The position numbers and the translations under genes are program-made. From Dictyophora rubrovolvata (lineage: Eukaryota; Basidiomycota; Agaricomycetes; Phallales; Phallaceae), in the NCBI GenBank assembly GCA_029959195.1, contig CP114121.1:2480001-2544000 (forward strand): a stretch of DNA of 64,000 bases, read 5' to 3'. The notes under the pieces are model-generated. The model saw only the letters and a list, made by a program, of their open reading frames with translations. It was not told the DNA's origin and searched no databases. This document shows positions 1 to 64,000 of this stretch, piece after piece; positions within the stretch are counted from its first letter, which is position 1, and the number at the start of each line of letters is the position of its first letter.

Positions 1-837
1 AGCGTACTACGTCAGCATCTAACTCTGCAGCCCAGAATTATTGAATATTCAGACAAGTGGCTCGAAATTTTGGAGATAAGTAGAAAACAAGCCTAAATTT
101 CAGACTGACCTTTCCATATTTGTAGGGATCAGGCAATGATAAAACAATATGCACGCCGAGCACTGTGATTGAGAGACGCTTGTCGCATGATAATACTTCG
201 TGGGGAATATTTCCAGCTGTATTGTTTCGGTTTTCAAGCCTCCGACATGCCAGGCTTCTTCGTTCAAAGTGACAGGACTTCAGACCATTTTTTCTCAGAG
301 CTGTGGATATCTGTCTGTTTTGCTTCAGATAATATAAACCCGGCGAACTCCACGAGGAGTACAAGATGATATGATCTGAATTCTATGTTGATCTTCAGAT
401 CTATACATTTTTTGAGAAGATAATACGAGCATGGATAACAAAGGAAGACCGCGAGGAGAAAAGTAAGATATTAAACGAGACATAAAGGAACGCGCATAGA
501 AACATTTATCACTTCCCGGAAATGCACACGTAGCCGCGGGAGGCAAATGCAGAGGAGAGAAAAGAATGAATTTCTAGTTCATTGAATCGCTACTAGTCGG
601 GGCGGTTTGCGGCACTGAGACTCTATGAGAATACACATTTCCTGCTTTCACGAGAAAAGAGCACCGTCCCTTGCAATAACACGCTGGGCCTTGATCGCAA
701 TTATTTGAGGATCGGTCCACACCTTCTGGAGGAAACAACTCAGGACACTCGGACGCGCTGGTCAAAAAAATATAGGTGTCTTGATAATTATGGAACCACG
801 GACAAATACTACAATCGGGACGACACATGTTCAAGTG

Positions 838-845
838 CTTAAATA
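838..845 (+). promoter_or_regulatory. TATA-like box of P copy 1
   Basis: CTTAAATA lies about 100 bases before the chosen ATG. Equivalent boxes precede all five P genes at 80-110 bases, which supports both the promoter and the start choice. Confidence 0.5.
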
Positions 846-945
846 CCTGAAGCCACATACGACAAAAGCAACACACCCCAACTTTCACTCTATTCATTAC
901 TTCCCTTGTCTTGATCTTAGAGATTCAGCGTTATATTCAACACTC

Positions 946-2070
946 ATGTTGCGTCCTAGTCGTTCCCCTGCCAAGCTGCCTACTTCTCCCGCCAAGCTAC
1001 CTAGTCGTTCCCCCGCGAAGTTACCTTCTGTTCCAAAATTTGTGAACATGCACTCTCATGCATCTTCTCGCGGACATAAGCATCGAGTTATGCCCGATGC
1101 CTACCTAGAGGCGGCTGTCAAACAAATTGGCGACTCCCTCGTCAATCTTGACTTCGATCAATTCTTCACAATCTTCAAACCACACACCCCAGTTTATCAG
1201 TTCATAACGGAACTGGACTTAGAGTCTTTTAGAGACTCACTTTCAAGGGCATTCCCAGGCGAAGATATGGATTCTTCAAATGTGCAGGACACAATGGACG
1301 CTAAAAACGCGTTGGATGAGGACCTTGTTGCTTTTGACTGCATGTTCAAAAGAATGGAGGATAAAGGACTCGACGTTGGCAATACGCGGAAGTCTTTGGC
1401 TTGGGTTAGAAAACGTAACAGTGAAACATTCGCTAAATTGCCAGAGCCTGAGACGAAGTGGTTTGGTAAGAAATCCCTTGGACTTCCGAACCAAGCCTTT
1501 CCTGCTTTCATCCCGGATACTTATCCGGATGAAGTGACCACCATCAACGTTCCTGTTCCAAGATTTGATCCAGCGAAGGGCTGGCCACAGTCAGAATGTA
1601 ATCGTCATCCTGAGACTTCAAAGTCGGGAAATGCAGCGTCCAAACCCCTGGCTGCAAATAACGGAGCCAATCGAATGGCTCATCTTGACGACCCTCGGGT
1701 CGCCCCACTTCCTACCGTTCCAGGACAAGATGAAAGACAGCGGACCTACGTAAGGTCCAGGAGTGGTGCCATGCCCTCTTCCAATCCCTCTCCCACTCCC
1801 TCTCGGGGGTCGACCCACTCCCGGGCTCACCATGATACCCCTCCTGCGCCTATCTATTACCATCACTCCGTTGCTCCTCCATCGCCTCCCCGCCGACATG
1901 AATGTTATCCAGTTTCATTCTCACCTCAAAGGTCCCACGCAACTTCTTCCTCTCAGCCTCATTATTATCAGGGCTACTATGAAGAATCGGATCCCAACCT
2001 ACCCTTTATTCCTCCTTCCCCATATTCCCAGTCTCCCGACCGTCACAGCCCCAGGCAACGTAGATATTGA
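946..2070 (+). CDS. P-family protein, copy 1 (unknown function)
   Basis: Single-exon gene of about 374 residues; I do not recognise the family. The N-terminus is basic with repeated SPAKLP units. A conserved block of about 130 residues follows, with LEAAVKQI, NLDFDQFFTIF, VYQF, FRDSLSRAFP, GLDVG and SLAWVRKRN stretches, predicted mainly helical. The C-terminal half is rich in Pro, Ser and His and ends with a YYQGYYEES/LPFIPP segment. I chose the ATG at 946 (MLRPSRSP) because four paralogues start with MSR at this point. The open frame does run further upstream, but that part covers a TATA-like CTTAAATA at 838-845. Near-identical mirror copy at 47,583-48,704; this copy has about 12 extra bases just before the ATG. 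No signal peptide or membrane segment is seen. Confidence 0.8.
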   Translation: MLRPSRSPAKLPTSPAKLPSRSPAKLPSVPKFVNMHSHASSRGHKHRVMPDAYLEAAVKQIGDSLVNLDFDQFFTIFKPHTPVYQFITELDLESFRDSLSRAFPGEDMDSSNVQDTMDAKNALDEDLVAFDCMFKRMEDKGLDVGNTRKSLAWVRKRNSETFAKLPEPETKWFGKKSLGLPNQAFPAFIPDTYPDEVTTINVPVPRFDPAKGWPQSECNRHPETSKSGNAASKPLAANNGANRMAHLDDPRVAPLPTVPGQDERQRTYVRSRSGAMPSSNPSPTPSRGSTHSRAHHDTPPAPIYYHHSVAPPSPPRRHECYPVSFSPQRSHATSSSQPHYYQGYYEESDPNLPFIPPSPYSQSPDRHSPRQRRY

Positions 2071-2660
2071 TTGTCCAAGAAGACACATGGCGACTGGCGG
2101 TTGGCTAGTTCTCCATGCAGCTATTCATGTTATCACAGAGTACTTTACACATGCAAATAGTAGTTTTTAGTAACTCTCAAATACCGTACATACATACCTT
2201 CATCCTACAAATATAATGAGCCAAACTCGAAAGTTAAACCCCATCGTAAATATTATATACTGCCATTCTCGACCATCTCTTGATATTGACGAAAATTACC
2301 ATGGGTTATTCGATATTTTAAGTCAGCAACGCAACATGTTGGATTTTGGCAGCAGGGCATTGTGATGACATTTCGCGAAACATCGATGCGCGTCCTTGTT
2401 GGGAGATTACGGGCTATCTTTACATAAATTTGGGTAGGGCTGGCTTGCTTTTCCAGTTTCGATGTTCAAGACATTGTGCGACGAGGTAAGTGATTATTTT
2501 TGCATATAATCCATGATCGCATTTTTGGCAAATCGTGTGAACACAAATGACGGGACTCAACAATGTTTTATAAGGAAAGAAGATCATTTACCAAGAACAC
2601 ATGTAAATTGAGGGCTATAGTATACTGTTCAACATTGGGATTAAACATGATTCATCAACA
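2071..2660. other. spacer, no gene seen
   Basis: AT-rich spacer between the convergent 3' ends of P copy 1 and U copy 1. A stretch near 2,330-2,490 recurs at about 6,440-6,600 and, inverted, near 47,230-47,340, so it belongs to the duplicated unit. No coding signal is seen. Confidence 0.6.
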
Positions 2661-3562
2661 TTAGTTAAGAACATTGTTGTTAACTCGAGACAGGGACGAA
2701 TGCTCAACGTATCCACAAGACAGATAAGTAACCTTGTAACGAACCTTCTCCACAACATCAACATTATACACGACCTGATTCAATGGCGTTTTATCGGTTG
2801 CCAGGCCAGCTCCGAGGTTGCCGTCCTATTATGCAAGTCGACCGTCAAAGATGAGTAACATAAAAATGGTGTTTCACGACTCGGAGGATACTACTTACTC
2901 TATCATTGCTCAAAGTCAGGGACCTGACTTCAATCATGGCTCCTTCCCCAAATTGTACTGTCAAGTTGTCTTTGCCACTCCCATGGCAGGGTGCGATCAA
3001 ATATGCTATATCTCCTTTCTGAGAAATAAATAAACAAGATGAATGAGGATAAACTCGATCCAATGAACTCACTGTCAACTTGTCTTCAGAACGATATCCA
3101 TACCCACGACGAGGATCCAGTGTAAGTAGATCGTGGGGTACCTCCTGGATTGAACCCACGACAATGATTCTTTCCTTGAAAATTTCCTTTGTAAGCCTAT
3201 ACATTGCGTTGTTACTGAGGAGTGGAATATTTCCCCCCTAGTCATCATTAGACTATCGAAAACTTCTCGTATAGGTCCAAATGTTTAAACCCACTGATGC
3301 GCCCTTCCTTATTCTTTGATAAACGTGAAAAACTGTCCCAGATGGGAGTGTTGTGATGCCAGTTGGCCGGATAAAACCAGAGCCTTTAAACGAAATAAAT
3401 GGGATAGGTAGAGTGCTCTCGACCAAATTCCCTTCCTGAATAAAAAAATCATCGAGAAAGTAAGACATAGTATTCAGAAGCAGAGTTTACCTCGAACGCC
3501 GATGGGACTTGAGGTCTGAATTTGGGAGGGCGAGGAATGCTTGCAGGTAAACGGAAAGTCAT
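2661..3562 (-). CDS. U-family small protein, copy 1 (unknown function)
   Basis: Intron-containing gene of about 200 codons in five conserved blocks; I do not recognise the family. Blocks in order: an N-terminus MTFRLPASIPRPPKF up to SAFE; EGNLVEST to GTTLPSGTVFHV; MYRLTKEIFKERIIVVGSI with VPHDLLTL; GDIAYLIAP to GAMIEV; and DGNLGAGLATDKTPLN to the stop. The last four have a beta-rich look. Most introns have clean GT-AG borders, but the phases of blocks 2 and 3 do not match in the simple splice. Block 3 begins with an in-frame ATG in every copy, so two separate small genes are possible. A TATA-like GATATAAAGG precedes the first ATG. Mirror copy at 45,955-46,857. Confidence 0.55.
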
Positions 3563-4668
3563 GAGGAGGGACGTAAATGCAGTTGGAGCTGAGACTTTAA
3601 TGCATTTGTGAAGAGCAGAACACGCCTTTATATCTCGTCTTCCTTCCTGATCAGAAATCGGGGAAGTGTGGTACTCGGATTCCGGAGCGACTAGCACAAA
3701 GAGGGTATCTGGCCAAAGTACAGATCGAATCTCATTTCATCGACCTTCCAGATCCACTTTAGAGCCAAATTGGACATAAATCAAACGGATCTCGTTGTTC
3801 ATGGTGTCTTGGGAGCTCGCGACCAACTCCGAGTATTAATATTACTAAAATGGATACTCAAACTCAAACTCTGGGGAAGAAATCATTTCGAGTTGTGGCA
3901 TGTCCGATTTAAGACACGTCTGAGTTTAATAGAGACTGCACATGTACGCCACAAGCGTATTATCAGAAATTGCAGTTTGAAGATGACATTATCTTGATGG
4001 AAAAATAACGCACAGCTGATTGGAAATGTCGGCACCGTTTCCCCCCAACACATCCATAATCTTGATCCACGAACCGGACAGCGCTAATGAATGAAGTTCT
4101 CAGTGTAATAAAAACCGGCGGGATAAGTCGACCTTGAGAAGCTTTCGAAGGTCGTGGATTGTCGAAAACTCTGGCCAGTGGCTTTTATGGCCAATACTAA
4201 TTGTGTAAGGCCAAACATACCGGCATTATATTTTCCTTAGTCATGTTGTCCATAAGTGGCTTCATTTGGCTCAATGCAGTGCAACACGTGAAAAATACTG
4301 ACCAGCGACCGTGGAAGAGGAGTCAGTTACCGATGCAACTTCTTTTTCTATGATGAGAACGAGATGAAACCGATCAGCTTCGACCGCTTGGCAAAAGTTC
4401 TTTGGCACCGCAGAAATGGCCTGAAAATGAATTAAGATTATCAAGCCATATGCCGAACCAGACCTAATCTTGATGAAATGGATGCAAGGTCAATTTGCCT
4501 CGCAATTTTTATGTTGTATTCTCGATTTGTATATTTGAAGAAATATATGCTGGGCGCACATTTACCAAGATACAGACCCAAAAATAGCCATTATGGACCT
4601 AACACCTTGTACACACGCAGACTCCATAAAATTCTGGTAGAACAAAAAATATTGAGTACTCATACTTT
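3563..4668. other. spacer with kinase-end relic
   Basis: No intact gene. The part near 4,560-4,650 resembles the 3' end of the neighbouring kinases (the LYTR..LRR region) in decayed form. The part near 4,280-4,430 matches segments near 7,600-7,700, 11,400-11,530 and, inverted, 45,000-45,200. It appears to be debris of an older tandem array. Confidence 0.5.
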
Positions 4669-6231
4669 CTAGCTTAAAAATGTCTTCAACGCCCTAATGG
4701 ACCGTCTAACGTACGTGACAAACCGAATACCCCAGTATGTCGTGCATAGCCGTCGCAGAGTTCTGGTATACAAACTTGGCATCGGAGCACGGAGGCTGCT
4801 CCATTTGGTCAAAAATTCATCGGGAAGGCCATGCCATCGATCGTGTTCCCCCGGTTTCCAGCCATGAATATACGTACGTGGGGTGACACTAGTTGCAAGC
4901 TGAATTGGTGTCAACTCTCCGTACATTTGTTCGAAGAAAGTGAGAGCTTGTGAGGAATTAAATCTTCGATCTAGATTATCTGTGATTAAACTATCAAGAA
5001 AGGGGGCTAACATCGGGACTATTGGGATACAATGCTGTTTGCATGTCAACGGTTGATACACATGTATAGCTTATGGACGTCACCTGAAAGTATATGCACA
5101 GTTTGATACCGATACATCCCATTTCAAAAGGAAGGGGTCGTAATCGAGCTCCCCCTGACGTGTATCATTTGGCCGTGTTATATTTGTGATCTCAAAGGAT
5201 CTCCAAGACGGTAGACGCCGCTCTTCGGAGGAAAGCATCAGGGACAGGTCGAAATCAAAAATGGCAAATATCAATTTTCCTTCTGATAGCAATAGAGGTC
5301 GCAACCAGTTGTCACGTCTAATACGCCCATAGCAGCCAAAGTGATTGACTAGAATATTTGCTTCTGTTAAATCCTATTCAAAAAGGCTATTTCAATTAAT
5401 GATCCTCAATAGATTCACTGACTTACGCGGTGGATAATCCAGTGTGTGTGAAGAAAGTTTACCCCCTACAGTAATCCAAGGTCAGGAAAATCAAGGTATA
5501 TAGATATTGGAATCACCTTCAAAAGGCAATGAATAAACCTCATAATTTGTTCAATTGTATGGAGTTCGCATGGACTCTCGCCCCACCTGAAAAATGTCAA
5601 AACGGTCTCCAGCGTAAGAAACAGGTACGCACCTGGGCATGATAGCGAAGGATTGACCTCTATATTCGAGGATGTCAATAATCGGAAGTATGCAATTTTT
5701 TTCAGCTTCTTCTTTGTGCTCGTATAACCATCGATTGATGCGTTTTTCCTCCGTGTCTTCCAGTACCTCAAGTCTCTTGATCGCTACATGTCGACCTTGG
5801 CGGTCTTGTGCGAAGCAGATCTTCGTCTATTGAAACGTCAGATTATGTACATGAGAGGAAGAAGTACTGACTGTAAGGTTAGCCTGAAATAGGTGTGGAA
5901 CCTCATAGGGGTTGTTACCGCCGTAGTAAGCATACGGCCATTCAGGTGGTTCATCCTTGCGTCCGTGCGCACCGGTCCACTTGAACATATCATCTTCAGT
6001 CTTATTTAATGGTTGACAAACGCCCCATTCCTTCAACGCATAAAGCGTGTATCCTTGTTCCAAAAACCAATCACGCAACTCTTCCCAAATACCAATGATT
6101 TCGGCATTTTTAGCACGCAACGCTTCTTCAGTCTGTTTATGACAATTATGAGGTACGTTGAGATATATATGATTGTGACTTACATAGTCATCCAAATAAA
6201 CGGGTTTTTCGCGTTTACGAAACCAGAACAT
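4669..6231 (-). pseudogene. FunK1-like protein kinase, copy A, frameshifted
   Basis: Multi-exon kinase of the same build as copy E. N-terminus MFWFRKREKPVYLDD; then EIIGIWEELRDWF, a PPEWPYAYYGG motif, a kinase lobe with KVCFAQD..GRHVAIKRL (beta-3 Lys), the HR|D catalytic loop split by an intron, and DFDLSLML in place of DFG. Compared with copies B and E, one base is missing near 5,130 in the DYDPFLFEMG segment. This shifts the frame before the last exon, so the C-terminal lobe would be lost. I chose the ATG at 6,231 (MFWF) by comparison with the paralogues; a longer open frame starts only with GTG. Probably a recent pseudogene, unless the base is a sequencing error. Confidence 0.75.
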
Positions 6232-6269
6232 ATGGTGCACAAGAGTTTGAGAGTACGAAGTTCAAAAGT

Positions 6270-6360
6270 AACCAACAACGAACGTAACGCGCGCCACGAT
6301 AACGTGACGTGATCGGTCCTGAATTCTGCCCGGCACTCTTCGGCTTGGGCTTGGACATAA
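6270..6360 (-). promoter_or_regulatory. conserved kinase promoter block, copy A
   Basis: Upstream of kinase A there is a GTAACGCGCGCCAC stretch followed by AACGTGACGTGATCGGTCC and CGGCACTCTTCGGCTTGGG. The same order of elements lies upstream of kinases B, C and E. TGACGTGA resembles a bZIP/CRE core. Confidence 0.5.
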
Positions 6361-6775
6361 AGCGCTTAATCGTAAAAACGACCTGTGTCTTTTTCTGTTC
6401 GCCCTAATGAAGTTTACGACAATTATCACAGTGTTATTCAACATTGTAACACAATATATTGGAATTCTGGCAGCAAAGCAATCCTGTAGTGACGACGTTA
6501 TGCAAAGCATCGATGTCTCTTCTTAAGAAGAGTTTATCGTTGCGTACAACTAACTCACTTTTCTGAATCCAGTTTCGATATTCAAGGCATCGTTCGATAG
6601 TGAGCCGTGTTTTTTTTATAATCGAATCCCTGGTAAATTGAGCAGACACAAATAATGGTACACAACAATGTTTTATCTCTCTAAAAAAGGTTAATATTTG
6701 AAAGAAGCAAAACACATGTATATTGACAGCTATAGTATGCTGTTAGACATTCAAGTTAACCACGATTCAGCAATA

Positions 6776-7308
6776 TTATCTAAGAACATTGGTATTAATT
6801 CCGTTGAGCAATTCATGCTCAATGTATCCAGAAGACAGATAAGTAGCCTTGTAACGAACTTCCTTGATAACATCAGCATTATATATTACATGATTTAAAG
6901 GTGTTTTATCCGTTGCCAAACCAGGTCCGAAGTTACCGTCCAAAGTGCGGCCTGAGGTCTATCATGCCGGCCGACGGTCAGAACTGAGTGGAATGAAGGG
7001 AATAAGATGGTTTCCAATACGTACTCTATTGCTCAAAGGCTGAGACTTGATTTTAATCATGGTCCCTGCTGGGAATTGCGTAGACAAGTTGTCAGAACTG
7101 ATTCCCCCACGGGATGCCATTAAATATGCTATGGCCCCTTGCTAGGAAGTATTGGGTGATGAAGTGGGGCGAACTTCGCTAATGAACTCACTTTCCATAT
7201 GGTTCCAGAACGGCTTCCATCACGAGTAATTGAATCGTGAGGTACCCCCTGGATCGAACCGACGACGACGATTTCCTCCTTTATGATTTGCTTTGTAAGT
7301 CTATACAT
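6776..7308 (-). pseudogene. U-family gene, copy 2, lacking 5' exons
   Basis: Keeps only blocks 3-5 of the U family, starting at MYRLTKQIIKEEIVVVGSI and ending with LLNGINTNVLR and a stop. Blocks 1 and 2 are absent, and upstream sequence is unlike the other copies. The retained parts stay mostly open, so this could be either a truncated copy or evidence that block 3 starts its own gene. Confidence 0.55.
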
Positions 7309-7886
7309 ACATATCTAACTCCATGAACCGGACAGCGCTCATAATAGAGCATTTAGGTCTAAAGTTCTCATCGGTATAAAAAAAATGATGAAGTGACACA
7401 TGACAATCACCCATGGTCTGAATCTTTTCAAGCAAGTATCTCTTCTGTTTAGACGGCAAAATTGACCCTACCAGTGCAAAGCTTTATCAATGAACTGCCA
7501 ACTTTTCTTTGCCAATGGCTTTATGGCCGATGCATAAATATAATCCCGAGATGAATTTTTTTTAGTCATGTTGTCCAGAAGGACTTCACCGGGAACCCTG
7601 AATGCAGTGCAAAATGTAGACAATACTGGTCATAAAAAAGAAGTCAGTTAGGACCGATACGAACTTCTTTGTTCAGGGTGAGAATGAGATGAAACCCATG
7701 CAAGGGCGTGCATGGCTATAATTACTTTATATTCATGCTTCGGAAATTACTGGGCGCGTGTCCTTTTTCCGGTTATGGCAAATAGAAAAAAAATGTTTTC
7801 TAAACGATCGCCTAACGCCTCGTGCCAGCCACAATCCCAACAGATTGTACATACGTGTGGAGAAATTTTGGTAGAACAGAGAACAA
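7309..7886. other. spacer with kinase-end relic
   Basis: Non-coding spacer of the duplicated unit. Segments near 7,320-7,500 and 7,600-7,700 recur at about 4,060-4,420. The stretch 7,800-7,880 resembles a decayed kinase 3' end. No gene is seen. Confidence 0.5.
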
Positions 7887-9474
7887 TTAACGACTTGTAT
7901 TTTTCCAACTTGAAAAAAATGTCTCCAACGCTCTAATGGTCCGCCTTGTGTACATGACAAACCGTATACCCCAGTATGTCGTACATAGCCGTTGCAGAGT
8001 TCTGGTATACAAACTTGGCATCGGAGCACGGAAGCTGCTCCATTTTGTCAGGAATTCATCGGGAAGACCATGCCATCGGTCGTGTGCCCCCGGTTCCCAG
8101 CCATCAATATACGTGCGTGGGATGACACTAGTCGCAAGCTGAGTTGGGGTCAACTCTCCGTACATTTCTTCAAAGAAAGCGAGAGCTTGAGAGGAAGTAA
8201 ATCTTCGATCCAAATTATCTGTTATTAGACTATCCAGGAAGGGGGCTAACATCGGGACCACTGGGATACAATGCTGTCTGCATGTCGATGGTTGATACAC
8301 ATGTATAATTCACGGACCGCACCTGATAGTATATGCACAATTGGATACCAATACATCCCATTTCGAATAGGAAGGGGTCGTAATCGAGCTCCCCCTGACG
8401 CGTATCATTTGGCCGTGTTATATTTGTGATCTCAAAGGATCTCCAAGACGGTAGACGCCGCTCTTCAGATGAGAGCATTAGGGATAGATCGAAATCAAAA
8501 ATGGCAAACGTCAATTTTCCTTCTGATTGCAATATAGGTCGCAACCAGTTGCCATATTCCGTACGGCCATAGCAGCCAAAATGATTTACGAGAATATTTG
8601 CTTCTGTTAAATCCTATACAAAAGTACTACTCAATTAATGATCCTTCATATTGATTCATTGACTTACACGGTGGATAATCCAGTGTGTGTGAAGAAAGTT
8701 TACCCCCTACCGTATTCCAAGGTCAGGAAAATCAAGGTAGATAGACAATTTTTACCTTCAAGAGGCAATGAATAAATTTCATAATTTCTCCGATTGTATG
8801 AAGCTCGCATGGGCTCTCACCCCACCTAGGGCGTGTCAAAACAGCCTTAGCGCAAAAAACAGGGGCGCACCTGGGCATGATAGCAAATACTTGATCTCTA
8901 TATTCGAGGATTTCAATGATCGGGAGTATGCAATTTTTTTCGGCTTCTTCTTTGTGCTCGTATAACCATCGGTTGATGCGTTCTTCCTCCGTGTCTTCTA
9001 GTACCTCCAGTCTCTTGATCGCTACATGCCGACCTTGACGGTCTTGTGCGAAGCAGACTTTGGTCTTCGCAAAGGTCAAAAAATATGCATGTATGTGAAA
9101 ATGGACATTTACAGTGAGATTAGCCTGGAATGGGTGAGGGACACGGTAGGGGTTATCCCCGCCATAGTAAGCATACGGCCATTCTGGTGGTTCATCCTTG
9201 CGTCCGTGGGCGCCAGACCACTTGAACCTATCATCATCAGTCTTTATTAATGGTTGACTAGCACCCGAGCTTTTTAGCTCGTAAAGCGTGTATCCCTGTC
9301 CCGAAAACCAATCACGCAATTCTTCCCAAATACCAATAATTTCGGCATTTTTAGCAACCACCGCTTCTACAGACTGTTTATAACAATTTTGAGGTGCCCT
9401 AAGATGTATGATAGTGACTGACTTACACCATCATTCAAACAAACGGGTTGATCGTGTTTCCGAAACCAAAACAT
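7887..9474 (-). CDS. FunK1-like protein kinase, copy B
   Basis: Atypical serine/threonine-type kinase of about 420 residues, apparently intact across its exons. It starts with MFWFRKHDQPVCL; then come a conserved amino-terminal domain (EIIGIWEELRDWFSGQGYTL, FKWSGAHGRKDEPPEWPYA) and the kinase lobe. A canonical Gly-rich loop is not obvious. Visible motifs are HVAIKRLEVLED (Lys and alpha-C region), INRWLYEHKEEA, MKFIHCLLK, FLHTHWIIHR|DLTEANILVNHFG (catalytic Asp and Asn; an intron falls between R and D) and FAIFDFDLSLML (metal-binding Asp). The C-lobe carries FRAPMPSLYTRTLQRL. HRD and the DFD in place of DFG suggest the basidiomycete-expanded FunK1 or a related agaric-specific group, but I cannot place it firmly. 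The upstream promoter block is shared with its paralogues. Confidence 0.75.
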
Positions 9475-9509
9475 ATGGTGCAGAATTGGTGCAGAGTCTG
9501 AGAGTACGA

Positions 9510-9625
9510 AGCTCAAAAGCAACCAACGTCACAACACGCAACGCGGTGTGATGCGCGTCGCAATAACGTGACGTGATCGGTCCCGAGTTCCGCTGTCCGG
9601 CACTCTTCGGCTTGGGCTTAACAAG
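9510..9625 (-). promoter_or_regulatory. conserved kinase promoter block, copy B
   Basis: Contains a TGATGCGCGTCGCAATAACG stretch, then GTGACGTGATCGGTCC and GTCCGGCACTCTTCGGC. Sits 40-150 bases upstream of the kinase B ATG and matches the other kinase promoters in order and spacing. Confidence 0.55.
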
Positions 9626-11583
9626 GCATAGAAGTAGAAATGACTGCTGTCTGTTCGCAGCAACTGTCCAGTGCTTTCCACGCGGGGCATTTTTGATCGC
9701 GATAAGCCATTGTTGTTACAGGGACGATTCGAAGCATTGATAATGATATAATGATAAAAAAATTAGTTTGGACATGTCGGAGCATGTTGCATGAGTCTCG
9801 AATCCCCATAAACAGGACTTCTTGACACATGGGTTTCATGCCCAGCCATTCTTCTACTTTCTTGGTTTTGACGGTGAGAATGACTTCTATATTTTTGCAC
9901 ATACATAGATCACCCCTTCAGAAATATGTACACCCGTGACCCAATTATTATAAGCTCGACGTAATAAAATTTGTGCCTCACATGTAAGTAAAAGCCCACA
10001 TCGATTTCTGCCACCCACTCGTAAAATCAATTTCCTGTTCTTCTCGACATAACATAGTAAGAGCTTGTCTGTTATGAAAAAGTATACTCCCTCATACTAG
10101 GACTCTAGGAGCCAGTACAATCATATCTGTTTGAAACGATCGGTTATGTCTACTTAGATACATTGGGGATTCTGAGAATGATTTTTCCGTACAATTCGCG
10201 ACGGACCTTAATTAAGGTCACAAAAAAAGAATCGTAACTAATATGATGTCAGATACAATTTGGCGAGAAAAAGACCAAAAGTGTATTGGACGGTATTTTG
10301 ATGAAGCCATTGCTGCAGCAGGCCGGGTAAATACGAAGCATCTATGAAAATATAAGTCTGTGAAGTAATTTATCAGAGTACGGAGGATGTATTATCTCAC
10401 TCATTTTCTATTAAAATTTTCATTGTGACGTGGGTTCTCCGAGTCAGGAGCACTTCGAAAGCAATTGATTGAGGACAATTCGCGGTTTCCCTCTCGGCTT
10501 TACAAATGTCTGGAAAATCTCGGGTCCAAATCGGGTCCAAATTTATCATGCTATGAGCGCATTCCATTCACCATAATGGATATTCGTGCGAATACACTGT
10601 TTCTCAGGTTATCAGATCAGATCAAACTGTTGTTCATATTGGGGTGCTTCCCCACACAGTGTAAATTTTGCTGCTGCAGTCGTCCGAAAATTTATTGAAA
10701 TTAATGTAAGGAAGTATTTGAAGAGCTTACCGTACAACGTACAATCTAGTTATTCAATAAGTCAGAACTAATTGGTCATCTGTTGATGATACCTTATCTT
10801 CCTCAAGAATATTTCCAATGAAACATTCCGGAAAAAGAGCTGGACACTTATTTGGGGATAGCGCTTCGAAGCATTTTAAGAATTTCCGGTGATCACCGAT
10901 GCAGTGCCAGATCCTGCGGGATCCGGGCATCGTTCAACAACCATGAGTTTAAACCCTTCCTGTGCACCGGCGCGATATATGTAAGACTCGCTTCTAGATC
11001 CGGGTGCCAACGCTTCTTAACTTCAGATTACGGCAATTCAGGTGTCGACACGATGGAAGGAAATCGGACGGCCAAAACTGGTGTCCGAATGCAAACGATC
11101 AGGGTAGTGGGATGTGAGAACTGACCTTATTCATTTTAAGGCACTCTGAACTTTGACAAGTACTTCTTGAATATTTTTCCGATTGTTAATTGCATTGCCT
11201 CAAGGTTCGAACTCCTGAGTCCATTGACTAAATTAAACGAACAAGCTTCGGAGGAAGCAGTTGTTTTTCATTCCAAACGGTTATGAGGTCTCTTCGACTT
11301 GATTCTACACAATTATCTTGATATTTATCCCTAAATTTCGGGACAGAAAACGGCCTTGCAAAAGTTTTTATGGACCTCTCCAATGTCTGTTCATTGCAAA
11401 CTTGAACGCAGCTTTCCACGTGAAAAATACTGGAGAACCAGTTACCAATACTGTCAATGCCGGCTTCGACGTCCTGCCCAAAGCTCTGTGGCACCAAAGA
11501 AGCGGCCCAGATGGCTTCAGCGAAAATTGAATGTATTAAGCAAGATATCTCATTGCAATGTTATGTGAATGAGTGAACAAAGT
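9626..11583. other. relic-rich spacer, mirrored at about 41,150-43,030
   Basis: No intact gene. The segment is almost the same, in reverse complement, in the right arm, down to short open frames such as 9,618-9,902 (-) and 42,723-42,935 (+). Those frames are probably open by chance, since no family is recognisable. It includes a decayed actin exon at 10,160-10,330 and a region near 10,450-10,900 that also recurs near 31,280-31,700. Confidence 0.6.
10160..10330 (-). pseudogene. decayed actin exon fragment, left copy
   Basis: The reverse complement contains an intron-acceptor-like TTAG followed by sequence that translates near YDS, then a shifted stretch, then RRELYGKIIL. This matches [22 protein letters not shown] of the two actin genes, with several changes. 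Mirror copy at about 42,290-42,480. A solitary remnant of an actin gene that once sat beside the kinase unit. Confidence 0.65.
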
Positions 11584-11656
11584 TCATGTCGCACCGCAGA
11601 TGCTAGAATAATTTTTTCGGCGTATGCCTAGTTTGAAAAAAACAAAACCTTCAACC

Positions 11657-13178
11657 TTATTGATCCCTAACACTTTGTACAAACCGCAGACCCCAAGAGG
11701 TCGTATACATGCGTCGTAGAATTCTAGTATACCAGAGTAGGCATCGGAGCGCGGAAATTTTTCCATTTCTCTCGAAAGTCATTAGGAAGCCCGTGTTATC
11801 AATCGTGATTCTCCGGCTTCCAGGCATACATATGTGCACAGGGAGGAGCACGAGTCGCTAGCTGGGTTGGGGTCAATTTTTCGTACTACCATTTGCTCAA
11901 AGAAAGCGAGAGCCTGAGCAGAAGTTATCCTAACAAGGAAAGGCGCCATCATTGAGATTATGGAGATACAGTGCTGTCTTCTTATCAGAAGATATGACGA
12001 TGCAACTTTAGACAGCATTATCGACGTTACCTGGAAGTGTTTACAGAGTTGAATGCCAACACAGCCCACTTCAAATATGAAAGGATCATAATCAAGTCCC
12101 TCCTGACGCGTATCATTTGGTCATGTTATATTCCGGATCTCAAAGGATCTCCAAGATGGTAAACGCCGCTCTTCAGATGAGAGCATTAGAGACAAGTCGA
12201 AATCAAATAGGGCAAACGTCAATTTTCCTTGTGATAGCAGTAGAGGCCGCAACCAATTGCCATTTCTCGTAAGGCCATAGCAGCCAAAGTGATTTACAAG
12301 AATATTTCCTTCTGTAATATCTTATACGAAAATGTGATCCATCGATAATCCTTGATATTTATGCACTGGCTTACGCGGTGGATAATCCCGTGTGTATGTA
12401 AAAAATTTACAGCCTACAGCAATCCGAGATCAGAGGAACCAAGCAAGAGAAAACGGTGCTACCTTCATAAAGCAATGAATAAAGCTCATAATATCTCGAA
12501 TGGTATCGAAAATGCATAGACTCTCGCCCCACCTGGAGCGTGTCAAAACGATCTTCAGCACGGACAAACAATGCTCACCTGGGCATAATAGCAAAGGATT
12601 GATCTTTATAATCGAGGATCTCAATAATCGGAAGCACGCAATTCCTTGTGGCTTCTTCTTTATGCTCGTATAACCATCGATTGATGCGTTTCTCCTCCGT
12701 GTCTTCTAGTACCTCAAGTCTCTTAATGGCTACATGTCGACCTTGACGATCTTGGGCGAAACAGACCTTAGTCTGGAGGAAGGTCAGGATAAACGTTAGA
12801 GTGGCGATGGACACCTATCGTAAGATTGGCTTGAAATGGATGAGGGACGCCGCGGGGGTCGTCACCGCCGTAATAAGCATACGGCCATTCGGGTGGTTCA
12901 TCTTTGCGTCCGTCCGCGCCAGACCACTTCAACATATTATCATCAGCTTTCATCAATGGTCGACTGATGTTCCAGCCCATCAGCTCATAAAGTGTGTATC
13001 ATTGCTCCGAAAACCAACCACGCAACTCTTCCCAGATACCGATGATCTCAGCATCCTTAGCCAGCAGCACTTCTTCTGGTCACAACAAAGAATTCACTTG
13101 AGGTATGCTGACATGTGATATGTAACTTACGTATTCATCCAAATAAACAGGTTTTTCTCTTTTTCGAGACCAAAACAT
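11657..13178 (-). pseudogene. FunK1-like protein kinase, copy C, decayed
   Basis: Same architecture as kinases B and E: MFWSRKREKPVYLDE start, PPEWPYAYYGG, HVAIKRLEVLEDTEEKRINRW, FLHTHGIIHR, ITEGNILVNHFG, FALFDFDLSLML. It has a stop codon in the WFSEQ*YTLYEL segment, a lost or shifted acceptor before the ITEGN exon, and a heavily rearranged last exon. The C-terminal part (11,657-11,950) is mirrored at 40,800-41,093, where the rest of the gene is missing. Its promoter is split by the LTR retrotransposon. Confidence 0.75.
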
Positions 13179-13204
13179 GTGTTGAAAAGAGTGCAGCGGG
13201 GTGC

Positions 13205-13298
13205 GAGTGGAGGGTAGTGCAAACGCGATGTGACGCGCGTCGCGCAACGGGCAGCCAATCGATGATCGTGTGATCGGTTTCCGGTCCCGAGATTGACT
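13205..13298 (-). promoter_or_regulatory. conserved kinase promoter block, copy C, interrupted
   Basis: Contains GTGACGCGCGTCGCGCAACG and, further out, GTGTGATCGGTTTCCGGTCC, as in the other kinase promoters. The matching outer element, GTCCGGCACTGTCCGGC, is found beyond the retroelement at 21,061, so the insertion divided the block. Confidence 0.55.
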
Positions 13299-13303
13299 GT
13301 CCG

Positions 13304-13578
13304 TGTAAAAGTCGGAAGACTTTTACACAAGAACTTCAGATAAAACGAGGATCAGACAACAATGAGTGTAGTAACCTTCGTAGAATTAGAAGCTAAAGAA
13401 TAAAATATCTACATCTCGAGTATTTATAAGAAAAAGAAAGATTATCTAATAAGAAATAAAAAGGAAACTTATGGAAAGAAACTATTAATAAAGACAAAGA
13501 ATAAATGAAAGTAAGACAAGCTGACTACGTCTGTAGTCTCCGACTCGGGGAACTCAGATAAGAGTCCAGACTCTTACA
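13304..13578 (-). repeat. 3' LTR
   Basis: 275 bases, with TG...CA ends and a short inverted AAGTCGGAAGACTTTTACA-type start. Looks the same as the copy at 20,786-21,060. Confidence 0.95.
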
Positions 13579-13672
13579 TCCGCCCTTCAACACTCGTTTA
13601 CGAGTGTTAATTTCTACGATTTTTTTTTTTTTTTTTTTTTCACCCGCCCTCCATCGCGCGTTTACCAGCGAT

Positions 13673-16600
13673 TCAAATGAATCCACCTTCCCCATCACTA
13701 ATTCCCAACAAGTCCAACTCTTCGAAATCAATAGGAGTCACGGCTCTACTCGGAATTGGACTATTTGATTCGACAATGTCTTCCTGTGCAACGAACTCGC
13801 CTTCCGCGTCCGCATCCCCATAGTCAACGAGAAATTCGTCAAACATCACAGCGTCATTGTTCACCAACGTAGGAATAGCAGGCGCTTCATTTACCGTAGG
13901 TACAGGTAAGGCAAGCAGTTCCGGATCCACAGAGACTGTCGCGTCCCCGTCACGTGACTCAGCGGAGTCTGTATAGACCGGCGCAGCAACGGTAAACGAC
14001 ACCAACCCCAACCCCTCGAGGTTAGAGGGTCCAGAGGAAGATTCCTGCGCCTCCCTCTCTCTACGCCTCTGACGCTTTCGTTGGTTTTTAGACAGCCCTG
14101 GCAATAGCTTACGCTTGGAACCATCGCTGGAGCGTCCCTGGCGAGAATCCGGTGATATCGCACGAGGACCGACCCTGTCTGCCAACGGCAATCCGTGTCC
14201 TGGATGCGTCGGGATCCCTCGTCGAGGTGCACGCATCGCTTTAGGAGCTACTGGCGCATTTAGAGGAACCGGAGTGTTTAAATGACCTGGAGATGAAAGT
14301 CGCAATGCCAAAGGCGTTGTCATCGTCCAACGACGAGCGGAGTCGTTTATCTCTCGTTCACGGACCTCCAATCCTGCTTGATAGCATGTACGAGACTCTG
14401 CCATCATCGTTTTTATAACAAATTTAAAAGTGTCTCGTGGCAGGACAACATCCGAGTCGCCCATGCCGGACATAACAGGTGTGATGGCAGAACAGTGGAT
14501 AACAGGCGTATGGGGTAAAGACTTTTCGCTGTTATCAAGCTGTTTATATGCATTTCCAAGCCCCAACCCGGTCGGTCTTAACAAATTAACGGACACCATC
14601 GCCGATGAATGGTCAGGGTTAAGTGGTATTGGTGCGGGGATGCTCCTAGGATTAGAAATCCCGATCGCTTCACAGTAAGCCTGCAGTGCCTCTAAATGCC
14701 GTACTTCCTCAAATGTTAACCAGGTGACATCGCCAGATTTCCACCTGGTTTCAAACATAGCATTCACTCCTTTCCCTGAATGGGACAAGATACGGTCCAC
14801 AGCCCACTCCTTCGCCGTTCCTCCAAAAACAGGAATTTGCTCAAATTGACGGCCCGGGAACCGTCGATCATCATTAGGAACGTGTATTCGTAACAAACTT
14901 GCATGGAACACTGGATGTACTCCCCGACGCTTTAATGCCGCCGACAGCTCAAGTTTATAGCTTGAACCCGGCTCCATGACCTGCATAATTTTAAACGGGC
15001 CGATGTACTTAGGTATCAGTTTTCGCGTAAGATTTTTTGGTAATCTCAAGTTCTTTGTAGCCAGATAAACCAGATCGCCTAACTTAAACGGGGCCTCGCG
15101 TCGATGCTTGTTAGCATAACGTGTCTGTCTGACTCTTGCCTCTATTATGTGGTCATGTGCAGACATGATTGCTTCTTTCATTCGTTCCGCAAAGACCAAC
15201 ACACCCGGGTACTCTGAGTCATTATCCCAAATTAGTGGTCTTGGCATTTGACCATAATTCAAGAAAAATGGAGAAAATCCCGTAGTATCTGAACGGGCAC
15301 AATTTAAAGCATATTCGATTCCAGGTAAGCGTGTCACCCAATCCTTCTGATCTTTCGACACACATTGACGAAGCATTTGGACTATCGTCTTGTTAGCCCG
15401 CTCGGTCATTCCATCCGTCTGAGGATGAAAGGACGAAGACATGCGCAGTTCCGTTTGCAGGAGTCTGTGTAACTCTTTCCAAAACAAACTAGTGAATAAG
15501 GAATCCCGGTCACTGACAATGCGTTCAGGTAAGCCATGTTGCTTGTATATGACGTCGAAAATAACCTCCGCCATATCAGAAGCTTTATAATTAACTCGTG
15601 TTGGAACCAAGTGCACCATGCAGGTGAGATGATCAATTATAACACACAATTGATCAAATTCACCATGCCGATTCCTAGATGCAGGCAGAGGTCCCACGAA
15701 GTCAATTCCAATCGCCTGCCAAGGTCTGGTCGGGATCTCCAAAGAACGAAGTAGCCCCAATGGTGATTGTTGGCTCGACTTGGACATAGCACATAGCTGA
15801 CAAGAAAAGCAGAAAGCTTTTATATCGGACAACATTTTAGGCCACCACACTTGTTCCCGCAGGTAAGAGTACGTCTTGTGAGAGCCTAAATGAGCCAACA
15901 ATGTATGCGCATAATTTATCAGTATTTCCCGCAACCGTCGATCGCCAGCCTTAGCATCCGGTATACACAAGGAATAGGAACCATTCGATGTTAAATAAAT
16001 TAACCCCAAATGCATAGTGAAGTCTTTGAAGTGATTCGGCTTATCCCATATATGACGAAAGAATGGATCGTTAAAGTATGTCGCTTTAGCTAATTCCTTA
16101 ACATCCACACCAAGTTCACTGTCTCTTATCAACTCAGTTACACCTACACCATCGTCCAAGCCCTTCTCGTTCACTAATATTGGTATGTTCCCCTCTCCTG
16201 TAGTATGCTCCTCAACATGCTCCTCAACGTCATCTTCTAGCAGCTCTAAAGGAGGCATATCGTCTTCAACCAGCAAACTATCCATTACTGGAAAGTTCTC
16301 CCTAACTGGAGGTACAATCGCTTCTGTCTCTACTGGGGCTGGCTTCTGACGCGAACTTTTAGGTCTCAATGTCTCCTTCACTGACTGTAAAACTCGTTTG
16401 AATCTGGACTGGTCCTTTTGGTGCAATCTAGTGGAACGTCGAGTAGGCAGCACTGTAGTATTTCCCGTATAGACTGGTGCTGATATTGCCCGCATGAACA
16501 GTGCAAATGACTCGACGTTCTCGTGTACTAAATCATCCTCATCTTCATCCTGAATATATTCACTGTCAGCACGAATTGTTCCCGCAGGTTCATCACTGTA

Positions 16601-19600
16601 CATCCGAGATAAAGCATCCGCGAAACTGTTTGTTTTGCCAGGGATGTAAGAAATCTCAAAATCAAACTGATTGAGGATGTCAAGCCAACGGTGCTGTCGT
16701 GGTGAGAGATTTTTCTGTGCCATAAAATATTCGAGCCCTTTATGATCTGTACAGATGCGAAATTTGATCCCCAGTAACTGCGAGCGGAACCGTTTCAAGG
16801 ACTCTACAATGGCCAATAATTCCTGTTCGTGTACCGGATAATTCTGTTGTGCGACATCGAATTTTCCTGACCAAAATTCAACAACAGCCGCCTTAGAAAC
16901 ATCATCTCCTTGTGTTAAAACACCACTGGCACCCGTTAAACAAGCGTCCGTAACTAAATTGATACGTTTGGCACCAGGTGCATAATCAATAGCAACACGA
17001 TGTTTATCTCTATGCTCCTTAACTAAATGTTGCACAGTTTCAAAGGCTCGTTGTTCTGTAGGACCCCATCGCCAGGGTTTACTTGATCCTGTCCTGGCTG
17101 TTAATACAGCCATAGGGATACGTATCCCTTCACAATTTGCAGCCAAATACCCAACCGCGCCCAAAAAACTCAGCAACAAGTCTTTGTTGGTAGGTACCTT
17201 CCATTTTTCGATTTTATCAACTTTGTTTGGGTCCATCCTAATCCCTCTCTCATCTATAACGTGTCCCAGTATTTTCAAGACTGGTGCAAAGAACTGCATC
17301 TTGTCCGCCGACAAGAACAACCGTTCTTCACGGAGTCTTCCAAAAACAGTACGTATATGCTCAACATGGTCATTTATTGTGTCTGAATAAATGACCAAGT
17401 CGTCTAGATATACATCCATAAAGACACCAATGAAGGGTGCAAATATATAGTTCATTAAAGTTTGGTAAGTAGCTGGCGCATTACAATCCCCTTGCTGCAT
17501 CACCAAACTTTCCATCGTGCCATCAGGTGTTGTGAACAGTGTCCGATTGACATGTGCGGGTATTACCCTTATTTGTTCGTAAGCATCTTTGCCATCCAGC
17601 AAGCTTCGATACTTATGACGAACAACATTTCGAAGGATAATCCCCATATCAGGTAAAGGTGTTTTCAACTTCAATGTATTCTTGTTTTGTTCACGTTTAT
17701 CCACAACAGTTCGTATACGCGGAACTAATTCGCCATTGTTGGGTTTAGGCAATATCAGTAATGGTAAAGCATTCATTCCTGTTGCCAACCTCCATCGCCC
17801 ACTTTTCAGATAGGCATTCTTTTTTGCCTGCCATACGGAACGCAATGCTTCTGGACATTTACTTGGTCGCCAAGAATAAATTTTATTCTCGTCAATTAGA
17901 GGTATTGAATGGTTAATTTTCCGTAAAGGTGGTAATTCAGATGTTTCCGCTGTCTGGCATAGATCCTCTGCTTCTGCTTTCAACATTATCCGGACCTTGT
18001 CCAGTTCATCCTCAAATAGTGTCGCCGCCGCTGAGTGTAAGGTAAATACATCTTCGCCTTCCACAATTAGCGGTATTTTGCTGCCCACTATTACTCTTGT
18101 AGGATTTAGCCCAATCAAAACGCGGTGTTCAAATATAAATGGAGTCCCAAGGATCAAGTCATAGCTCTCAAGATTCACGATATCGAAACGGCGCATTGTG
18201 TTGATGTTTTGATACCGAAAATCAACCACGGCACACCAATTAATTTTAGATCGTGAACCCTGTACAGCCATCTGTAAGGTCAAAGGTATATTTAATTGCT
18301 CCTTCTTCACATTTAACTGGTCAGCTAGCGTTGTTGACATAAAGTCGGCTAGAGACCCGCTATCCAACAATGCCCTTGCTGCCTTGCCGTTGATGAAAAC
18401 CTCAACTACTATCGGCTTTGGCAGCTGACGCGTGAAGTCCTTGACCTTCATTGCAGTACGTTCAATAACTGTTTTAGAATTATCCTCGACTGAACTCTTC
18501 TTTCCTTTATGTCCCAGATCTGTTGCATATAACATCACTGCATTAAGTTCCACAGCATTCCGTTGTCTTTCCAGTTTATTCAACTTGGCAAAGTCCACAG
18601 CGCTGGACATCAATTTCGGTGCAGTGACATTATTAACTCGTGGAGCAGGCGCATTATGGCGCAATGGGCAATTCCGGGCATCATGCCCCACTTGTTTGCA
18701 GTTAAAACATTTGCCTTGAGCCCGTAATTCATTTAATTCAGCCTTGGTAAGCCTTCTCCTAGAGTCCGGTGTGGATGGTACTGATACTTTTTTAGTGGTA
18801 TCCTCTCGGCGATAATTGACGACAGGTTGTTTTCCACTTTGAATATAAGAATTGACTTTGGCCTGAGTATACAAAGTACGTTGCTGTTCTGGAATTCGAC
18901 TAGCTGAATTATTAATTTCTCCTCCCACATAAGAACGATTTTCTTTGCTCCGAGTTAATTCAGCTGCTTCAATGTGAGTTGCTCGTTTAATCAATCCCTG
19001 CAACGAAGTACTCTCAGGACTATAACCAATTTTCATCCATTCCAACCGTATGTATTGTGCGGCTCCATCCCAAATTATCTGAACCTGCTGACGCTTATTT
19101 ACATCAGGAAATCGTTTCGCTAATGTTTGTACATCACGTGCAAAGTCTCGAAAATAAGATCGACCTTGATAGGATCTCATCAAGCGTCGTCTCAGTTGTA
19201 GTTTGTAATCGGGAGGAAAGCAATAGTCAAACAGGGCATTAAATATTTTCCGTAATGTCCATTTCTTTGTCTTTAAAGCAACGTGCTTCATATAAAACAC
19301 GCTTGCCTTTTCTCCCACAAAATTAACCAACAACCGAACAGCCCATTTTTTTGACAAGGTCATTCGCTTAACCCAGACCTTGACTGCGAAAATCCAATGG
19401 TCAAATTCATCCAGATTAGGATTTCCTTTATAGATAGGTGGGTTATCTATTTTCATTGACGACAAGGCTTTTCTCAATATCCTTTTATTAGTGGCATCAT
19501 CCACCTCTGAGTCCGAGGATTCCGACGAACTTGAATCAGAGGACAAAGAAGAAGAGTTTGAACTGCTATCATCTTCACTAGAGTCGCTAGAAGATCTGTT

Positions 19601-20707
19601 GCCAGAAGAATCCTCATCACTACTACTACTAGAGGAGTCTGATGGGTCTCCACCCCGGTAGCCTGCGACCTTCGCGAAGTATCCCCCTTCGGGAACTTCT
19701 GATTTATCTCTGGTAAATCGTGAACTCTTCTTTTTTTCAGAGTAACGCTTCCTTTTCCTAGCCTTAGCGGCACTGGATTTACTCTTTTTCTTTTTAGATT
19801 TTACTTTATTATTCCCATCTTTAACAACGGTACTATCGTGGATCTCCTCCACATTAGAATTTCCCGTGTTTTTATTAGCCTCAGGCTTAGCACTTTCCCC
19901 CATATCTTGCCCAGGAGGTTCAACAACCTCAGCATTTACAGCTGCAGCCTGAGTGTCGGTATCTTCTGGCCTAATTGAAGCTACAGATGCATTCAGGGCA
20001 GGGTGTGCTATACTGGTCGGGTTCGCACTATAATCAACAGTGTCCTCGAACCAATCGCCAAAATATTTCCTCTCGGTATCTAACTTGGACACTGGAGCTT
20101 CTTGTACCCGTACAGGATTGGTAGGGGTAATAAATCCATTATTATTATTCTCGCTATCTAAATGACTGCTTTCAAGGTTTCGGGTCAGGCGCTCAACACG
20201 TCGGCGCACCACACCCATCTCCCAAGCATCGTCCTCAAGGGATTTTATATCCCTGAGCATCTGCTCCCTATCCTCTCTAACCCGATCCAATCGCTGCCTA
20301 AGGGCCGGCTCTGTCAAGGGGTCATTGTCTTTTTCAGACTCTGAAACCCCCTGACCTCGCTCCCTATCCTCTCCTTCCATTCCCTCCTCTCTTAACCCAA
20401 CTTCGCTGTCCTCGGCTGTAGTCCCCTGTTCAGGGTTTCCAGCCTCAGACAGTGGGATCCCATGGACCCCAAACCCTTCTCTCCTTACCCCATATCTCTT
20501 CCTATCCCAAACTGCTTGCTCAGGACGAATCATCCCACTTCGCGTCTGGTGATACTGTATGCCGCTGTCGCTAACACTTGTATCGGGAACGTCAGTCGAA
20601 GTGAACTCGGCGGGTCGAAGAGTTGGAGTCGCAAAAGAAGGTGAAGATGAGACGAAAGACGAAGAAAGAGAAGACTCGTCTGGAACAGAAGTGATTGTTG
20701 ACATCAA
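13673..20707 (-). CDS. Gag-Pol polyprotein of the LTR retrotransposon
   Basis: Single 2,344-codon frame. Parts in order: a Ser/Asp-rich amino end, a retrotransposon Gag region (about residues 415-640), a CCHC knuckle CFNCKQVGHDARNC (about 665), an aspartic protease with LLDSGS (about 777), reverse transcriptase with YLDDLVIYS (about 1,100), RNase H (about 1,250-1,370), an integrase with an HHCC zinc finger (about 1,600-1,640) and a DDE core, and a chromodomain-like end with EWAVDRIL...WLTFEE (about 1,965-2,015). A further 330-residue tail follows. The order RT-RNaseH-IN plus chromodomain places it in the Ty3/gypsy chromoviruses. Gag and Pol share one frame, as in several fungal members. Confidence 0.93.
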   Translation of the reverse strand: MMSTITSVPDESSLSSSFVSSSPSFATPTLRPAEFTSTDVPDTSVSDSGIQYHQTRSGMIRPEQAVWDRKRYGVRREGFGVHGIPLSEAGNPEQGTTAEDSEVGLREEGMEGEDRERGQGVSESEKDNDPLTEPALRQRLDRVREDREQMLRDIKSLEDDAWEMGVVRRRVERLTRNLESSHLDSENNNNGFITPTNPVRVQEAPVSKLDTERKYFGDWFEDTVDYSANPTSIAHPALNASVASIRPEDTDTQAAAVNAEVVEPPGQDMGESAKPEANKNTGNSNVEEIHDSTVVKDGNNKVKSKKKKSKSSAAKARKRKRYSEKKKSSRFTRDKSEVPEGGYFAKVAGYRGGDPSDSSSSSSDEDSSGNRSSSDSSEDDSSSNSSSLSSDSSSSESSDSEVDDATNKRILRKALSSMKIDNPPIYKGNPNLDEFDHWIFAVKVWVKRMTLSKKWAVRLLVNFVGEKASVFYMKHVALKTKKWTLRKIFNALFDYCFPPDYKLQLRRRLMRSYQGRSYFRDFARDVQTLAKRFPDVNKRQQVQIIWDGAAQYIRLEWMKIGYSPESTSLQGLIKRATHIEAAELTRSKENRSYVGGEINNSASRIPEQQRTLYTQAKVNSYIQSGKQPVVNYRREDTTKKVSVPSTPDSRRRLTKAELNELRAQGKCFNCKQVGHDARNCPLRHNAPAPRVNNVTAPKLMSSAVDFAKLNKLERQRNAVELNAVMLYATDLGHKGKKSSVEDNSKTVIERTAMKVKDFTRQLPKPIVVEVFINGKAARALLDSGSLADFMSTTLADQLNVKKEQLNIPLTLQMAVQGSRSKINWCAVVDFRYQNINTMRRFDIVNLESYDLILGTPFIFEHRVLIGLNPTRVIVGSKIPLIVEGEDVFTLHSAAATLFEDELDKVRIMLKAEAEDLCQTAETSELPPLRKINHSIPLIDENKIYSWRPSKCPEALRSVWQAKKNAYLKSGRWRLATGMNALPLLILPKPNNGELVPRIRTVVDKREQNKNTLKLKTPLPDMGIILRNVVRHKYRSLLDGKDAYEQIRVIPAHVNRTLFTTPDGTMESLVMQQGDCNAPATYQTLMNYIFAPFIGVFMDVYLDDLVIYSDTINDHVEHIRTVFGRLREERLFLSADKMQFFAPVLKILGHVIDERGIRMDPNKVDKIEKWKVPTNKDLLLSFLGAVGYLAANCEGIRIPMAVLTARTGSSKPWRWGPTEQRAFETVQHLVKEHRDKHRVAIDYAPGAKRINLVTDACLTGASGVLTQGDDVSKAAVVEFWSGKFDVAQQNYPVHEQELLAIVESLKRFRSQLLGIKFRICTDHKGLEYFMAQKNLSPRQHRWLDILNQFDFEISYIPGKTNSFADALSRMYSDEPAGTIRADSEYIQDEDEDDLVHENVESFALFMRAISAPVYTGNTTVLPTRRSTRLHQKDQSRFKRVLQSVKETLRPKSSRQKPAPVETEAIVPPVRENFPVMDSLLVEDDMPPLELLEDDVEEHVEEHTTGEGNIPILVNEKGLDDGVGVTELIRDSELGVDVKELAKATYFNDPFFRHIWDKPNHFKDFTMHLGLIYLTSNGSYSLCIPDAKAGDRRLREILINYAHTLLAHLGSHKTYSYLREQVWWPKMLSDIKAFCFSCQLCAMSKSSQQSPLGLLRSLEIPTRPWQAIGIDFVGPLPASRNRHGEFDQLCVIIDHLTCMVHLVPTRVNYKASDMAEVIFDVIYKQHGLPERIVSDRDSLFTSLFWKELHRLLQTELRMSSSFHPQTDGMTERANKTIVQMLRQCVSKDQKDWVTRLPGIEYALNCARSDTTGFSPFFLNYGQMPRPLIWDNDSEYPGVLVFAERMKEAIMSAHDHIIEARVRQTRYANKHRREAPFKLGDLVYLATKNLRLPKNLTRKLIPKYIGPFKIMQVMEPGSSYKLELSAALKRRGVHPVFHASLLRIHVPNDDRRFPGRQFEQIPVFGGTAKEWAVDRILSHSGKGVNAMFETRWKSGDVTWLTFEEVRHLEALQAYCEAIGISNPRSIPAPIPLNPDHSSAMVSVNLLRPTGLGLGNAYKQLDNSEKSLPHTPVIHCSAITPVMSGMGDSDVVLPRDTFKFVIKTMMAESRTCYQAGLEVREREINDSARRWTMTTPLALRLSSPGHLNTPVPLNAPVAPKAMRAPRRGIPTHPGHGLPLADRVGPRAISPDSRQGRSSDGSKRKLLPGLSKNQRKRQRRREREAQESSSGPSNLEGLGLVSFTVAAPVYTDSAESRDGDATVSVDPELLALPVPTVNEAPAIPTLVNNDAVMFDEFLVDYGDADAEGEFVAQEDIVESNSPIPSRAVTPIDFEELDLLGISDGEGGFI

Positions 20708-20785
20708 GGTGAGCTAGCAATCGGTTGATCAATCCGATGCTGAAAGACTTTAGCAAAATAGACGAAGAAAGAAACTCAAAAAAGA

Positions 20786-21060
20786 TGTAAAAGTCGGAAG
20801 ACTTTTACACAAGAACTTCAGATAAAACGAGGATCAGACAACAATGAGTGTAGTAACCTTCGTAGAATTAGAAGCTAAAGAATAAAATATCTACATCTCG
20901 AGTATTTATAAGAAAAAGAAAGATTATCTAATAAGAAATAAAAAGGAAACTTATGGAAAGAAACTATTAATAAAGACAAAGAATAAATGAAAGTAAGACA
21001 AGCTGACTACGTCTGTAGTCTCCGACTCGGGGAACTCAGATAAGAGTCCAGACTCTTACA
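20786..21060 (-). repeat. 5' LTR
   Basis: 275 bases, looks identical to the 13,304-13,578 copy. Directly followed by GTCCG, the target duplication. Confidence 0.95.
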
Positions 21061-21439
21061 GTCCGGCACTGTCCGGCTTTCAGAATCTATGCATTCGAAA
21101 CCTTGTCGGTATTCAGGTATTTTAATGGTACGATTTTTTAGGAAGTGATGGGCTTATTAAGACGATAATCATCCAAAGGCTTGAATTTAAAGACACTTTG
21201 AAAAAAGAAATTCGTTGGAAAATCAGCTTTAGTCGAAGCCAACATGTTATGTTTCTTGTCTAACATTGAACTGTGTTAAGTAAACCGTGTGTGATTAATC
21301 TAGCGTTATCGATGTGTCTATATCATGTACTTCGTCACACCAACCTAGATATGCATCAGGATTCTCCTAATAGAAAATCGCAATAGTTGCGTTCATGTAA
21401 GAAAAAATGTCTAAACCAGTCACAAACATACTTAGACAC
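21061..21439. other. spacer downstream of the actin-like gene
   Basis: Begins with the displaced outer part of the kinase C promoter (GTCCGGCACTGTCCGGC). The rest is AT-rich, with no gene seen. Confidence 0.5.
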
Positions 21440-23061
21440 CTAACCTATAATTCCTAGACAGCGAGATATGACCTCAGAAGGGCCGAATTCATCGTATTTC
21501 TCCCTTGTGACCACGTTTTTCTCGAAATTCTTGCTATTCGCTATGAAAATATGAGTGAAAGCTCAAGTAGTTCAATAATACTGGAGTCACCAAACATAGA
21601 ACCTCCAGTCCACGCTGAATACCTACGATCTGGTGGTTCAACGATATTGACCTGAGGGGTGTGGTTTTGATATGTGAATGATCTAGGTAACTGAAAGAAA
21701 GTTAGCTCACTTTCGTACCCGGCGGCGCAATTCTCAAAATCTCTTTCGAAAGCCGTGAACCAAGGCCTCTGAACATTGTTGTTCCACCCGACAAAATGAT
21801 ATTGGCATAGAGATCTTGACGAATACTACTCGGGGATGAATTTATAGAACCAAATCTGTAAAAATGAAATTTCAGTACTACTTTCATAGATAAAGGTTGG
21901 AACACCATACAGCGTCTCATGGATCCCAACATAGGTTGGCTCGGCGGTGGGAGGTTTAAAAAGGGTCTCGGGGACACTAAATCTATAAAAAATTTCATAC
22001 ACAAATATCCAATCTTACAGAAGACCCTCACGTTTCAGTTTGTACAGTGATAATCTCGCCACCGGGAAGCTCAACCTTTTGCTCGACAAAAAACCTGTTT
22101 TCAGAATTCTTAAGCTCACGATCGGGATCAAGGGAAACATAGCACTGTTTCTCCTTAATCTCCCTGAGCGCGTGCTGTTCCTGTGGTGAATTGAAAGCGT
22201 ATCCTCGTCTCCTCAGAAATAACGCTAGGCTGTTGTCTAACTCTCGTCCCGAGACTGGAACTTGCTTGACCGCCGACCGAATCGCTTTCCCTTCGTGGAC
22301 AGGGGCAATATAGGTAGATCCGTGACCCGAGTCGACCACAACCCCTGTTTCTTTACCTTGTGCGTATAGAGAAAGCATTGGTTGTGAACAAAGACAGCAA
22401 GCTGGTACGTTGAATTCTGTGAATAGGGTTCTGAGAATCTCTTCGCGAAGTTCTTGAGTGTTGATGGGAGAGTCGACGAAAAGAACGGGATAATGCGCGG
22501 GATTTACATGGAGTTCATCGTAGAAAACCCTTTTAAGAGTGGGTTTAATGGCATCTTTGGTTATGGTCCCTTTGTTCGCGGGGCTTCTAACACAAGGTTC
22601 TCCGGCGCAGGACACTCCCCTCCTGCTTATGACGTCAGCCATGTATTGATCTCTTAGATCAAGATGATATACAAAGTACCCTCTTGTTTTGTTTCGTTTA
22701 ACCATGTCATTTTGTTGATCAGTGTCGAGGTTGGTCCTAATAGTCGTCATGGGTAAAACAAAACAAGTGGAGATGGGTTTTGAGATATGACATACGGAAA
22801 ATTCACACGAGGAAGTTCATCGCCTATGATTTTCAGATGGATGACCAAATTTATGTGCATTACGGTACATACCTGCAACTACAACGGAAGTCAGAACTCA
22901 CTTTCAGAATAGAGAACAATACGACAAAGACGTACATCCAGCTTTGCATAGTCCAGTACCCGCATCGATAATCTGAATTATTGAGATCTGGGTACGCTAA
23001 GTGACCCGAGACAATGGGAACTTACAATTGGTTTGTTACTGAAATCGGTATTCATGTTCAT
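21440..23061 (-). CDS. divergent actin-like protein
   Basis: Multi-exon gene with the actin-fold layout but strong divergence. Exon products in order: MNMNTDFSNKPI; IIDAGTGLCKAG (phosphate-1 loop, canonical [12 protein letters not shown]); a 6-base microexon TTGCAG at 22,873-22,878 that completes FAGD; ELPRVNFP; then a large exon with FYDELHVNPAHYPVLFVDSP, VVDSGHGSTYIAPVHEG (phosphate-2 loop) and IKEKQCYVSLD. Later exons give FSVPETLFKPP..YVGIHET, FGSINSS..DLYANIILSGGTTMFRG, VNIVEPPDRRYSAWTGGSM and YDEFGPSEVISRCLGIIG. The region between residues 40 and 75 has no actin similarity. At the conserved HET intron the only donor giving the right phase is GC, not GT. I chose the start by homology to the actin exon 1. 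Either a fast-evolving orphan actin or an early pseudogene. Confidence 0.72.
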
Positions 23062-23484
23062 GGATTGACCGCTTGTGAGTATATCTTCGGTGAAGTTGAC
23101 AGGCGAAACGGTGTCAACGTAAAAGGAGAGAAAGAAAGTAGGAGCAATGCCACTCGACCCTGCAAAGTGGAATGGAAAATATTGTCTTAGACATTATGAG
23201 AGCTAAGATGTCGGGATAAACTTTGAAGAGGATACGCTCATAGAGGTACTAGTAAAAGGTAAAGCCGTTTTCCCGTTCCTCGCGATCGGTCACGCGTAAC
23301 GTATTTCGGGGTGTCGGAAACTGAGCATCCCGGGAAAATGTCGGGGAACATAATAAATAACTGGAAATCTCTATTGGACTCCATACGACAGTATTTCAAA
23401 AACAGGATATTCACGCGTTTTTCGCATGATTACAAAGCATTCAGATTTCAAAGGAAAAAAGAAACAGAGTAAAACAAAAATATT

Positions 23485-25152
<1,668 letters not shown>

Positions 25153-25224
25153 GTTTAAATCAAGAACTTGGATAATAGTTTGCTTTGCTCGAGATGAACG
25201 ACACTTTCACGACACTGTATCGTC

Positions 25225-25233
25225 CCTTTTATA
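25225..25233 (-). promoter_or_regulatory. TATA box of actin A
   Basis: TATAAAAGG on the minus strand, about 75-80 bases before the actin A ATG; same box and distance as in actin B. Confidence 0.7.
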
Positions 25234-25981
25234 GGACCATTGTCGTCTGAAGCTGCGTCCTTGAGCTGCGTTTAGCCCGAACTACTCCACCTGCGCCGGA
25301 GCCATTTCACTTTAGAAATCGTACGGTTCCTTCACTCGCATCGAGGTGAAGGAACATCCTTGGGCTTGGCATGCTTGATGACAGTGAAAGAGAGTAGCAG
25401 CGTCCGAAGGCGCAGTCGTTGCTGCGGTCGCCGTCTTGGTAGTGCGGAGGCGTTGGTACTTCAGTAACGGGTCCATCTTGTTGTATAGACGGTCAGGATA
25501 GTGTCTACATAGGTTTCCGCAGCTTAACGTATGGCAAGCATGTCAATTATGTTTGCAAAAGGACATGCAAGCGAATGTCTTAGGCTCTATCAGCTTGTGC
25601 GCAATAAGCTTCGATGATTGATGCTGAGTAAAGGGACTTACTTTATTATAGTAGCTTAACCAAACAAAGAGCTAAATTTGTGCTTTATGCGGAACTTCCG
25701 AGAGATGAAGCTGAAGCTTCGACGGAGTCGTGAAGGGAAAAACCAACGATGACATAACTTGGCTGACGTAACCTCATCATTCAACGGTTACGTCTCCCAA
25801 CAAACTCGCCAGCGCAACGCTCAATCCATTCCATACAATTCATTATCACACTTTGTTTCTCATTCAACGTGGGCGAAATATCCTTATTCTCGCACTTGCC
25901 CTTGCTTTGCTAATCAGCTTTCAGCCTGGCTTCCTCATGAAGTTTGCTGGATCATCACACATTAGGATCGTATGAGATGAA
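25234..25981. other. actin A upstream region and divergent spacer
   Basis: Regulatory spacer between divergent actin A and the LysM gene. Bases up to about 25,470 are shared, inverted, with the actin B promoter. The remainder near 25,500-25,980 holds no gene, apart from a short open frame at 25,759-25,965 without support. Confidence 0.5.
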
Positions 25982-27647
25982 ATGCGCCGTTTGTCGACAC
26001 AAATTTCGGGAGTGGAAAAGGAGAAGGAAAAGGCTCAAAGTCTCGGAGGCAAGAAAGCGGGGACCTTGTCACCAGGGGTTGGCGTCCTACCTGGGGATGA
26101 CTTGGACAGAACAGCGGGCAAAGGTGCCATGCTTGGGAATGGATATCGACATGAAAACGACACTCAAGGGGGAGGAATTGATAATCTTAATGCCAACCCG
26201 TGGGTCAGCGCCGGTAGCATATCAACGGCGACGTTGCGTAGTCGACATCATGGACGAACTTCCAGCCGCGACTTTGGATATTTGCACGACGAAGCAGATT
26301 CACGGTCTTACGCAAGTGACGGCCAACGAGACTCAGGAGCGGAGACGAGACGAAGACGACGGCGTTCTCGTAGTGCTATTGCAAGCATCCCGAAGCACCC
26401 TCTCTACGTCGACATGGACGACGGTGGCAATGAATATGGCACTGTGGACAGACATTTTTACCGCACATATTCAGAAACACAGCCCTCTAATTCTCATCAT
26501 GGATTATCTTCGCCATCTGATCACCGGACAAGGCCTTCTTTGCGACGCGCTATTGGTAGTTTGGAAGGATGCGCAGGCCAAGACGGGGACGAAAGCAAGG
26601 GGTCAGAAAGACCTAGTGATTTGGATGTGGATGTTATCGTGCACAAGGTATGCTCGAGATTACCCAATATTAATATATAATTCATTTTGCGCCGTTTCTT
26701 TCCCCACTAAGGTTTTGCGAACCGATACGTTGGCGGGAATCGCACTCAAGTATAATATCCCACTCGCTCAACTTCGGAAGACCAATAAACTATGGACGAA
26801 CGACAGCATCCATCTCAGACAAGTGTTATATATTCCTTTAAGAGACGTGTCATTGTCATCCTCGTCGTCCCGGATTTTAACCTCCGACCCAAACACCATC
26901 TTGAATTCCGGCGAACAGCTTGAAACAGCGTCACTAGACTTTGATTATAACACTGGGCGGAATACTGACACGGATGCGCCGGACACCCCATTCCCAATTC
27001 CTACAAAAGATGAGATACGCAAAATTCCACACTCACAGCTTTCATTTTTCCCACCATCTGGCACTGGAGTTTCCGGACCCTCCATGACAACGTCCGTATC
27101 CACATCGATACCCAATAACAATACCCGGAGGACCCACCCCGCTAGCCCTACTGCCAGTTCTTCTCCTTCTTTCTCCTTCACCTCTCTCTTCCAAGGACTG
27201 AATAATGCTACCCAAGAGATCAAGAGCCGATTATCATTTGACTCATACTCCAGACATTCCTCTGATCCCGGAGATGAAGGAGAAATTGAATTGAGTTCTG
27301 TGAAGAAGGACAGAATTCGAAAATTGGCAGGGGTCGGCGAAGATAACGGTGTATCAATAGTTACTTCTCCCTCGGCATCTGCCTTCGCCCCGAATACCCC
27401 GACCATTTCATCAGCGCGTCTGCAAAATCGCACTGAACATTTTGTCGACTCTTCGATTTCAACTCTTTTACCTTCTCCATCACTTTCTACCCCTCGGAAA
27501 GCTGTTATTCGATCCATACAACTACAGCCTAGTCCGGAAATGAAAATCCCCACCACGTCGCCCATGAATCCAAAAAACGATATAAGAATGCGGCACTTTA
27601 TTTCCGGACATCAGCAACAAGCGGATATAGACAGTGAAACTGAATAA
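25982..27647 (+). CDS. LysM-domain protein, intracellular type
   Basis: Two-exon gene of about 530 residues. Exon 1 runs to 26,647; an intron at 26,648-26,711 (GTATGC...ACTAAG) joins DLDVDVIVHK to VLRTDTLAGIALKYN in another frame. Residues about 222-267 form one LysM module (TDTLAGIALKYNIPLAQLRKTNKLW..RQVLYIPL). The N-terminal half is hydrophilic, with an Arg run RRRRRRSRS. The C-terminal half is rich in Ser/Thr/Pro. There is no signal peptide, so it does not look like a secreted chitin-binding effector; it resembles the intracellular LysM proteins (LYSMD-like) found across eukaryotes. Start chosen at the first ATG of the open frame; an upstream exon cannot be excluded. Confidence 0.8.
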
Positions 27648-28966
27648 GATATTATATTGAATATTCATTTATTGTAAAGCAGGAGGTATCTGCGTCATGT
27701 ACACTTTTTGGCTATACATGTAGATTATGTATTTCACCTCAATTTAGATAATATTGGCAGTATTAATCTATTCCCGTTTTTATGCAACAACGCAAGCTTG
27801 CATCACCGCGAACACATAATCTACGTTATTTGACAGAAGCTCTGGTGTTCGAACATATTACTGAGCCAACCTTACGACATTATAAACCGATTTGTGGACT
27901 GCGCCGAGCTTAGAACCAATGCAAAACGTTGATCCTAAGGGGCCATAGTACACAACTCGAAGCATTGCCAAATTCCGCCACGTAGAGTGGAATCAAAGCA
28001 CGGAAACTCCTAACTCGCTGGCAGCAGGATCTATTTATATTGTCGTCTGCGATCTCGGGGTTTATCAAGGAGAGAAGCTAAAATCAAAGCTATCGGAATA
28101 CAAGTTCTTTCCGCTAGTGAAAAGAAAGAATACTAAGGCCATGCGGACGATTCGTCTTCTGTTTCTAAACCTGACTACAGGTTAAGAGGGTTGTTAGTAT
28201 GCAATTGTTTTCAGTTTTGCGTTGTTGTTTTGACTACAGATAAATTAACGAGGGGTGATTCACATTGCCCCCCAAGTAATAACTTCAACAAAAACATGCA
28301 GTGCTACAGAGTGCTACTGACAGCACCGCCGTTGGCCGCATTAACCTGATCATCGCGGAGCTCAAAGAGTGACGAACGTGACATTTAAATTTTATACATG
28401 CAATTGAAGGCTTGCATGTTCACAACTCTGGTAGCTTCCAAAGAAAAATGACTTGGGATGAAACAATGTGTTGGTGGAACTAAAATGGCTTAGCCATTTC
28501 TCTTCGGCAGGGAAAAACCGTCTGCACTGGCAGCCCACTCGGGGGGGAGCAGCCTCTTAGAATTCAAGATTGTAAGCATTTTATCCGCATGTAAAACTTT
28601 TACATGATGTTATATTCTGTTTGGTAGGTTTCACAGTTCTATAATCTCGTTGTACATTCAGCCTGACTACCCTCATCATGGCTGATTTGTCTGATGATTT
28701 GGATCAATAATAACCGTTCCGCAAATTGACTGATTGTATCACGTATCTTTCATGGGAAACACTGGTTCAAGAACGAAGATTGTGAGAACATCAGGATGAT
28801 GCGTAATCAATATTCGTTCGCTAATGTAAGTCGTGGTTATTTTGGACAGACTTTCTCACAGCCACATCCTTTGGCCTATCATAAAAAGTGGAAGAAGCAC
28901 ACGCAATACAGACTCAGACCTCGTTTTCTGCTATATTATATCCATTTAAATTTAAACCCTTGAGCC
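27648..28966. other. gene-poor spacer
   Basis: AT-rich, no convincing coding exon. A short open run MADLSDDLDQ near 28,678 has no continuation that I can see. Confidence 0.5.
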
Positions 28967-30659
28967 ATGGTCAACGTAGAGCCGGTGTAGGTATTTGGTT
29001 TATTACACCCCATGCGCCTTGATTCAGTTATCGCAGCTTCGGACCTATGCTTATTGGAGTCTTTCTTAATGCAATATTATATGGCGTAGGTCATTCTCCA
29101 CGACACGTCGATGTCAAAACTCACTATAAACGTTAAAGGTTGTAATTGTTCAAGTAAACACTAGTCGTTATTTTCAGTTTCTTGGCGCTGCTCATACCTC
29201 GTACATAGTCGATCATCTATTTTCATAATTATCCTAGGTAATAATGACGCTTTCATAATTGGAGCTTGTTTTGACAATTTAACTTTCAGAGACCCAAGAT
29301 GGATCCGGTATTTTGTATGTTCTCCATGACTTTAACGACCTCTACACTCTTTAAACGCCGAAGGTCTTGTATTTATTTATCTGCGAAACAATAAACACTT
29401 TGTGCGATATTGGGATGATATACGAGCCACTTGTGGCTCGCTTTGGTATTGTGATTTTTTTATGTTCTGGTATCAAAGACTGACCGCAACCTTCAGGGAC
29501 TGAAAGAGCGGTAACACGGCTTCCTTTTTGTATGTAATATCAAATTATCTGAATTAACCCAGCTGAAATGCGCTCTCTAGTGTTTACTGCTGGTAAAATT
29601 TCGTGTTTTCTTTCCTCGTCCCTGCTGATATAGAGTTGTCATTTGATTCTAGATCCTTTGTTGACGGTAAGTATTTGACTCGCGTCCAAAAACCTGATTT
29701 CATATTGAATTCAGGTTCTCATCTCAACACCCGTCCAACTATTTATCTGCTGGAGAATAATCGTATTACTTCGTACTTTTAGTACGAAAATCATGCCCGT
29801 GTCGTTCGTTATTGGATTCCTATCTTTGTGTTCATTCGGTAAGGGGGGACGCACTTCTCAATTAGTCATTGAGCTCTGATCTATAACGCAATAGCTGGAG
29901 GAATGGCTGTTACCGTGTATAACGGGCAGATCCCAACATTTAGTCAATTAAAGGACTCTCGATGGGCCGTGACTCTTTGGCTTGTCTCTTCGGCTCTCGC
30001 CGATATTATCATAACGATATGTCTGGTTTTGTCATTGGTAGGCTAAATCGTTGGTGTATTGAGATCATTGTCTAATTTCTTTTTCTTCAGAAAAAATATC
30101 GGACTGGTATCAAAGGAATCGACAACATCGTGAATAGAAACATAAAGCGTAAAGCTGATTTTTCACGACTAAACATCACGTTGACTAAAAATGTTTCAGT
30201 TGCAATTCATACGGGAGCCATTACTTCCTTGTTTACTATTCTGGATTTTGTAGTATTTCAAGCGGCTCCGGTAAGTCCACACCCCACACCCCGTTACCGA
30301 CTACACTAATTGTTCTCAGAAAACTACAGCGTACGTTTATTGAAACAAGGTTCATTGGTGTAAGCTAAGAAGATTCAGTAATTTCACCTTCGATTTTGCA
30401 TTAGCGAAGTTGTATACAAATTCCCTATTATCCACCTTCAATGCTAGAGCATTATCAGAAAAGGACAAAGCTGAATATAATGTGCTATTTGGTCCCGAAG
30501 AAACGGAAGTCTCAGTACGTAATTAAGTTCTATTATATTATTGTCTTGTTAGACTTGTTGCAGACGGAGTCTTTGTGTAAGAGACCGGGTTCGTCCTCGC
30601 AAGATGACATTGAATCTATGGTTCAAGATCAGAGGGACGGAGTTCTTCATTTGAAATAA
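28967..30659 (+). CDS. DUF6534 fungal multipass membrane protein
   Basis: Intron-rich gene with no long open frame, rebuilt from splice sites. Recognisable pieces in order: MVNVEPV|FGPMLIGVFLNAILYG; RDPRWIRYF|VLYLFICETINTLCD then IGMIYEPLVARF|GTERAVTRLPF; PLLT|VLISTPVQLFICWRIIVLL..FLSLCSF; GGMAVTVYNGQ then SRWAVTLWLVSSALADIIIT; KKYRTGIKGIDNIVNRNIK; LAIHTGAITSLFTILDFVVF; and KTTA|NFTFDFALAKLYTNSLLSTFNAR. This follows the DUF6534 family of Agaricomycetes: about seven hydrophobic spans, DSxW, RTG..DxIVN and the final KLYTNSLLSTLNAR. The exon between ILYG and RDPRW (about 29,080-29,290) is unresolved. A cytosolic hydrophilic tail ends in DGVLHLK. Function unknown; plasma membrane or endomembrane likely. 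Confidence 0.78.
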
Positions 30660-31972
30660 GACAGCTGGTGGGATATGATTAGTGGGTCGTATTTTACTCA
30701 GTTTGCACAAGGAATAATGTATAATACGCTGTAACAGTCATGCAATCGACTCTGGTACGCTCAAATTTGAATCGATTAAGAGGGAAACTCTTGCAAGCCC
30801 ATCGTCGTTAGCTGCCAAATTCCTTCCTGTCTTAGCTTTAAGTCGAGTTGAGGTGAAGGAACGTTTCGGAGGCGCTAGGCGACAGAGTCAAGGCGGGCTA
30901 GAAGACTCGACTTCCGCGCTAAAATCGAGACTTCCAGTTTTTTCGTAGGAAAAGTCACCGTTCTTCTATGTTTTAGGTAAAAACACCGTGCCATCTGAAT
31001 AACCGTAAGTTGAGGTTACGAGACATTGGTGCCGGATTTCGAAGCGAGTTTATCGTGTTGGTGTACAGCTACGGCAGGTGATTTGCTGCCGGTTTGGGAG
31101 CTGCCATATTTGGGATAGGTTCAGCCAGGTTCTACTACTTGTATGAAGCCTGGATCCTGAAAGACTCGATATATCGGTAAGCATTGTGAAAGCTATGAAG
31201 CACTATCTCTCAATAAGTGCCCAGATCTTTCAGGAACTCTTTGTCACCTTGGAAGTATGTACATAGTTCTATAAGATAGGATATCAGTAGGTGACCAACT
31301 GGTTCTCACACGAGGTTCGGGCCCTTGTGATCAGACATTAAAACGTCTTGAAAACTCCCCAAACAATTCCTTTGAGATGGTCGCGAGAAGTCTTTAGACA
31401 CCAGTAAACGACAATGCCGTGAAACGAACAATATAATCTGATAACCTGAGAAACACATTTGGCCGAAATGAGTGGAAAGCGCTCATGGGCGGTTCCAAAT
31501 TCTCCCGACATTAAATTACGAACTGTCTTCGAGTTCAATCATCATTCTCCGAGTATTTCTGAGATTCCGCGTTGATTGAAGCCGCTGGAAGCCTAAAAAA
31601 AAATTAATGGACAATGGACATATTGCATTCTGCTTGTGGATGTCCAGACTTACGTGTTTTTAGTTGCTTCGAATTGTCCCTGCAACAATGGCTTCATCAA
31701 AATGCTGTACAACGCGTGAAAACATTGGACGGTGAAAAATCATTTCGGGCCTTTTTCCATGAAAATCGATGACATGTGTCCTTCTAAAAGTTAGGCGCGG
31801 GGGTGAAAATGATTTAGCGATAGCAGAACTGTATGGAACTGGGAATACGGACATCAGAACGTTAACCGTGGACACCTAAGCTCGGCTAAGCGATCGTTAC
31901 TGCGTTACCTTGCCTTGCATCTCTTTAACCTGTCTACTATCCCCTTACTTCATACACTCGCTGGCGCATTAT
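30660..31972. other. relic block upstream of kinase D
   Basis: No intact gene. Segments near 31,280-31,720 match 41,860-42,350 and 42,880-43,000 in the same orientation, and the left-arm block in reverse. The kinase D unit therefore carried its upstream flank when it was copied. A possible short exon near 31,085-31,180 (GLGAAIFGIGSARFYYLYEA) is unidentified. Confidence 0.5.
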
Positions 31973-33574
31973 ATGTTTTGGTTTTGGAAACGCGAAAATG
32001 CTGTACGTCTGAATGACGAAGTAAGTTATCCCTTAGATCTTTCAGCGCTGGCACCCCTCATGTTAATCCGTTAATTACTCTATGAAACCAGACAGAAGAA
32101 GAGTTCATTGCTAGAAATACTGAACTCGTTCGTAGTTGGGAAACATTGCGCGACTGGTTTATGGAGAAAGGATACACACTCTATGAGCTGAAAGGCTTGG
32201 GTATCTGTCGGCCATCGATAGAGACTAATGATCACCTCCTCAAGTGGTCGAGCGTTGAGGGAAAAGACGATCCACCACCCGAATGGCCATATGCCTACTA
32301 CGGCGGTGATGGTTCTTATGACCCTCTTTTCCCTCTACGATCTATTCTAAAGGCGAGCGTCGTTTGTGTTTCTCCCAAGTGATATGCATTTTGACTCCTT
32401 TCCAGAAAAAGGTTTGTTTCGCGCAAGACAGTCAGGGTCGACACGTCGCCATCAAGAGACTAGATGTCCTGGAGGGGACAGAGGAAGAACGCATCAATCG
32501 CTGGCTATACGAATACAAGGATGAAGCAGCTAAACATTGTTTACTTCCTATCCTTGAGATCCTTGAACATAAAGGCCAGTTTTTTTCTGTAACGCCTAGG
32601 TGAGCACTGTCAGTTTGATGCATTTAAGATCTGTTCGACATATGTTCTATTAGGTGGGGAGAACTTCCGTGCGATTTTAGAACGATATACGAGATTATGA
32701 GCTTCATTCATTGTCTTCTGAAGGTAGTAACATTAGGTTGTGTCTTACTTTATTGACACGCTCAGCAGGCTATCAACTTTCTGCATTCGCATTCAATTAT
32801 CCATCGAGTAAGCGGGTTAACAGAATCACGGATCGGATATTAATTAAGAAATTCATTTTGTGTAGGACATATCAGAGAATAATATTCTAGTCAATCATTT
32901 TGGTTCTCATGGGTGTTCACGCACCAATTGGTTGCGACCCCAATTGCGATCGGCAGGAAAATTGACGTACGCACTTTTTGATTTCGATTTGTCTATGATG
33001 TTGTCGTCTGGGGTGCGGCGTTTACCATCTTATCGGTCCTTCGAGATCCTCAATATAGAATGGCCACACGACACGCGTCAGGGAGAACTAGATTATGATC
33101 CTTTCGTATTTGAAATGGGGTGCGTTGGTATCGTACTCTGCCAATACTTCCAGGTAATTTATAGCACGTTTCTATGTCAATCCTAGCTAACCATAAGAAA
33201 GTATTGTATCCCAATAGTCCCGATGCTGGCTCCCTTCCTTGACAGACTGATAACAGACAACGTGGAGGAGAGATTTACATACTTCTTCTCAAGCCCTCGC
33301 CTTCTTCGAACAAATGCACGGAGATTTGACTTTAACGCAGCTTGCGACTCGTGTCAACCCACGCACAGAGATAAATGCTTGGAAGCCAGGGGAGTATGAC
33401 CGATGGCAAGGGCTTCCTGACGAATTCTTAGAAAAATGGGGCAGTTTCCGTGCTCCAATGCCCACTTTGTATACCAGGATATTGCGACGTCTATGTCTGA
33501 CATACTGGGGTCTACATTTTGTGAGGTTCTCTAGGAGGTCAATTAGAATGTTGAAAGTATTGTTTCGAGATTAG
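31973..33574 (+). pseudogene. FunK1-like protein kinase, copy D, frameshifted near its end
   Basis: The most diverged of the five kinases. It starts at MFWFWKRENAVRLNDE; then come LRDWFMEKGYTLYELKG, PPEWPYAYYGGDG, KVCFAQDSQGRHVAIKRLD, INRWLYEYKDEA, INFLHSHSIIHR|DISENNILVNHFG and ALFDFDLSMMLSSG. Introns fall at the same places as in copy E. HRDISENN is close to the HRDISxxN signature of the fungal FunK1 group, which supports that family for all copies. In the last exon, after EERFT (about 33,275), four extra bases shift the frame relative to E. The proper frame resumes as ALAFFEQMHGDL to the stop at 33,574. Probably a pseudogene unless the shift is a sequencing error. Confidence 0.75.
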
Positions 33575-34071
33575 TGTCGCTAACCCGGGACTAAGATACA
33601 CGAGCAATTGTTCTTTCAAGATACATTTAGAAAATAATCCCGGAGGTTTGTTTGGGAAGCATGAAGTGTAACTAATGATATTAGGGATGATTTAGTACAG
33701 TAGTTTACATTAAAACTTCGCAGTTACAAACGGGAAAAAGATAAACAAGGGGTATCAAAACAAGGGGTATCAAATTCTCTATAGGAAAAGGAAACCGAAA
33801 TGTATAAGAAAAAACAGACAAATTAGAGTTTTTTTTTGAGTAGACGCGACTTGGGGCATAAAATTAGTTGCCACGGCTGGAGCTTCGAGTAGACAGGGAG
33901 TAATAAGACGGATGGGGAGGGGTGGGTGGCGCGTCATTGTCATCTTCCGGATTGCAAGCTTGACAACAATGTGAACGAGAGAATCATTCGGATGGTAAGC
34001 AGACAGTAAAACGTCGGTATGGAGACACGGTCGAGGAGGGATGGTGCTTGGCCATGGGTACACGATGGGAA
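33575..34071. other. spacer, no gene seen
   Basis: AT-rich spacer between convergent kinase D and P copy 2. It contains a short direct repeat (AACAAGGGGTATCAAA, near 33,745-33,775). No gene is evident. Confidence 0.5.
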
Positions 34072-34938
34072 CTAGTCGGGGTACCAGCGTGCACGTGTAG
34101 AGGAGCGAGAACCCGAAGCATCTAAATACAAGTATTCATGCTCATTCTGCATGTTGACGTAACCCCGAGCGTGTCTACCCTGCTCACGAGCATTGTAAGA
34201 AGTAACACTGGCCCGCGGGTCCCAATGTTGGTTGTCGTCACGGACAGTCATAGGACGCGTTAGCGTGCGTTTCCGCTCTGTTCGATGAGTAGCAGAAGCA
34301 CCGTAACTGACAGCGATAGATTGCGATGCTGTCCTCCTCGACTCCAGGACGTTAAATGCAGAAAAGGACGCATCCGGAGGGGAACGAGATTGCGGAACGG
34401 GAGTAGAAGGGTAGGTTTTTTGGGGGAACATCCCAATAGGTCCAACATATTGCTTTGGAGCCCACCTACTAGGGACACATTGGGGGGACGCGGAAACCGT
34501 GTTGGTATATAAAGGGTGAAGGCTGGTTGTTTCTTCCAGCTCGAAGGAGGTTTCATTGCTACGCCTGCGAAGCCAGGTTAAAGATGACCGGATATTGCCA
34601 ATATCAAGACCAGCCGCTTCAATCTGCTCGAAAACCCGGTCCAAACGATGAAGATTTTGGATCAAGTTCGCTTTCGCGCTTTGAACAGCCAGCACTTCAT
34701 TTTGACTGAGAGCATTGGCAGCTGGGAACGCTCGCAGTACCAGATCCGTGAAGGCATCGGGATCGAACCGGGACATGAAGCGGTTGACGTGGGTATGACG
34801 ATGGAAAATTTTGAAAAATTGCTCCCACTCGAGATTGGCGACCGAGTTGGTGATTTGGTTTAAAGCCGCCTCCAGGGCGACTTCAGGGAGAACTTGTCGG
34901 CGAGAGGTAGAAAGAGAAGACGAAGCATATCGGGACAT
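34072..34938 (-). CDS. P-family protein, copy 2 (unknown function)
   Basis: Single exon, 288 residues, starting MSRYASSSLSTSRRQ. It keeps the family core: VALEAALNQITNSVANLEWEQFFKIF, a DAFTDLVLRAFP stretch, LDRVFEQIEAAGLDIGNIRSSLTWLRRR. The C-terminal half is diverged and basic, with Ser and Pro, and ends YLYLDASGSRSSTRARWYPD. It lacks the SPAKLP repeats and the FIPP tail of copy 1. The gene lies between the arms of the inverted duplication. A TATA-like ATAAATA lies about 100 bases upstream (35,038-35,045). Confidence 0.75.
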   Translation of the reverse strand: MSRYASSSLSTSRRQVLPEVALEAALNQITNSVANLEWEQFFKIFHRHTHVNRFMSRFDPDAFTDLVLRAFPAANALSQNEVLAVQSAKANLIQNLHRLDRVFEQIEAAGLDIGNIRSSLTWLRRRSNETSFELEETTSLHPLYTNTVSASPQCVPSRWAPKQYVGPIGMFPQKTYPSTPVPQSRSPPDASFSAFNVLESRRTASQSIAVSYGASATHRTERKRTLTRPMTVRDDNQHWDPRASVTSYNAREQGRHARGYVNMQNEHEYLYLDASGSRSSTRARWYPD

Positions 34939-36554
34939 GGTTGTGAAAAAAATGCGGGAGGGGGAAGCAATTGGTAGAAGAGATGAGATGGGATGAAGGA
35001 CTTCGCTGAAAGAGCGCGTACGACCATCGAGGAGGGGTATTTATGTACGTTAAATGGAGCTGTCCAGTTCGTGGTTTTCCTCCGTCACGTCCGTCATCTA
35101 TATTCGTTACGGACACGGAGAACGGACACGATCATTCTCTGGACGCGTCGGAGTTGGACTAATATTCATCTCTATGTTTTCAAGACGCCTCCAGCTAACA
35201 GTAAGGGATATAGTCTACTGAAGTGAACATTGAGGTGAACGACATGGTAGGCTCCGGTGTTCCTTCATTTCAACACTTGGATGCTTCTACTCCGTTGCCG
35301 ACGTGGCTTTGCATTATGTAGCTTTGAAGTTTCGTCATCCGAAACCAGAATAAACAAATTTCAAGACAGGAGGAGAGATGTGGAACGGGCTGAAGGTTTG
35401 TAAGTTTAGACAAATCATGGATTTGTTAAAGCGGCGCGCGCGTACGGCTGGAGGTCTTTGACATGGAATCATACAGTGCGACCACGCGTCCATTAGCCGG
35501 CATCCGCCGCCCAGCAAGATGTCTTCTTGAGAAACAATTGTTTCGGCCTTATTATTCGGAGAAAGACTATTCGGGTAACCATGCCTTTTTTCATTATGAG
35601 AAATCCGAGCTACTAGTACTTTGATCAAGTGAAGGGTTTATACTGTAAATTTAGGGATCATGATAGAAATAGTATGATTGAAGATGACTCATTTTTTCGG
35701 GATTTCCATAATTTGAATATGTAGAGGGGGAACAAAGAATGTTGAAACTTGCGAATGGCGAATCATGCCCAGCTGGTTAGCAAAAGCAAAGGGTAAAGTT
35801 TGGATAATCCTGGAAACGAAAGTCAAAATCATGAGAAACTAGACCTAGCTAGATAATAAGAAAAAACGAAAATAAAAATGTTTACCTGTCGATCCGCGAC
35901 CGACTTATCCCATTGTACGGTGTAAAGATAATGTGTGACTGTTTTGACTCCGATGGTCAGCGCTCAATTGCATGCGCTGTAATAATGCCGTAATCAAACA
36001 GCGACAGACAGCGACTCGGACCTTCAAGCTTCAAATCCAAAACCGTCTTTAGCAATGTATCGGTAACGATTCCAGAGAAAAGAGCAAAACTGGAAGGCTC
36101 ATATACATAGCTGGGAGAACTAAGAACTTGCTGGATAACGGGCCGATCACATGATCAGTTTGTGTTAAACGCGAGCCGTTACGCGACGCGCATCACCGCG
36201 TCACATCGTGTCCTCATCCTCGTACTCTTCTTCATCTTTTGAAAATAAATTTCAAAATCGCTGCTTAATTATTCGTTCCACACTTGGCGGAGGCGTCCGG
36301 ACTCCGAAGCAGCGGTCAAAAAGACTCAAGTTGGCACCGGTGGAGAGATGACTTGAGATTATGTCAGATATATTACGTCATCAACATCGGTTCTTGGCAC
36401 TATGTGACACAGCTTTGGCTTTTTCTGTTTTTCATTGTGTGCATGCATGTCACGCAAGCTACGTTTGCACTACCCCATTAAGTAAGTTAGTTATTGAGCA
36501 TCAATAGTCCACATGCTGGTGGGACCTGGTACGTTGGATGTTAGCCTGGAAACA
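34939..36554. other. spacer with orphan kinase-promoter-like segment
   Basis: Promoter of P copy 2 at the left end. Near 36,140-36,225 is a segment resembling the kinase promoters, with no kinase next to it. The rest shows no supported gene; frames at 34,993-35,226 and 35,335-35,628 lack homology or splice support. Confidence 0.5.
36140..36225 (+). promoter_or_regulatory. orphan kinase-type promoter element
   Basis: GGGCCGATCACATGATCAG, then GCCGTTACGCGACGCGCATC and GCGTCACATCGTG: the same ingredients as the kinase E promoter, slightly rearranged. No MFWF-type kinase start follows within 700 bases, so it may be a leftover of a deleted kinase copy. Confidence 0.35.
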
Positions 36555-36844
36555 TAGTTGGCGTTGGTTGGTGTTTTGACATCCACTCAGGCTAGGCTGC
36601 GGAATCCTATGAAGATGTTGTCTATGAACTCGACGCCTCCGCGCTATGTATCAGCATTCCGACCGCAGCACCGACTACGCCTCCGGATACTGCTACCCTT
36701 GTATCATGACCGAGCATGCCAAGCCCAAGGTTATTTTTCTTGTTCGACGCTGATGGTGGAAATGCCGTACGATTATCAAAGTGGAATAGCTCCGGCGCAG
36801 GTGGAATGAACCCTGGCTGGGCGCAGTTTCAACCACAGTGATCC

Positions 36845-36853
36845 TATAAAAGG
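36845..36853 (+). promoter_or_regulatory. TATA box of actin B
   Basis: TATAAAAGG, 74 bases before the ATG at 36,919; matches actin A. Confidence 0.7.
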
Positions 36854-36918
36854 ACCCGTGGAGCGCAGATAAAAGGCAACAACAATCTCGAAGCCATAAT
36901 CTCAGTCTCAATCCAAAC

Positions 36919-38603
36919 ATGTCTTTTCCGGAATTGGATAGCCCCCCTAACCTTGTAAATTTCTTCTTCTTCTTTTCGTTCCTGCTTGATTGCATTGACA
37001 TCGTATTCGAATAGGTCATCGACAATGGATCTGGGATGTGTAAAGCCGGATGTAAGTCTTTATAATTTGGTCATCGCGAATGCAGTTTCTGACATGACCC
37101 TACAGTTGCAGGTGGGTTCCCGGGTATTTTCTTATCTTCTGGTTGGATTCGTCATCATGATTTGCAGGAGACGACGCTCCTCGTGCAGTCTTTCCGTAAG
37201 TCATTCATTAACAAAAAATAACTGTCCTAACACTATGGTATGCAGTTCTATTGTCGGGCGCCCGCGCCACCACAATGTAATGGTTGGCATGGGCCAGAAA
37301 GACTCCTATATTGGGTCAGTGTCACTAAGTCGTGCTATATAAACTATCATTCATAATAGCTACAGCGACGAAGCACAATCCAAGCGCGGGGTTCTGTCTC
37401 TGAGATACCCTATCGAACATGGAATCGTGACCGATTGGGACGACATGGAAAAAATCTGGCACCATACCTTCTTTAACGAGTTGCGCGTTGCACCCGAAGA
37501 ACATCCCGTCCTTCTCACTGAAGCACCCTTGAACCCAAAAGTGAACAGGGAGAAAATGACACAGATCATGTTCGAGACGTTCAATGTACCCGCGTTCTAT
37601 GTTAGCATTCAGGCCGTACTTTCCTTGTACGCCTCTGGTCGTACTACTGGTGTGGTTCTGGACTCTGGTGATGGTGTTTCTCACGTTGTGCCCATCTATG
37701 AGGGTTTTACTCTTCCGCATGCGATCAAGAGGATCGATCTGGCGGGACGGGATTTGACTTCTTACATGCAACATATATTGACGGAGCGTGGATACACGTT
37801 CACGACAAGTGCAGAACAAGAAGTGGTTAGGGACATCAAGGAGAAGCTTTGTTATGTGGCAATTGATTTCAGCGGTGAAATTGAATTGGCGGCACAGAGC
37901 TCGACGATTGAGAAAAGCTACGAGCTTCCAGACGGCCAAGTGATTACTATAGGGAATGAACGGTAAATTTACTCTGCCTCTTATGCCATTTTAGAACTAA
38001 CATGAATCAGGTTCCGTTGTCCCGAGGCATTGTTCCAACCAGCCTTGATAGGACTGGAAGCATCTGGAATTCATGATGTTATGTACGCCTTTTGGTTCTT
38101 TTCTTGACAGATCTGTGTCTAACTTCACATTAGCTATGATTCAATCTTCAAATGCGACCTCGACATTCGTCGCGAGTTGTACGGCAACATTGTTCTTTCG
38201 GGAGGATCCACGATGTATCCAGGCATAGCTGACCGTCTCCAGAAAGAGATAACCACGTTGGCGCCTTCCAGTATCAAGGTATGAACGAGTCACCCTTCTA
38301 ACCGATTAGTTCTTATTATGCTATCTCTAGGTCAAGATCGTTGCACCTCCTGAAAGGAAGTACTCTGTCTGGATTGGAGGGTCTATTTTAGGTTTGTGGC
38401 TTAGTCTTCAAATGTGCGCGCGTTTTCTAACCAACGCCTTTCAGCTTCCCTTGGCACGTTCCAAAACCTTTGGATATCCAAACAAGAATACGACGAATCA
38501 GGTGCCGGAATCGTTCATCGCAGTATGTGTCCAAATTATTTTTTTTATACGGAACGCCCTTGTTTCTTAACCAGTCATATTTATTTTTGCAGAATGTATG
38601 TGA
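36919..38603 (+). CDS. actin, copy B
   Basis: Conventional actin of about 375 residues, mirror of copy A. Exon 1 is 36,919-36,954 ([12 protein letters not shown]), exon 2 is 37,015-37,051 ([12 protein letters not shown]), exon 3 is the 6-base microexon TTGCAG at 37,106-37,111, and exon 4 is 37,168-37,195 (DDAPRAVFP). Then [43 protein letters not shown], the large exon holding [10 protein letters not shown] and [12 protein letters not shown], and later exons to IVHR|KCM. The last residue is Met, where copy A has Leu and most actins Phe. The central exon is nearly identical to A, but the N-terminal exon is different, which suggests conversion of the middle or relaxed N-termini. A TATA box lies 74 bases upstream. 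Confidence 0.9.
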
Positions 38604-39402
38604 AGTATCACATTCTGTGTTGAGAGTTATAATTATCCTTTGGAATCATGCGATAATGCATGGGTTTTCGAATTCGCCCTGACGCGAGCCGGTAAGAGCT
38701 GGCAGGAGGATGGGTGACAAAAGGGCATGGAGAGGAAAATACGGACAGATATGCTAATTTAATTTTTGCAATGTAATTAGGTACAGTAAAGCATATCGGT
38801 AATGAATTACAACTTCACTAAGGGAAAAAAAAATCGGGAAAAAGCGTGCTGACAAATTCTACTCTTAGTCGTTGTCCAAAATGTCACGCTTGTTCGAGTA
38901 ACCTGACAGTATAAGGCTCATCTCAATACTCCGACACCCAGCTTCTCCAAGGGAACAACTCACATCTGCTTTTGCCTCCATGCGGTTCGTTTTCGTTTTC
39001 GATCAAAGTTTCTAATGTGATGTATACCTAATTTTGGTAGTGGTCATGGAACTTACATCGAGAATGAACGGGTTAGTTAGTCAGCCATGCATGCACTGCA
39101 TTCGCCTCATCGGTCATGACAAACAGAAAAACGGCTCGACTTGTAAGTCACACAATCGAAAGGGAAATCCGCGTTTTTCTAATATATAAGCAGGAAACAA
39201 TATAAAACTTGATGTATGATTGATAAATGGTAAGTTTATTACATTTCGGTATGCAACGTGTATAGGTACTGGTACGTGTAATCAAAAACTCAGTAATTGT
39301 ACTATTAGACGTAACACAGACCCGAATAGAATCGAAAAAAAATGGACAATTTAATAAGGACTAATCAACTGTAAAAACAGGAGACCCACAAGATTATCTG
39401 CG
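38604..39402. other. spacer between actin B and P copy 3
   Basis: AT-rich convergent spacer; no gene, repeat or RNA that I can support. Confidence 0.5.
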
Positions 39403-40269
39403 TTACTTGGAGGTCTGATTGGAGCTCGACGTGGAAGCCCGCCGAGAGCGGATCGACTCGCATCGAGAGCGAGGTGGTAAACAAGTCTGCGAAGTTGCAG
39501 CATCTTCTTGACCGGTAGGAAATGGGACGGCTCTCAGATCGCCACTGTCATCATGATCGGCCAGAGGTTGAGAGACTGACTCTACCGACTGAGAGGAATT
39601 AGATGCGGACTTTGGCCAACCTTTCGCCGGATCAAATTCAGGAACGGGAATAGTAAATGTGGTCACTTCATCTGGGCAAGTATTCGGGATGTGAGAAAGC
39701 CAACTCTGTGGAGGAATTTCAAGGAATTGCCCAGAGTACCACTGGCCCTCAGACGGCTCCTCCGAGGACTCCGAAAGCGTGCCGTGACTCGACGGTTCCG
39801 AAGCTGGACTTGCGGGCGGTTCAGGGTAAGTTTCATTGTTACGCTTTAGGACCCAAGCCAATGACGTTCGAATACTATCAACGTCGAGTCCTTTATTCTC
39901 CATTTGTTCGAACATGCGATCCAAAGAGACGAGATCGTTCTCCAGATTTTTTTTGGCGTCGATAACGCCATGTATCTCTGAAGAATCGATCTTCCTGGCT
40001 GGGAACGCTTTCGAAAGAGCGTCCCTAAAAGCCTCAAAGTCCAATGTCTCTACGAAGCGATAGACTGCAGTATGTGGTCCAAAGAGGGTGAAGAATCGAT
40101 CAAAGTCGAAATTGACGAGGGAATTGGAAATTTGTTTCACAGCCGCCTCCAAGGATGCATCGGGTATAACTCGATGTTTCTGTCTAGAAGAAGCAACACT
40201 AGAGAGGATTTTCACCACGAATTTTGGGAGAGAAGGTAGCTTGACAGGGGAACGACTTCGACGCGACAT
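39403..40269 (-). CDS. P-family protein, copy 3 (unknown function)
   Basis: Single exon, 288 residues, starting MSRRSRSPVKLPSLPKF. Core: ASLEAAVKQISNSLVNFDFDRFFTLF, AFRDALSKAFPARKIDSS, VSLDRMFEQMENKGLDVDSIRTSLAWV. Then a shared VTTFTIPVPEFDPAKGWPKS stretch, also in copy 1 (VTTINVPVPRFDPAKGWPQS). The C-terminus is shorter than in copy 1 and lacks the FIPP tail. An upstream extension of the open frame exists, but it crosses a TATA-like TTTATATA about 85 bases before the MSR start. The upstream 500 bases resemble those of copies 1 and 4. It sits inside the right arm with no mirror partner in the left. Confidence 0.78.
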   Translation of the reverse strand: MSRRSRSPVKLPSLPKFVVKILSSVASSRQKHRVIPDASLEAAVKQISNSLVNFDFDRFFTLFGPHTAVYRFVETLDFEAFRDALSKAFPARKIDSSEIHGVIDAKKNLENDLVSLDRMFEQMENKGLDVDSIRTSLAWVLKRNNETYPEPPASPASEPSSHGTLSESSEEPSEGQWYSGQFLEIPPQSWLSHIPNTCPDEVTTFTIPVPEFDPAKGWPKSASNSSQSVESVSQPLADHDDSGDLRAVPFPTGQEDAATSQTCLPPRSRCESIRSRRASTSSSNQTSK

Positions 40270-40799
40270 GAGTGTTGAATGTTCAAGACTAAGACGAGGC
40301 GAGTAACAATTGGGGGGAAAGTGTTGGTATGTTGTCGCATTTGACTTCAGGTATATAAACACATGCCGTCCGTGGTCCATAATTATGAAGAGCGTCCGGG
40401 GCGTCCTGAGTAATTGTGTCGTCCAAAATGCGTGCCAGTGGACCGGTCCTCAGTCAATTGCAAATGTCGACGCCCGTTTCTAGAGATATTTAATACGAAG
40501 GTTTTCCCCAAAAATCTCTGGAGATGTATATTTTCATAATTTCAAGAAAAACACCCGACTAGTTGCGACACAATGAATCTCATGCCTTTGTCGTCTTTGT
40601 TCCTCAGATTCCTTTGTGTACATTTACGCCACCCCGCGGCTACATGTGCGCAACCGCGGAGAAGTGATTCGATTTTGACAGGTCTTTATGCGCGTTTCTT
40701 TGTCTCTTTGAATATATTGCTTTCCTTTGTGGTCTTCCTTTGTTATTCAAGCTCGTTTTATTACCTCAAAAACTTGTATCGATACAGGAGTTCAACATA
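40270..40799. promoter_or_regulatory. upstream region of P copy 3, shared with P copies 1 and 4
   Basis: Bases 40,380-40,790 match the segments upstream of P copy 1 (about 420-780) and P copy 4 (about 48,910-49,260), including a CCCGCGGCTACRTGTGCR stretch and a TATGCGCGTT/TCTTCCTTTGTTAT run. The homology ends abruptly at 40,800, where the kinase C relic begins. Confidence 0.5.
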
Positions 40800-41093
40800 A
40801 AATTCTGCTCGGGCTCTCGCTTTCTTTGAGCAAATGATGGTACGAAAAACTGACACCGATCAGCTAGCGACTCGTGCCCCTCCGTGTGCACATATGTATG
40901 CCTGGAAGCCGGAGGATCACGATTGACGGCATGGGCTTCTTAATAACTTTTGAGAGATTTCCGTGCTCAGATGCCTACTCTGCAAGGCTACTAGAATTCT
41001 ACGACGCATGTATACGACCTCTTGGGGTCTGCGGTTTGTACAAAGTGTTATGCAATCAATGAGGTTGAAGGTTTTGTTTTTCAAACTAGGCAT
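40800..41093 (+). pseudogene. kinase C relic (C-terminal part only)
   Basis: Translates in pieces as ARALAFFEQMMVRKT, APPCAHMYAWKPEDHD and RILRRMYTTSWGLRFVQ, matching the end of kinase C in the left arm, with stops and shifts. All upstream exons are absent: the duplication boundary falls inside the last exon. Confidence 0.7.
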
Positions 41094-43034
41094 ACGCCGA
41101 ATAATTATTTTAGCATCTGCGGTGCAACATGAACTTTGTTCACTCATTCACTTTAGTATTGGTAACTGGTTCCCCAGTATTTTTCACGTAGAAAGTTGCG
41201 TTCAGGTTTGCAATGAACCCGTTCATGTATTCATGAACAGACATTGGAGAGGTCCATAAAAACTTTTGCAAGGCCGTTTTCTGTCCCGAAATTTAGGGAT
41301 AAATATCAAGATAATTGTGTAGAATCAAGTCGAAGAGACCTCATAACCGTTTGGAATGAAAAACAACTGCTTCCGTTCGTTTAGTCAATGGACTCACGAG
41401 TTCGAACCTTGAGGCAGTGCAATTAATAATCGGAAAAAGATTCAAGAAGTAATACTTGTCAAAGTTCAAAGTGCCTTAAAATGAACAAGGACAGTTCTCA
41501 CACATCACTGAGTACCCTGACCGTTTGCATTCGGACACCAGTTTTGGCCGTCCGATTTCTTTTCTACGCGCGCAGAACATCGTGTCGACACCTGAATTGC
41601 CGTAATCTGAAGTTAAGAAGCGTTGGCACTCTAGAAGCGAATCTTATATATTGTGGTTGTGCACAGGAAGGGTTTTAAACTCATGTATGTCTTGGAGTTG
41701 TTAAAATTGACTCAGGCCCGCCGCAGGGTCTGGCACTGTATCGGTGATCACCGGGAATTCTTAAAATGCTTCGAAGCGCTATCCCCAAATAAGTGTCCAG
41801 CTCTTTTTCCGGAGTGTTTCATTGGAAATATTCTTGAGGAAGATAAGGTATCATCAACAGATGACCAATTAGTTCTCACTTATGGAATAACTAGATTGTG
41901 CGTTGTATGGTAAGCTCTTCAAATACTTCCTTACATAAATCCTCGGACGACTGCAGCAGCAAAATTTACACTGTGTGGGGAAGCACCCCAATATGAACAA
42001 CAGTTTGATCTGATCTGATAACCTGAGAAACAGTGTATTCGCACGAATATCCATTATGGTGAATGGAATGCGCTCATAGCATGATAAATTTGGACCCGAC
42101 TTGGACCCGAGATTTTCCAGACATTTGTAAAGCCGAGAGGGAAACCGCGAATTGTCCTCAATCAATTGCTTTCGAAGTGCTCCTGACTCGGAGAACCCAC
42201 GTCACAATGAAAATTTTAATAGAAAATGAGTGAGATAATACATCCTCCGTACTCTGATAAACTACTTAACAGACTTATATTTTCATAGATGCTTCGTATT
42301 TACCCGGCCTGCTGCAGCAATGGCTTCATCAAAATACCGTCCAATACACTTTTGGTCTTTTTCTCGCCAAATTGTATCTGACATCATATTAGTTACGATT
42401 CTTTTTTTGTGACCTTAATTAAGGTCCGTCGCGAATTGTACGGAAAAATCATTCTCAGAATCCCCAATGTATCTAAGTAGACATAACCGATCGTTTCAAA
42501 CAGATATGATTGTACTGGCTCCTAGAGTCCTAGTATGAGGGAGTATACTTTTTCATAACAGACAAGCTCTTACTATGTTATGTCGAGAAGAACAGGAAAT
42601 TGATTTTACGAGTGGGTGGCAGAAATCGAAGTGGGCCTTTACTTACATGTGAGGCACAAATTTTATTACGTCGAGCTTAATTGGATCACGGGTGTACATA
42701 TTTCTGAAGGGGTGATCTATGTATGTGCAAAAATATAGAAGTCATTCTCACCGTCAAAACCAAGAAAGTAGAAGAATGGCTGGGCATGAAACCCATGTAT
42801 CAAGAAGTCCTGAAAAACAATGTTGAGCTCGATATATTTTATGGGGATTCGAGACTCATGCAGCATGCTCCGACATGTCCAATCTACTTTTTTTTATCAT
42901 TATATCATTATCAATGCTTCGAATCGTCCCTGTAACAACAATGACTTATAAATGTGGAGAGCACTGGACAGTTGCTGCGAACAAAAAAAGAGAGGAGTCA
43001 TTTCTAATTTGAGCCTTCCTTCTTGGTCCAAAGC
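41094..43034. other. relic-rich spacer, mirror of 9,626-11,583
   Basis: No intact gene. One open frame near 41,740-41,910 (CFEALSPNKCPALFPECFIG) looks somewhat coding and has weak matches near 31,200-31,330, but I cannot name it. It contains the right copy of the actin exon fragment. Confidence 0.55.
42290..42480 (+). pseudogene. decayed actin exon fragment, right copy
   Basis: ATTAG followed by sequence encoding YDSFF, then a shifted stretch, then RRELYGKIILRI, corresponding to the [16 protein letters not shown] exon of actins A and B. A few hundred bases of flank match the left-arm fragment at 10,160-10,330. Confidence 0.65.
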
Positions 43035-43125
43035 CGGAGAGTGCCGGGAAGCAAAATTTGGGACCGATCACGTCAATGGTTCCACGCTATTGCGACGCGC
43101 GTCACATCGCGTTACGCGTTAGGTC
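43035..43125 (+). promoter_or_regulatory. conserved kinase promoter block, copy E
   Basis: GGGACCGATCACGTCAAT followed by TTGCGACGCGCGTCACATCG and GCGTTACGCG, ending about 15 bases before the kinase ATG. GACGCGCGTC is a perfect 10-base palindrome. Confidence 0.55.
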
Positions 43126-43138
43126 TGTACTTCTTACC

Positions 43139-44725
43139 ATGTTTTGGTTTCGGAAACGCGAACAACCCGTTTATTTGGATGACGGTGTAAGTCAGTCACA
43201 TCTCATATACATCTCAGTGCATTTCAAAATTGTTATAAACAGTCTATAGAAGCGGTGGCTGCTAAAAATGCCGAAATTATTGGTATTTGGGAAGAATTGC
43301 GTGATTGGTTTTCGGGGCAAGGATACACGCTTTACGAGCTAAAGGGCTCGGGTGCTAGTCGACCATTAATAAAGACTGATGATGATAGGTTCAAGTGGTC
43401 TGGCGCCCACGGACGCAAGGATGAACCACCCGAATGGCCGTATGCTTACTATGGTGGGGATAACCCCTACCACATCCCTTACCCATTTCAGGCTAACCTC
43501 ACGGTAATTGTCCACTTCCACCTATATACATATTCTGACCTCTGCAAAGACCAAAGTCTGCTTTGCACAAGACCGTCAAGGTCGACATGTAGCTATCAAG
43601 AGACTGGAAGTACTAGAAGACACGGAGGAGAAACACATCAATCGATGGTTATACGAGCACAAAGAAGAGGCCGAAAAAAATTGCATACTTCCGATAATTG
43701 AAATCCTCGAATATAGAGGTCAATCATTTGCTATCATGCCCAGGTGCGCACGTGTTTCCATGTTTCTTACACTGGAGACCGTTTTGATATGTTCTAGGTG
43801 GGGTGAGAGTCCGTGCGAGCTCCATACAATTGGAGAAATTATGAAATTTATTCATTGCCTTTTGAAGGTGAGACTATTGTCCATATACCTTAATTTTCCT
43901 GATCTTGGAACACTAGGCGGTAAACTTTTTACACACAAACCGGATTGTCCACCGCGTAAGCCAGTGGATCAATATGAAAGATCTATAATTGAATAGCATT
44001 TTTGTGTAGGATTTAACAGAAGCAAATATTCTCATAAATCACTTTGGCTGCTATGGGCGTACGAGACATGGGAACTGGTTGCGACCTCTATTGCTATCAG
44101 AAGGAAAATTGACGTTTGCCATTTTCGATTTCGATCTATCCCTAATGCTCTCCTCTGAAGAGCGGCGTCTGCCGTCTTGGAGATCCTTTGAGATCATAAA
44201 TATAATATGGCCAAATGATACGCGTCAGGGAGAGCTCGATTACGATCCCTTCCTATTTGAAATGGGATGTATTGGTATCCAACTATGCAAATCCTATCAG
44301 GTGACGTCCATGAACTATACATGTATATCAACTGACAATCAAAACAGCAATATATCCCGGTAGTGCCGATGCTAGCCCCTTTCCTTGATAGTCTAATCAC
44401 TGATAATTTGGATCAAAGATTTACTTCCTCACGAGCTCTCGAGTTTTTCGAACAAATGTACGGAGAGTTGACCCCAACTCAGCTTACGACTAGTGTCACA
44501 CCACGCACATCCACAAATCTCTGGAAACCAGGAGAATATGATCGATGGCAGGGCCTTTCCGATGAATTTTTAGAAAAATGGGGCAGCTTCCGTGCTCCGA
44601 TGCCAAGTTTGTATACCAGAACTCTGCGACGGCTATGCACGACATACTGGGGTATACGGTTTGTCACGTACGCAAGGCGGACCATTAGGACGTTGAAGAC
44701 ATTTTTTATAAACTGGAAAGTATGA
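43139..44725 (+). CDS. FunK1-like protein kinase, copy E
   Basis: Apparently intact, about 420 residues in seven exons with consistent phases. Exon products: MFWFRKREQPVYLDDG; SIEAVAAKNAEIIGIWEE up to PFQANLT (includes KDEPPEWPYAYYGGDNP); TKVCFAQDRQGRHVAIKRL to FAIMPR; WGESPCELHTIGEIMKF; AVNFLHTNRIVHR; DLTEANILINHFG to LCKSYQ (includes FAIFDFDLSLMLSSEERR); and QYIPVVPMLAPFLDSL to WKV. Lys of VAIK, Asp and Asn of HRDLTEAN and the first Asp of DFD are present; a glycine-rich loop is not evident. The pre-kinase domain is peculiar to this family. Its 5' flank matches that of kinase B and its 3' flank that of kinase A. Function and substrate unknown. Confidence 0.82.
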
Positions 44726-45954
44726 GTACTCAATAATCCTTTTTCACCCTACCAGATATTTGCGACGTGCATGTATGACATGCTGAGGTCTGTATGTACA
44801 AGGCGTTAGGTCGATAATGGCTTCGGGGACATTGTTTTTTTTTTCATCATAGCCCGACGAATACGCGCCCAGTAAATATTTCTCTAAATATGCGAATCGA
44901 GAATATAACATAAAAATTGCGATGCAAATTGACCTTGCGTTCATTTCACCGAGATTAGGCTCGTTTGGCGGGATGATGATTTGGCTTGATCTTAATTCAT
45001 TTTTAGGCCATTTCTGCGGTGCCAAAAGAACTTTGGTCAAGCAGTTGAAGCTGACCGGTTTCATCTCATTCTCATCATGGAAAAAGAAGTCGCGTCGGTA
45101 ACTGACTCCTTTTTTATGCAGGTTGCCGGTCAGTATTTTTCACGTGTTGCACTGCATTGAGGTTCTTAAAGCGACTTATGGACAACATGACTAATAAGGA
45201 AAAGATAATCTTGATCTGCATGGCGTTACACAATTATTCATTGGCCATAGAAGTCACTGGCAAGAACTTTCGACAATCCACTTTTGACAACTTCTCAGGG
45301 TCGACTTATCTTGCCATTTTTTCGTTGCACCTATGAGACTTTATACCTAAATTAATCATGAGCGCTGTCCGGTTCATGGATCAAGATTATGGATATGTAC
45401 GTTAGGGGGAAACAGTGCCGACATTTCCAATCAGGTTTTTAGCCGTGCGTTACTTTCCATCAAGATAATGTCATCTTTGAACTATGCCTTGAGTATAATT
45501 TCTGATAATACGTATATTATATGTACAGCCTGTCTCTATTTCCAGCTCTGATATGTCATAGATCAGACATACCACAACTCGAAATCATTTCTTCTCCAGA
45601 GTCCGAGTCCGAGTATACAATAGGTGAGGCACCTGGCCAAATTCTAGTGGTCTTATGATGTACCATTCTGACACGCGGACTCAGAGTTGGTCGCGAGCTC
45701 CCATGACCTCATGAACGGTTTATGACAAATTTGGCTTTGAAGTGAATTTAGAAGCTCGATGAAATGAGATTCGATCTGTACTTTGGCCAGATACTTTTTT
45801 TGTACTATCATTTCATGTTCTTTCTAAGGGTAGTCCCTCCGGAATCCGAGTACCCACTTTTCCGATTTCAAGAGGGAAGAGAGATATAAAGGCGTGCTCT
45901 TTTTTTCACAAATGCATTACATTCTGAGTTCCAACTGCATCTGCATCACTCCTC
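44726..45954. other. spacer with kinase-end relic, mirror of 3,563-4,668
   Basis: 44,750-44,830 resembles a decayed kinase 3' end (RYLRRACMTC). The rest is shared with the left-arm spacer. A TATA-like ATATAAAGG just before 45,900 probably serves the U gene. No other gene is seen. Confidence 0.5.
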
Positions 45955-46857
45955 ATGACCTCCCGTCGTTTATTTGCACATGTTCCTCGCCCTCCCCCGT
46001 TCAGACCTGTCCCATCAGCATTCGAGGTAAATTGCCCCGCTTCTGAAGATGCTTCTGAATATTAGAGTCTTACTTTCTCGATGTTTTTTCTATTCAGGAA
46101 GGGAATATGGTTGAGAGCACGCAACCTATCCGATTCGATTCCTTTGAAGGCTCTGGTTTCAATCAACCTATTGGCTTCACCACACTCCCATCTGGGACAG
46201 TTTTTCAAATTTCTCAAAGAATAAGGAAGGACGCATCGGCAGGTAAACATTCGTTCGGGCCTACGCGAGGAAGTTTTTGATAGCTTAATGGGATGACTAG
46301 GAGGAAAATGTTCCACTCCTCAGTAACAACGCAATGTACAGGCTTACAAAGGAAGTTATCAAAGAAAGAATTATTGTCGTGGGTTCGATCGACGGGGTAC
46401 CCCACGATCTACTTACATTGAATCCTCGTCATGGATACCGTCCTGAAGGCATGTTGGAAGTGAGTTCATTGGATCAAGTTTATCTTCATACATAATATCT
46501 TTTCTCTACAGCAAGGACATATAGCATATTTGACGGCACCCCGCGGTGGGAGCAGTATGGACCAATCGACTGCGCAATTTCCGAAAGGAGCCATGATTGA
46601 AATCAAATCACTGCCTATGAGCAACAGAGTAAGCCATGCACAGCCCTATCTTTATGTTGCTCACCTTTGACTGTCGACTTGCATAATAGACATCGGGCCG
46701 CACTTTTGACGGCAACCTCGGGCCTGGTTTGGCAACTGATAAAACACCATTAAATCATGTAATATATAATGCTGATGTCCTGGAGAAGATTCGTTATAAG
46801 GTTACTTATCGGTCTTCTGAATTCGTTGAGCATTCGTCCCTCGAGAGAGTTATGTAA
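45955..46857 (+). CDS. U-family small protein, copy 3 (unknown function)
   Basis: Best-preserved U copy, up to about 210 residues in five blocks: MTSRRLFAHVPRPPPFRP to SAFE; EGNMVESTQPIRFDSF to RIRKDASAG; MYRLTKEVIKERIIVVGSI to EGMLE; QGHIAYLTAPRGGSS to KSLPMSNR; TSGRTFDGNLGPGLATD to the stop after SLERVM. Borders GT-AG are clear, with donors gtaaat, gtaaac, gtgagt and gtaagc. The join of blocks 2 and 3 does not keep phase with the evident donor and acceptor, so block 3, which starts with ATG in all three copies, may begin a second small gene. I do not recognise the family; no signal peptide or membrane span. Confidence 0.55.
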
Positions 46858-47582
46858 CAATAATGTTCTTAACTAATGATGTTTAACTCGGATGTTAAAC
46901 AGTATGCTATAGTATAGTCCTCAGTTTCCATGTGTTTTGATAAATGATCTTCTTTCCGAATCTTCTCTTAATAAAAGATTATTGTGTTTATTTGTGTCTA
47001 CACGATTTGCCAGAAATGGGACCATGGAAAATGTGCAAAAAACCAATTACTGAGCTCATCGAACAATTGCTGGAACACGAAATTGGAAAGCGAGTTGATT
47101 GTAGATAAATCCATAATCGTCCAAGGAGACATCAATGTGTGTGTAAATCTGTTAAGTCCCTGGGGGCTGAGCCCTAAATATGTCTCGTTGAGATGAATCG
47201 CGTCATTTCTCGTGTGCTCTTCGCTCGACAGGGGCGTAAGACATCGATGTTTTACGAAACGTCGTCACAATGCCAAGTTTGCTACCAAATTTCAACATGT
47301 TGTGTTATTGATTTCGAATATAATAGACTCAATAACGCTTCGTGAATCTCAAGAGATGGTCGAGAATGTCGGAATATACGATAAGGTTTACCTTTTAGAA
47401 CGTCGATCGAGTTTAATATGATTATACCAGTAGGGTTAAGAATGTGATTTTAGAGTTATTAAACACTGTATACTATTCAGGCTGGAGTATGTATAAAGTA
47501 CTGTATAATCACTGAAATAACATGAAACATTGAGTAAACAACTAGGCAATCGCCAGTGCATGTGTCACTTTTGAAAATGAAT
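46858..47582. other. spacer, mirror of 2,071-2,660
   Basis: Convergent spacer between U copy 3 and P copy 4; AT-rich, partly shared with the left arm. No gene seen. Confidence 0.5.
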
Positions 47583-48704
47583 TTATCTACGTTGCCTGGG
47601 GCTTTGATGGCCAGGAGACTGGGAATATGGGGAAGGCGGAATGAAGGGTAGGTTGGGATCCGATTCTTCATAGTAACCCTGATAATAATGAGGCTGAGAG
47701 GAAGAAGGTGCGTGGGTCCTTTGAGGTGAAAATGAAACTGGATAACATTCATGTCGGCGGGGAGGCGATGGAGGAGCAACGGAGTGATGGTAATAGATAG
47801 GCGCAGGAGGGGTATCATGGTGAGCCCGGGAGTGGGTCGACCCCCGGGAGGGAGTAGGAGAGGGATTGGAAGAGGGCATGGCACCACTCCTGGACCTTAC
47901 GTAGGTCCGCGGTCTTTCATCTTGTCCTGGAACGGTAGGAAGTGGGGCGACCCTTGGGTCGTCAAAATGAGCCATTCGATTGGCTCCGTTATTTGCAGCC
48001 AGGGGTTTGGACGCCGCATTTCCCGATTTTGAAGTCTCAGGATGACGATTATATTCTGACTGTGGCCAGCCCTTCGCTGGATCAAATCTTGGAACAGGAA
48101 CGTTGATGGTGGTCACTTCATCCGGATAAGTATCCGGGATGAAAGCAGGAAAGGCTTTGTTCGGAAGTCCAAGGGATTTCTTACCAAACCACTTCGTCTC
48201 AGGCTCTGGCAATTTAGCGAATGTTTCGTTGTTACGTTTTCTAACCCAAGCCAAAGACTTCCGCGTATTGCCAACGTCGAGCCCTTTATCCTCCATTCTT
48301 TTGAACATGCAGTCAAAAGCAACAAGGTCCTCATCCAACGCGTTTTTAGCGTCCATTGTGTCCTGCACATTTGAAGAATCCATATCTTCGCCTGGGAATG
48401 CCCTCGAAAGTGAGTCTCTAAAAGACTCTAAGTCCAGTTCCATTATGAACTGATAAACTGGGGTGTGTGGTTTAAAGATCGTGAAGAATTGATCGAAGTC
48501 AAGATTGACGAGGGAGTCGCCAATTTGTTTGACAGCCGCCTCTAGGTAGGCATCGGGCATAACTCGATGCTTATGTCCGCGAGAAGATGCATGAGAGTGC
48601 ATGTTCACAAATTTTGGAACAGAAGGTAACTTCGCGGGGGAACGACTAGGTAGCTTGGCGGGAGAAGTGGGTAGCTTGGCAGGGGAACGACTAGGACGCG
48701 ACAT
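47583..48704 (-). CDS. P-family protein, copy 4 (unknown function)
   Basis: Single exon, 373 residues, near-identical to copy 1 with only scattered changes. Begins MSRPSRSPAKLP with three SPAKLP units, then the family core and the Pro/Ser/His-rich tail with HYYQGYYEES and LPFIPP. The MSR start is supported by copies 2, 3 and 5. The frame is open a further 67 codons upstream, but a TATTTAAG box at 793-800 of the 48,000s lies about 90 bases before MSR. The high similarity of copies 1 and 4, against spacers that differ more, suggests selection or conversion. Confidence 0.82.
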   Translation of the reverse strand: MSRPSRSPAKLPTSPAKLPSRSPAKLPSVPKFVNMHSHASSRGHKHRVMPDAYLEAAVKQIGDSLVNLDFDQFFTIFKPHTPVYQFIMELDLESFRDSLSRAFPGEDMDSSNVQDTMDAKNALDEDLVAFDCMFKRMEDKGLDVGNTRKSLAWVRKRNNETFAKLPEPETKWFGKKSLGLPNKAFPAFIPDTYPDEVTTINVPVPRFDPAKGWPQSEYNRHPETSKSGNAASKPLAANNGANRMAHFDDPRVAPLPTVPGQDERPRTYVRSRSGAMPSSNPSPTPSRGSTHSRAHHDTPPAPIYYHHSVAPPSPPRRHECYPVSFSPQRTHAPSSSQPHYYQGYYEESDPNLPFIPPSPYSQSPGHQSPRQRR

Positions 48705-50722
48705 GAGTGTTGAATCTCCAAGATCAAGACAAGGGAAGTAATGAATAGGGTGAAAGTTGGGGTGTGTTGCTTTTGTCGTATTTGGCTTCAGGTATTTAAG
48801 CATTTGAACATGTGTCGTACCGAATGCAGTATTCGTCCGTGGTCCCATACTTATGAAGACACATGCTTTTTGACCAACACGTCCGGGCGTCCTGGGTTGT
48901 TTCATCCAGAAGTTGTGGACCGATCCTCAATTAATTACGATTGGCGTGTTATTGCATGGCACGGTGCCCGTTTCTCGTGAAATGTTACGGAAGTTTTTCC
49001 CATAATCGCAGGAGCTGTGTAGGCTCTCGGTGCCGCAAACCGCCCCGACTAAGTAGCGATCCAATGAACTAGAAATTCATTCTTTTCTCTCCTCTATGCA
49101 TCTGCCTCCCGCGGCTACGTGTGCATTGCCGGGAAGTGATAAATGTCCCTATGCGCGTTCCTTTATGTCTCGTTTAATATCTTACTTTTCTCCTCGCGGT
49201 CTTCCTTTGTTATCCATGCTCGTATTATCTTCTCAAAAAATGATAGATCTGAAGATCAAGATAGGATTCAGATCATATCATCTTCTACTCCTCGTGACGT
49301 TCGCCAGGTTTATATTATCTGAAGCACAGACAGGTATCCACGGCTCTGAGAAAAAATAGTCTGAAAGCCCGTGTCCAGAGGCTTGGAAACCGAAACAACA
49401 CAGCTGGAAACATTCCCCACGAAGTATTGTCATGCTACAAGCGTCTCTCAATCACAGTGCTCGGCGTGCATTGTTTTATCATTGCCTGATCCCTATAAAT
49501 ATGCGAAGGACAGTCTGAAAAATAGGCTTGTTTTTCAACTCATCTCCAAAATTTCGAGCCACTTGTCTGATTATTTCATGATTCTAGTCCGCAGAGTTAG
49601 GTGCTAACGTAGTACGCTCAGCGTTTTGTTTGAATGTAAACATTGACCACAAAAGAAAAGAAAAACGGCTATGTACTAAAGGATTTACGGCAGTCAACTA
49701 GTCACGTGCTGGTTTTCTTGCTGGCGCCGGCGCTCTTTTAATTGATTTTCGTTCCAGTTTGACAACGTAGTACACGTTCGAAATTTTGAACATTCATCCT
49801 GGTCGTGAATGAATGATTTCCTAGGACATGCTAAAATACGCGTCAAATACATGAAACCCGTTGCATCGAGGAAAGGGGGTCCTTCAAAATGCGCATTCTC
49901 AGTGCATTCCTGGTTTCAGGTAAATTTAACTAGCTGTCTTCTTGATCTCCTGAGAATACAGATCTTTGGAAGTCCAGGAAATCTGGAAATGCTCCATTAT
50001 TTGACTTTGCTGACATACAGGAGAAGTGACTTTACCGTAGAAAGATATGTCTCGGATGGATAAACCCCCACTTACCATCGGTCGCCTACAAGAGAATGAC
50101 TTCTTAGGAATTTTCTGAGAAACCAAAAGGTTAATAGCGTCCCGAGTTCAGAGTATTTGATCCCAAATATGTACCTGAAAGGTACGTTACCACTTCTCTC
50201 CACCAACTGCCAATGAGCCATGTTTTTGATGATTCAACTTTGATTGTGGCGTTCCGCACTATTTTCAGCGTCAACCTTCCTTTCCCTTCGAATTATCCAA
50301 TGGTATCATTGACACATTTCTCAAGCGAAAAATAGGACAGATATGAGTGACAGATCCACTTGATTGAAATTGGCTCCTGCTGTTCTAGTAATATCTGTGC
50401 TGGTGGAAATGCCACTAGAAAGCTCAAGGACGAGGCTTCTTGTCCCTAGATCGATGAAACATTGATAGAGGAAGACGTTTGTCGGAACAAAGGTCAAAAA
50501 TTGTTCTCTCTCTATATTCTCAACTAATAGTCTTCCCCAAAATATTCAATACTTTGACGTAACATCATAAATCGAATCCGCTGATTTTTTCGAAACGAGA
50601 GCTAAATCTGTTTCAGAAAAAAGCGCAGCGGTCTCGCTTACCTTTTGTATCTCTCGTCATGATCTGGTTTTAATGGAAATCTAACCTATAAAAGCTCATA
50701 TCTTTCAGTATTGAACTTTAAA
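48705..50722. other. P copy 4 upstream region and arm boundary
   Basis: 48,705-49,620 is shared with 1-945 and ends the visible right arm. From 49,621 to 50,722 the DNA is unique, AT-rich, and shows no gene; it ends in the promoter of the protease gene. Confidence 0.55.
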
Positions 50723-53001
50723 ATGCTCACAAGGAACATCTGCATACTTCTTGCTTTTGCAGTTATTGCATGCACTAAACCTATCTCTCATTCGGTCATA
50801 CATGAACAACGAGATAGCGTGCCAAATAGGTTCACAGAAAAAGGTCCAGCAACCAATACTACCATGCTAAGCTTGCGGATCGCCTTGACTTCTAACAATT
50901 TGGATGGCTTAGAAGCTGTGGTATATAAAAATGCATACCGCGGCAACGGCGTTTTCAAGGATCATCTCACAAAAGAGGAGGTAAGTCGTTAATTTAAGAT
51001 GCACATCTTCATTGTTAGACTCAAACTGACTCTAAGGTTGGATCATTTGTCTCCCCTACCACGGAAACAACTACGAAAGTGACCGAGTGGTTGTCTTCAA
51101 ATGGTGTTAACTTTACCACGAGAACGCCTGCTGGTGATTGGCTGCAGATCAATTTGGATGTCGCCACTGCCAATCAACTCTTCAATGCCAATTTTATGCT
51201 GTTTAGCGACGATTCAACCGGAGAAGAAGTGATACGGACCTCGTCATATTCCGTTCCTGCAGAATTGCAACCTCACATTCAGTTGATTCATCCCACTGTC
51301 ACGTACGGTATATCCAGCCGGCGGATGTTTTGGAAACTTACCATTGTCTCAGATTTCCTATAAATGTCAAACCGCCCTCCTTGACGTTTACACCGAAGTC
51401 AATCACCACCAAAGTCGACACGAACATTACTTCCAGAGCAGTTCCTTCGACGTGTAACGTTGGTGAAGTTACCCCTGCTTGCTGTAAGGGTTTCACTCTG
51501 CTTGACAGCCACTCGTCTGTCTGTTTACATCGTTTCAGTATGCAGTGGCAGCCCTTTATGGTATACCTTTAACTACGGCCGCTCAAACTACCAGTCAGTT
51601 AGCGATCGCTGAATTTGGTGGTCAATTCGCTCAAAAGGCTGATCTCTCCGTAAGAAAGGTTTAGCTTGTTACGTCGTCCGTGCTGATTCAACTCTCTACC
51701 ATCAGACATTCCTTAAGGATTTTACTCCGAATATTCTTTCTACGGTTGGCTTTAGCCTTCAAACTATTGATAATGGTAGCAATCCCCAAGGCCCAAGGGA
51801 TGCCGGAATTGAAGCTGTAAGTTTGTGTCTAATGTATACATAATATCATTCTCACTTGTACCTCGTGAAGGATATAAATGTGGAATATACCATTGGGTTA
51901 GCCGTGAATATCCCAGTGACAGTTATTTCAGCCGGAGCAAATAATACCGACGACCTCGACGGATTCATCGATCTCACAGAATTCCTTTTGTCTGAGTCGA
52001 GTGTGCAGCAAGTTTTGTTAATACCATTCACTTTTAATGAAGCTGATGTACCTGCTTCTCTGGCCCAGTAAGTGATAATTGTGCTCGAAATGCGCGTCTT
52101 ATTATGAGCGGCCACAGAACGTTATGCAATAATTACATGCAACTAGCGGCTCGTGGCGTGTCTGTAATCGTTCCAGCCGGTGATGGAGGTGTTTCTGGCT
52201 CAGAGTCTGAAACGTGCACAACATTCGTACCTACTTTCCCTGCGACATGTCCATTTGTAACATCCGTGAGTGAACTTTCAAGATAATTTATCTTCCTCAG
52301 TTTCCTCAATTTGGAGAACGTAACTAGGTCGGAGCTACCCAAGGTTTCGGTCCCGAAACACCATTTCCAAATAACGCAGGCGGGTTTTCCAACGTCTTTC
52401 CAGTACCATCATATCAATGCACCGCTGTTTCGCAATACCTCATCACCCTAGGGTCTACAAATGCCGGTCTATTCAACCAAGTAAGTGATACCAGGCAATT
52501 ACTAGTAGCTCCATATTGTGCGGAAGGATTATCGTTTGCCTAGTCAGGACGAGGCTTTCCAGATGTCTCGGCTCAAGGGGTAAATATACCCATTGTAGTG
52601 GAAGGAGAAACGGGTACCGTCGATGGAACGTCCCTTTCGGCCACAATTTTTGCTAGTGTCGTTGCTTTACTTAACGCTGATCTTATTTCGAGTGGAAATC
52701 CACCGCTAGGCGTACTGAATCCGTTAATATATGAATTTTCAAGTGCATTCAATGATATTACATCAGGGGACAATCCAGGATGTGGTACCAGTGGTTTTCC
52801 AGTACGTTCCTTTTGAGTCAAGTTTATGATTTCGGAAAGAAGCTCACACTGACGCATTCTAGGCCACGATTGGTTGGGATCCGGTCTGTATCATATTTCG
52901 TTAAGCCTTTGGATGTAAGTACTGACATCTTTCATTCTTAGGTCAGCGGGGTTGGCACTCCCAATTTTGCCGAGTTAGTTCTATCACCACACGGATTCTA
53001 A
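50723..53001 (+). CDS. sedolisin-family (S53) tripeptidyl-peptidase-like protease, active-site variant
   Basis: Multi-exon gene of about 560 residues. The ATG at 50,723 gives a secretion signal (MLTRNICILLAFAVIACTKP); an open frame to 50,711 has only TTG. A Pro-kumamolisin propeptide follows, then the peptidase: LYGIPLTTA, GGSNPQ-type DNGSNPQGPRDAGIEA, VPAGDGGVSG (oxyanion Asp), FPATCPFVTSVGATQGF, SGRGFPDVSAQG, DGTSLSATIFASVVALLN (nucleophile Ser) and the calcium site region NDITSGDNPGCG...WDPVSGVGTPNF. Introns include 50,981-51,036, 51,303-51,352, 51,484-51,538, 51,650-51,705 and 51,817-51,870. In the usual EANLDxQY motif the catalytic Glu is present (GIEA) but the Asp four residues later reads Asn (EADINVEY). 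Normally a secreted acid protease; here activity may be reduced or lost. Confidence 0.88.
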
Positions 53002-53714
53002 CTTGACGTAGCGAACATCCTTGCAATAAGCTTGTATCGACTTTGCGTAAAAAATGCAATGGCACGATAACTAAATCATCTTCTCGATTATCCTTAAACA
53101 TGATCATTGTCATTACGTAAATAATCCTACTTTTTCCACTACGAACATATCTCGCTTTGTCCGCAATTTGTTATAATTCCGAGTGCCGCCTTCTCTGTGC
53201 GCTTGCCCCCAAATGGCTTCACTCGAAAAGGGCATGTCAATTTTCTCGTCAAATTTGATGTTGGTAGTTTTGCGAGCCGTTATGTAGTATTGAGTTCCCG
53301 GTTTTTTCCTTTTCATTGCCGTGATAAGCCTTAGCATGTATCAAGGTATCTCTGTTCGATTAGCGAAAAGTTCAGTGGCATCTATGTTCTGACGTTGCGA
53401 TCATCTGAATCTCCAAGAAACCCTCAACTGTGTGGATCATGTTGTATCGTGTTGGGACTCTTCAGAAACAAAAGACAATTTTTTCCAACGTGGAGTGGAT
53501 AACATTCTTAATCAGTTGGACTAGTGAGGATATGTTGCCAACATTCTGTCGTCCTGATTTGTTTTTTGTTTAGAATAGACTATATTGTAGTTCTCTAACA
53601 CATTTTTGTTATCATGCTACAGGATGTCTAAGGTAATAAGGGACCAAGGAAAAAAACTGATTATTTTTATGATGATTAATGAAAGACCGTTGAAGGATCA
53701 TTTCAAGGGACAAA
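53002..53714. other. spacer, no gene seen
   Basis: Convergent spacer between the protease and P copy 5. AT-rich; the open frame at 53,113-53,337 has no support. Confidence 0.5.
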
Positions 53715-54725
53715 TTATGACTTGAACTTTCGTGATGATGATTTGGCTGCGTGATGACCCGTTAAAGTTTCATAATACTCAGAATAGTACGACGGGTGGG
53801 GAGGAATAAAAGGGGCGTTCTCATCGGTAGGCTTGAGACATGAACGAGGGCTAACTGTTTTGGGGGAAACGATAGAGGGAACTTCGTCAGGAGGGGTAGC
53901 TGAGTGAGCAATAAACGACATACTGGAATTGTCCGCCTTTCTGACATACACTTGTGTTCGTCCAGGCGTTTCGTGAACAGGGTGCTGGGAAACGGTGAAC
54001 GAGTTCCCTTGCCAAGCTTTACCATCCGGGCTCCGAACAGCATTATTGTGCATAGCTGAGCGGTGTGACTGCAGAGGGGTCTGAGAAGGGTCGTGCTTAT
54101 AGTGCGACGCGCCAGCCAAGAATCGAGTGTAAATCTCCTCCGGAAATTTCTCTGCACTAGGCGCATTCGGAGAAGTGGTAGAATGTTCCTGATCAGCCCA
54201 TCGAACGCGTTTTGGCGTCGCAGGAAGCGGATTTCGGTCCAAAGGATGGCGCATTGGCCTGGCATTGAGCTCAAGATACGCTTCCCGGTTACGCCCGGCC
54301 AGCCATGCCAAAGCTGACCGTACATTGCCAACGGGGCGTCCAGTCTGCTCAGAATATTTGAACATACCGTCCATATAAACAAGTTGTTCGTTCAAACTGG
54401 TTTTGGCTTCCATTGCAGCCCGCACTTCTTCGTCAGCAGCATCAACCCTGACGAAGGTAAACGCGTTCAGCGCAATCCTCCGAAACTGATCGGGATCGGG
54501 TTTCCATACAGGAGAATAGACGGGGGTATGAACGGGAGAGAGTGTGACGAACTGATTGAAGTCGAGACTGCTGAGGGCGTGTGTGATCTTCCAAAGAGCC
54601 GCCTCCAGGACAGCATCATCTGGATTTACTGGTCGCCCACGTTCCGGCAAAGTTTGGTGATAAGGGGAAACGCTTGCGGCGTTTTTAGGAATGGAAGGTA
54701 ACTTGGCAGGAGCGCGACGAGACAT
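53715..54725 (-). CDS. P-family protein, copy 5 (unknown function)
   Basis: Single exon, 336 residues, starting MSRRAPAKLPSIPKNAA. The core is diverged but alignable: AVLEAALWKITHALSSLDFNQFVTL, FRRIALNAFTFVRVDAAD, VYMDGMFKYSEQTGRPVGNVRSALAWLAGRN. The tail is rich in Ser, Pro and His and has NAPFIPPHPSYYSEYYE, the counterpart of the FIPP tail in copies 1 and 4. It lies outside the inverted duplication, so it predates or escaped it. A TTTAAATA box at 54,813-54,820 is about 90 bases upstream. Confidence 0.75.
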   Translation of the reverse strand: MSRRAPAKLPSIPKNAASVSPYHQTLPERGRPVNPDDAVLEAALWKITHALSSLDFNQFVTLSPVHTPVYSPVWKPDPDQFRRIALNAFTFVRVDAADEEVRAAMEAKTSLNEQLVYMDGMFKYSEQTGRPVGNVRSALAWLAGRNREAYLELNARPMRHPLDRNPLPATPKRVRWADQEHSTTSPNAPSAEKFPEEIYTRFLAGASHYKHDPSQTPLQSHRSAMHNNAVRSPDGKAWQGNSFTVSQHPVHETPGRTQVYVRKADNSSMSFIAHSATPPDEVPSIVSPKTVSPRSCLKPTDENAPFIPPHPSYYSEYYETLTGHHAAKSSSRKFKS

Positions 54726-56719
54726 TGTAGAAGTAATAGGTTGAAAAAAAAAGCAAAGACTGGGTGGGATGCGATTTGTGAGATTGATGCTTCTGTCGCG
54801 TTTGGGTGCGAGTATTTAAACTAAGCATAGGCCGTCCAGGCTGTAGTTTCCGCCCAAGACCCATGTTTGTGGACAAAGTTGAACGTCCGTTCTCTTCAGG
54901 ACCGAGGACGTTCTCGACGCAAACTCTCCCAATGGCCCTTTTCTTTAACAACGTCCAGCTAAGCGCGTGGTACAGTCCACTCGGGGGACAGCCGAGATGA
55001 GCGACGTGGTGGGATTGTTCTTTTATTTCAAGTCTACATGTGTTTTCCTTGAGTGTATAACATGCAATTCCGTTGTTTGAAGTTATGTCATCTGGGAGCT
55101 ATATGGGTCGCAATTTGAATGTAAAATCTAAAGACGTTTATTAATATTTAGAGGAGAAATAACGAATTTGTTAGGGAAAATACGCACAGCTGAAGCTGTT
55201 GGTAATTAGTAGCACAGTACGACATATATCCTTGTAGGGAACATTGCACAACAAAACAAGGACTTTTAGCGAAACGATGTTTCCTTTCTTTCCTTTCATT
55301 GCGAGACAACTGAGTTGCCTGCATCCGCTAAGGAAGTTGTTCCATAAGTCTATCTGCTGATTTAGACATAAGCATCAGGATGATTTTGAAAACTACCTAT
55401 TCTCTCTTCGTTTCTGCTTCAGTTGAACCGTGATCTTCTCAAGGCAACAAAGAACGGCAACTCTTGGATAAGTACGGAATCATTCACAGACAAGGCAAAA
55501 AAGCTTAGTGCCTAACGTTGAAAGGTGACTTCTGATCGTAATCCACCGAGAATGAGAAGGCTGTTAAAAACACCTCTTTGTCTGTACACCGCGCCGACTT
55601 TCTACTAGTAGACCGGCTGCCTCCGTAGTGGTTGTGACAGACGCATTTTTTACTGCCGGCGTCAGCGCTTCTTTGCATTGTCTCTTCACCTCACGCAGCG
55701 CAGCCACGCTCCTTTCTGGCACAACGTTCACAATGGATTTCGATTTCAATGCCGTTTGTTATGGTATAAGGGATGTATCGGAACGACTGTCTTTTGGTGT
55801 TTCTATTGTGAAGACTGGTCTTTATGATACATACTTATCGCGTGTCTGCTATGGGCAATTGCCAATGAACCATTCTTTTGTCATGCTGAGTTCTCTTAAA
55901 CGATTGACCTCGACAATTATACAACATGAGAAGTATATAAGGAGCTCTATCAAACCTCGAATGACCCAGTCTTATTGCCCCTTCTGTTCCCCTTCTGTTC
56001 CCCTTTTCGCACTCTTTGTCTGTTTTACATTCCAAAAGCTGGTCTTTTATCCATTCTTTCTGCTATTAAATTTTTCCATTCACCGTTTTGCTTACAATGC
56101 CGGAGCAAGAAAATACATCCCAAAAGCCACTTTCATCACAGCGAGGAAAGCAAAGTGCGATTTATGACAGTCTACCCTTCTCAAAAATCTCTCATTATAC
56201 CTAAGAGCCAACATCCAATAACACGGCAGCGCATTCAATAGCGTCTGCCTTCGACGGGGGTTCCAACAGCAGCCCCAGACATAGAGCTGGCAGTTCTGAT
56301 ACCCAGCGACCACCAACACGGCCAGTGTTGGCCCAGCTTTCCCAGAACAAATGATTAGGTGAAATAAAAGTCAGCCGTATTTGTTTTTTAACTGACCCAT
56401 ATAGTTGAAGTTTCCGATTATCTTCTGGTTTGTTAGGTGGTTCACGTAATTTTTTTCTCTACAAAATGAGGGGAGAATCTGCTCAGTGAGCAGACCGTCA
56501 AACCCCCTCTTGCATTTTTGGGTTTGGCATGCGGGTTTTTCTTAAGATGTATCGGTAGCTGGGCGAACAGGTGTATTCAATCCTTTACCACAATTATTTC
56601 AATGTTTACTTCAACTTAATTGTAAAGAAAGTACTGTCAGAGGCGTAGCGCGTTTTGTTTGAAAGATTATCAAAAGACTATCTTCCTACTAGGATTTCAA
56701 ATTCTTGAGCCCTTAGTAT
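54726..56719. other. spacer with weak coding-like segments
   Basis: No gene that I can support. The minus strand at 55,564-55,749 (NVVPERSVAALREVKRQ) and the plus strand at 55,628-56,167 are open but without homology or clear splice context. Confidence 0.4.
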
Positions 56720-56826
56720 GGCACTGTGTCCGAGTGGTCCAAGGAGTGTGACTCAAGCGAAAGCTTGCCCCGCGCGGGGTTTCTCATCTGTGTATGCAGG
56801 CAGGGGTTCGAATCCCCTCGGTGTCA
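56720..56826 (+). tRNA. tRNA-Leu(CAA) with intron
   Basis: Acceptor stem GGCACTG pairs with CGGTGTC with two wobble pairs, followed by discriminator A. D-arm TCCGAGTGGTCCAAGGA; anticodon loop CTCAAG with anticodon CAA; an intron of about 25 bases follows position 37; long variable arm CTG-TGTATG-CAG of a class II tRNA; T-arm AGGGGTTCGAATCCCCT. A T run at 56,829-56,834 fits Pol III termination. tRNA-Ser is less likely given the CAA in the loop. The lowest anticodon-stem pair is imperfect. Confidence 0.82.
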
Positions 56827-56828
56827 AC

Positions 56829-56834
56829 TTTTTT
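56829..56834 (+). terminator. Pol III T-run after tRNA-Leu
   Basis: Six T residues directly after the tRNA 3' end. Confidence 0.6.
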
Positions 56835-59800
56835 CCCGGCTACCTGCCAAGTCTTTATGGTATTACTTTATTAGTATTTTAGAAGCATGTCCCTCCACTG
56901 TGTATTTTGCAAAAATTGTAGTGAGTTGCACTTTTCTAGAGAGCCTTGGGGGAGGACGCGCCTGATCTAGCTTTGGGGATCGAGAGCAAGCTTCCTCTCG
57001 ACAAAACTTCATGTCGGGTACAATAAGCTCTAGGCGGGGTCATATAATTGATGAGCAGGTCAAGTACTTGTTTTGATTTTATCAACGAAGTTCATTCTCC
57101 CAAAGTCGACGTTCCGTTACCATTTTCCAGGTGGTTCTGGCAAATGCAGCAGTTTTCTCATGGTATTGATTCAAATCAATAACGTCTTGATGGTAATATT
57201 TAGGTACGTATGTATATATGAACTCAAAATGTGTGTCAACATGTATTGGACCCTCGCTGGCAGGTAAACATGGTCCAGATGTTTGCATCAAAACAAGTGA
57301 TCTTGTCGAACCCACGCACAAACATGTAGCGGTGAATGATTGCTGCACGCTGCAATGCTACAGCTCAACAATCAATAGGTCCGGGAAAACTTCGGTCTTG
57401 AGTTTATCGGCAATTGCCCATTCCCGTGCTTTCGCGGATTGGTGTCAAGATTATTTATATGCGACGTACATATGTCATGTCATGTCAACACCGCACTATT
57501 AACCCATCTTCCGAAGTATATCATTATTATTCTATTAGAGAAATGTATCTTTAATGCCTACGACAATACAGTCAGAATGAAAAGTATAAAGTGAACACAC
57601 CATCCCCGGGGTCCACGAGCAGTGCCTTGCATTTACATAATGAATTCATCGAACTCGAGAACGCCACATAGTGTTCCAAAATAGTAGGCTCCAGTTACCA
57701 TACTCAATGTTCCAGAAGGAGCTCGATTGGTAAGAATTCGGGGTCTTTTAAAAAGATGTCAAGGCCGTCTTTATAATTTAAATGTAATCGAAGGAAAAGG
57801 ACCAATTTCACTATGACTCTATTTATATTGGTAACTAACGTCATTTTCGGTCGATGTTACGACTGGCTTATTCGTATGACGGACTACGTACATGTATGTA
57901 ACCGTGCGTCCGTAACATATCTTATCTTTAGCTTTAACAGATTTTTGCATTCCTGTGAAGTTACCATTAGAACATACATCAAAATAAAAATGGATTGTCC
58001 AGATTTCCTTGTTGAGCTTCCTTTTTCTTTTTGAAATTCTATCTCATCAGTGTTAAGGTGTTGAAGGAGTCGGGGGAAGTGTTTGGATCACAGAGCGTAC
58101 TATACTCCGCAGAAGATGAACTGGCTCGCACCAAAACAACATCGGCCCTGTGAAGCTCTTACAAGTTGAAAACCCTGATACGGTTCCATATCCCCCACGT
58201 TATCCTTGTTCTGAAGAATTTGAATTCTCTTATACAAATCTCAAAAGTGAAAGGCACTACATACTCAGGCAGAACTCGGGCTTGATGTCAACTCGGAGAT
58301 TTTTCAATACGAAGTCACGGTCCGGCGCCGATTCAAAAGTTCCGACCTACTAATTTCGAAATAAAGTTTGCGCCATTACGGATTAATTGACTGCTCCGCT
58401 CTTTCGAAAGAAAGTCCCAAGGTCCCAAAGGCTCATTAATAATAGTAGCAGATATAATTTGACGTGTTCTCGTATTCAAGCTGTCTCGCTTAAGGAGCTG
58501 TCAGAAATATAAATACAAGAAAGACGAACTGCGCGGGAGTTCTTTGATTGAGTTGACGCCATTTCGGTGGGAGTTTGTGAATGAAAGCGGATCGTTGAGA
58601 ACCTTCTAGTTTTAATAGAAGCCTTTCTTTGTGCTTCTACATTGGTTTTTTTGTGGGGATTGAGCTGCAAGCGATTGAGAGTACATGGTTTTTGTTTTGA
58701 ATAGACGGACATCTACACCCTGAGAATTTTGGGAAGCTCGAAAGGTTTTCCCGTGCGATACGTGCCGAGAATAACGGGAAGGGAGGAGGAAGATGGTAAA
58801 CACGTGTTTAATTAGAAGCTTGATTTGACCCGAGCAATCCAATTTGCTTTTAGAATGTCAACATTCGAATTTGGATGTGAAGGTAATGCGAGGCTACAGT
58901 GAAAGCTAGAGCGGGATATAAAGGGAGATAGAGTCATCTAACGTTATTTATACCTTTTATCATGTCTTAAGGAGTGAACTAGTGGCAGTAATGGTCCGAA
59001 GTCGAAAAGAACACAAGAGTCTGGATGCATTTTCGTGCCATCAAGGGTGAGAAGGGAAGAGGGAAAACGATATTTAACTCAACGTTTAAGCACGTGCGAC
59101 GCAATTTAAATTCTGGGTAATCTAATCCGGAGTCGGGTTTATATAAGTGAGCCACCGGCATCCTAATTTAACGTTCAAGGAATTACGACACCTCTCGTAC
59201 TTTGTCTTTGTACTCCATATCTCATGACCACATAATGTCTTTGGACATGCAGAATACACAGCATTCGTCTTCGGTGTTGGCACCAATTAAAAGAAGCAAA
59301 TCGGATGAAGGCTTATCTATAAGTCTGATCGTAATTTTTGATCGGAGAGGAGACGTCTTTTTGAGTGGGTATCCAAAATGTGGAATACTGCTCCTGATGC
59401 ATACCACTTGTGACCTCATGACGAAATCAATAGACGTCTTCTGAAAGACGCAGGATCATTAATCTTCTCATATTTTACGTCTATCATTTGTCGTCTTTCA
59501 CGCGCCGGGGCACGTTTCAAAGGCATGCTTGTCGTAAAGGATTCGGAGAGGGTCTGGCAGAGGACTCAAAATGGGAACGTTAATTTTTTTTTTCTTGAAT
59601 ATAAATAATTGAGCATGGGAAACGGGAAGCTAAGAAACACCGGGTAAATACGCTGCATTGCATTTTGATATTATATGGGGGTCACGTTACCTTTCGTGCG
59701 ATTAAGATTGCTTCTGCCATCATGCTGGATTTCGAAGCTGGCGGCATTTTTAATACAATTCCAATAAGGGATTTGATCTTGTGGTCCCCATACTTGTCAT

Positions 59801-60905
59801 ATGGAAGGACCAGACGACGGGGTATAATTGGAAACGGAATAGCCGCACTAGAGTTTGAACACAGGTGGCTTGATATTGTACAGGGATAATGTTTTCCCCT
59901 TATTATAAAATAGAGCCATCGGAAGATTGCAAAAGCGAGCTAATCTGGTCGACGTTGACAGGACATCAAGAAGTTGGTGCACAAGATGATATGATATCGG
60001 GAGGAGGCAGTGCTTGTCGGTGTTTTTTTTTTGGGCTTGGAATTTGACGCCGTTGTTGCATTGTCATTCATTGCAAGGGACGAACGAACTATTATTGCCA
60101 CAAGGGTGTGATAGGGCTGTACCAGGCAGAGCTGAATGTTACTACCAGATATTATATTATTGACAGCGTAAGTTCTCAGTGTTGATTGGCAAAATGGTGA
60201 ATCAAAAAAAGAGAATCCTGTAAAAAAAAATGTGACAATTATATATGATATATGACCAGAGATTTTGAAATATATATCTCGTCTTTACCATATAATTGGA
60301 CACTAGTACGATTTCGCGGGAGGATACGTTTTTGGTCCGGGAATAAAGACGTGGAGAGGCCCAGTATTGACAGCCGATTACCAAAGATTCTTTTTGTCAC
60401 AACTTGCGCACTGAATTCCATCGGCTAATTTTGGTCCGTCCCTTCCCGTACATTTCTGTGCCAAATTCTGTATAAGTAAACGCGCTGGTTATAGGCGTTA
60501 CGTGTGTGCCTTCCTTTCCCTCCCTCTTCTCTTCTCCCCACCATCTCACCAGTTCGCTGCCACATCCCTCTTTCCTCGCTGTTGTCCACGACGACGACGC
60601 ACTAATCGAGGTCAGGCTCAGGCCAAGCGACGCCGAATCAAATTTTCTTCTCCTTTCATCGGCCTTGCACAACAATGTACGTATATCGTTCCACAGCTAT
60701 AGATTCTTACGTGACTCAACGCACTCGTGATGGACCTGCAAACGCAGTCATTTTATCGCACAGCTTTTGATAACCCAATCAAGAACGACTTAAATACCAC
60801 CGCAATCTAGACACATTTTGGCACTATTTTCTCTTCTTCTCTCCCACACACTCCGCTCGCCACAACCCTCACTACTCTCTGTTATAACTAGTTCATAACA
60901 GCGCA
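56835..60905. other. gene-poor stretch
   Basis: About 4 kb with no supported gene. A possible fragment lies at 58,055-58,353, where VLKESGEVFGSQSVLYSAEDE and, in another frame, NPDTVPYPPRYPCSEEF are open and coding-like. I could not join them to anything known. The last 400 bases (60,480-60,905) are pyrimidine-rich with short T/C runs, typical of a basidiomycete promoter and 5' leader for the BCS1-like gene. Confidence 0.45.
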
Positions 60906-63900
60906 ATGGATTTGTTCAAGTCAGTCCTTGGTCCATTAGGTGCCTCGGGCGTCATGGACACCATGAAACTAGTCGTTCTCGGCGGTACCGTCGAGACCGC
61001 TCGTCGTGTATCTAGTTCCGCCTGGACCAGCTTCGTCAACTGTACGTCGGTCGAGCGCCCGCTCACTATTTCCATATCAATATCATAATCTCCGTCGCTT
61101 ACCTTTTATCATAGCATTCTTCCTCACAGCCCATTTCAGTGAAGAAGATTATCCATTTGACTGGCTAATGCTCTGGCTATCGAAGCGCCCAGAATGGCAA
61201 CGGTGAGTTCCTTCGGCCCCGGTGGCCCGGTTGTCAATGTGACTCAGAACCGACACTCATCCACTCAATGTTGCTTTTTCTTTTCTTTTATCCCTCCCAT
61301 CCCTTTCTTGATCTGAAAGATGCCGCGAGTTCGAGACCACCACCCGCACACATACTATCGGTCTATCGCGCAATGCCCCATTACCCGGTGAGATTACCGA
61401 CCCCGATGATCCCGGTAAATAGCATCTTCTGATTGAATCGTCCAATGTATTTACTCATTTCATTTTATGTTGACTTCGACCAAAAAGAATACCAGCAAAA
61501 TGCGGACGAGGAAGCCGAAGGAGAGCTTACGCCCGGGAAGCAGACCATGCGGGTCGTGTTCCAGCCCACTTTCGGTTAGTCCTCGGCTGGTTGTTGATGG
61601 ATCTACCTTCTTTTAATATCATCTAACTTATCTAAAGATACGACGCACACTATCTACTATCGTGGACATTGGCTGCGTGTCCGTCGATCGAAGAAAACGG
61701 ATGGTAGTGATACAGAGTTGTTAAGTATTAGGTAGGCGCTACGTTGCACAGCCCGGGTCCAAACACTCGACTAATTCCTTCCCTTTCAGCGTTGTTGCGC
61801 GCTCTAATGCCATCTTAAAACAACTCGTTCTCCAAGCTAAAAAGGAGTACGAAGCTGAAGCCGTTCATCGGATACAAATATATTTCGCTGATTCGTACGT
61901 GTCTATCTTTTCCCTCTTCTTTGTCACGATAATCGTTAAAACCGATTTCCTCCGCAGACACGGTTCCTGGCGATGGACTGATAGCCGGCACAAGCGTCCC
62001 ATGTCCTCCATTGTTTTGGACCCTGGTGTCAAAGAAATGTTATTAGACGATACCCGTGATTTCTTACGCAGTGAAAAGTGGTACGCAGATAGAGGTATCC
62101 CGTTTAGACGAGGTTATTTGTTACATGGTGTACGTTCCGCTTTCAATTGTTGTAAACTCTACCCAGTTCGTCTTACATTGTTCAAAAGGTCCCTGGCTCG
62201 GGCAAATCATCACTCATTCATGCTATCGCTGGTGAATTAGCTCTTGACATCTACGTCGTGTCATTATCATCTAGCTGGTGAGCACCCTGCTATCCTGATT
62301 TCTTTACTTTGTCACTCCGTCGATGGTTCTTTTTCGTTTTTTTCTGTGGTTATGTTTTCAAAAGTAGCAGTGGTTGTTCTAACTTTTGGTTGCGCACTTT
62401 TTTCTGCGTGTTTCTGTCTAGGATTAATGATTCTACCCTCAACACTTTGATGGGACGTGTGCCCGCCCGTTGCATATTGCTGCTTGAAGATCTCGATGCG
62501 GCTTTCACTCGTTCGACGAACCGTGATTCTAATTCGAATGGTCTGCCTGTTTCCAGGAATGACGGAAACAACAACAACAGCAATAATAATAATAATAACA
62601 GTAACAACAACAACAACGGCAACAGTAACAATAACAACAATAATAACAACAACAACAACAATGGAAATAACAATAACGGTAATAACGGTAACAATGGTAA
62701 CTCTCAAGACGAGGTTAACACTTTGAGTTTGAGTGGATTGCTGAACTCATTGGACGGTGTTGCCGCTGCTGAAGGGCGTATTCTGTTTGCGTACGTTGAG
62801 CGGATCAAGTCTCTTCAAAGCTTCCAGACACCTTTAACAATTGCAAATTGCATTTTGTAGCACGACGAATCACTTGGAACGTCTCGATCCCGCGCTGTCC
62901 CGCCCGGGCCGTATGGACGTCTGGGTGGAATTCAAGAACGCGAGCAAATGGCAATGCGAGCAGCTCTTTAAGAACTTTTTCCCGTCTTCCGACGACTGTT
63001 TCGCTAGCTCTTCTTCTGTTCCTCCGTCTGAGCGCCCTACGGAGAACCTGTCCTTGGAGGATATTGAAATTCCCGGGTTGACGTGCGAACCGTTGAGCGC
63101 TGATTCTCCCGCTAGTGGTAAAGGCAAGGGCAAGGAAGTAGTTATCGATGACGCACCTTTGCTATCCCTATCCCCATCTGCATCCACATGTTCTCTGGAT
63201 GCATTCCCTCCTACGCCTACCCAGCGTGCTAAGAATGCGCCGCTTGATCCTGTTACGCTTTCCAGGCTTGCCAAACAGTTTGCGGCTGGTATACCCCAGG
63301 GCGAATTTTCTATTGCTGCATTGCAAGGATGTACGTCGCTGTCTGTTTTTTTTTGTTTTGGATCTCTTTTCATTTTGATTGGTTGTCTTGCTTTTTCATA
63401 GACCTGTTGAAGAACAAAACTAGGCCTGAGGCTGCGGCTGGTGAAGCTGCACAGTGGGTTATCAGCGAGCGCGAGCTCAAGGAACGTTTAAAGCGGGAGA
63501 AGGAAGAGAAAGAGCGTAAGGAGCGAATGGAGAAGGAACGAGTTAGGCGCGAGGCGCTTGAGAGGGAGAGAGAGGAAGAGGAGAGGAGGATTAGACGATT
63601 ACGTGAGGAAGAAGAAGAGCGCGAGAGGGACAGGAGGAGACGGGACGAAGAGAGGTTGAGGAAGGATGTTACGGCGAGTATGGTTATGTTGCCACCGTCG
63701 TCAGCACTGGCACCACTTTCGTCGGTGTCGTCTCCAGTTGTTGTTTCTCCTACTTCGGCGGCTGTTGCTTCACCACCGTCACCAACTGTTCTATCGGCAC
63801 CACTACCTCCACCAGAGTCGTGGATTGTTACCGATGGTAGTGGTTCGGGAACGTCTACACCTGCTGCTGGTTCCGACATTGCTTTACCCGCCGCTACCAC

Positions 63901-63979
63901 CGCTGCTGCTGCCGCGGTTCCTGCCATGGCGGCCGTGGCTGCTGTTCCCGAGTTCGGCGATGTTTTGACTGCTGCGTGA
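60906..63979 (+). CDS. BCS1-like mitochondrial AAA ATPase
   Basis: Multi-exon gene of about 700 residues. It begins MDLFKSVLGPLGASGVMDT with a hydrophobic segment, then the BCS1-type region (HFSEEDYPFDWLMLWLSKRPEW; TIYYRGHWLRVRR; WTDSRHKRPMSSIVLDPG). The AAA domain follows: Walker A GVPGSGKSSLIHAIAGEL (built across an intron at about 62,128-62,189), Walker B ILLLEDLDAAF, a poly-Asn insertion, LSGLLNSLDGVAAAEGRILFA|TTNHLERLDPALSRPGRMD with sensor and Arg-finger residues. The C-terminal part has a disordered Ser/Pro stretch, LLKNKTRPEAAAGEAA, a Glu/Arg-rich coiled coil (about 63,480-63,670) and a Ser/Pro/Ala tail. In yeast Bcs1 inserts the Rieske protein into complex III; fungi have many paralogues, so this exact role is uncertain. 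Confidence 0.88.
62566..62703 (+). repeat. AAC/AAT microsatellite coding poly-Asn
   Basis: Imperfect AAC/AAT triplets with occasional GGN and AGC give a tract of about 45 residues, mostly Asn. It lies between Walker B and the sensor-1 region of the BCS1-like ATPase and stays in frame. Confidence 0.9.
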
Positions 63980-64000
63980 CTAGGATCAGATGGGGCTGTT

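What the first reader, a model, noticed from the sequence alone, without database searches (positions are those of the whole stretch)
946..54725. P family: five paralogues of an unrecognised single-exon protein family
Genes at 946-2,070, 34,072-34,938, 39,403-40,269, 47,583-48,704 and 53,715-54,725 share a 130-residue core (LEAAVKQI...DFDQFF...AFP...MFE..GLDVGNIR.SLAW) with variable low-complexity tails. All start MSR or MLR and use a TATA box. A clustered expansion with conserved core and variable tail suggests a lineage-specific family under diversifying use. I recognise no known domain.
Basis: partly seen in the sequence, partly recalled or inferred. Interest (0 to 1): 0.85.

Follow-up and report, generated by a model that had tools for sequence, protein, structure and literature searches.

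The report
Unnamed stinkhorn gene family, eleven copies
A stinkhorn mushroom carries eleven related genes for a small, unrecognised protein with a helical core and a floppy tail, ten of them in one stretch of one chromosome; the two most alike copies appear to be kept in working order by selection, but what the protein does is not known.

Summary
All five genes are complete single-frame ORFs at the stated coordinates and true paralogues (weakest pair 85 bits; best of 5,000 shuffled comparisons 33). Contig lengths identify the genome as the veiled stinkhorn Dictyophora rubrovolvata; both ends of chromosome 5 carry telomere repeats. The family has 11 members, 10 within 183 kb of chromosome 5 and one on chromosome 2, plus decayed P2-like copies at four further places. 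All 11 have a TATA-like box 80-111 bp before the ATG. Pfam, NCBIfam, PHROGs, PDB and viral fold searches give nothing credible. AlphaFold gives a six-helix core (pLDDT 76) with disordered flanks. dN/dS of copies 1 and 4 is 0.20-0.34: purifying, not diversifying. Tails vary, but five members share PFIPPxP near the C-terminus. Copies 1 and 4 lie in 12-15 kb arms of an inverted duplication that also carries a second local repeat family, kinase-like by eye only. Best reading: a birth-and-death family of non-enzymatic intracellular adaptors; the anatomy is shown or predicted, the adaptor role inferred. Restriction to one lineage could not be tested: no other fungal genome was searchable.

The parts
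946..2070 (+). P1, 374 aa, intact ORF (MLR start)
   Evidence: 97% identical to P4
1099..1431 (+). P1 predicted folded core (residues 52-162), six helices
840..845 (+). P1 TATA-like box TAAATA, 106 bp before the ATG
34072..34938 (-). P2, 288 aa, intact ORF; decayed relatives on C7, C9 and C11 (two)
34546..34881 (-). P2 core (placed by alignment to P1)
35038..35043 (-). P2 TATA-like box TAAATA, 105 bp before the ATG
39403..40269 (-). P3, 288 aa, intact ORF with a shorter tail; nearest to P1/P4 (60-61% in the core)
39832..40158 (-). P3 core (residues 38-146), the chain modelled in the core prediction
40352..40357 (-). P3 TATA box TATATA, 88 bp before the ATG
47583..48704 (-). P4, 373 aa, intact ORF, inverted duplicate of P1
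48219..48551 (-). P4 core (placed by alignment to P1)
48793..48798 (-). P4 TATA-like box TAAATA, 94 bp before the ATG
53715..54725 (-). P5, 336 aa, intact ORF; closest relative P11 on C2 (77% in the core)
54276..54614 (-). P5 core (placed by alignment to P1)
54813..54818 (-). P5 TATA-like box TAAATA, 93 bp before the ATG
1..11926 (+). left arm of the inverted duplication (begins 3.4 kb left of the window, at C5:2476568); holds P1 and kinase-like copies, one of them an extra tandem copy
40800..53063 (-). right arm of the inverted duplication (C5:2520800-2533063); holds P4, a kinase-like copy and a kinase-like fragment
4629..6352 (-). repeat-family copy K1, kinase-like by eye only, in several reading-frame pieces; related copies at 7863-9619, 11679-13192, 32086-33555 and 43138-44719
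   Evidence: Pfam and PDB searches negative

Best explanation
The five genes belong to an 11-member protein family of the mushroom Dictyophora rubrovolvata that has grown and decayed by DNA-level duplication, mostly around one stretch of chromosome 5. Members are intracellular proteins (no hydrophobic leader seen by eye; no predictor was run), with a TATA-type promoter of common descent, a predicted six-helix core of about 110 residues and disordered flanks; five of the longer members carry a short proline motif (PFIPPxP) near the C-terminus. Most likely they work as non-enzymatic adaptors: the helical core binds one partner and the disordered Ser/Pro-rich tail, with its PxxP-type motif where present, binds another or is phosphorylated. 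Copies differ mostly in the tail. Shown: family, ORFs, promoter similarity, purifying selection on P1/P4, decayed copies. Predicted: core fold and disorder. Inferred: adaptor role, tail binding, co-regulation. Unknown: partners and biological process.
For: Paralogy far above shuffles. Same 11 members from six queries. TATA-like box at -80 to -111 in 11 of 11; as TAWATA[CG] within -130 to -70 in 10 of 11 against 1.7% of random 60-bp windows of the region (P9 has TATAAACAC); similar sequence follows in most members. The element GACAGAAGCATCAATT, taken from these promoters, has only three genome places at 0-1 mismatch, all P promoters (P5, P9, P11). Core model pLDDT 75.6, pTM 0.65, six helices; full-length P1 has helices only at residues 52-159, and 246 of 374 residues are under pLDDT 50. 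Residues identical in all 11 beyond the start Met are F, F, A, A, K, L, F, L, W, which looks structural rather than catalytic. Purifying selection on P1/P4: 34 differences and no gap in 1,125 coding columns, against 89 differences in 893 aligned columns and 73 gapped columns upstream. PFIPPxP in P1, P4, P5, P6, P11. P2-like copies at four places on C7, C9 and C11 are partial and frame-broken; the C7 copy includes about 500 bp from before the ATG, so copying was at DNA level.
Against: The adaptor role rests on anatomy alone: no partner, expression or localisation data. The core model is built on five sequences, two of them near-identical, and two of the five AlphaFold models were poor (pLDDT about 40); in the full-length model only 29 residues reach pLDDT 70 and pTM is 0.28. 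Some acidic residues are conserved in 10 of 11 members, so an enzyme is not excluded. PFIPPxP is absent from 6 of 11 members. P7, P9 and P10 are short or truncated and may be dying. Low dN/dS in P1/P4 rests on 30 changes.
Confidence: 0.45

Rival explanations
1. A restricted family with no settled molecular role: copies arise by segmental duplication in an unstable region and are kept briefly, with weak constraint, before decaying.
For: Decayed P2-like copies at four places, short P7, P9 and P10, P8-P9 core dN/dS 0.96-1.44, segmental duplications, a Ty3/gypsy insertion and a Tc1/mariner-like transposase ORF in the region.
Against: P1/P4 are under clear purifying selection; P5/P11 on two chromosomes keep full-length frames at 62% tail and 77% core identity with dN/dS 0.42-0.61; a TATA-like box at a similar distance is kept in all 11.
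Confidence: 0.3
2. Domesticated retrotransposon Gag: a helical capsid-like core with a basic N-terminal flank and a proline-rich tail that recalls late-domain motifs.
For: General anatomy only: predicted helical core, basic N-terminus in P1, P3 and P4 (net charge +8 to +10 in the first 50 residues; the other eight members have -4 to +3), PFIPPxP tail motif.
Against: Profile comparison with a 300-residue stretch from the Gag side of the window's own Ty3/gypsy ORF: probability 0.1% (a single sequence against a thin profile, so low power). No retrotransposon family in Pfam. No capsid among the 50 best PDB fold matches shown.
Confidence: 0.04
3. Recognition or immunity module: P proteins and the neighbouring kinase-like repeat family form a co-duplicated pair whose variable tails recognise something (non-self nuclei, parasites).
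For: The two families are interleaved and repeated together in the inverted arms; P2 and a kinase-like copy are convergent neighbours about 0.5 kb apart. All seven genome matches of a K1 piece lie in this window. Two ORFs of another family of unknown function, DUF6535, lie directly to the left.
Against: No match of the K1 piece lies within 8 kb of P5-P11, 7 of the 11 members; joint duplication explains the pairing without function; no evidence of positive selection. Several K copies have stops in the matched piece. STE3 matches are all on C11 and the Homeobox_KN matches on C3 and C7, so the cluster is not at those mating-type candidates. The kinase label is by eye and failed Pfam and PDB searches.
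Confidence: 0.1

Closest known systems
DUF6535 (PF20153), family of unknown function, two ORFs directly left of the window
   Same: Named but uncharacterised family, present in neighbouring copies in the same region
   Different: None of the 9 P members scanned matches PF20153 or any other Pfam family over its cut-off
S23 ribosomal protein family helical bundle (PDB 2rld)
   Same: Highest Foldseek probability among the 50 PDB matches shown (0.90; TM-score 0.55 by query length): a helical protein of similar length
   Different: E-value 0.73 and 8% identity: not significant; likely a generic helical-bundle resemblance
Retrotransposon Gag / domesticated Gag genes (recalled comparison)
   Same: Helical core, basic N-terminal flank in some members, proline-rich disordered part
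   Different: No profile similarity to the window's own element, no Pfam match
Taxonomically restricted gene families made by birth and death (general class, from knowledge)
   Same: Clustered paralogues, truncated and decayed copies, segmental duplication, no known domain
   Different: TATA-like promoter kept across all 11 members; restriction to a lineage not tested

Membership tests
Any Pfam-A family | Profile match over the curated cut-off | tested here: not met
   9 of 11 members scanned (P1-P5; P6, P8, P10, P11): none over cut-off; best match E = 0.038, far below its cut-off. P7 and P9 not scanned
Any protein of known structure | Sequence or fold match | tested here: not met
   P1 phmmer best E 0.7; core profile best E 0.27; Foldseek 0 of 321 PDB matches at E <= 0.001
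Viral or phage protein | Relatives in viral contigs, PHROGs or viral fold library | tested here: not met
   IMG/VR: 166 stretches matched two short peptide patterns, none a relative; PHROGs, 5 window members, best E 0.31; BFVD 0 of 270 matches at E <= 0.001
Prokaryotic family | Relatives in GTDB genomes or NCBIfam | tested here: not met
   GTDB: 299 stretches matched two short peptide patterns, none a relative; NCBIfam, 5 window members, best E 0.15
Retrotransposon Gag | Profile similarity to Gag/capsid | tested here: not met
   hhalign probability 0.1% against one 300-residue stretch of the window's Ty3/gypsy ORF; low power
Mating-type locus gene | Linkage to STE3 receptors or homeodomain genes | tested here: not met
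   17 of 17 STE3 match rows on C11; 5 Homeobox_KN matches on C3 and C7; P cluster on C5. Other homeodomain models not searched
Lineage-specific (orphan) family | Absent from other fungi | not testable with these tools
   No fungal genome other than this one could be searched
Expressed gene family | Transcripts | not testable with these tools
   No reads held; the genome paper used RNA-seq for gene prediction (passages only)

The most novel reading that the evidence does not exclude
P and the interleaved kinase-like family are a co-evolving two-gene module, kept in a large inverted repeat on chromosome 5, that acts in self/non-self or parasite recognition in stinkhorns; the helical P core docks the kinase-like partner and the fast-changing tail sets specificity.
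Probability: 0.07. Interest if true: 0.75.

Novelty: new member of a known kind. Interest (0 to 1): 0.4.

Why it matters
It is a countable case of an unnamed gene family inside one chromosome whose two ends both carry telomere repeats: intact, truncated and decayed copies, a TATA-type promoter kept in all members, and a core without a recognisable relative. That makes it a practical test bed for how new fungal gene families are born and which copies selection keeps, in a cultivated mushroom. It would matter more if a function or a link to the neighbouring kinase-like family were shown.

Tried and rejected
Known domain: Pfam (9 of 11 members), NCBIfam and PHROGs (5 window members each), PDB sequence, PDB fold and viral fold searches were all negative. 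Viral or bacterial origin: no relatives by pattern scans, which use two short peptide patterns each. Gag origin: hhalign against the local Ty3/gypsy element negative. Mating-type locus: STE3 and Homeobox_KN matches lie on other chromosomes. Regulon: an exact pattern joining the TATA box and downstream element found nothing, not even the P promoters, so it tells nothing; the downstream element alone at up to 2 mismatches has 36 places (control, the pattern read backwards: 9), of which the three with 0-1 mismatch and two with 2 mismatches are P promoters; no other genes were added. Kinase identity of the repeat family: not confirmed by Pfam or PDB. Carrier of decayed copies: a roughly 500-bp palindromic sequence flanks the C11 pieces, with weaker matches at C9 and near P5; too few copies to call it a transposon family. 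Subtelomeric location: the cluster lies 162-345 kb from the right end of C5, so not strictly subtelomeric (positions; telomere repeats). Literature, seven searches: 0 papers; 0; 1, the genome paper; 1, listing only; 12, listing only, one of them then read in passages; 3, listing only; 8 of 13,926 listed, listing only. None was specific to this family's sequence, so they do not show that it is absent from print.
Full report
What was checked. The best BLASTP alignment of each pair scores 85 to 736 bits, while five queries against 1,000 composition-shuffled copies never exceeded 32.7 bits. The core is conserved (36-61% identity between window copies other than the P1-P4 pair) and the tail much less (18-43%).

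Which organism. The genome search tool places the window at C5:2480001-2544000 of a 28,239,528-base, 11-contig genome. The lengths of C2, C5, C7, C9 and C11 given by the tools are identical to Chr2, Chr5, Chr7, Chr9 and Chr11 of the Hi-C assembly of Dictyophora rubrovolvata (PMC10411574; passages and section 15 seen). C8 differs slightly (2,397,101 against 2,398,327), as does the total (28,241,566 in the paper); the other five contig lengths were not seen. The species is in Phallales. Chr5 is a single sequence in that table, and both ends of C5 carry TTAGGG/CCCTAA repeats, so the local duplications are not scaffolding joins.

Family size. Six single-protein searches of the genome (P2, P5, P8, P6, P1, P7) each return the same 11 members. 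Ten lie on C5 between 2,409,742 and 2,592,650 and one (P11) on C2 at 535,823-536,881. P2 as query adds 11 match rows in four decayed places: two on C11, one on C7, one on C9; the two on C11 lie in a 3.5-kb inverted duplicate 93% alike, so they come from one event. P5 as query adds a 25-residue tail piece on C8. The tool says its counts are lower bounds. The well-supported groups in the tree are P8/P9/P10, P5/P11 and P1/P3/P4; the joins of P2, P6 and P7 are unresolved. P7 (200 aa), P9 (178 aa) and P10 (274 aa) are short; P10's homology to P8 runs on past its stop.

How copies spread. P1 and P4 lie in the arms of an inverted duplication: C5:2476568-2482388 pairs with 2533063-2527242 at 86% over about 6 kb, and further blocks at 77-87% continue to 2491926 and 2520800, arms of about 15 and 12 kb; the left arm has an extra tandem kinase-like copy. 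P7 and P5 lie 0.6-0.7 kb outside the two arms in mirrored positions and orientation, but share only 42% of core residues; whether they are an older pair is open. The decayed C7 copy matches P2 over about 500 bp before the ATG as well as inside the gene, so the copying was of DNA, not of a processed transcript.

Selection. For P1 against P4 dN/dS is 0.20 (NG86), 0.34 (YN00) and 0.30 (ML). There are 12 nonsynonymous and 18 synonymous changes at 855 and 264 sites, Fisher one-sided P = 1.6e-5. Differences at codon positions 1, 2, 3 are 5, 7, 19; the coding part has 34 differences in 1,125 columns and no gap, the upstream 945 bp 89 in 893 aligned columns with 73 gapped columns, and the 318 bp downstream 104 in 313. 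Gene conversion could also lower divergence in the coding part, but would not by itself produce the bias against amino-acid change. P5 against P11 gives 0.42-0.61 and P1 against P3 0.38-0.45. P8 against P10 gives 0.73-0.92 (tail 0.70-1.07) and P8 against P9 0.66-0.86 (core 0.96-1.44); together with truncation I read this as relaxed constraint. For the most distant pairs synonymous sites are saturated or a method failed, and the estimates are not usable.

Promoter. A TAAATA, TATATA or TATAAA box lies 80-111 bp before the ATG in 11 of 11. The form TAWATA followed by C or G is found in 10 of 11 within -130 to -70, against 1.7% of random 60-bp windows of the 204-kb region. Similar sequence follows the box in most members. 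The shared element, a pattern taken from these promoters, matches the genome with 0 or 1 mismatch at three places only, the promoters of P9, P11 and P5; at 2 mismatches there are 33 more, two of them P promoters. Common descent explains this; it suggests common regulation but does not show it.

Anatomy. AlphaFold on the five window cores gives six helices, pLDDT 75.6, pTM 0.65; two of the five models were poor. On full-length P1 the same helices appear at residues 52-159, at lower confidence (29 residues reach pLDDT 70, pTM 0.28), and 246 of 374 residues are under 50. Residues identical in all 11 beyond the start methionine are F, F, A, A, K, L, F, L and W: mostly buried-type positions, with no invariant acidic, histidine or cysteine residue, though some Glu and Asn positions are kept in 10 of 11. 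PFIPPxP stands 21-41 residues from the C-terminus in P1, P4, P5, P6 and P11; P8 has a different PFKK stretch at a similar place; P2, P3, P7, P9 and P10 lack it.

Known relatives. None over threshold in Pfam for 9 of 11 members, NCBIfam and PHROGs for the five window members, PDB sequences, PDB folds, viral folds, viral contigs or prokaryote genomes. Since no other fungal genome could be searched, I cannot say that the family is confined to stinkhorns; absence from Pfam only suggests that it is not widespread.

Neighbourhood. Interleaved with the P genes is a second repeat family with copies at about 4.6-6.4, 7.9-9.6, 11.7-13.2, 32.1-33.6 and 43.1-44.7 kb; all seven genome matches of one of its pieces lie in this window, some with stops inside. 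Its pieces read VAIKRL, DLTEANIL and FDFDLS, which recall protein-kinase motifs (from memory), but Pfam and PDB searches found nothing, so the label is by eye. P2 and one copy are convergent and about 0.5 kb apart. Two ORFs with DUF6535 lie just left of the window. STE3 and Homeobox_KN matches are on other chromosomes.

Explanation. The data support a real family, at least partly under purifying selection, that grows and decays mostly in one chromosomal neighbourhood, of proteins with a predicted helical core and disordered tails. A non-enzymatic intracellular adaptor is the reading I would bet on, with moderate confidence; its partners and process are unknown. Gag origin, mating-type linkage, and viral or bacterial origin were tested, with the limits stated, and not supported. 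The boldest reading not excluded is a co-duplicated recognition module with the kinase-like family, at about 7%.

Noticed in passing
window 13304-21065: Ty3/gypsy retrotransposon with an uninterrupted 2,343-aa ORF (protease, reverse transcriptase, RNase H, integrase) between flanking repeats 99.6% identical over 280 bp, which suggests a recent insertion. A further match to the repeat lies at C5:2408790-2409122, 0.6 kb downstream of P6.
   Followed up: partly
window 23529-25430 and 36660-38542: Inverted duplication (86%) carrying a partial actin-like gene (173-aa ORFs, Pfam Actin E about 1e-59); a further actin-like ORF is at 22028-22750.
   Followed up: partly
window 25977-27647: 556-aa ORF with one LysM domain match (E 2e-7).
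   Followed up: no
window 62450-63401: ORF with a BCS1-like AAA lid-domain match (62913-63401, E 4e-8), preceded by an ORF with a long asparagine-rich run (62450-62860).
   Followed up: no
C11:509255-509750 (L027:3256-3751), C11:579240-579778, C9:686694-687038, window 56024-56252: Roughly 500-bp palindromic sequence beside the decayed P2-like pieces on C11, with weaker matches beside the C9 piece and 1.3 kb upstream of P5 in the window; low copy number.
   Followed up: partly
C5:2465932-2468487 and 2471158-2473614 (L038, L039): Two long ORFs with DUF6535 directly left of the window.
   Followed up: no
C5:2575750-2576796 (L043): Tc1/mariner-like transposase ORF (DDE_3, HTH_Tnp_Tc3_2) inside the P cluster region.
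   Followed up: no
C11:864346-874372 and 1012125-1013087: 17 STE3 pheromone-receptor match rows, a likely B mating-type region; Homeobox_KN matches in pairs on C3 at 2.064-2.067 and 2.113-2.114 Mb, a possible A region.
   Followed up: no
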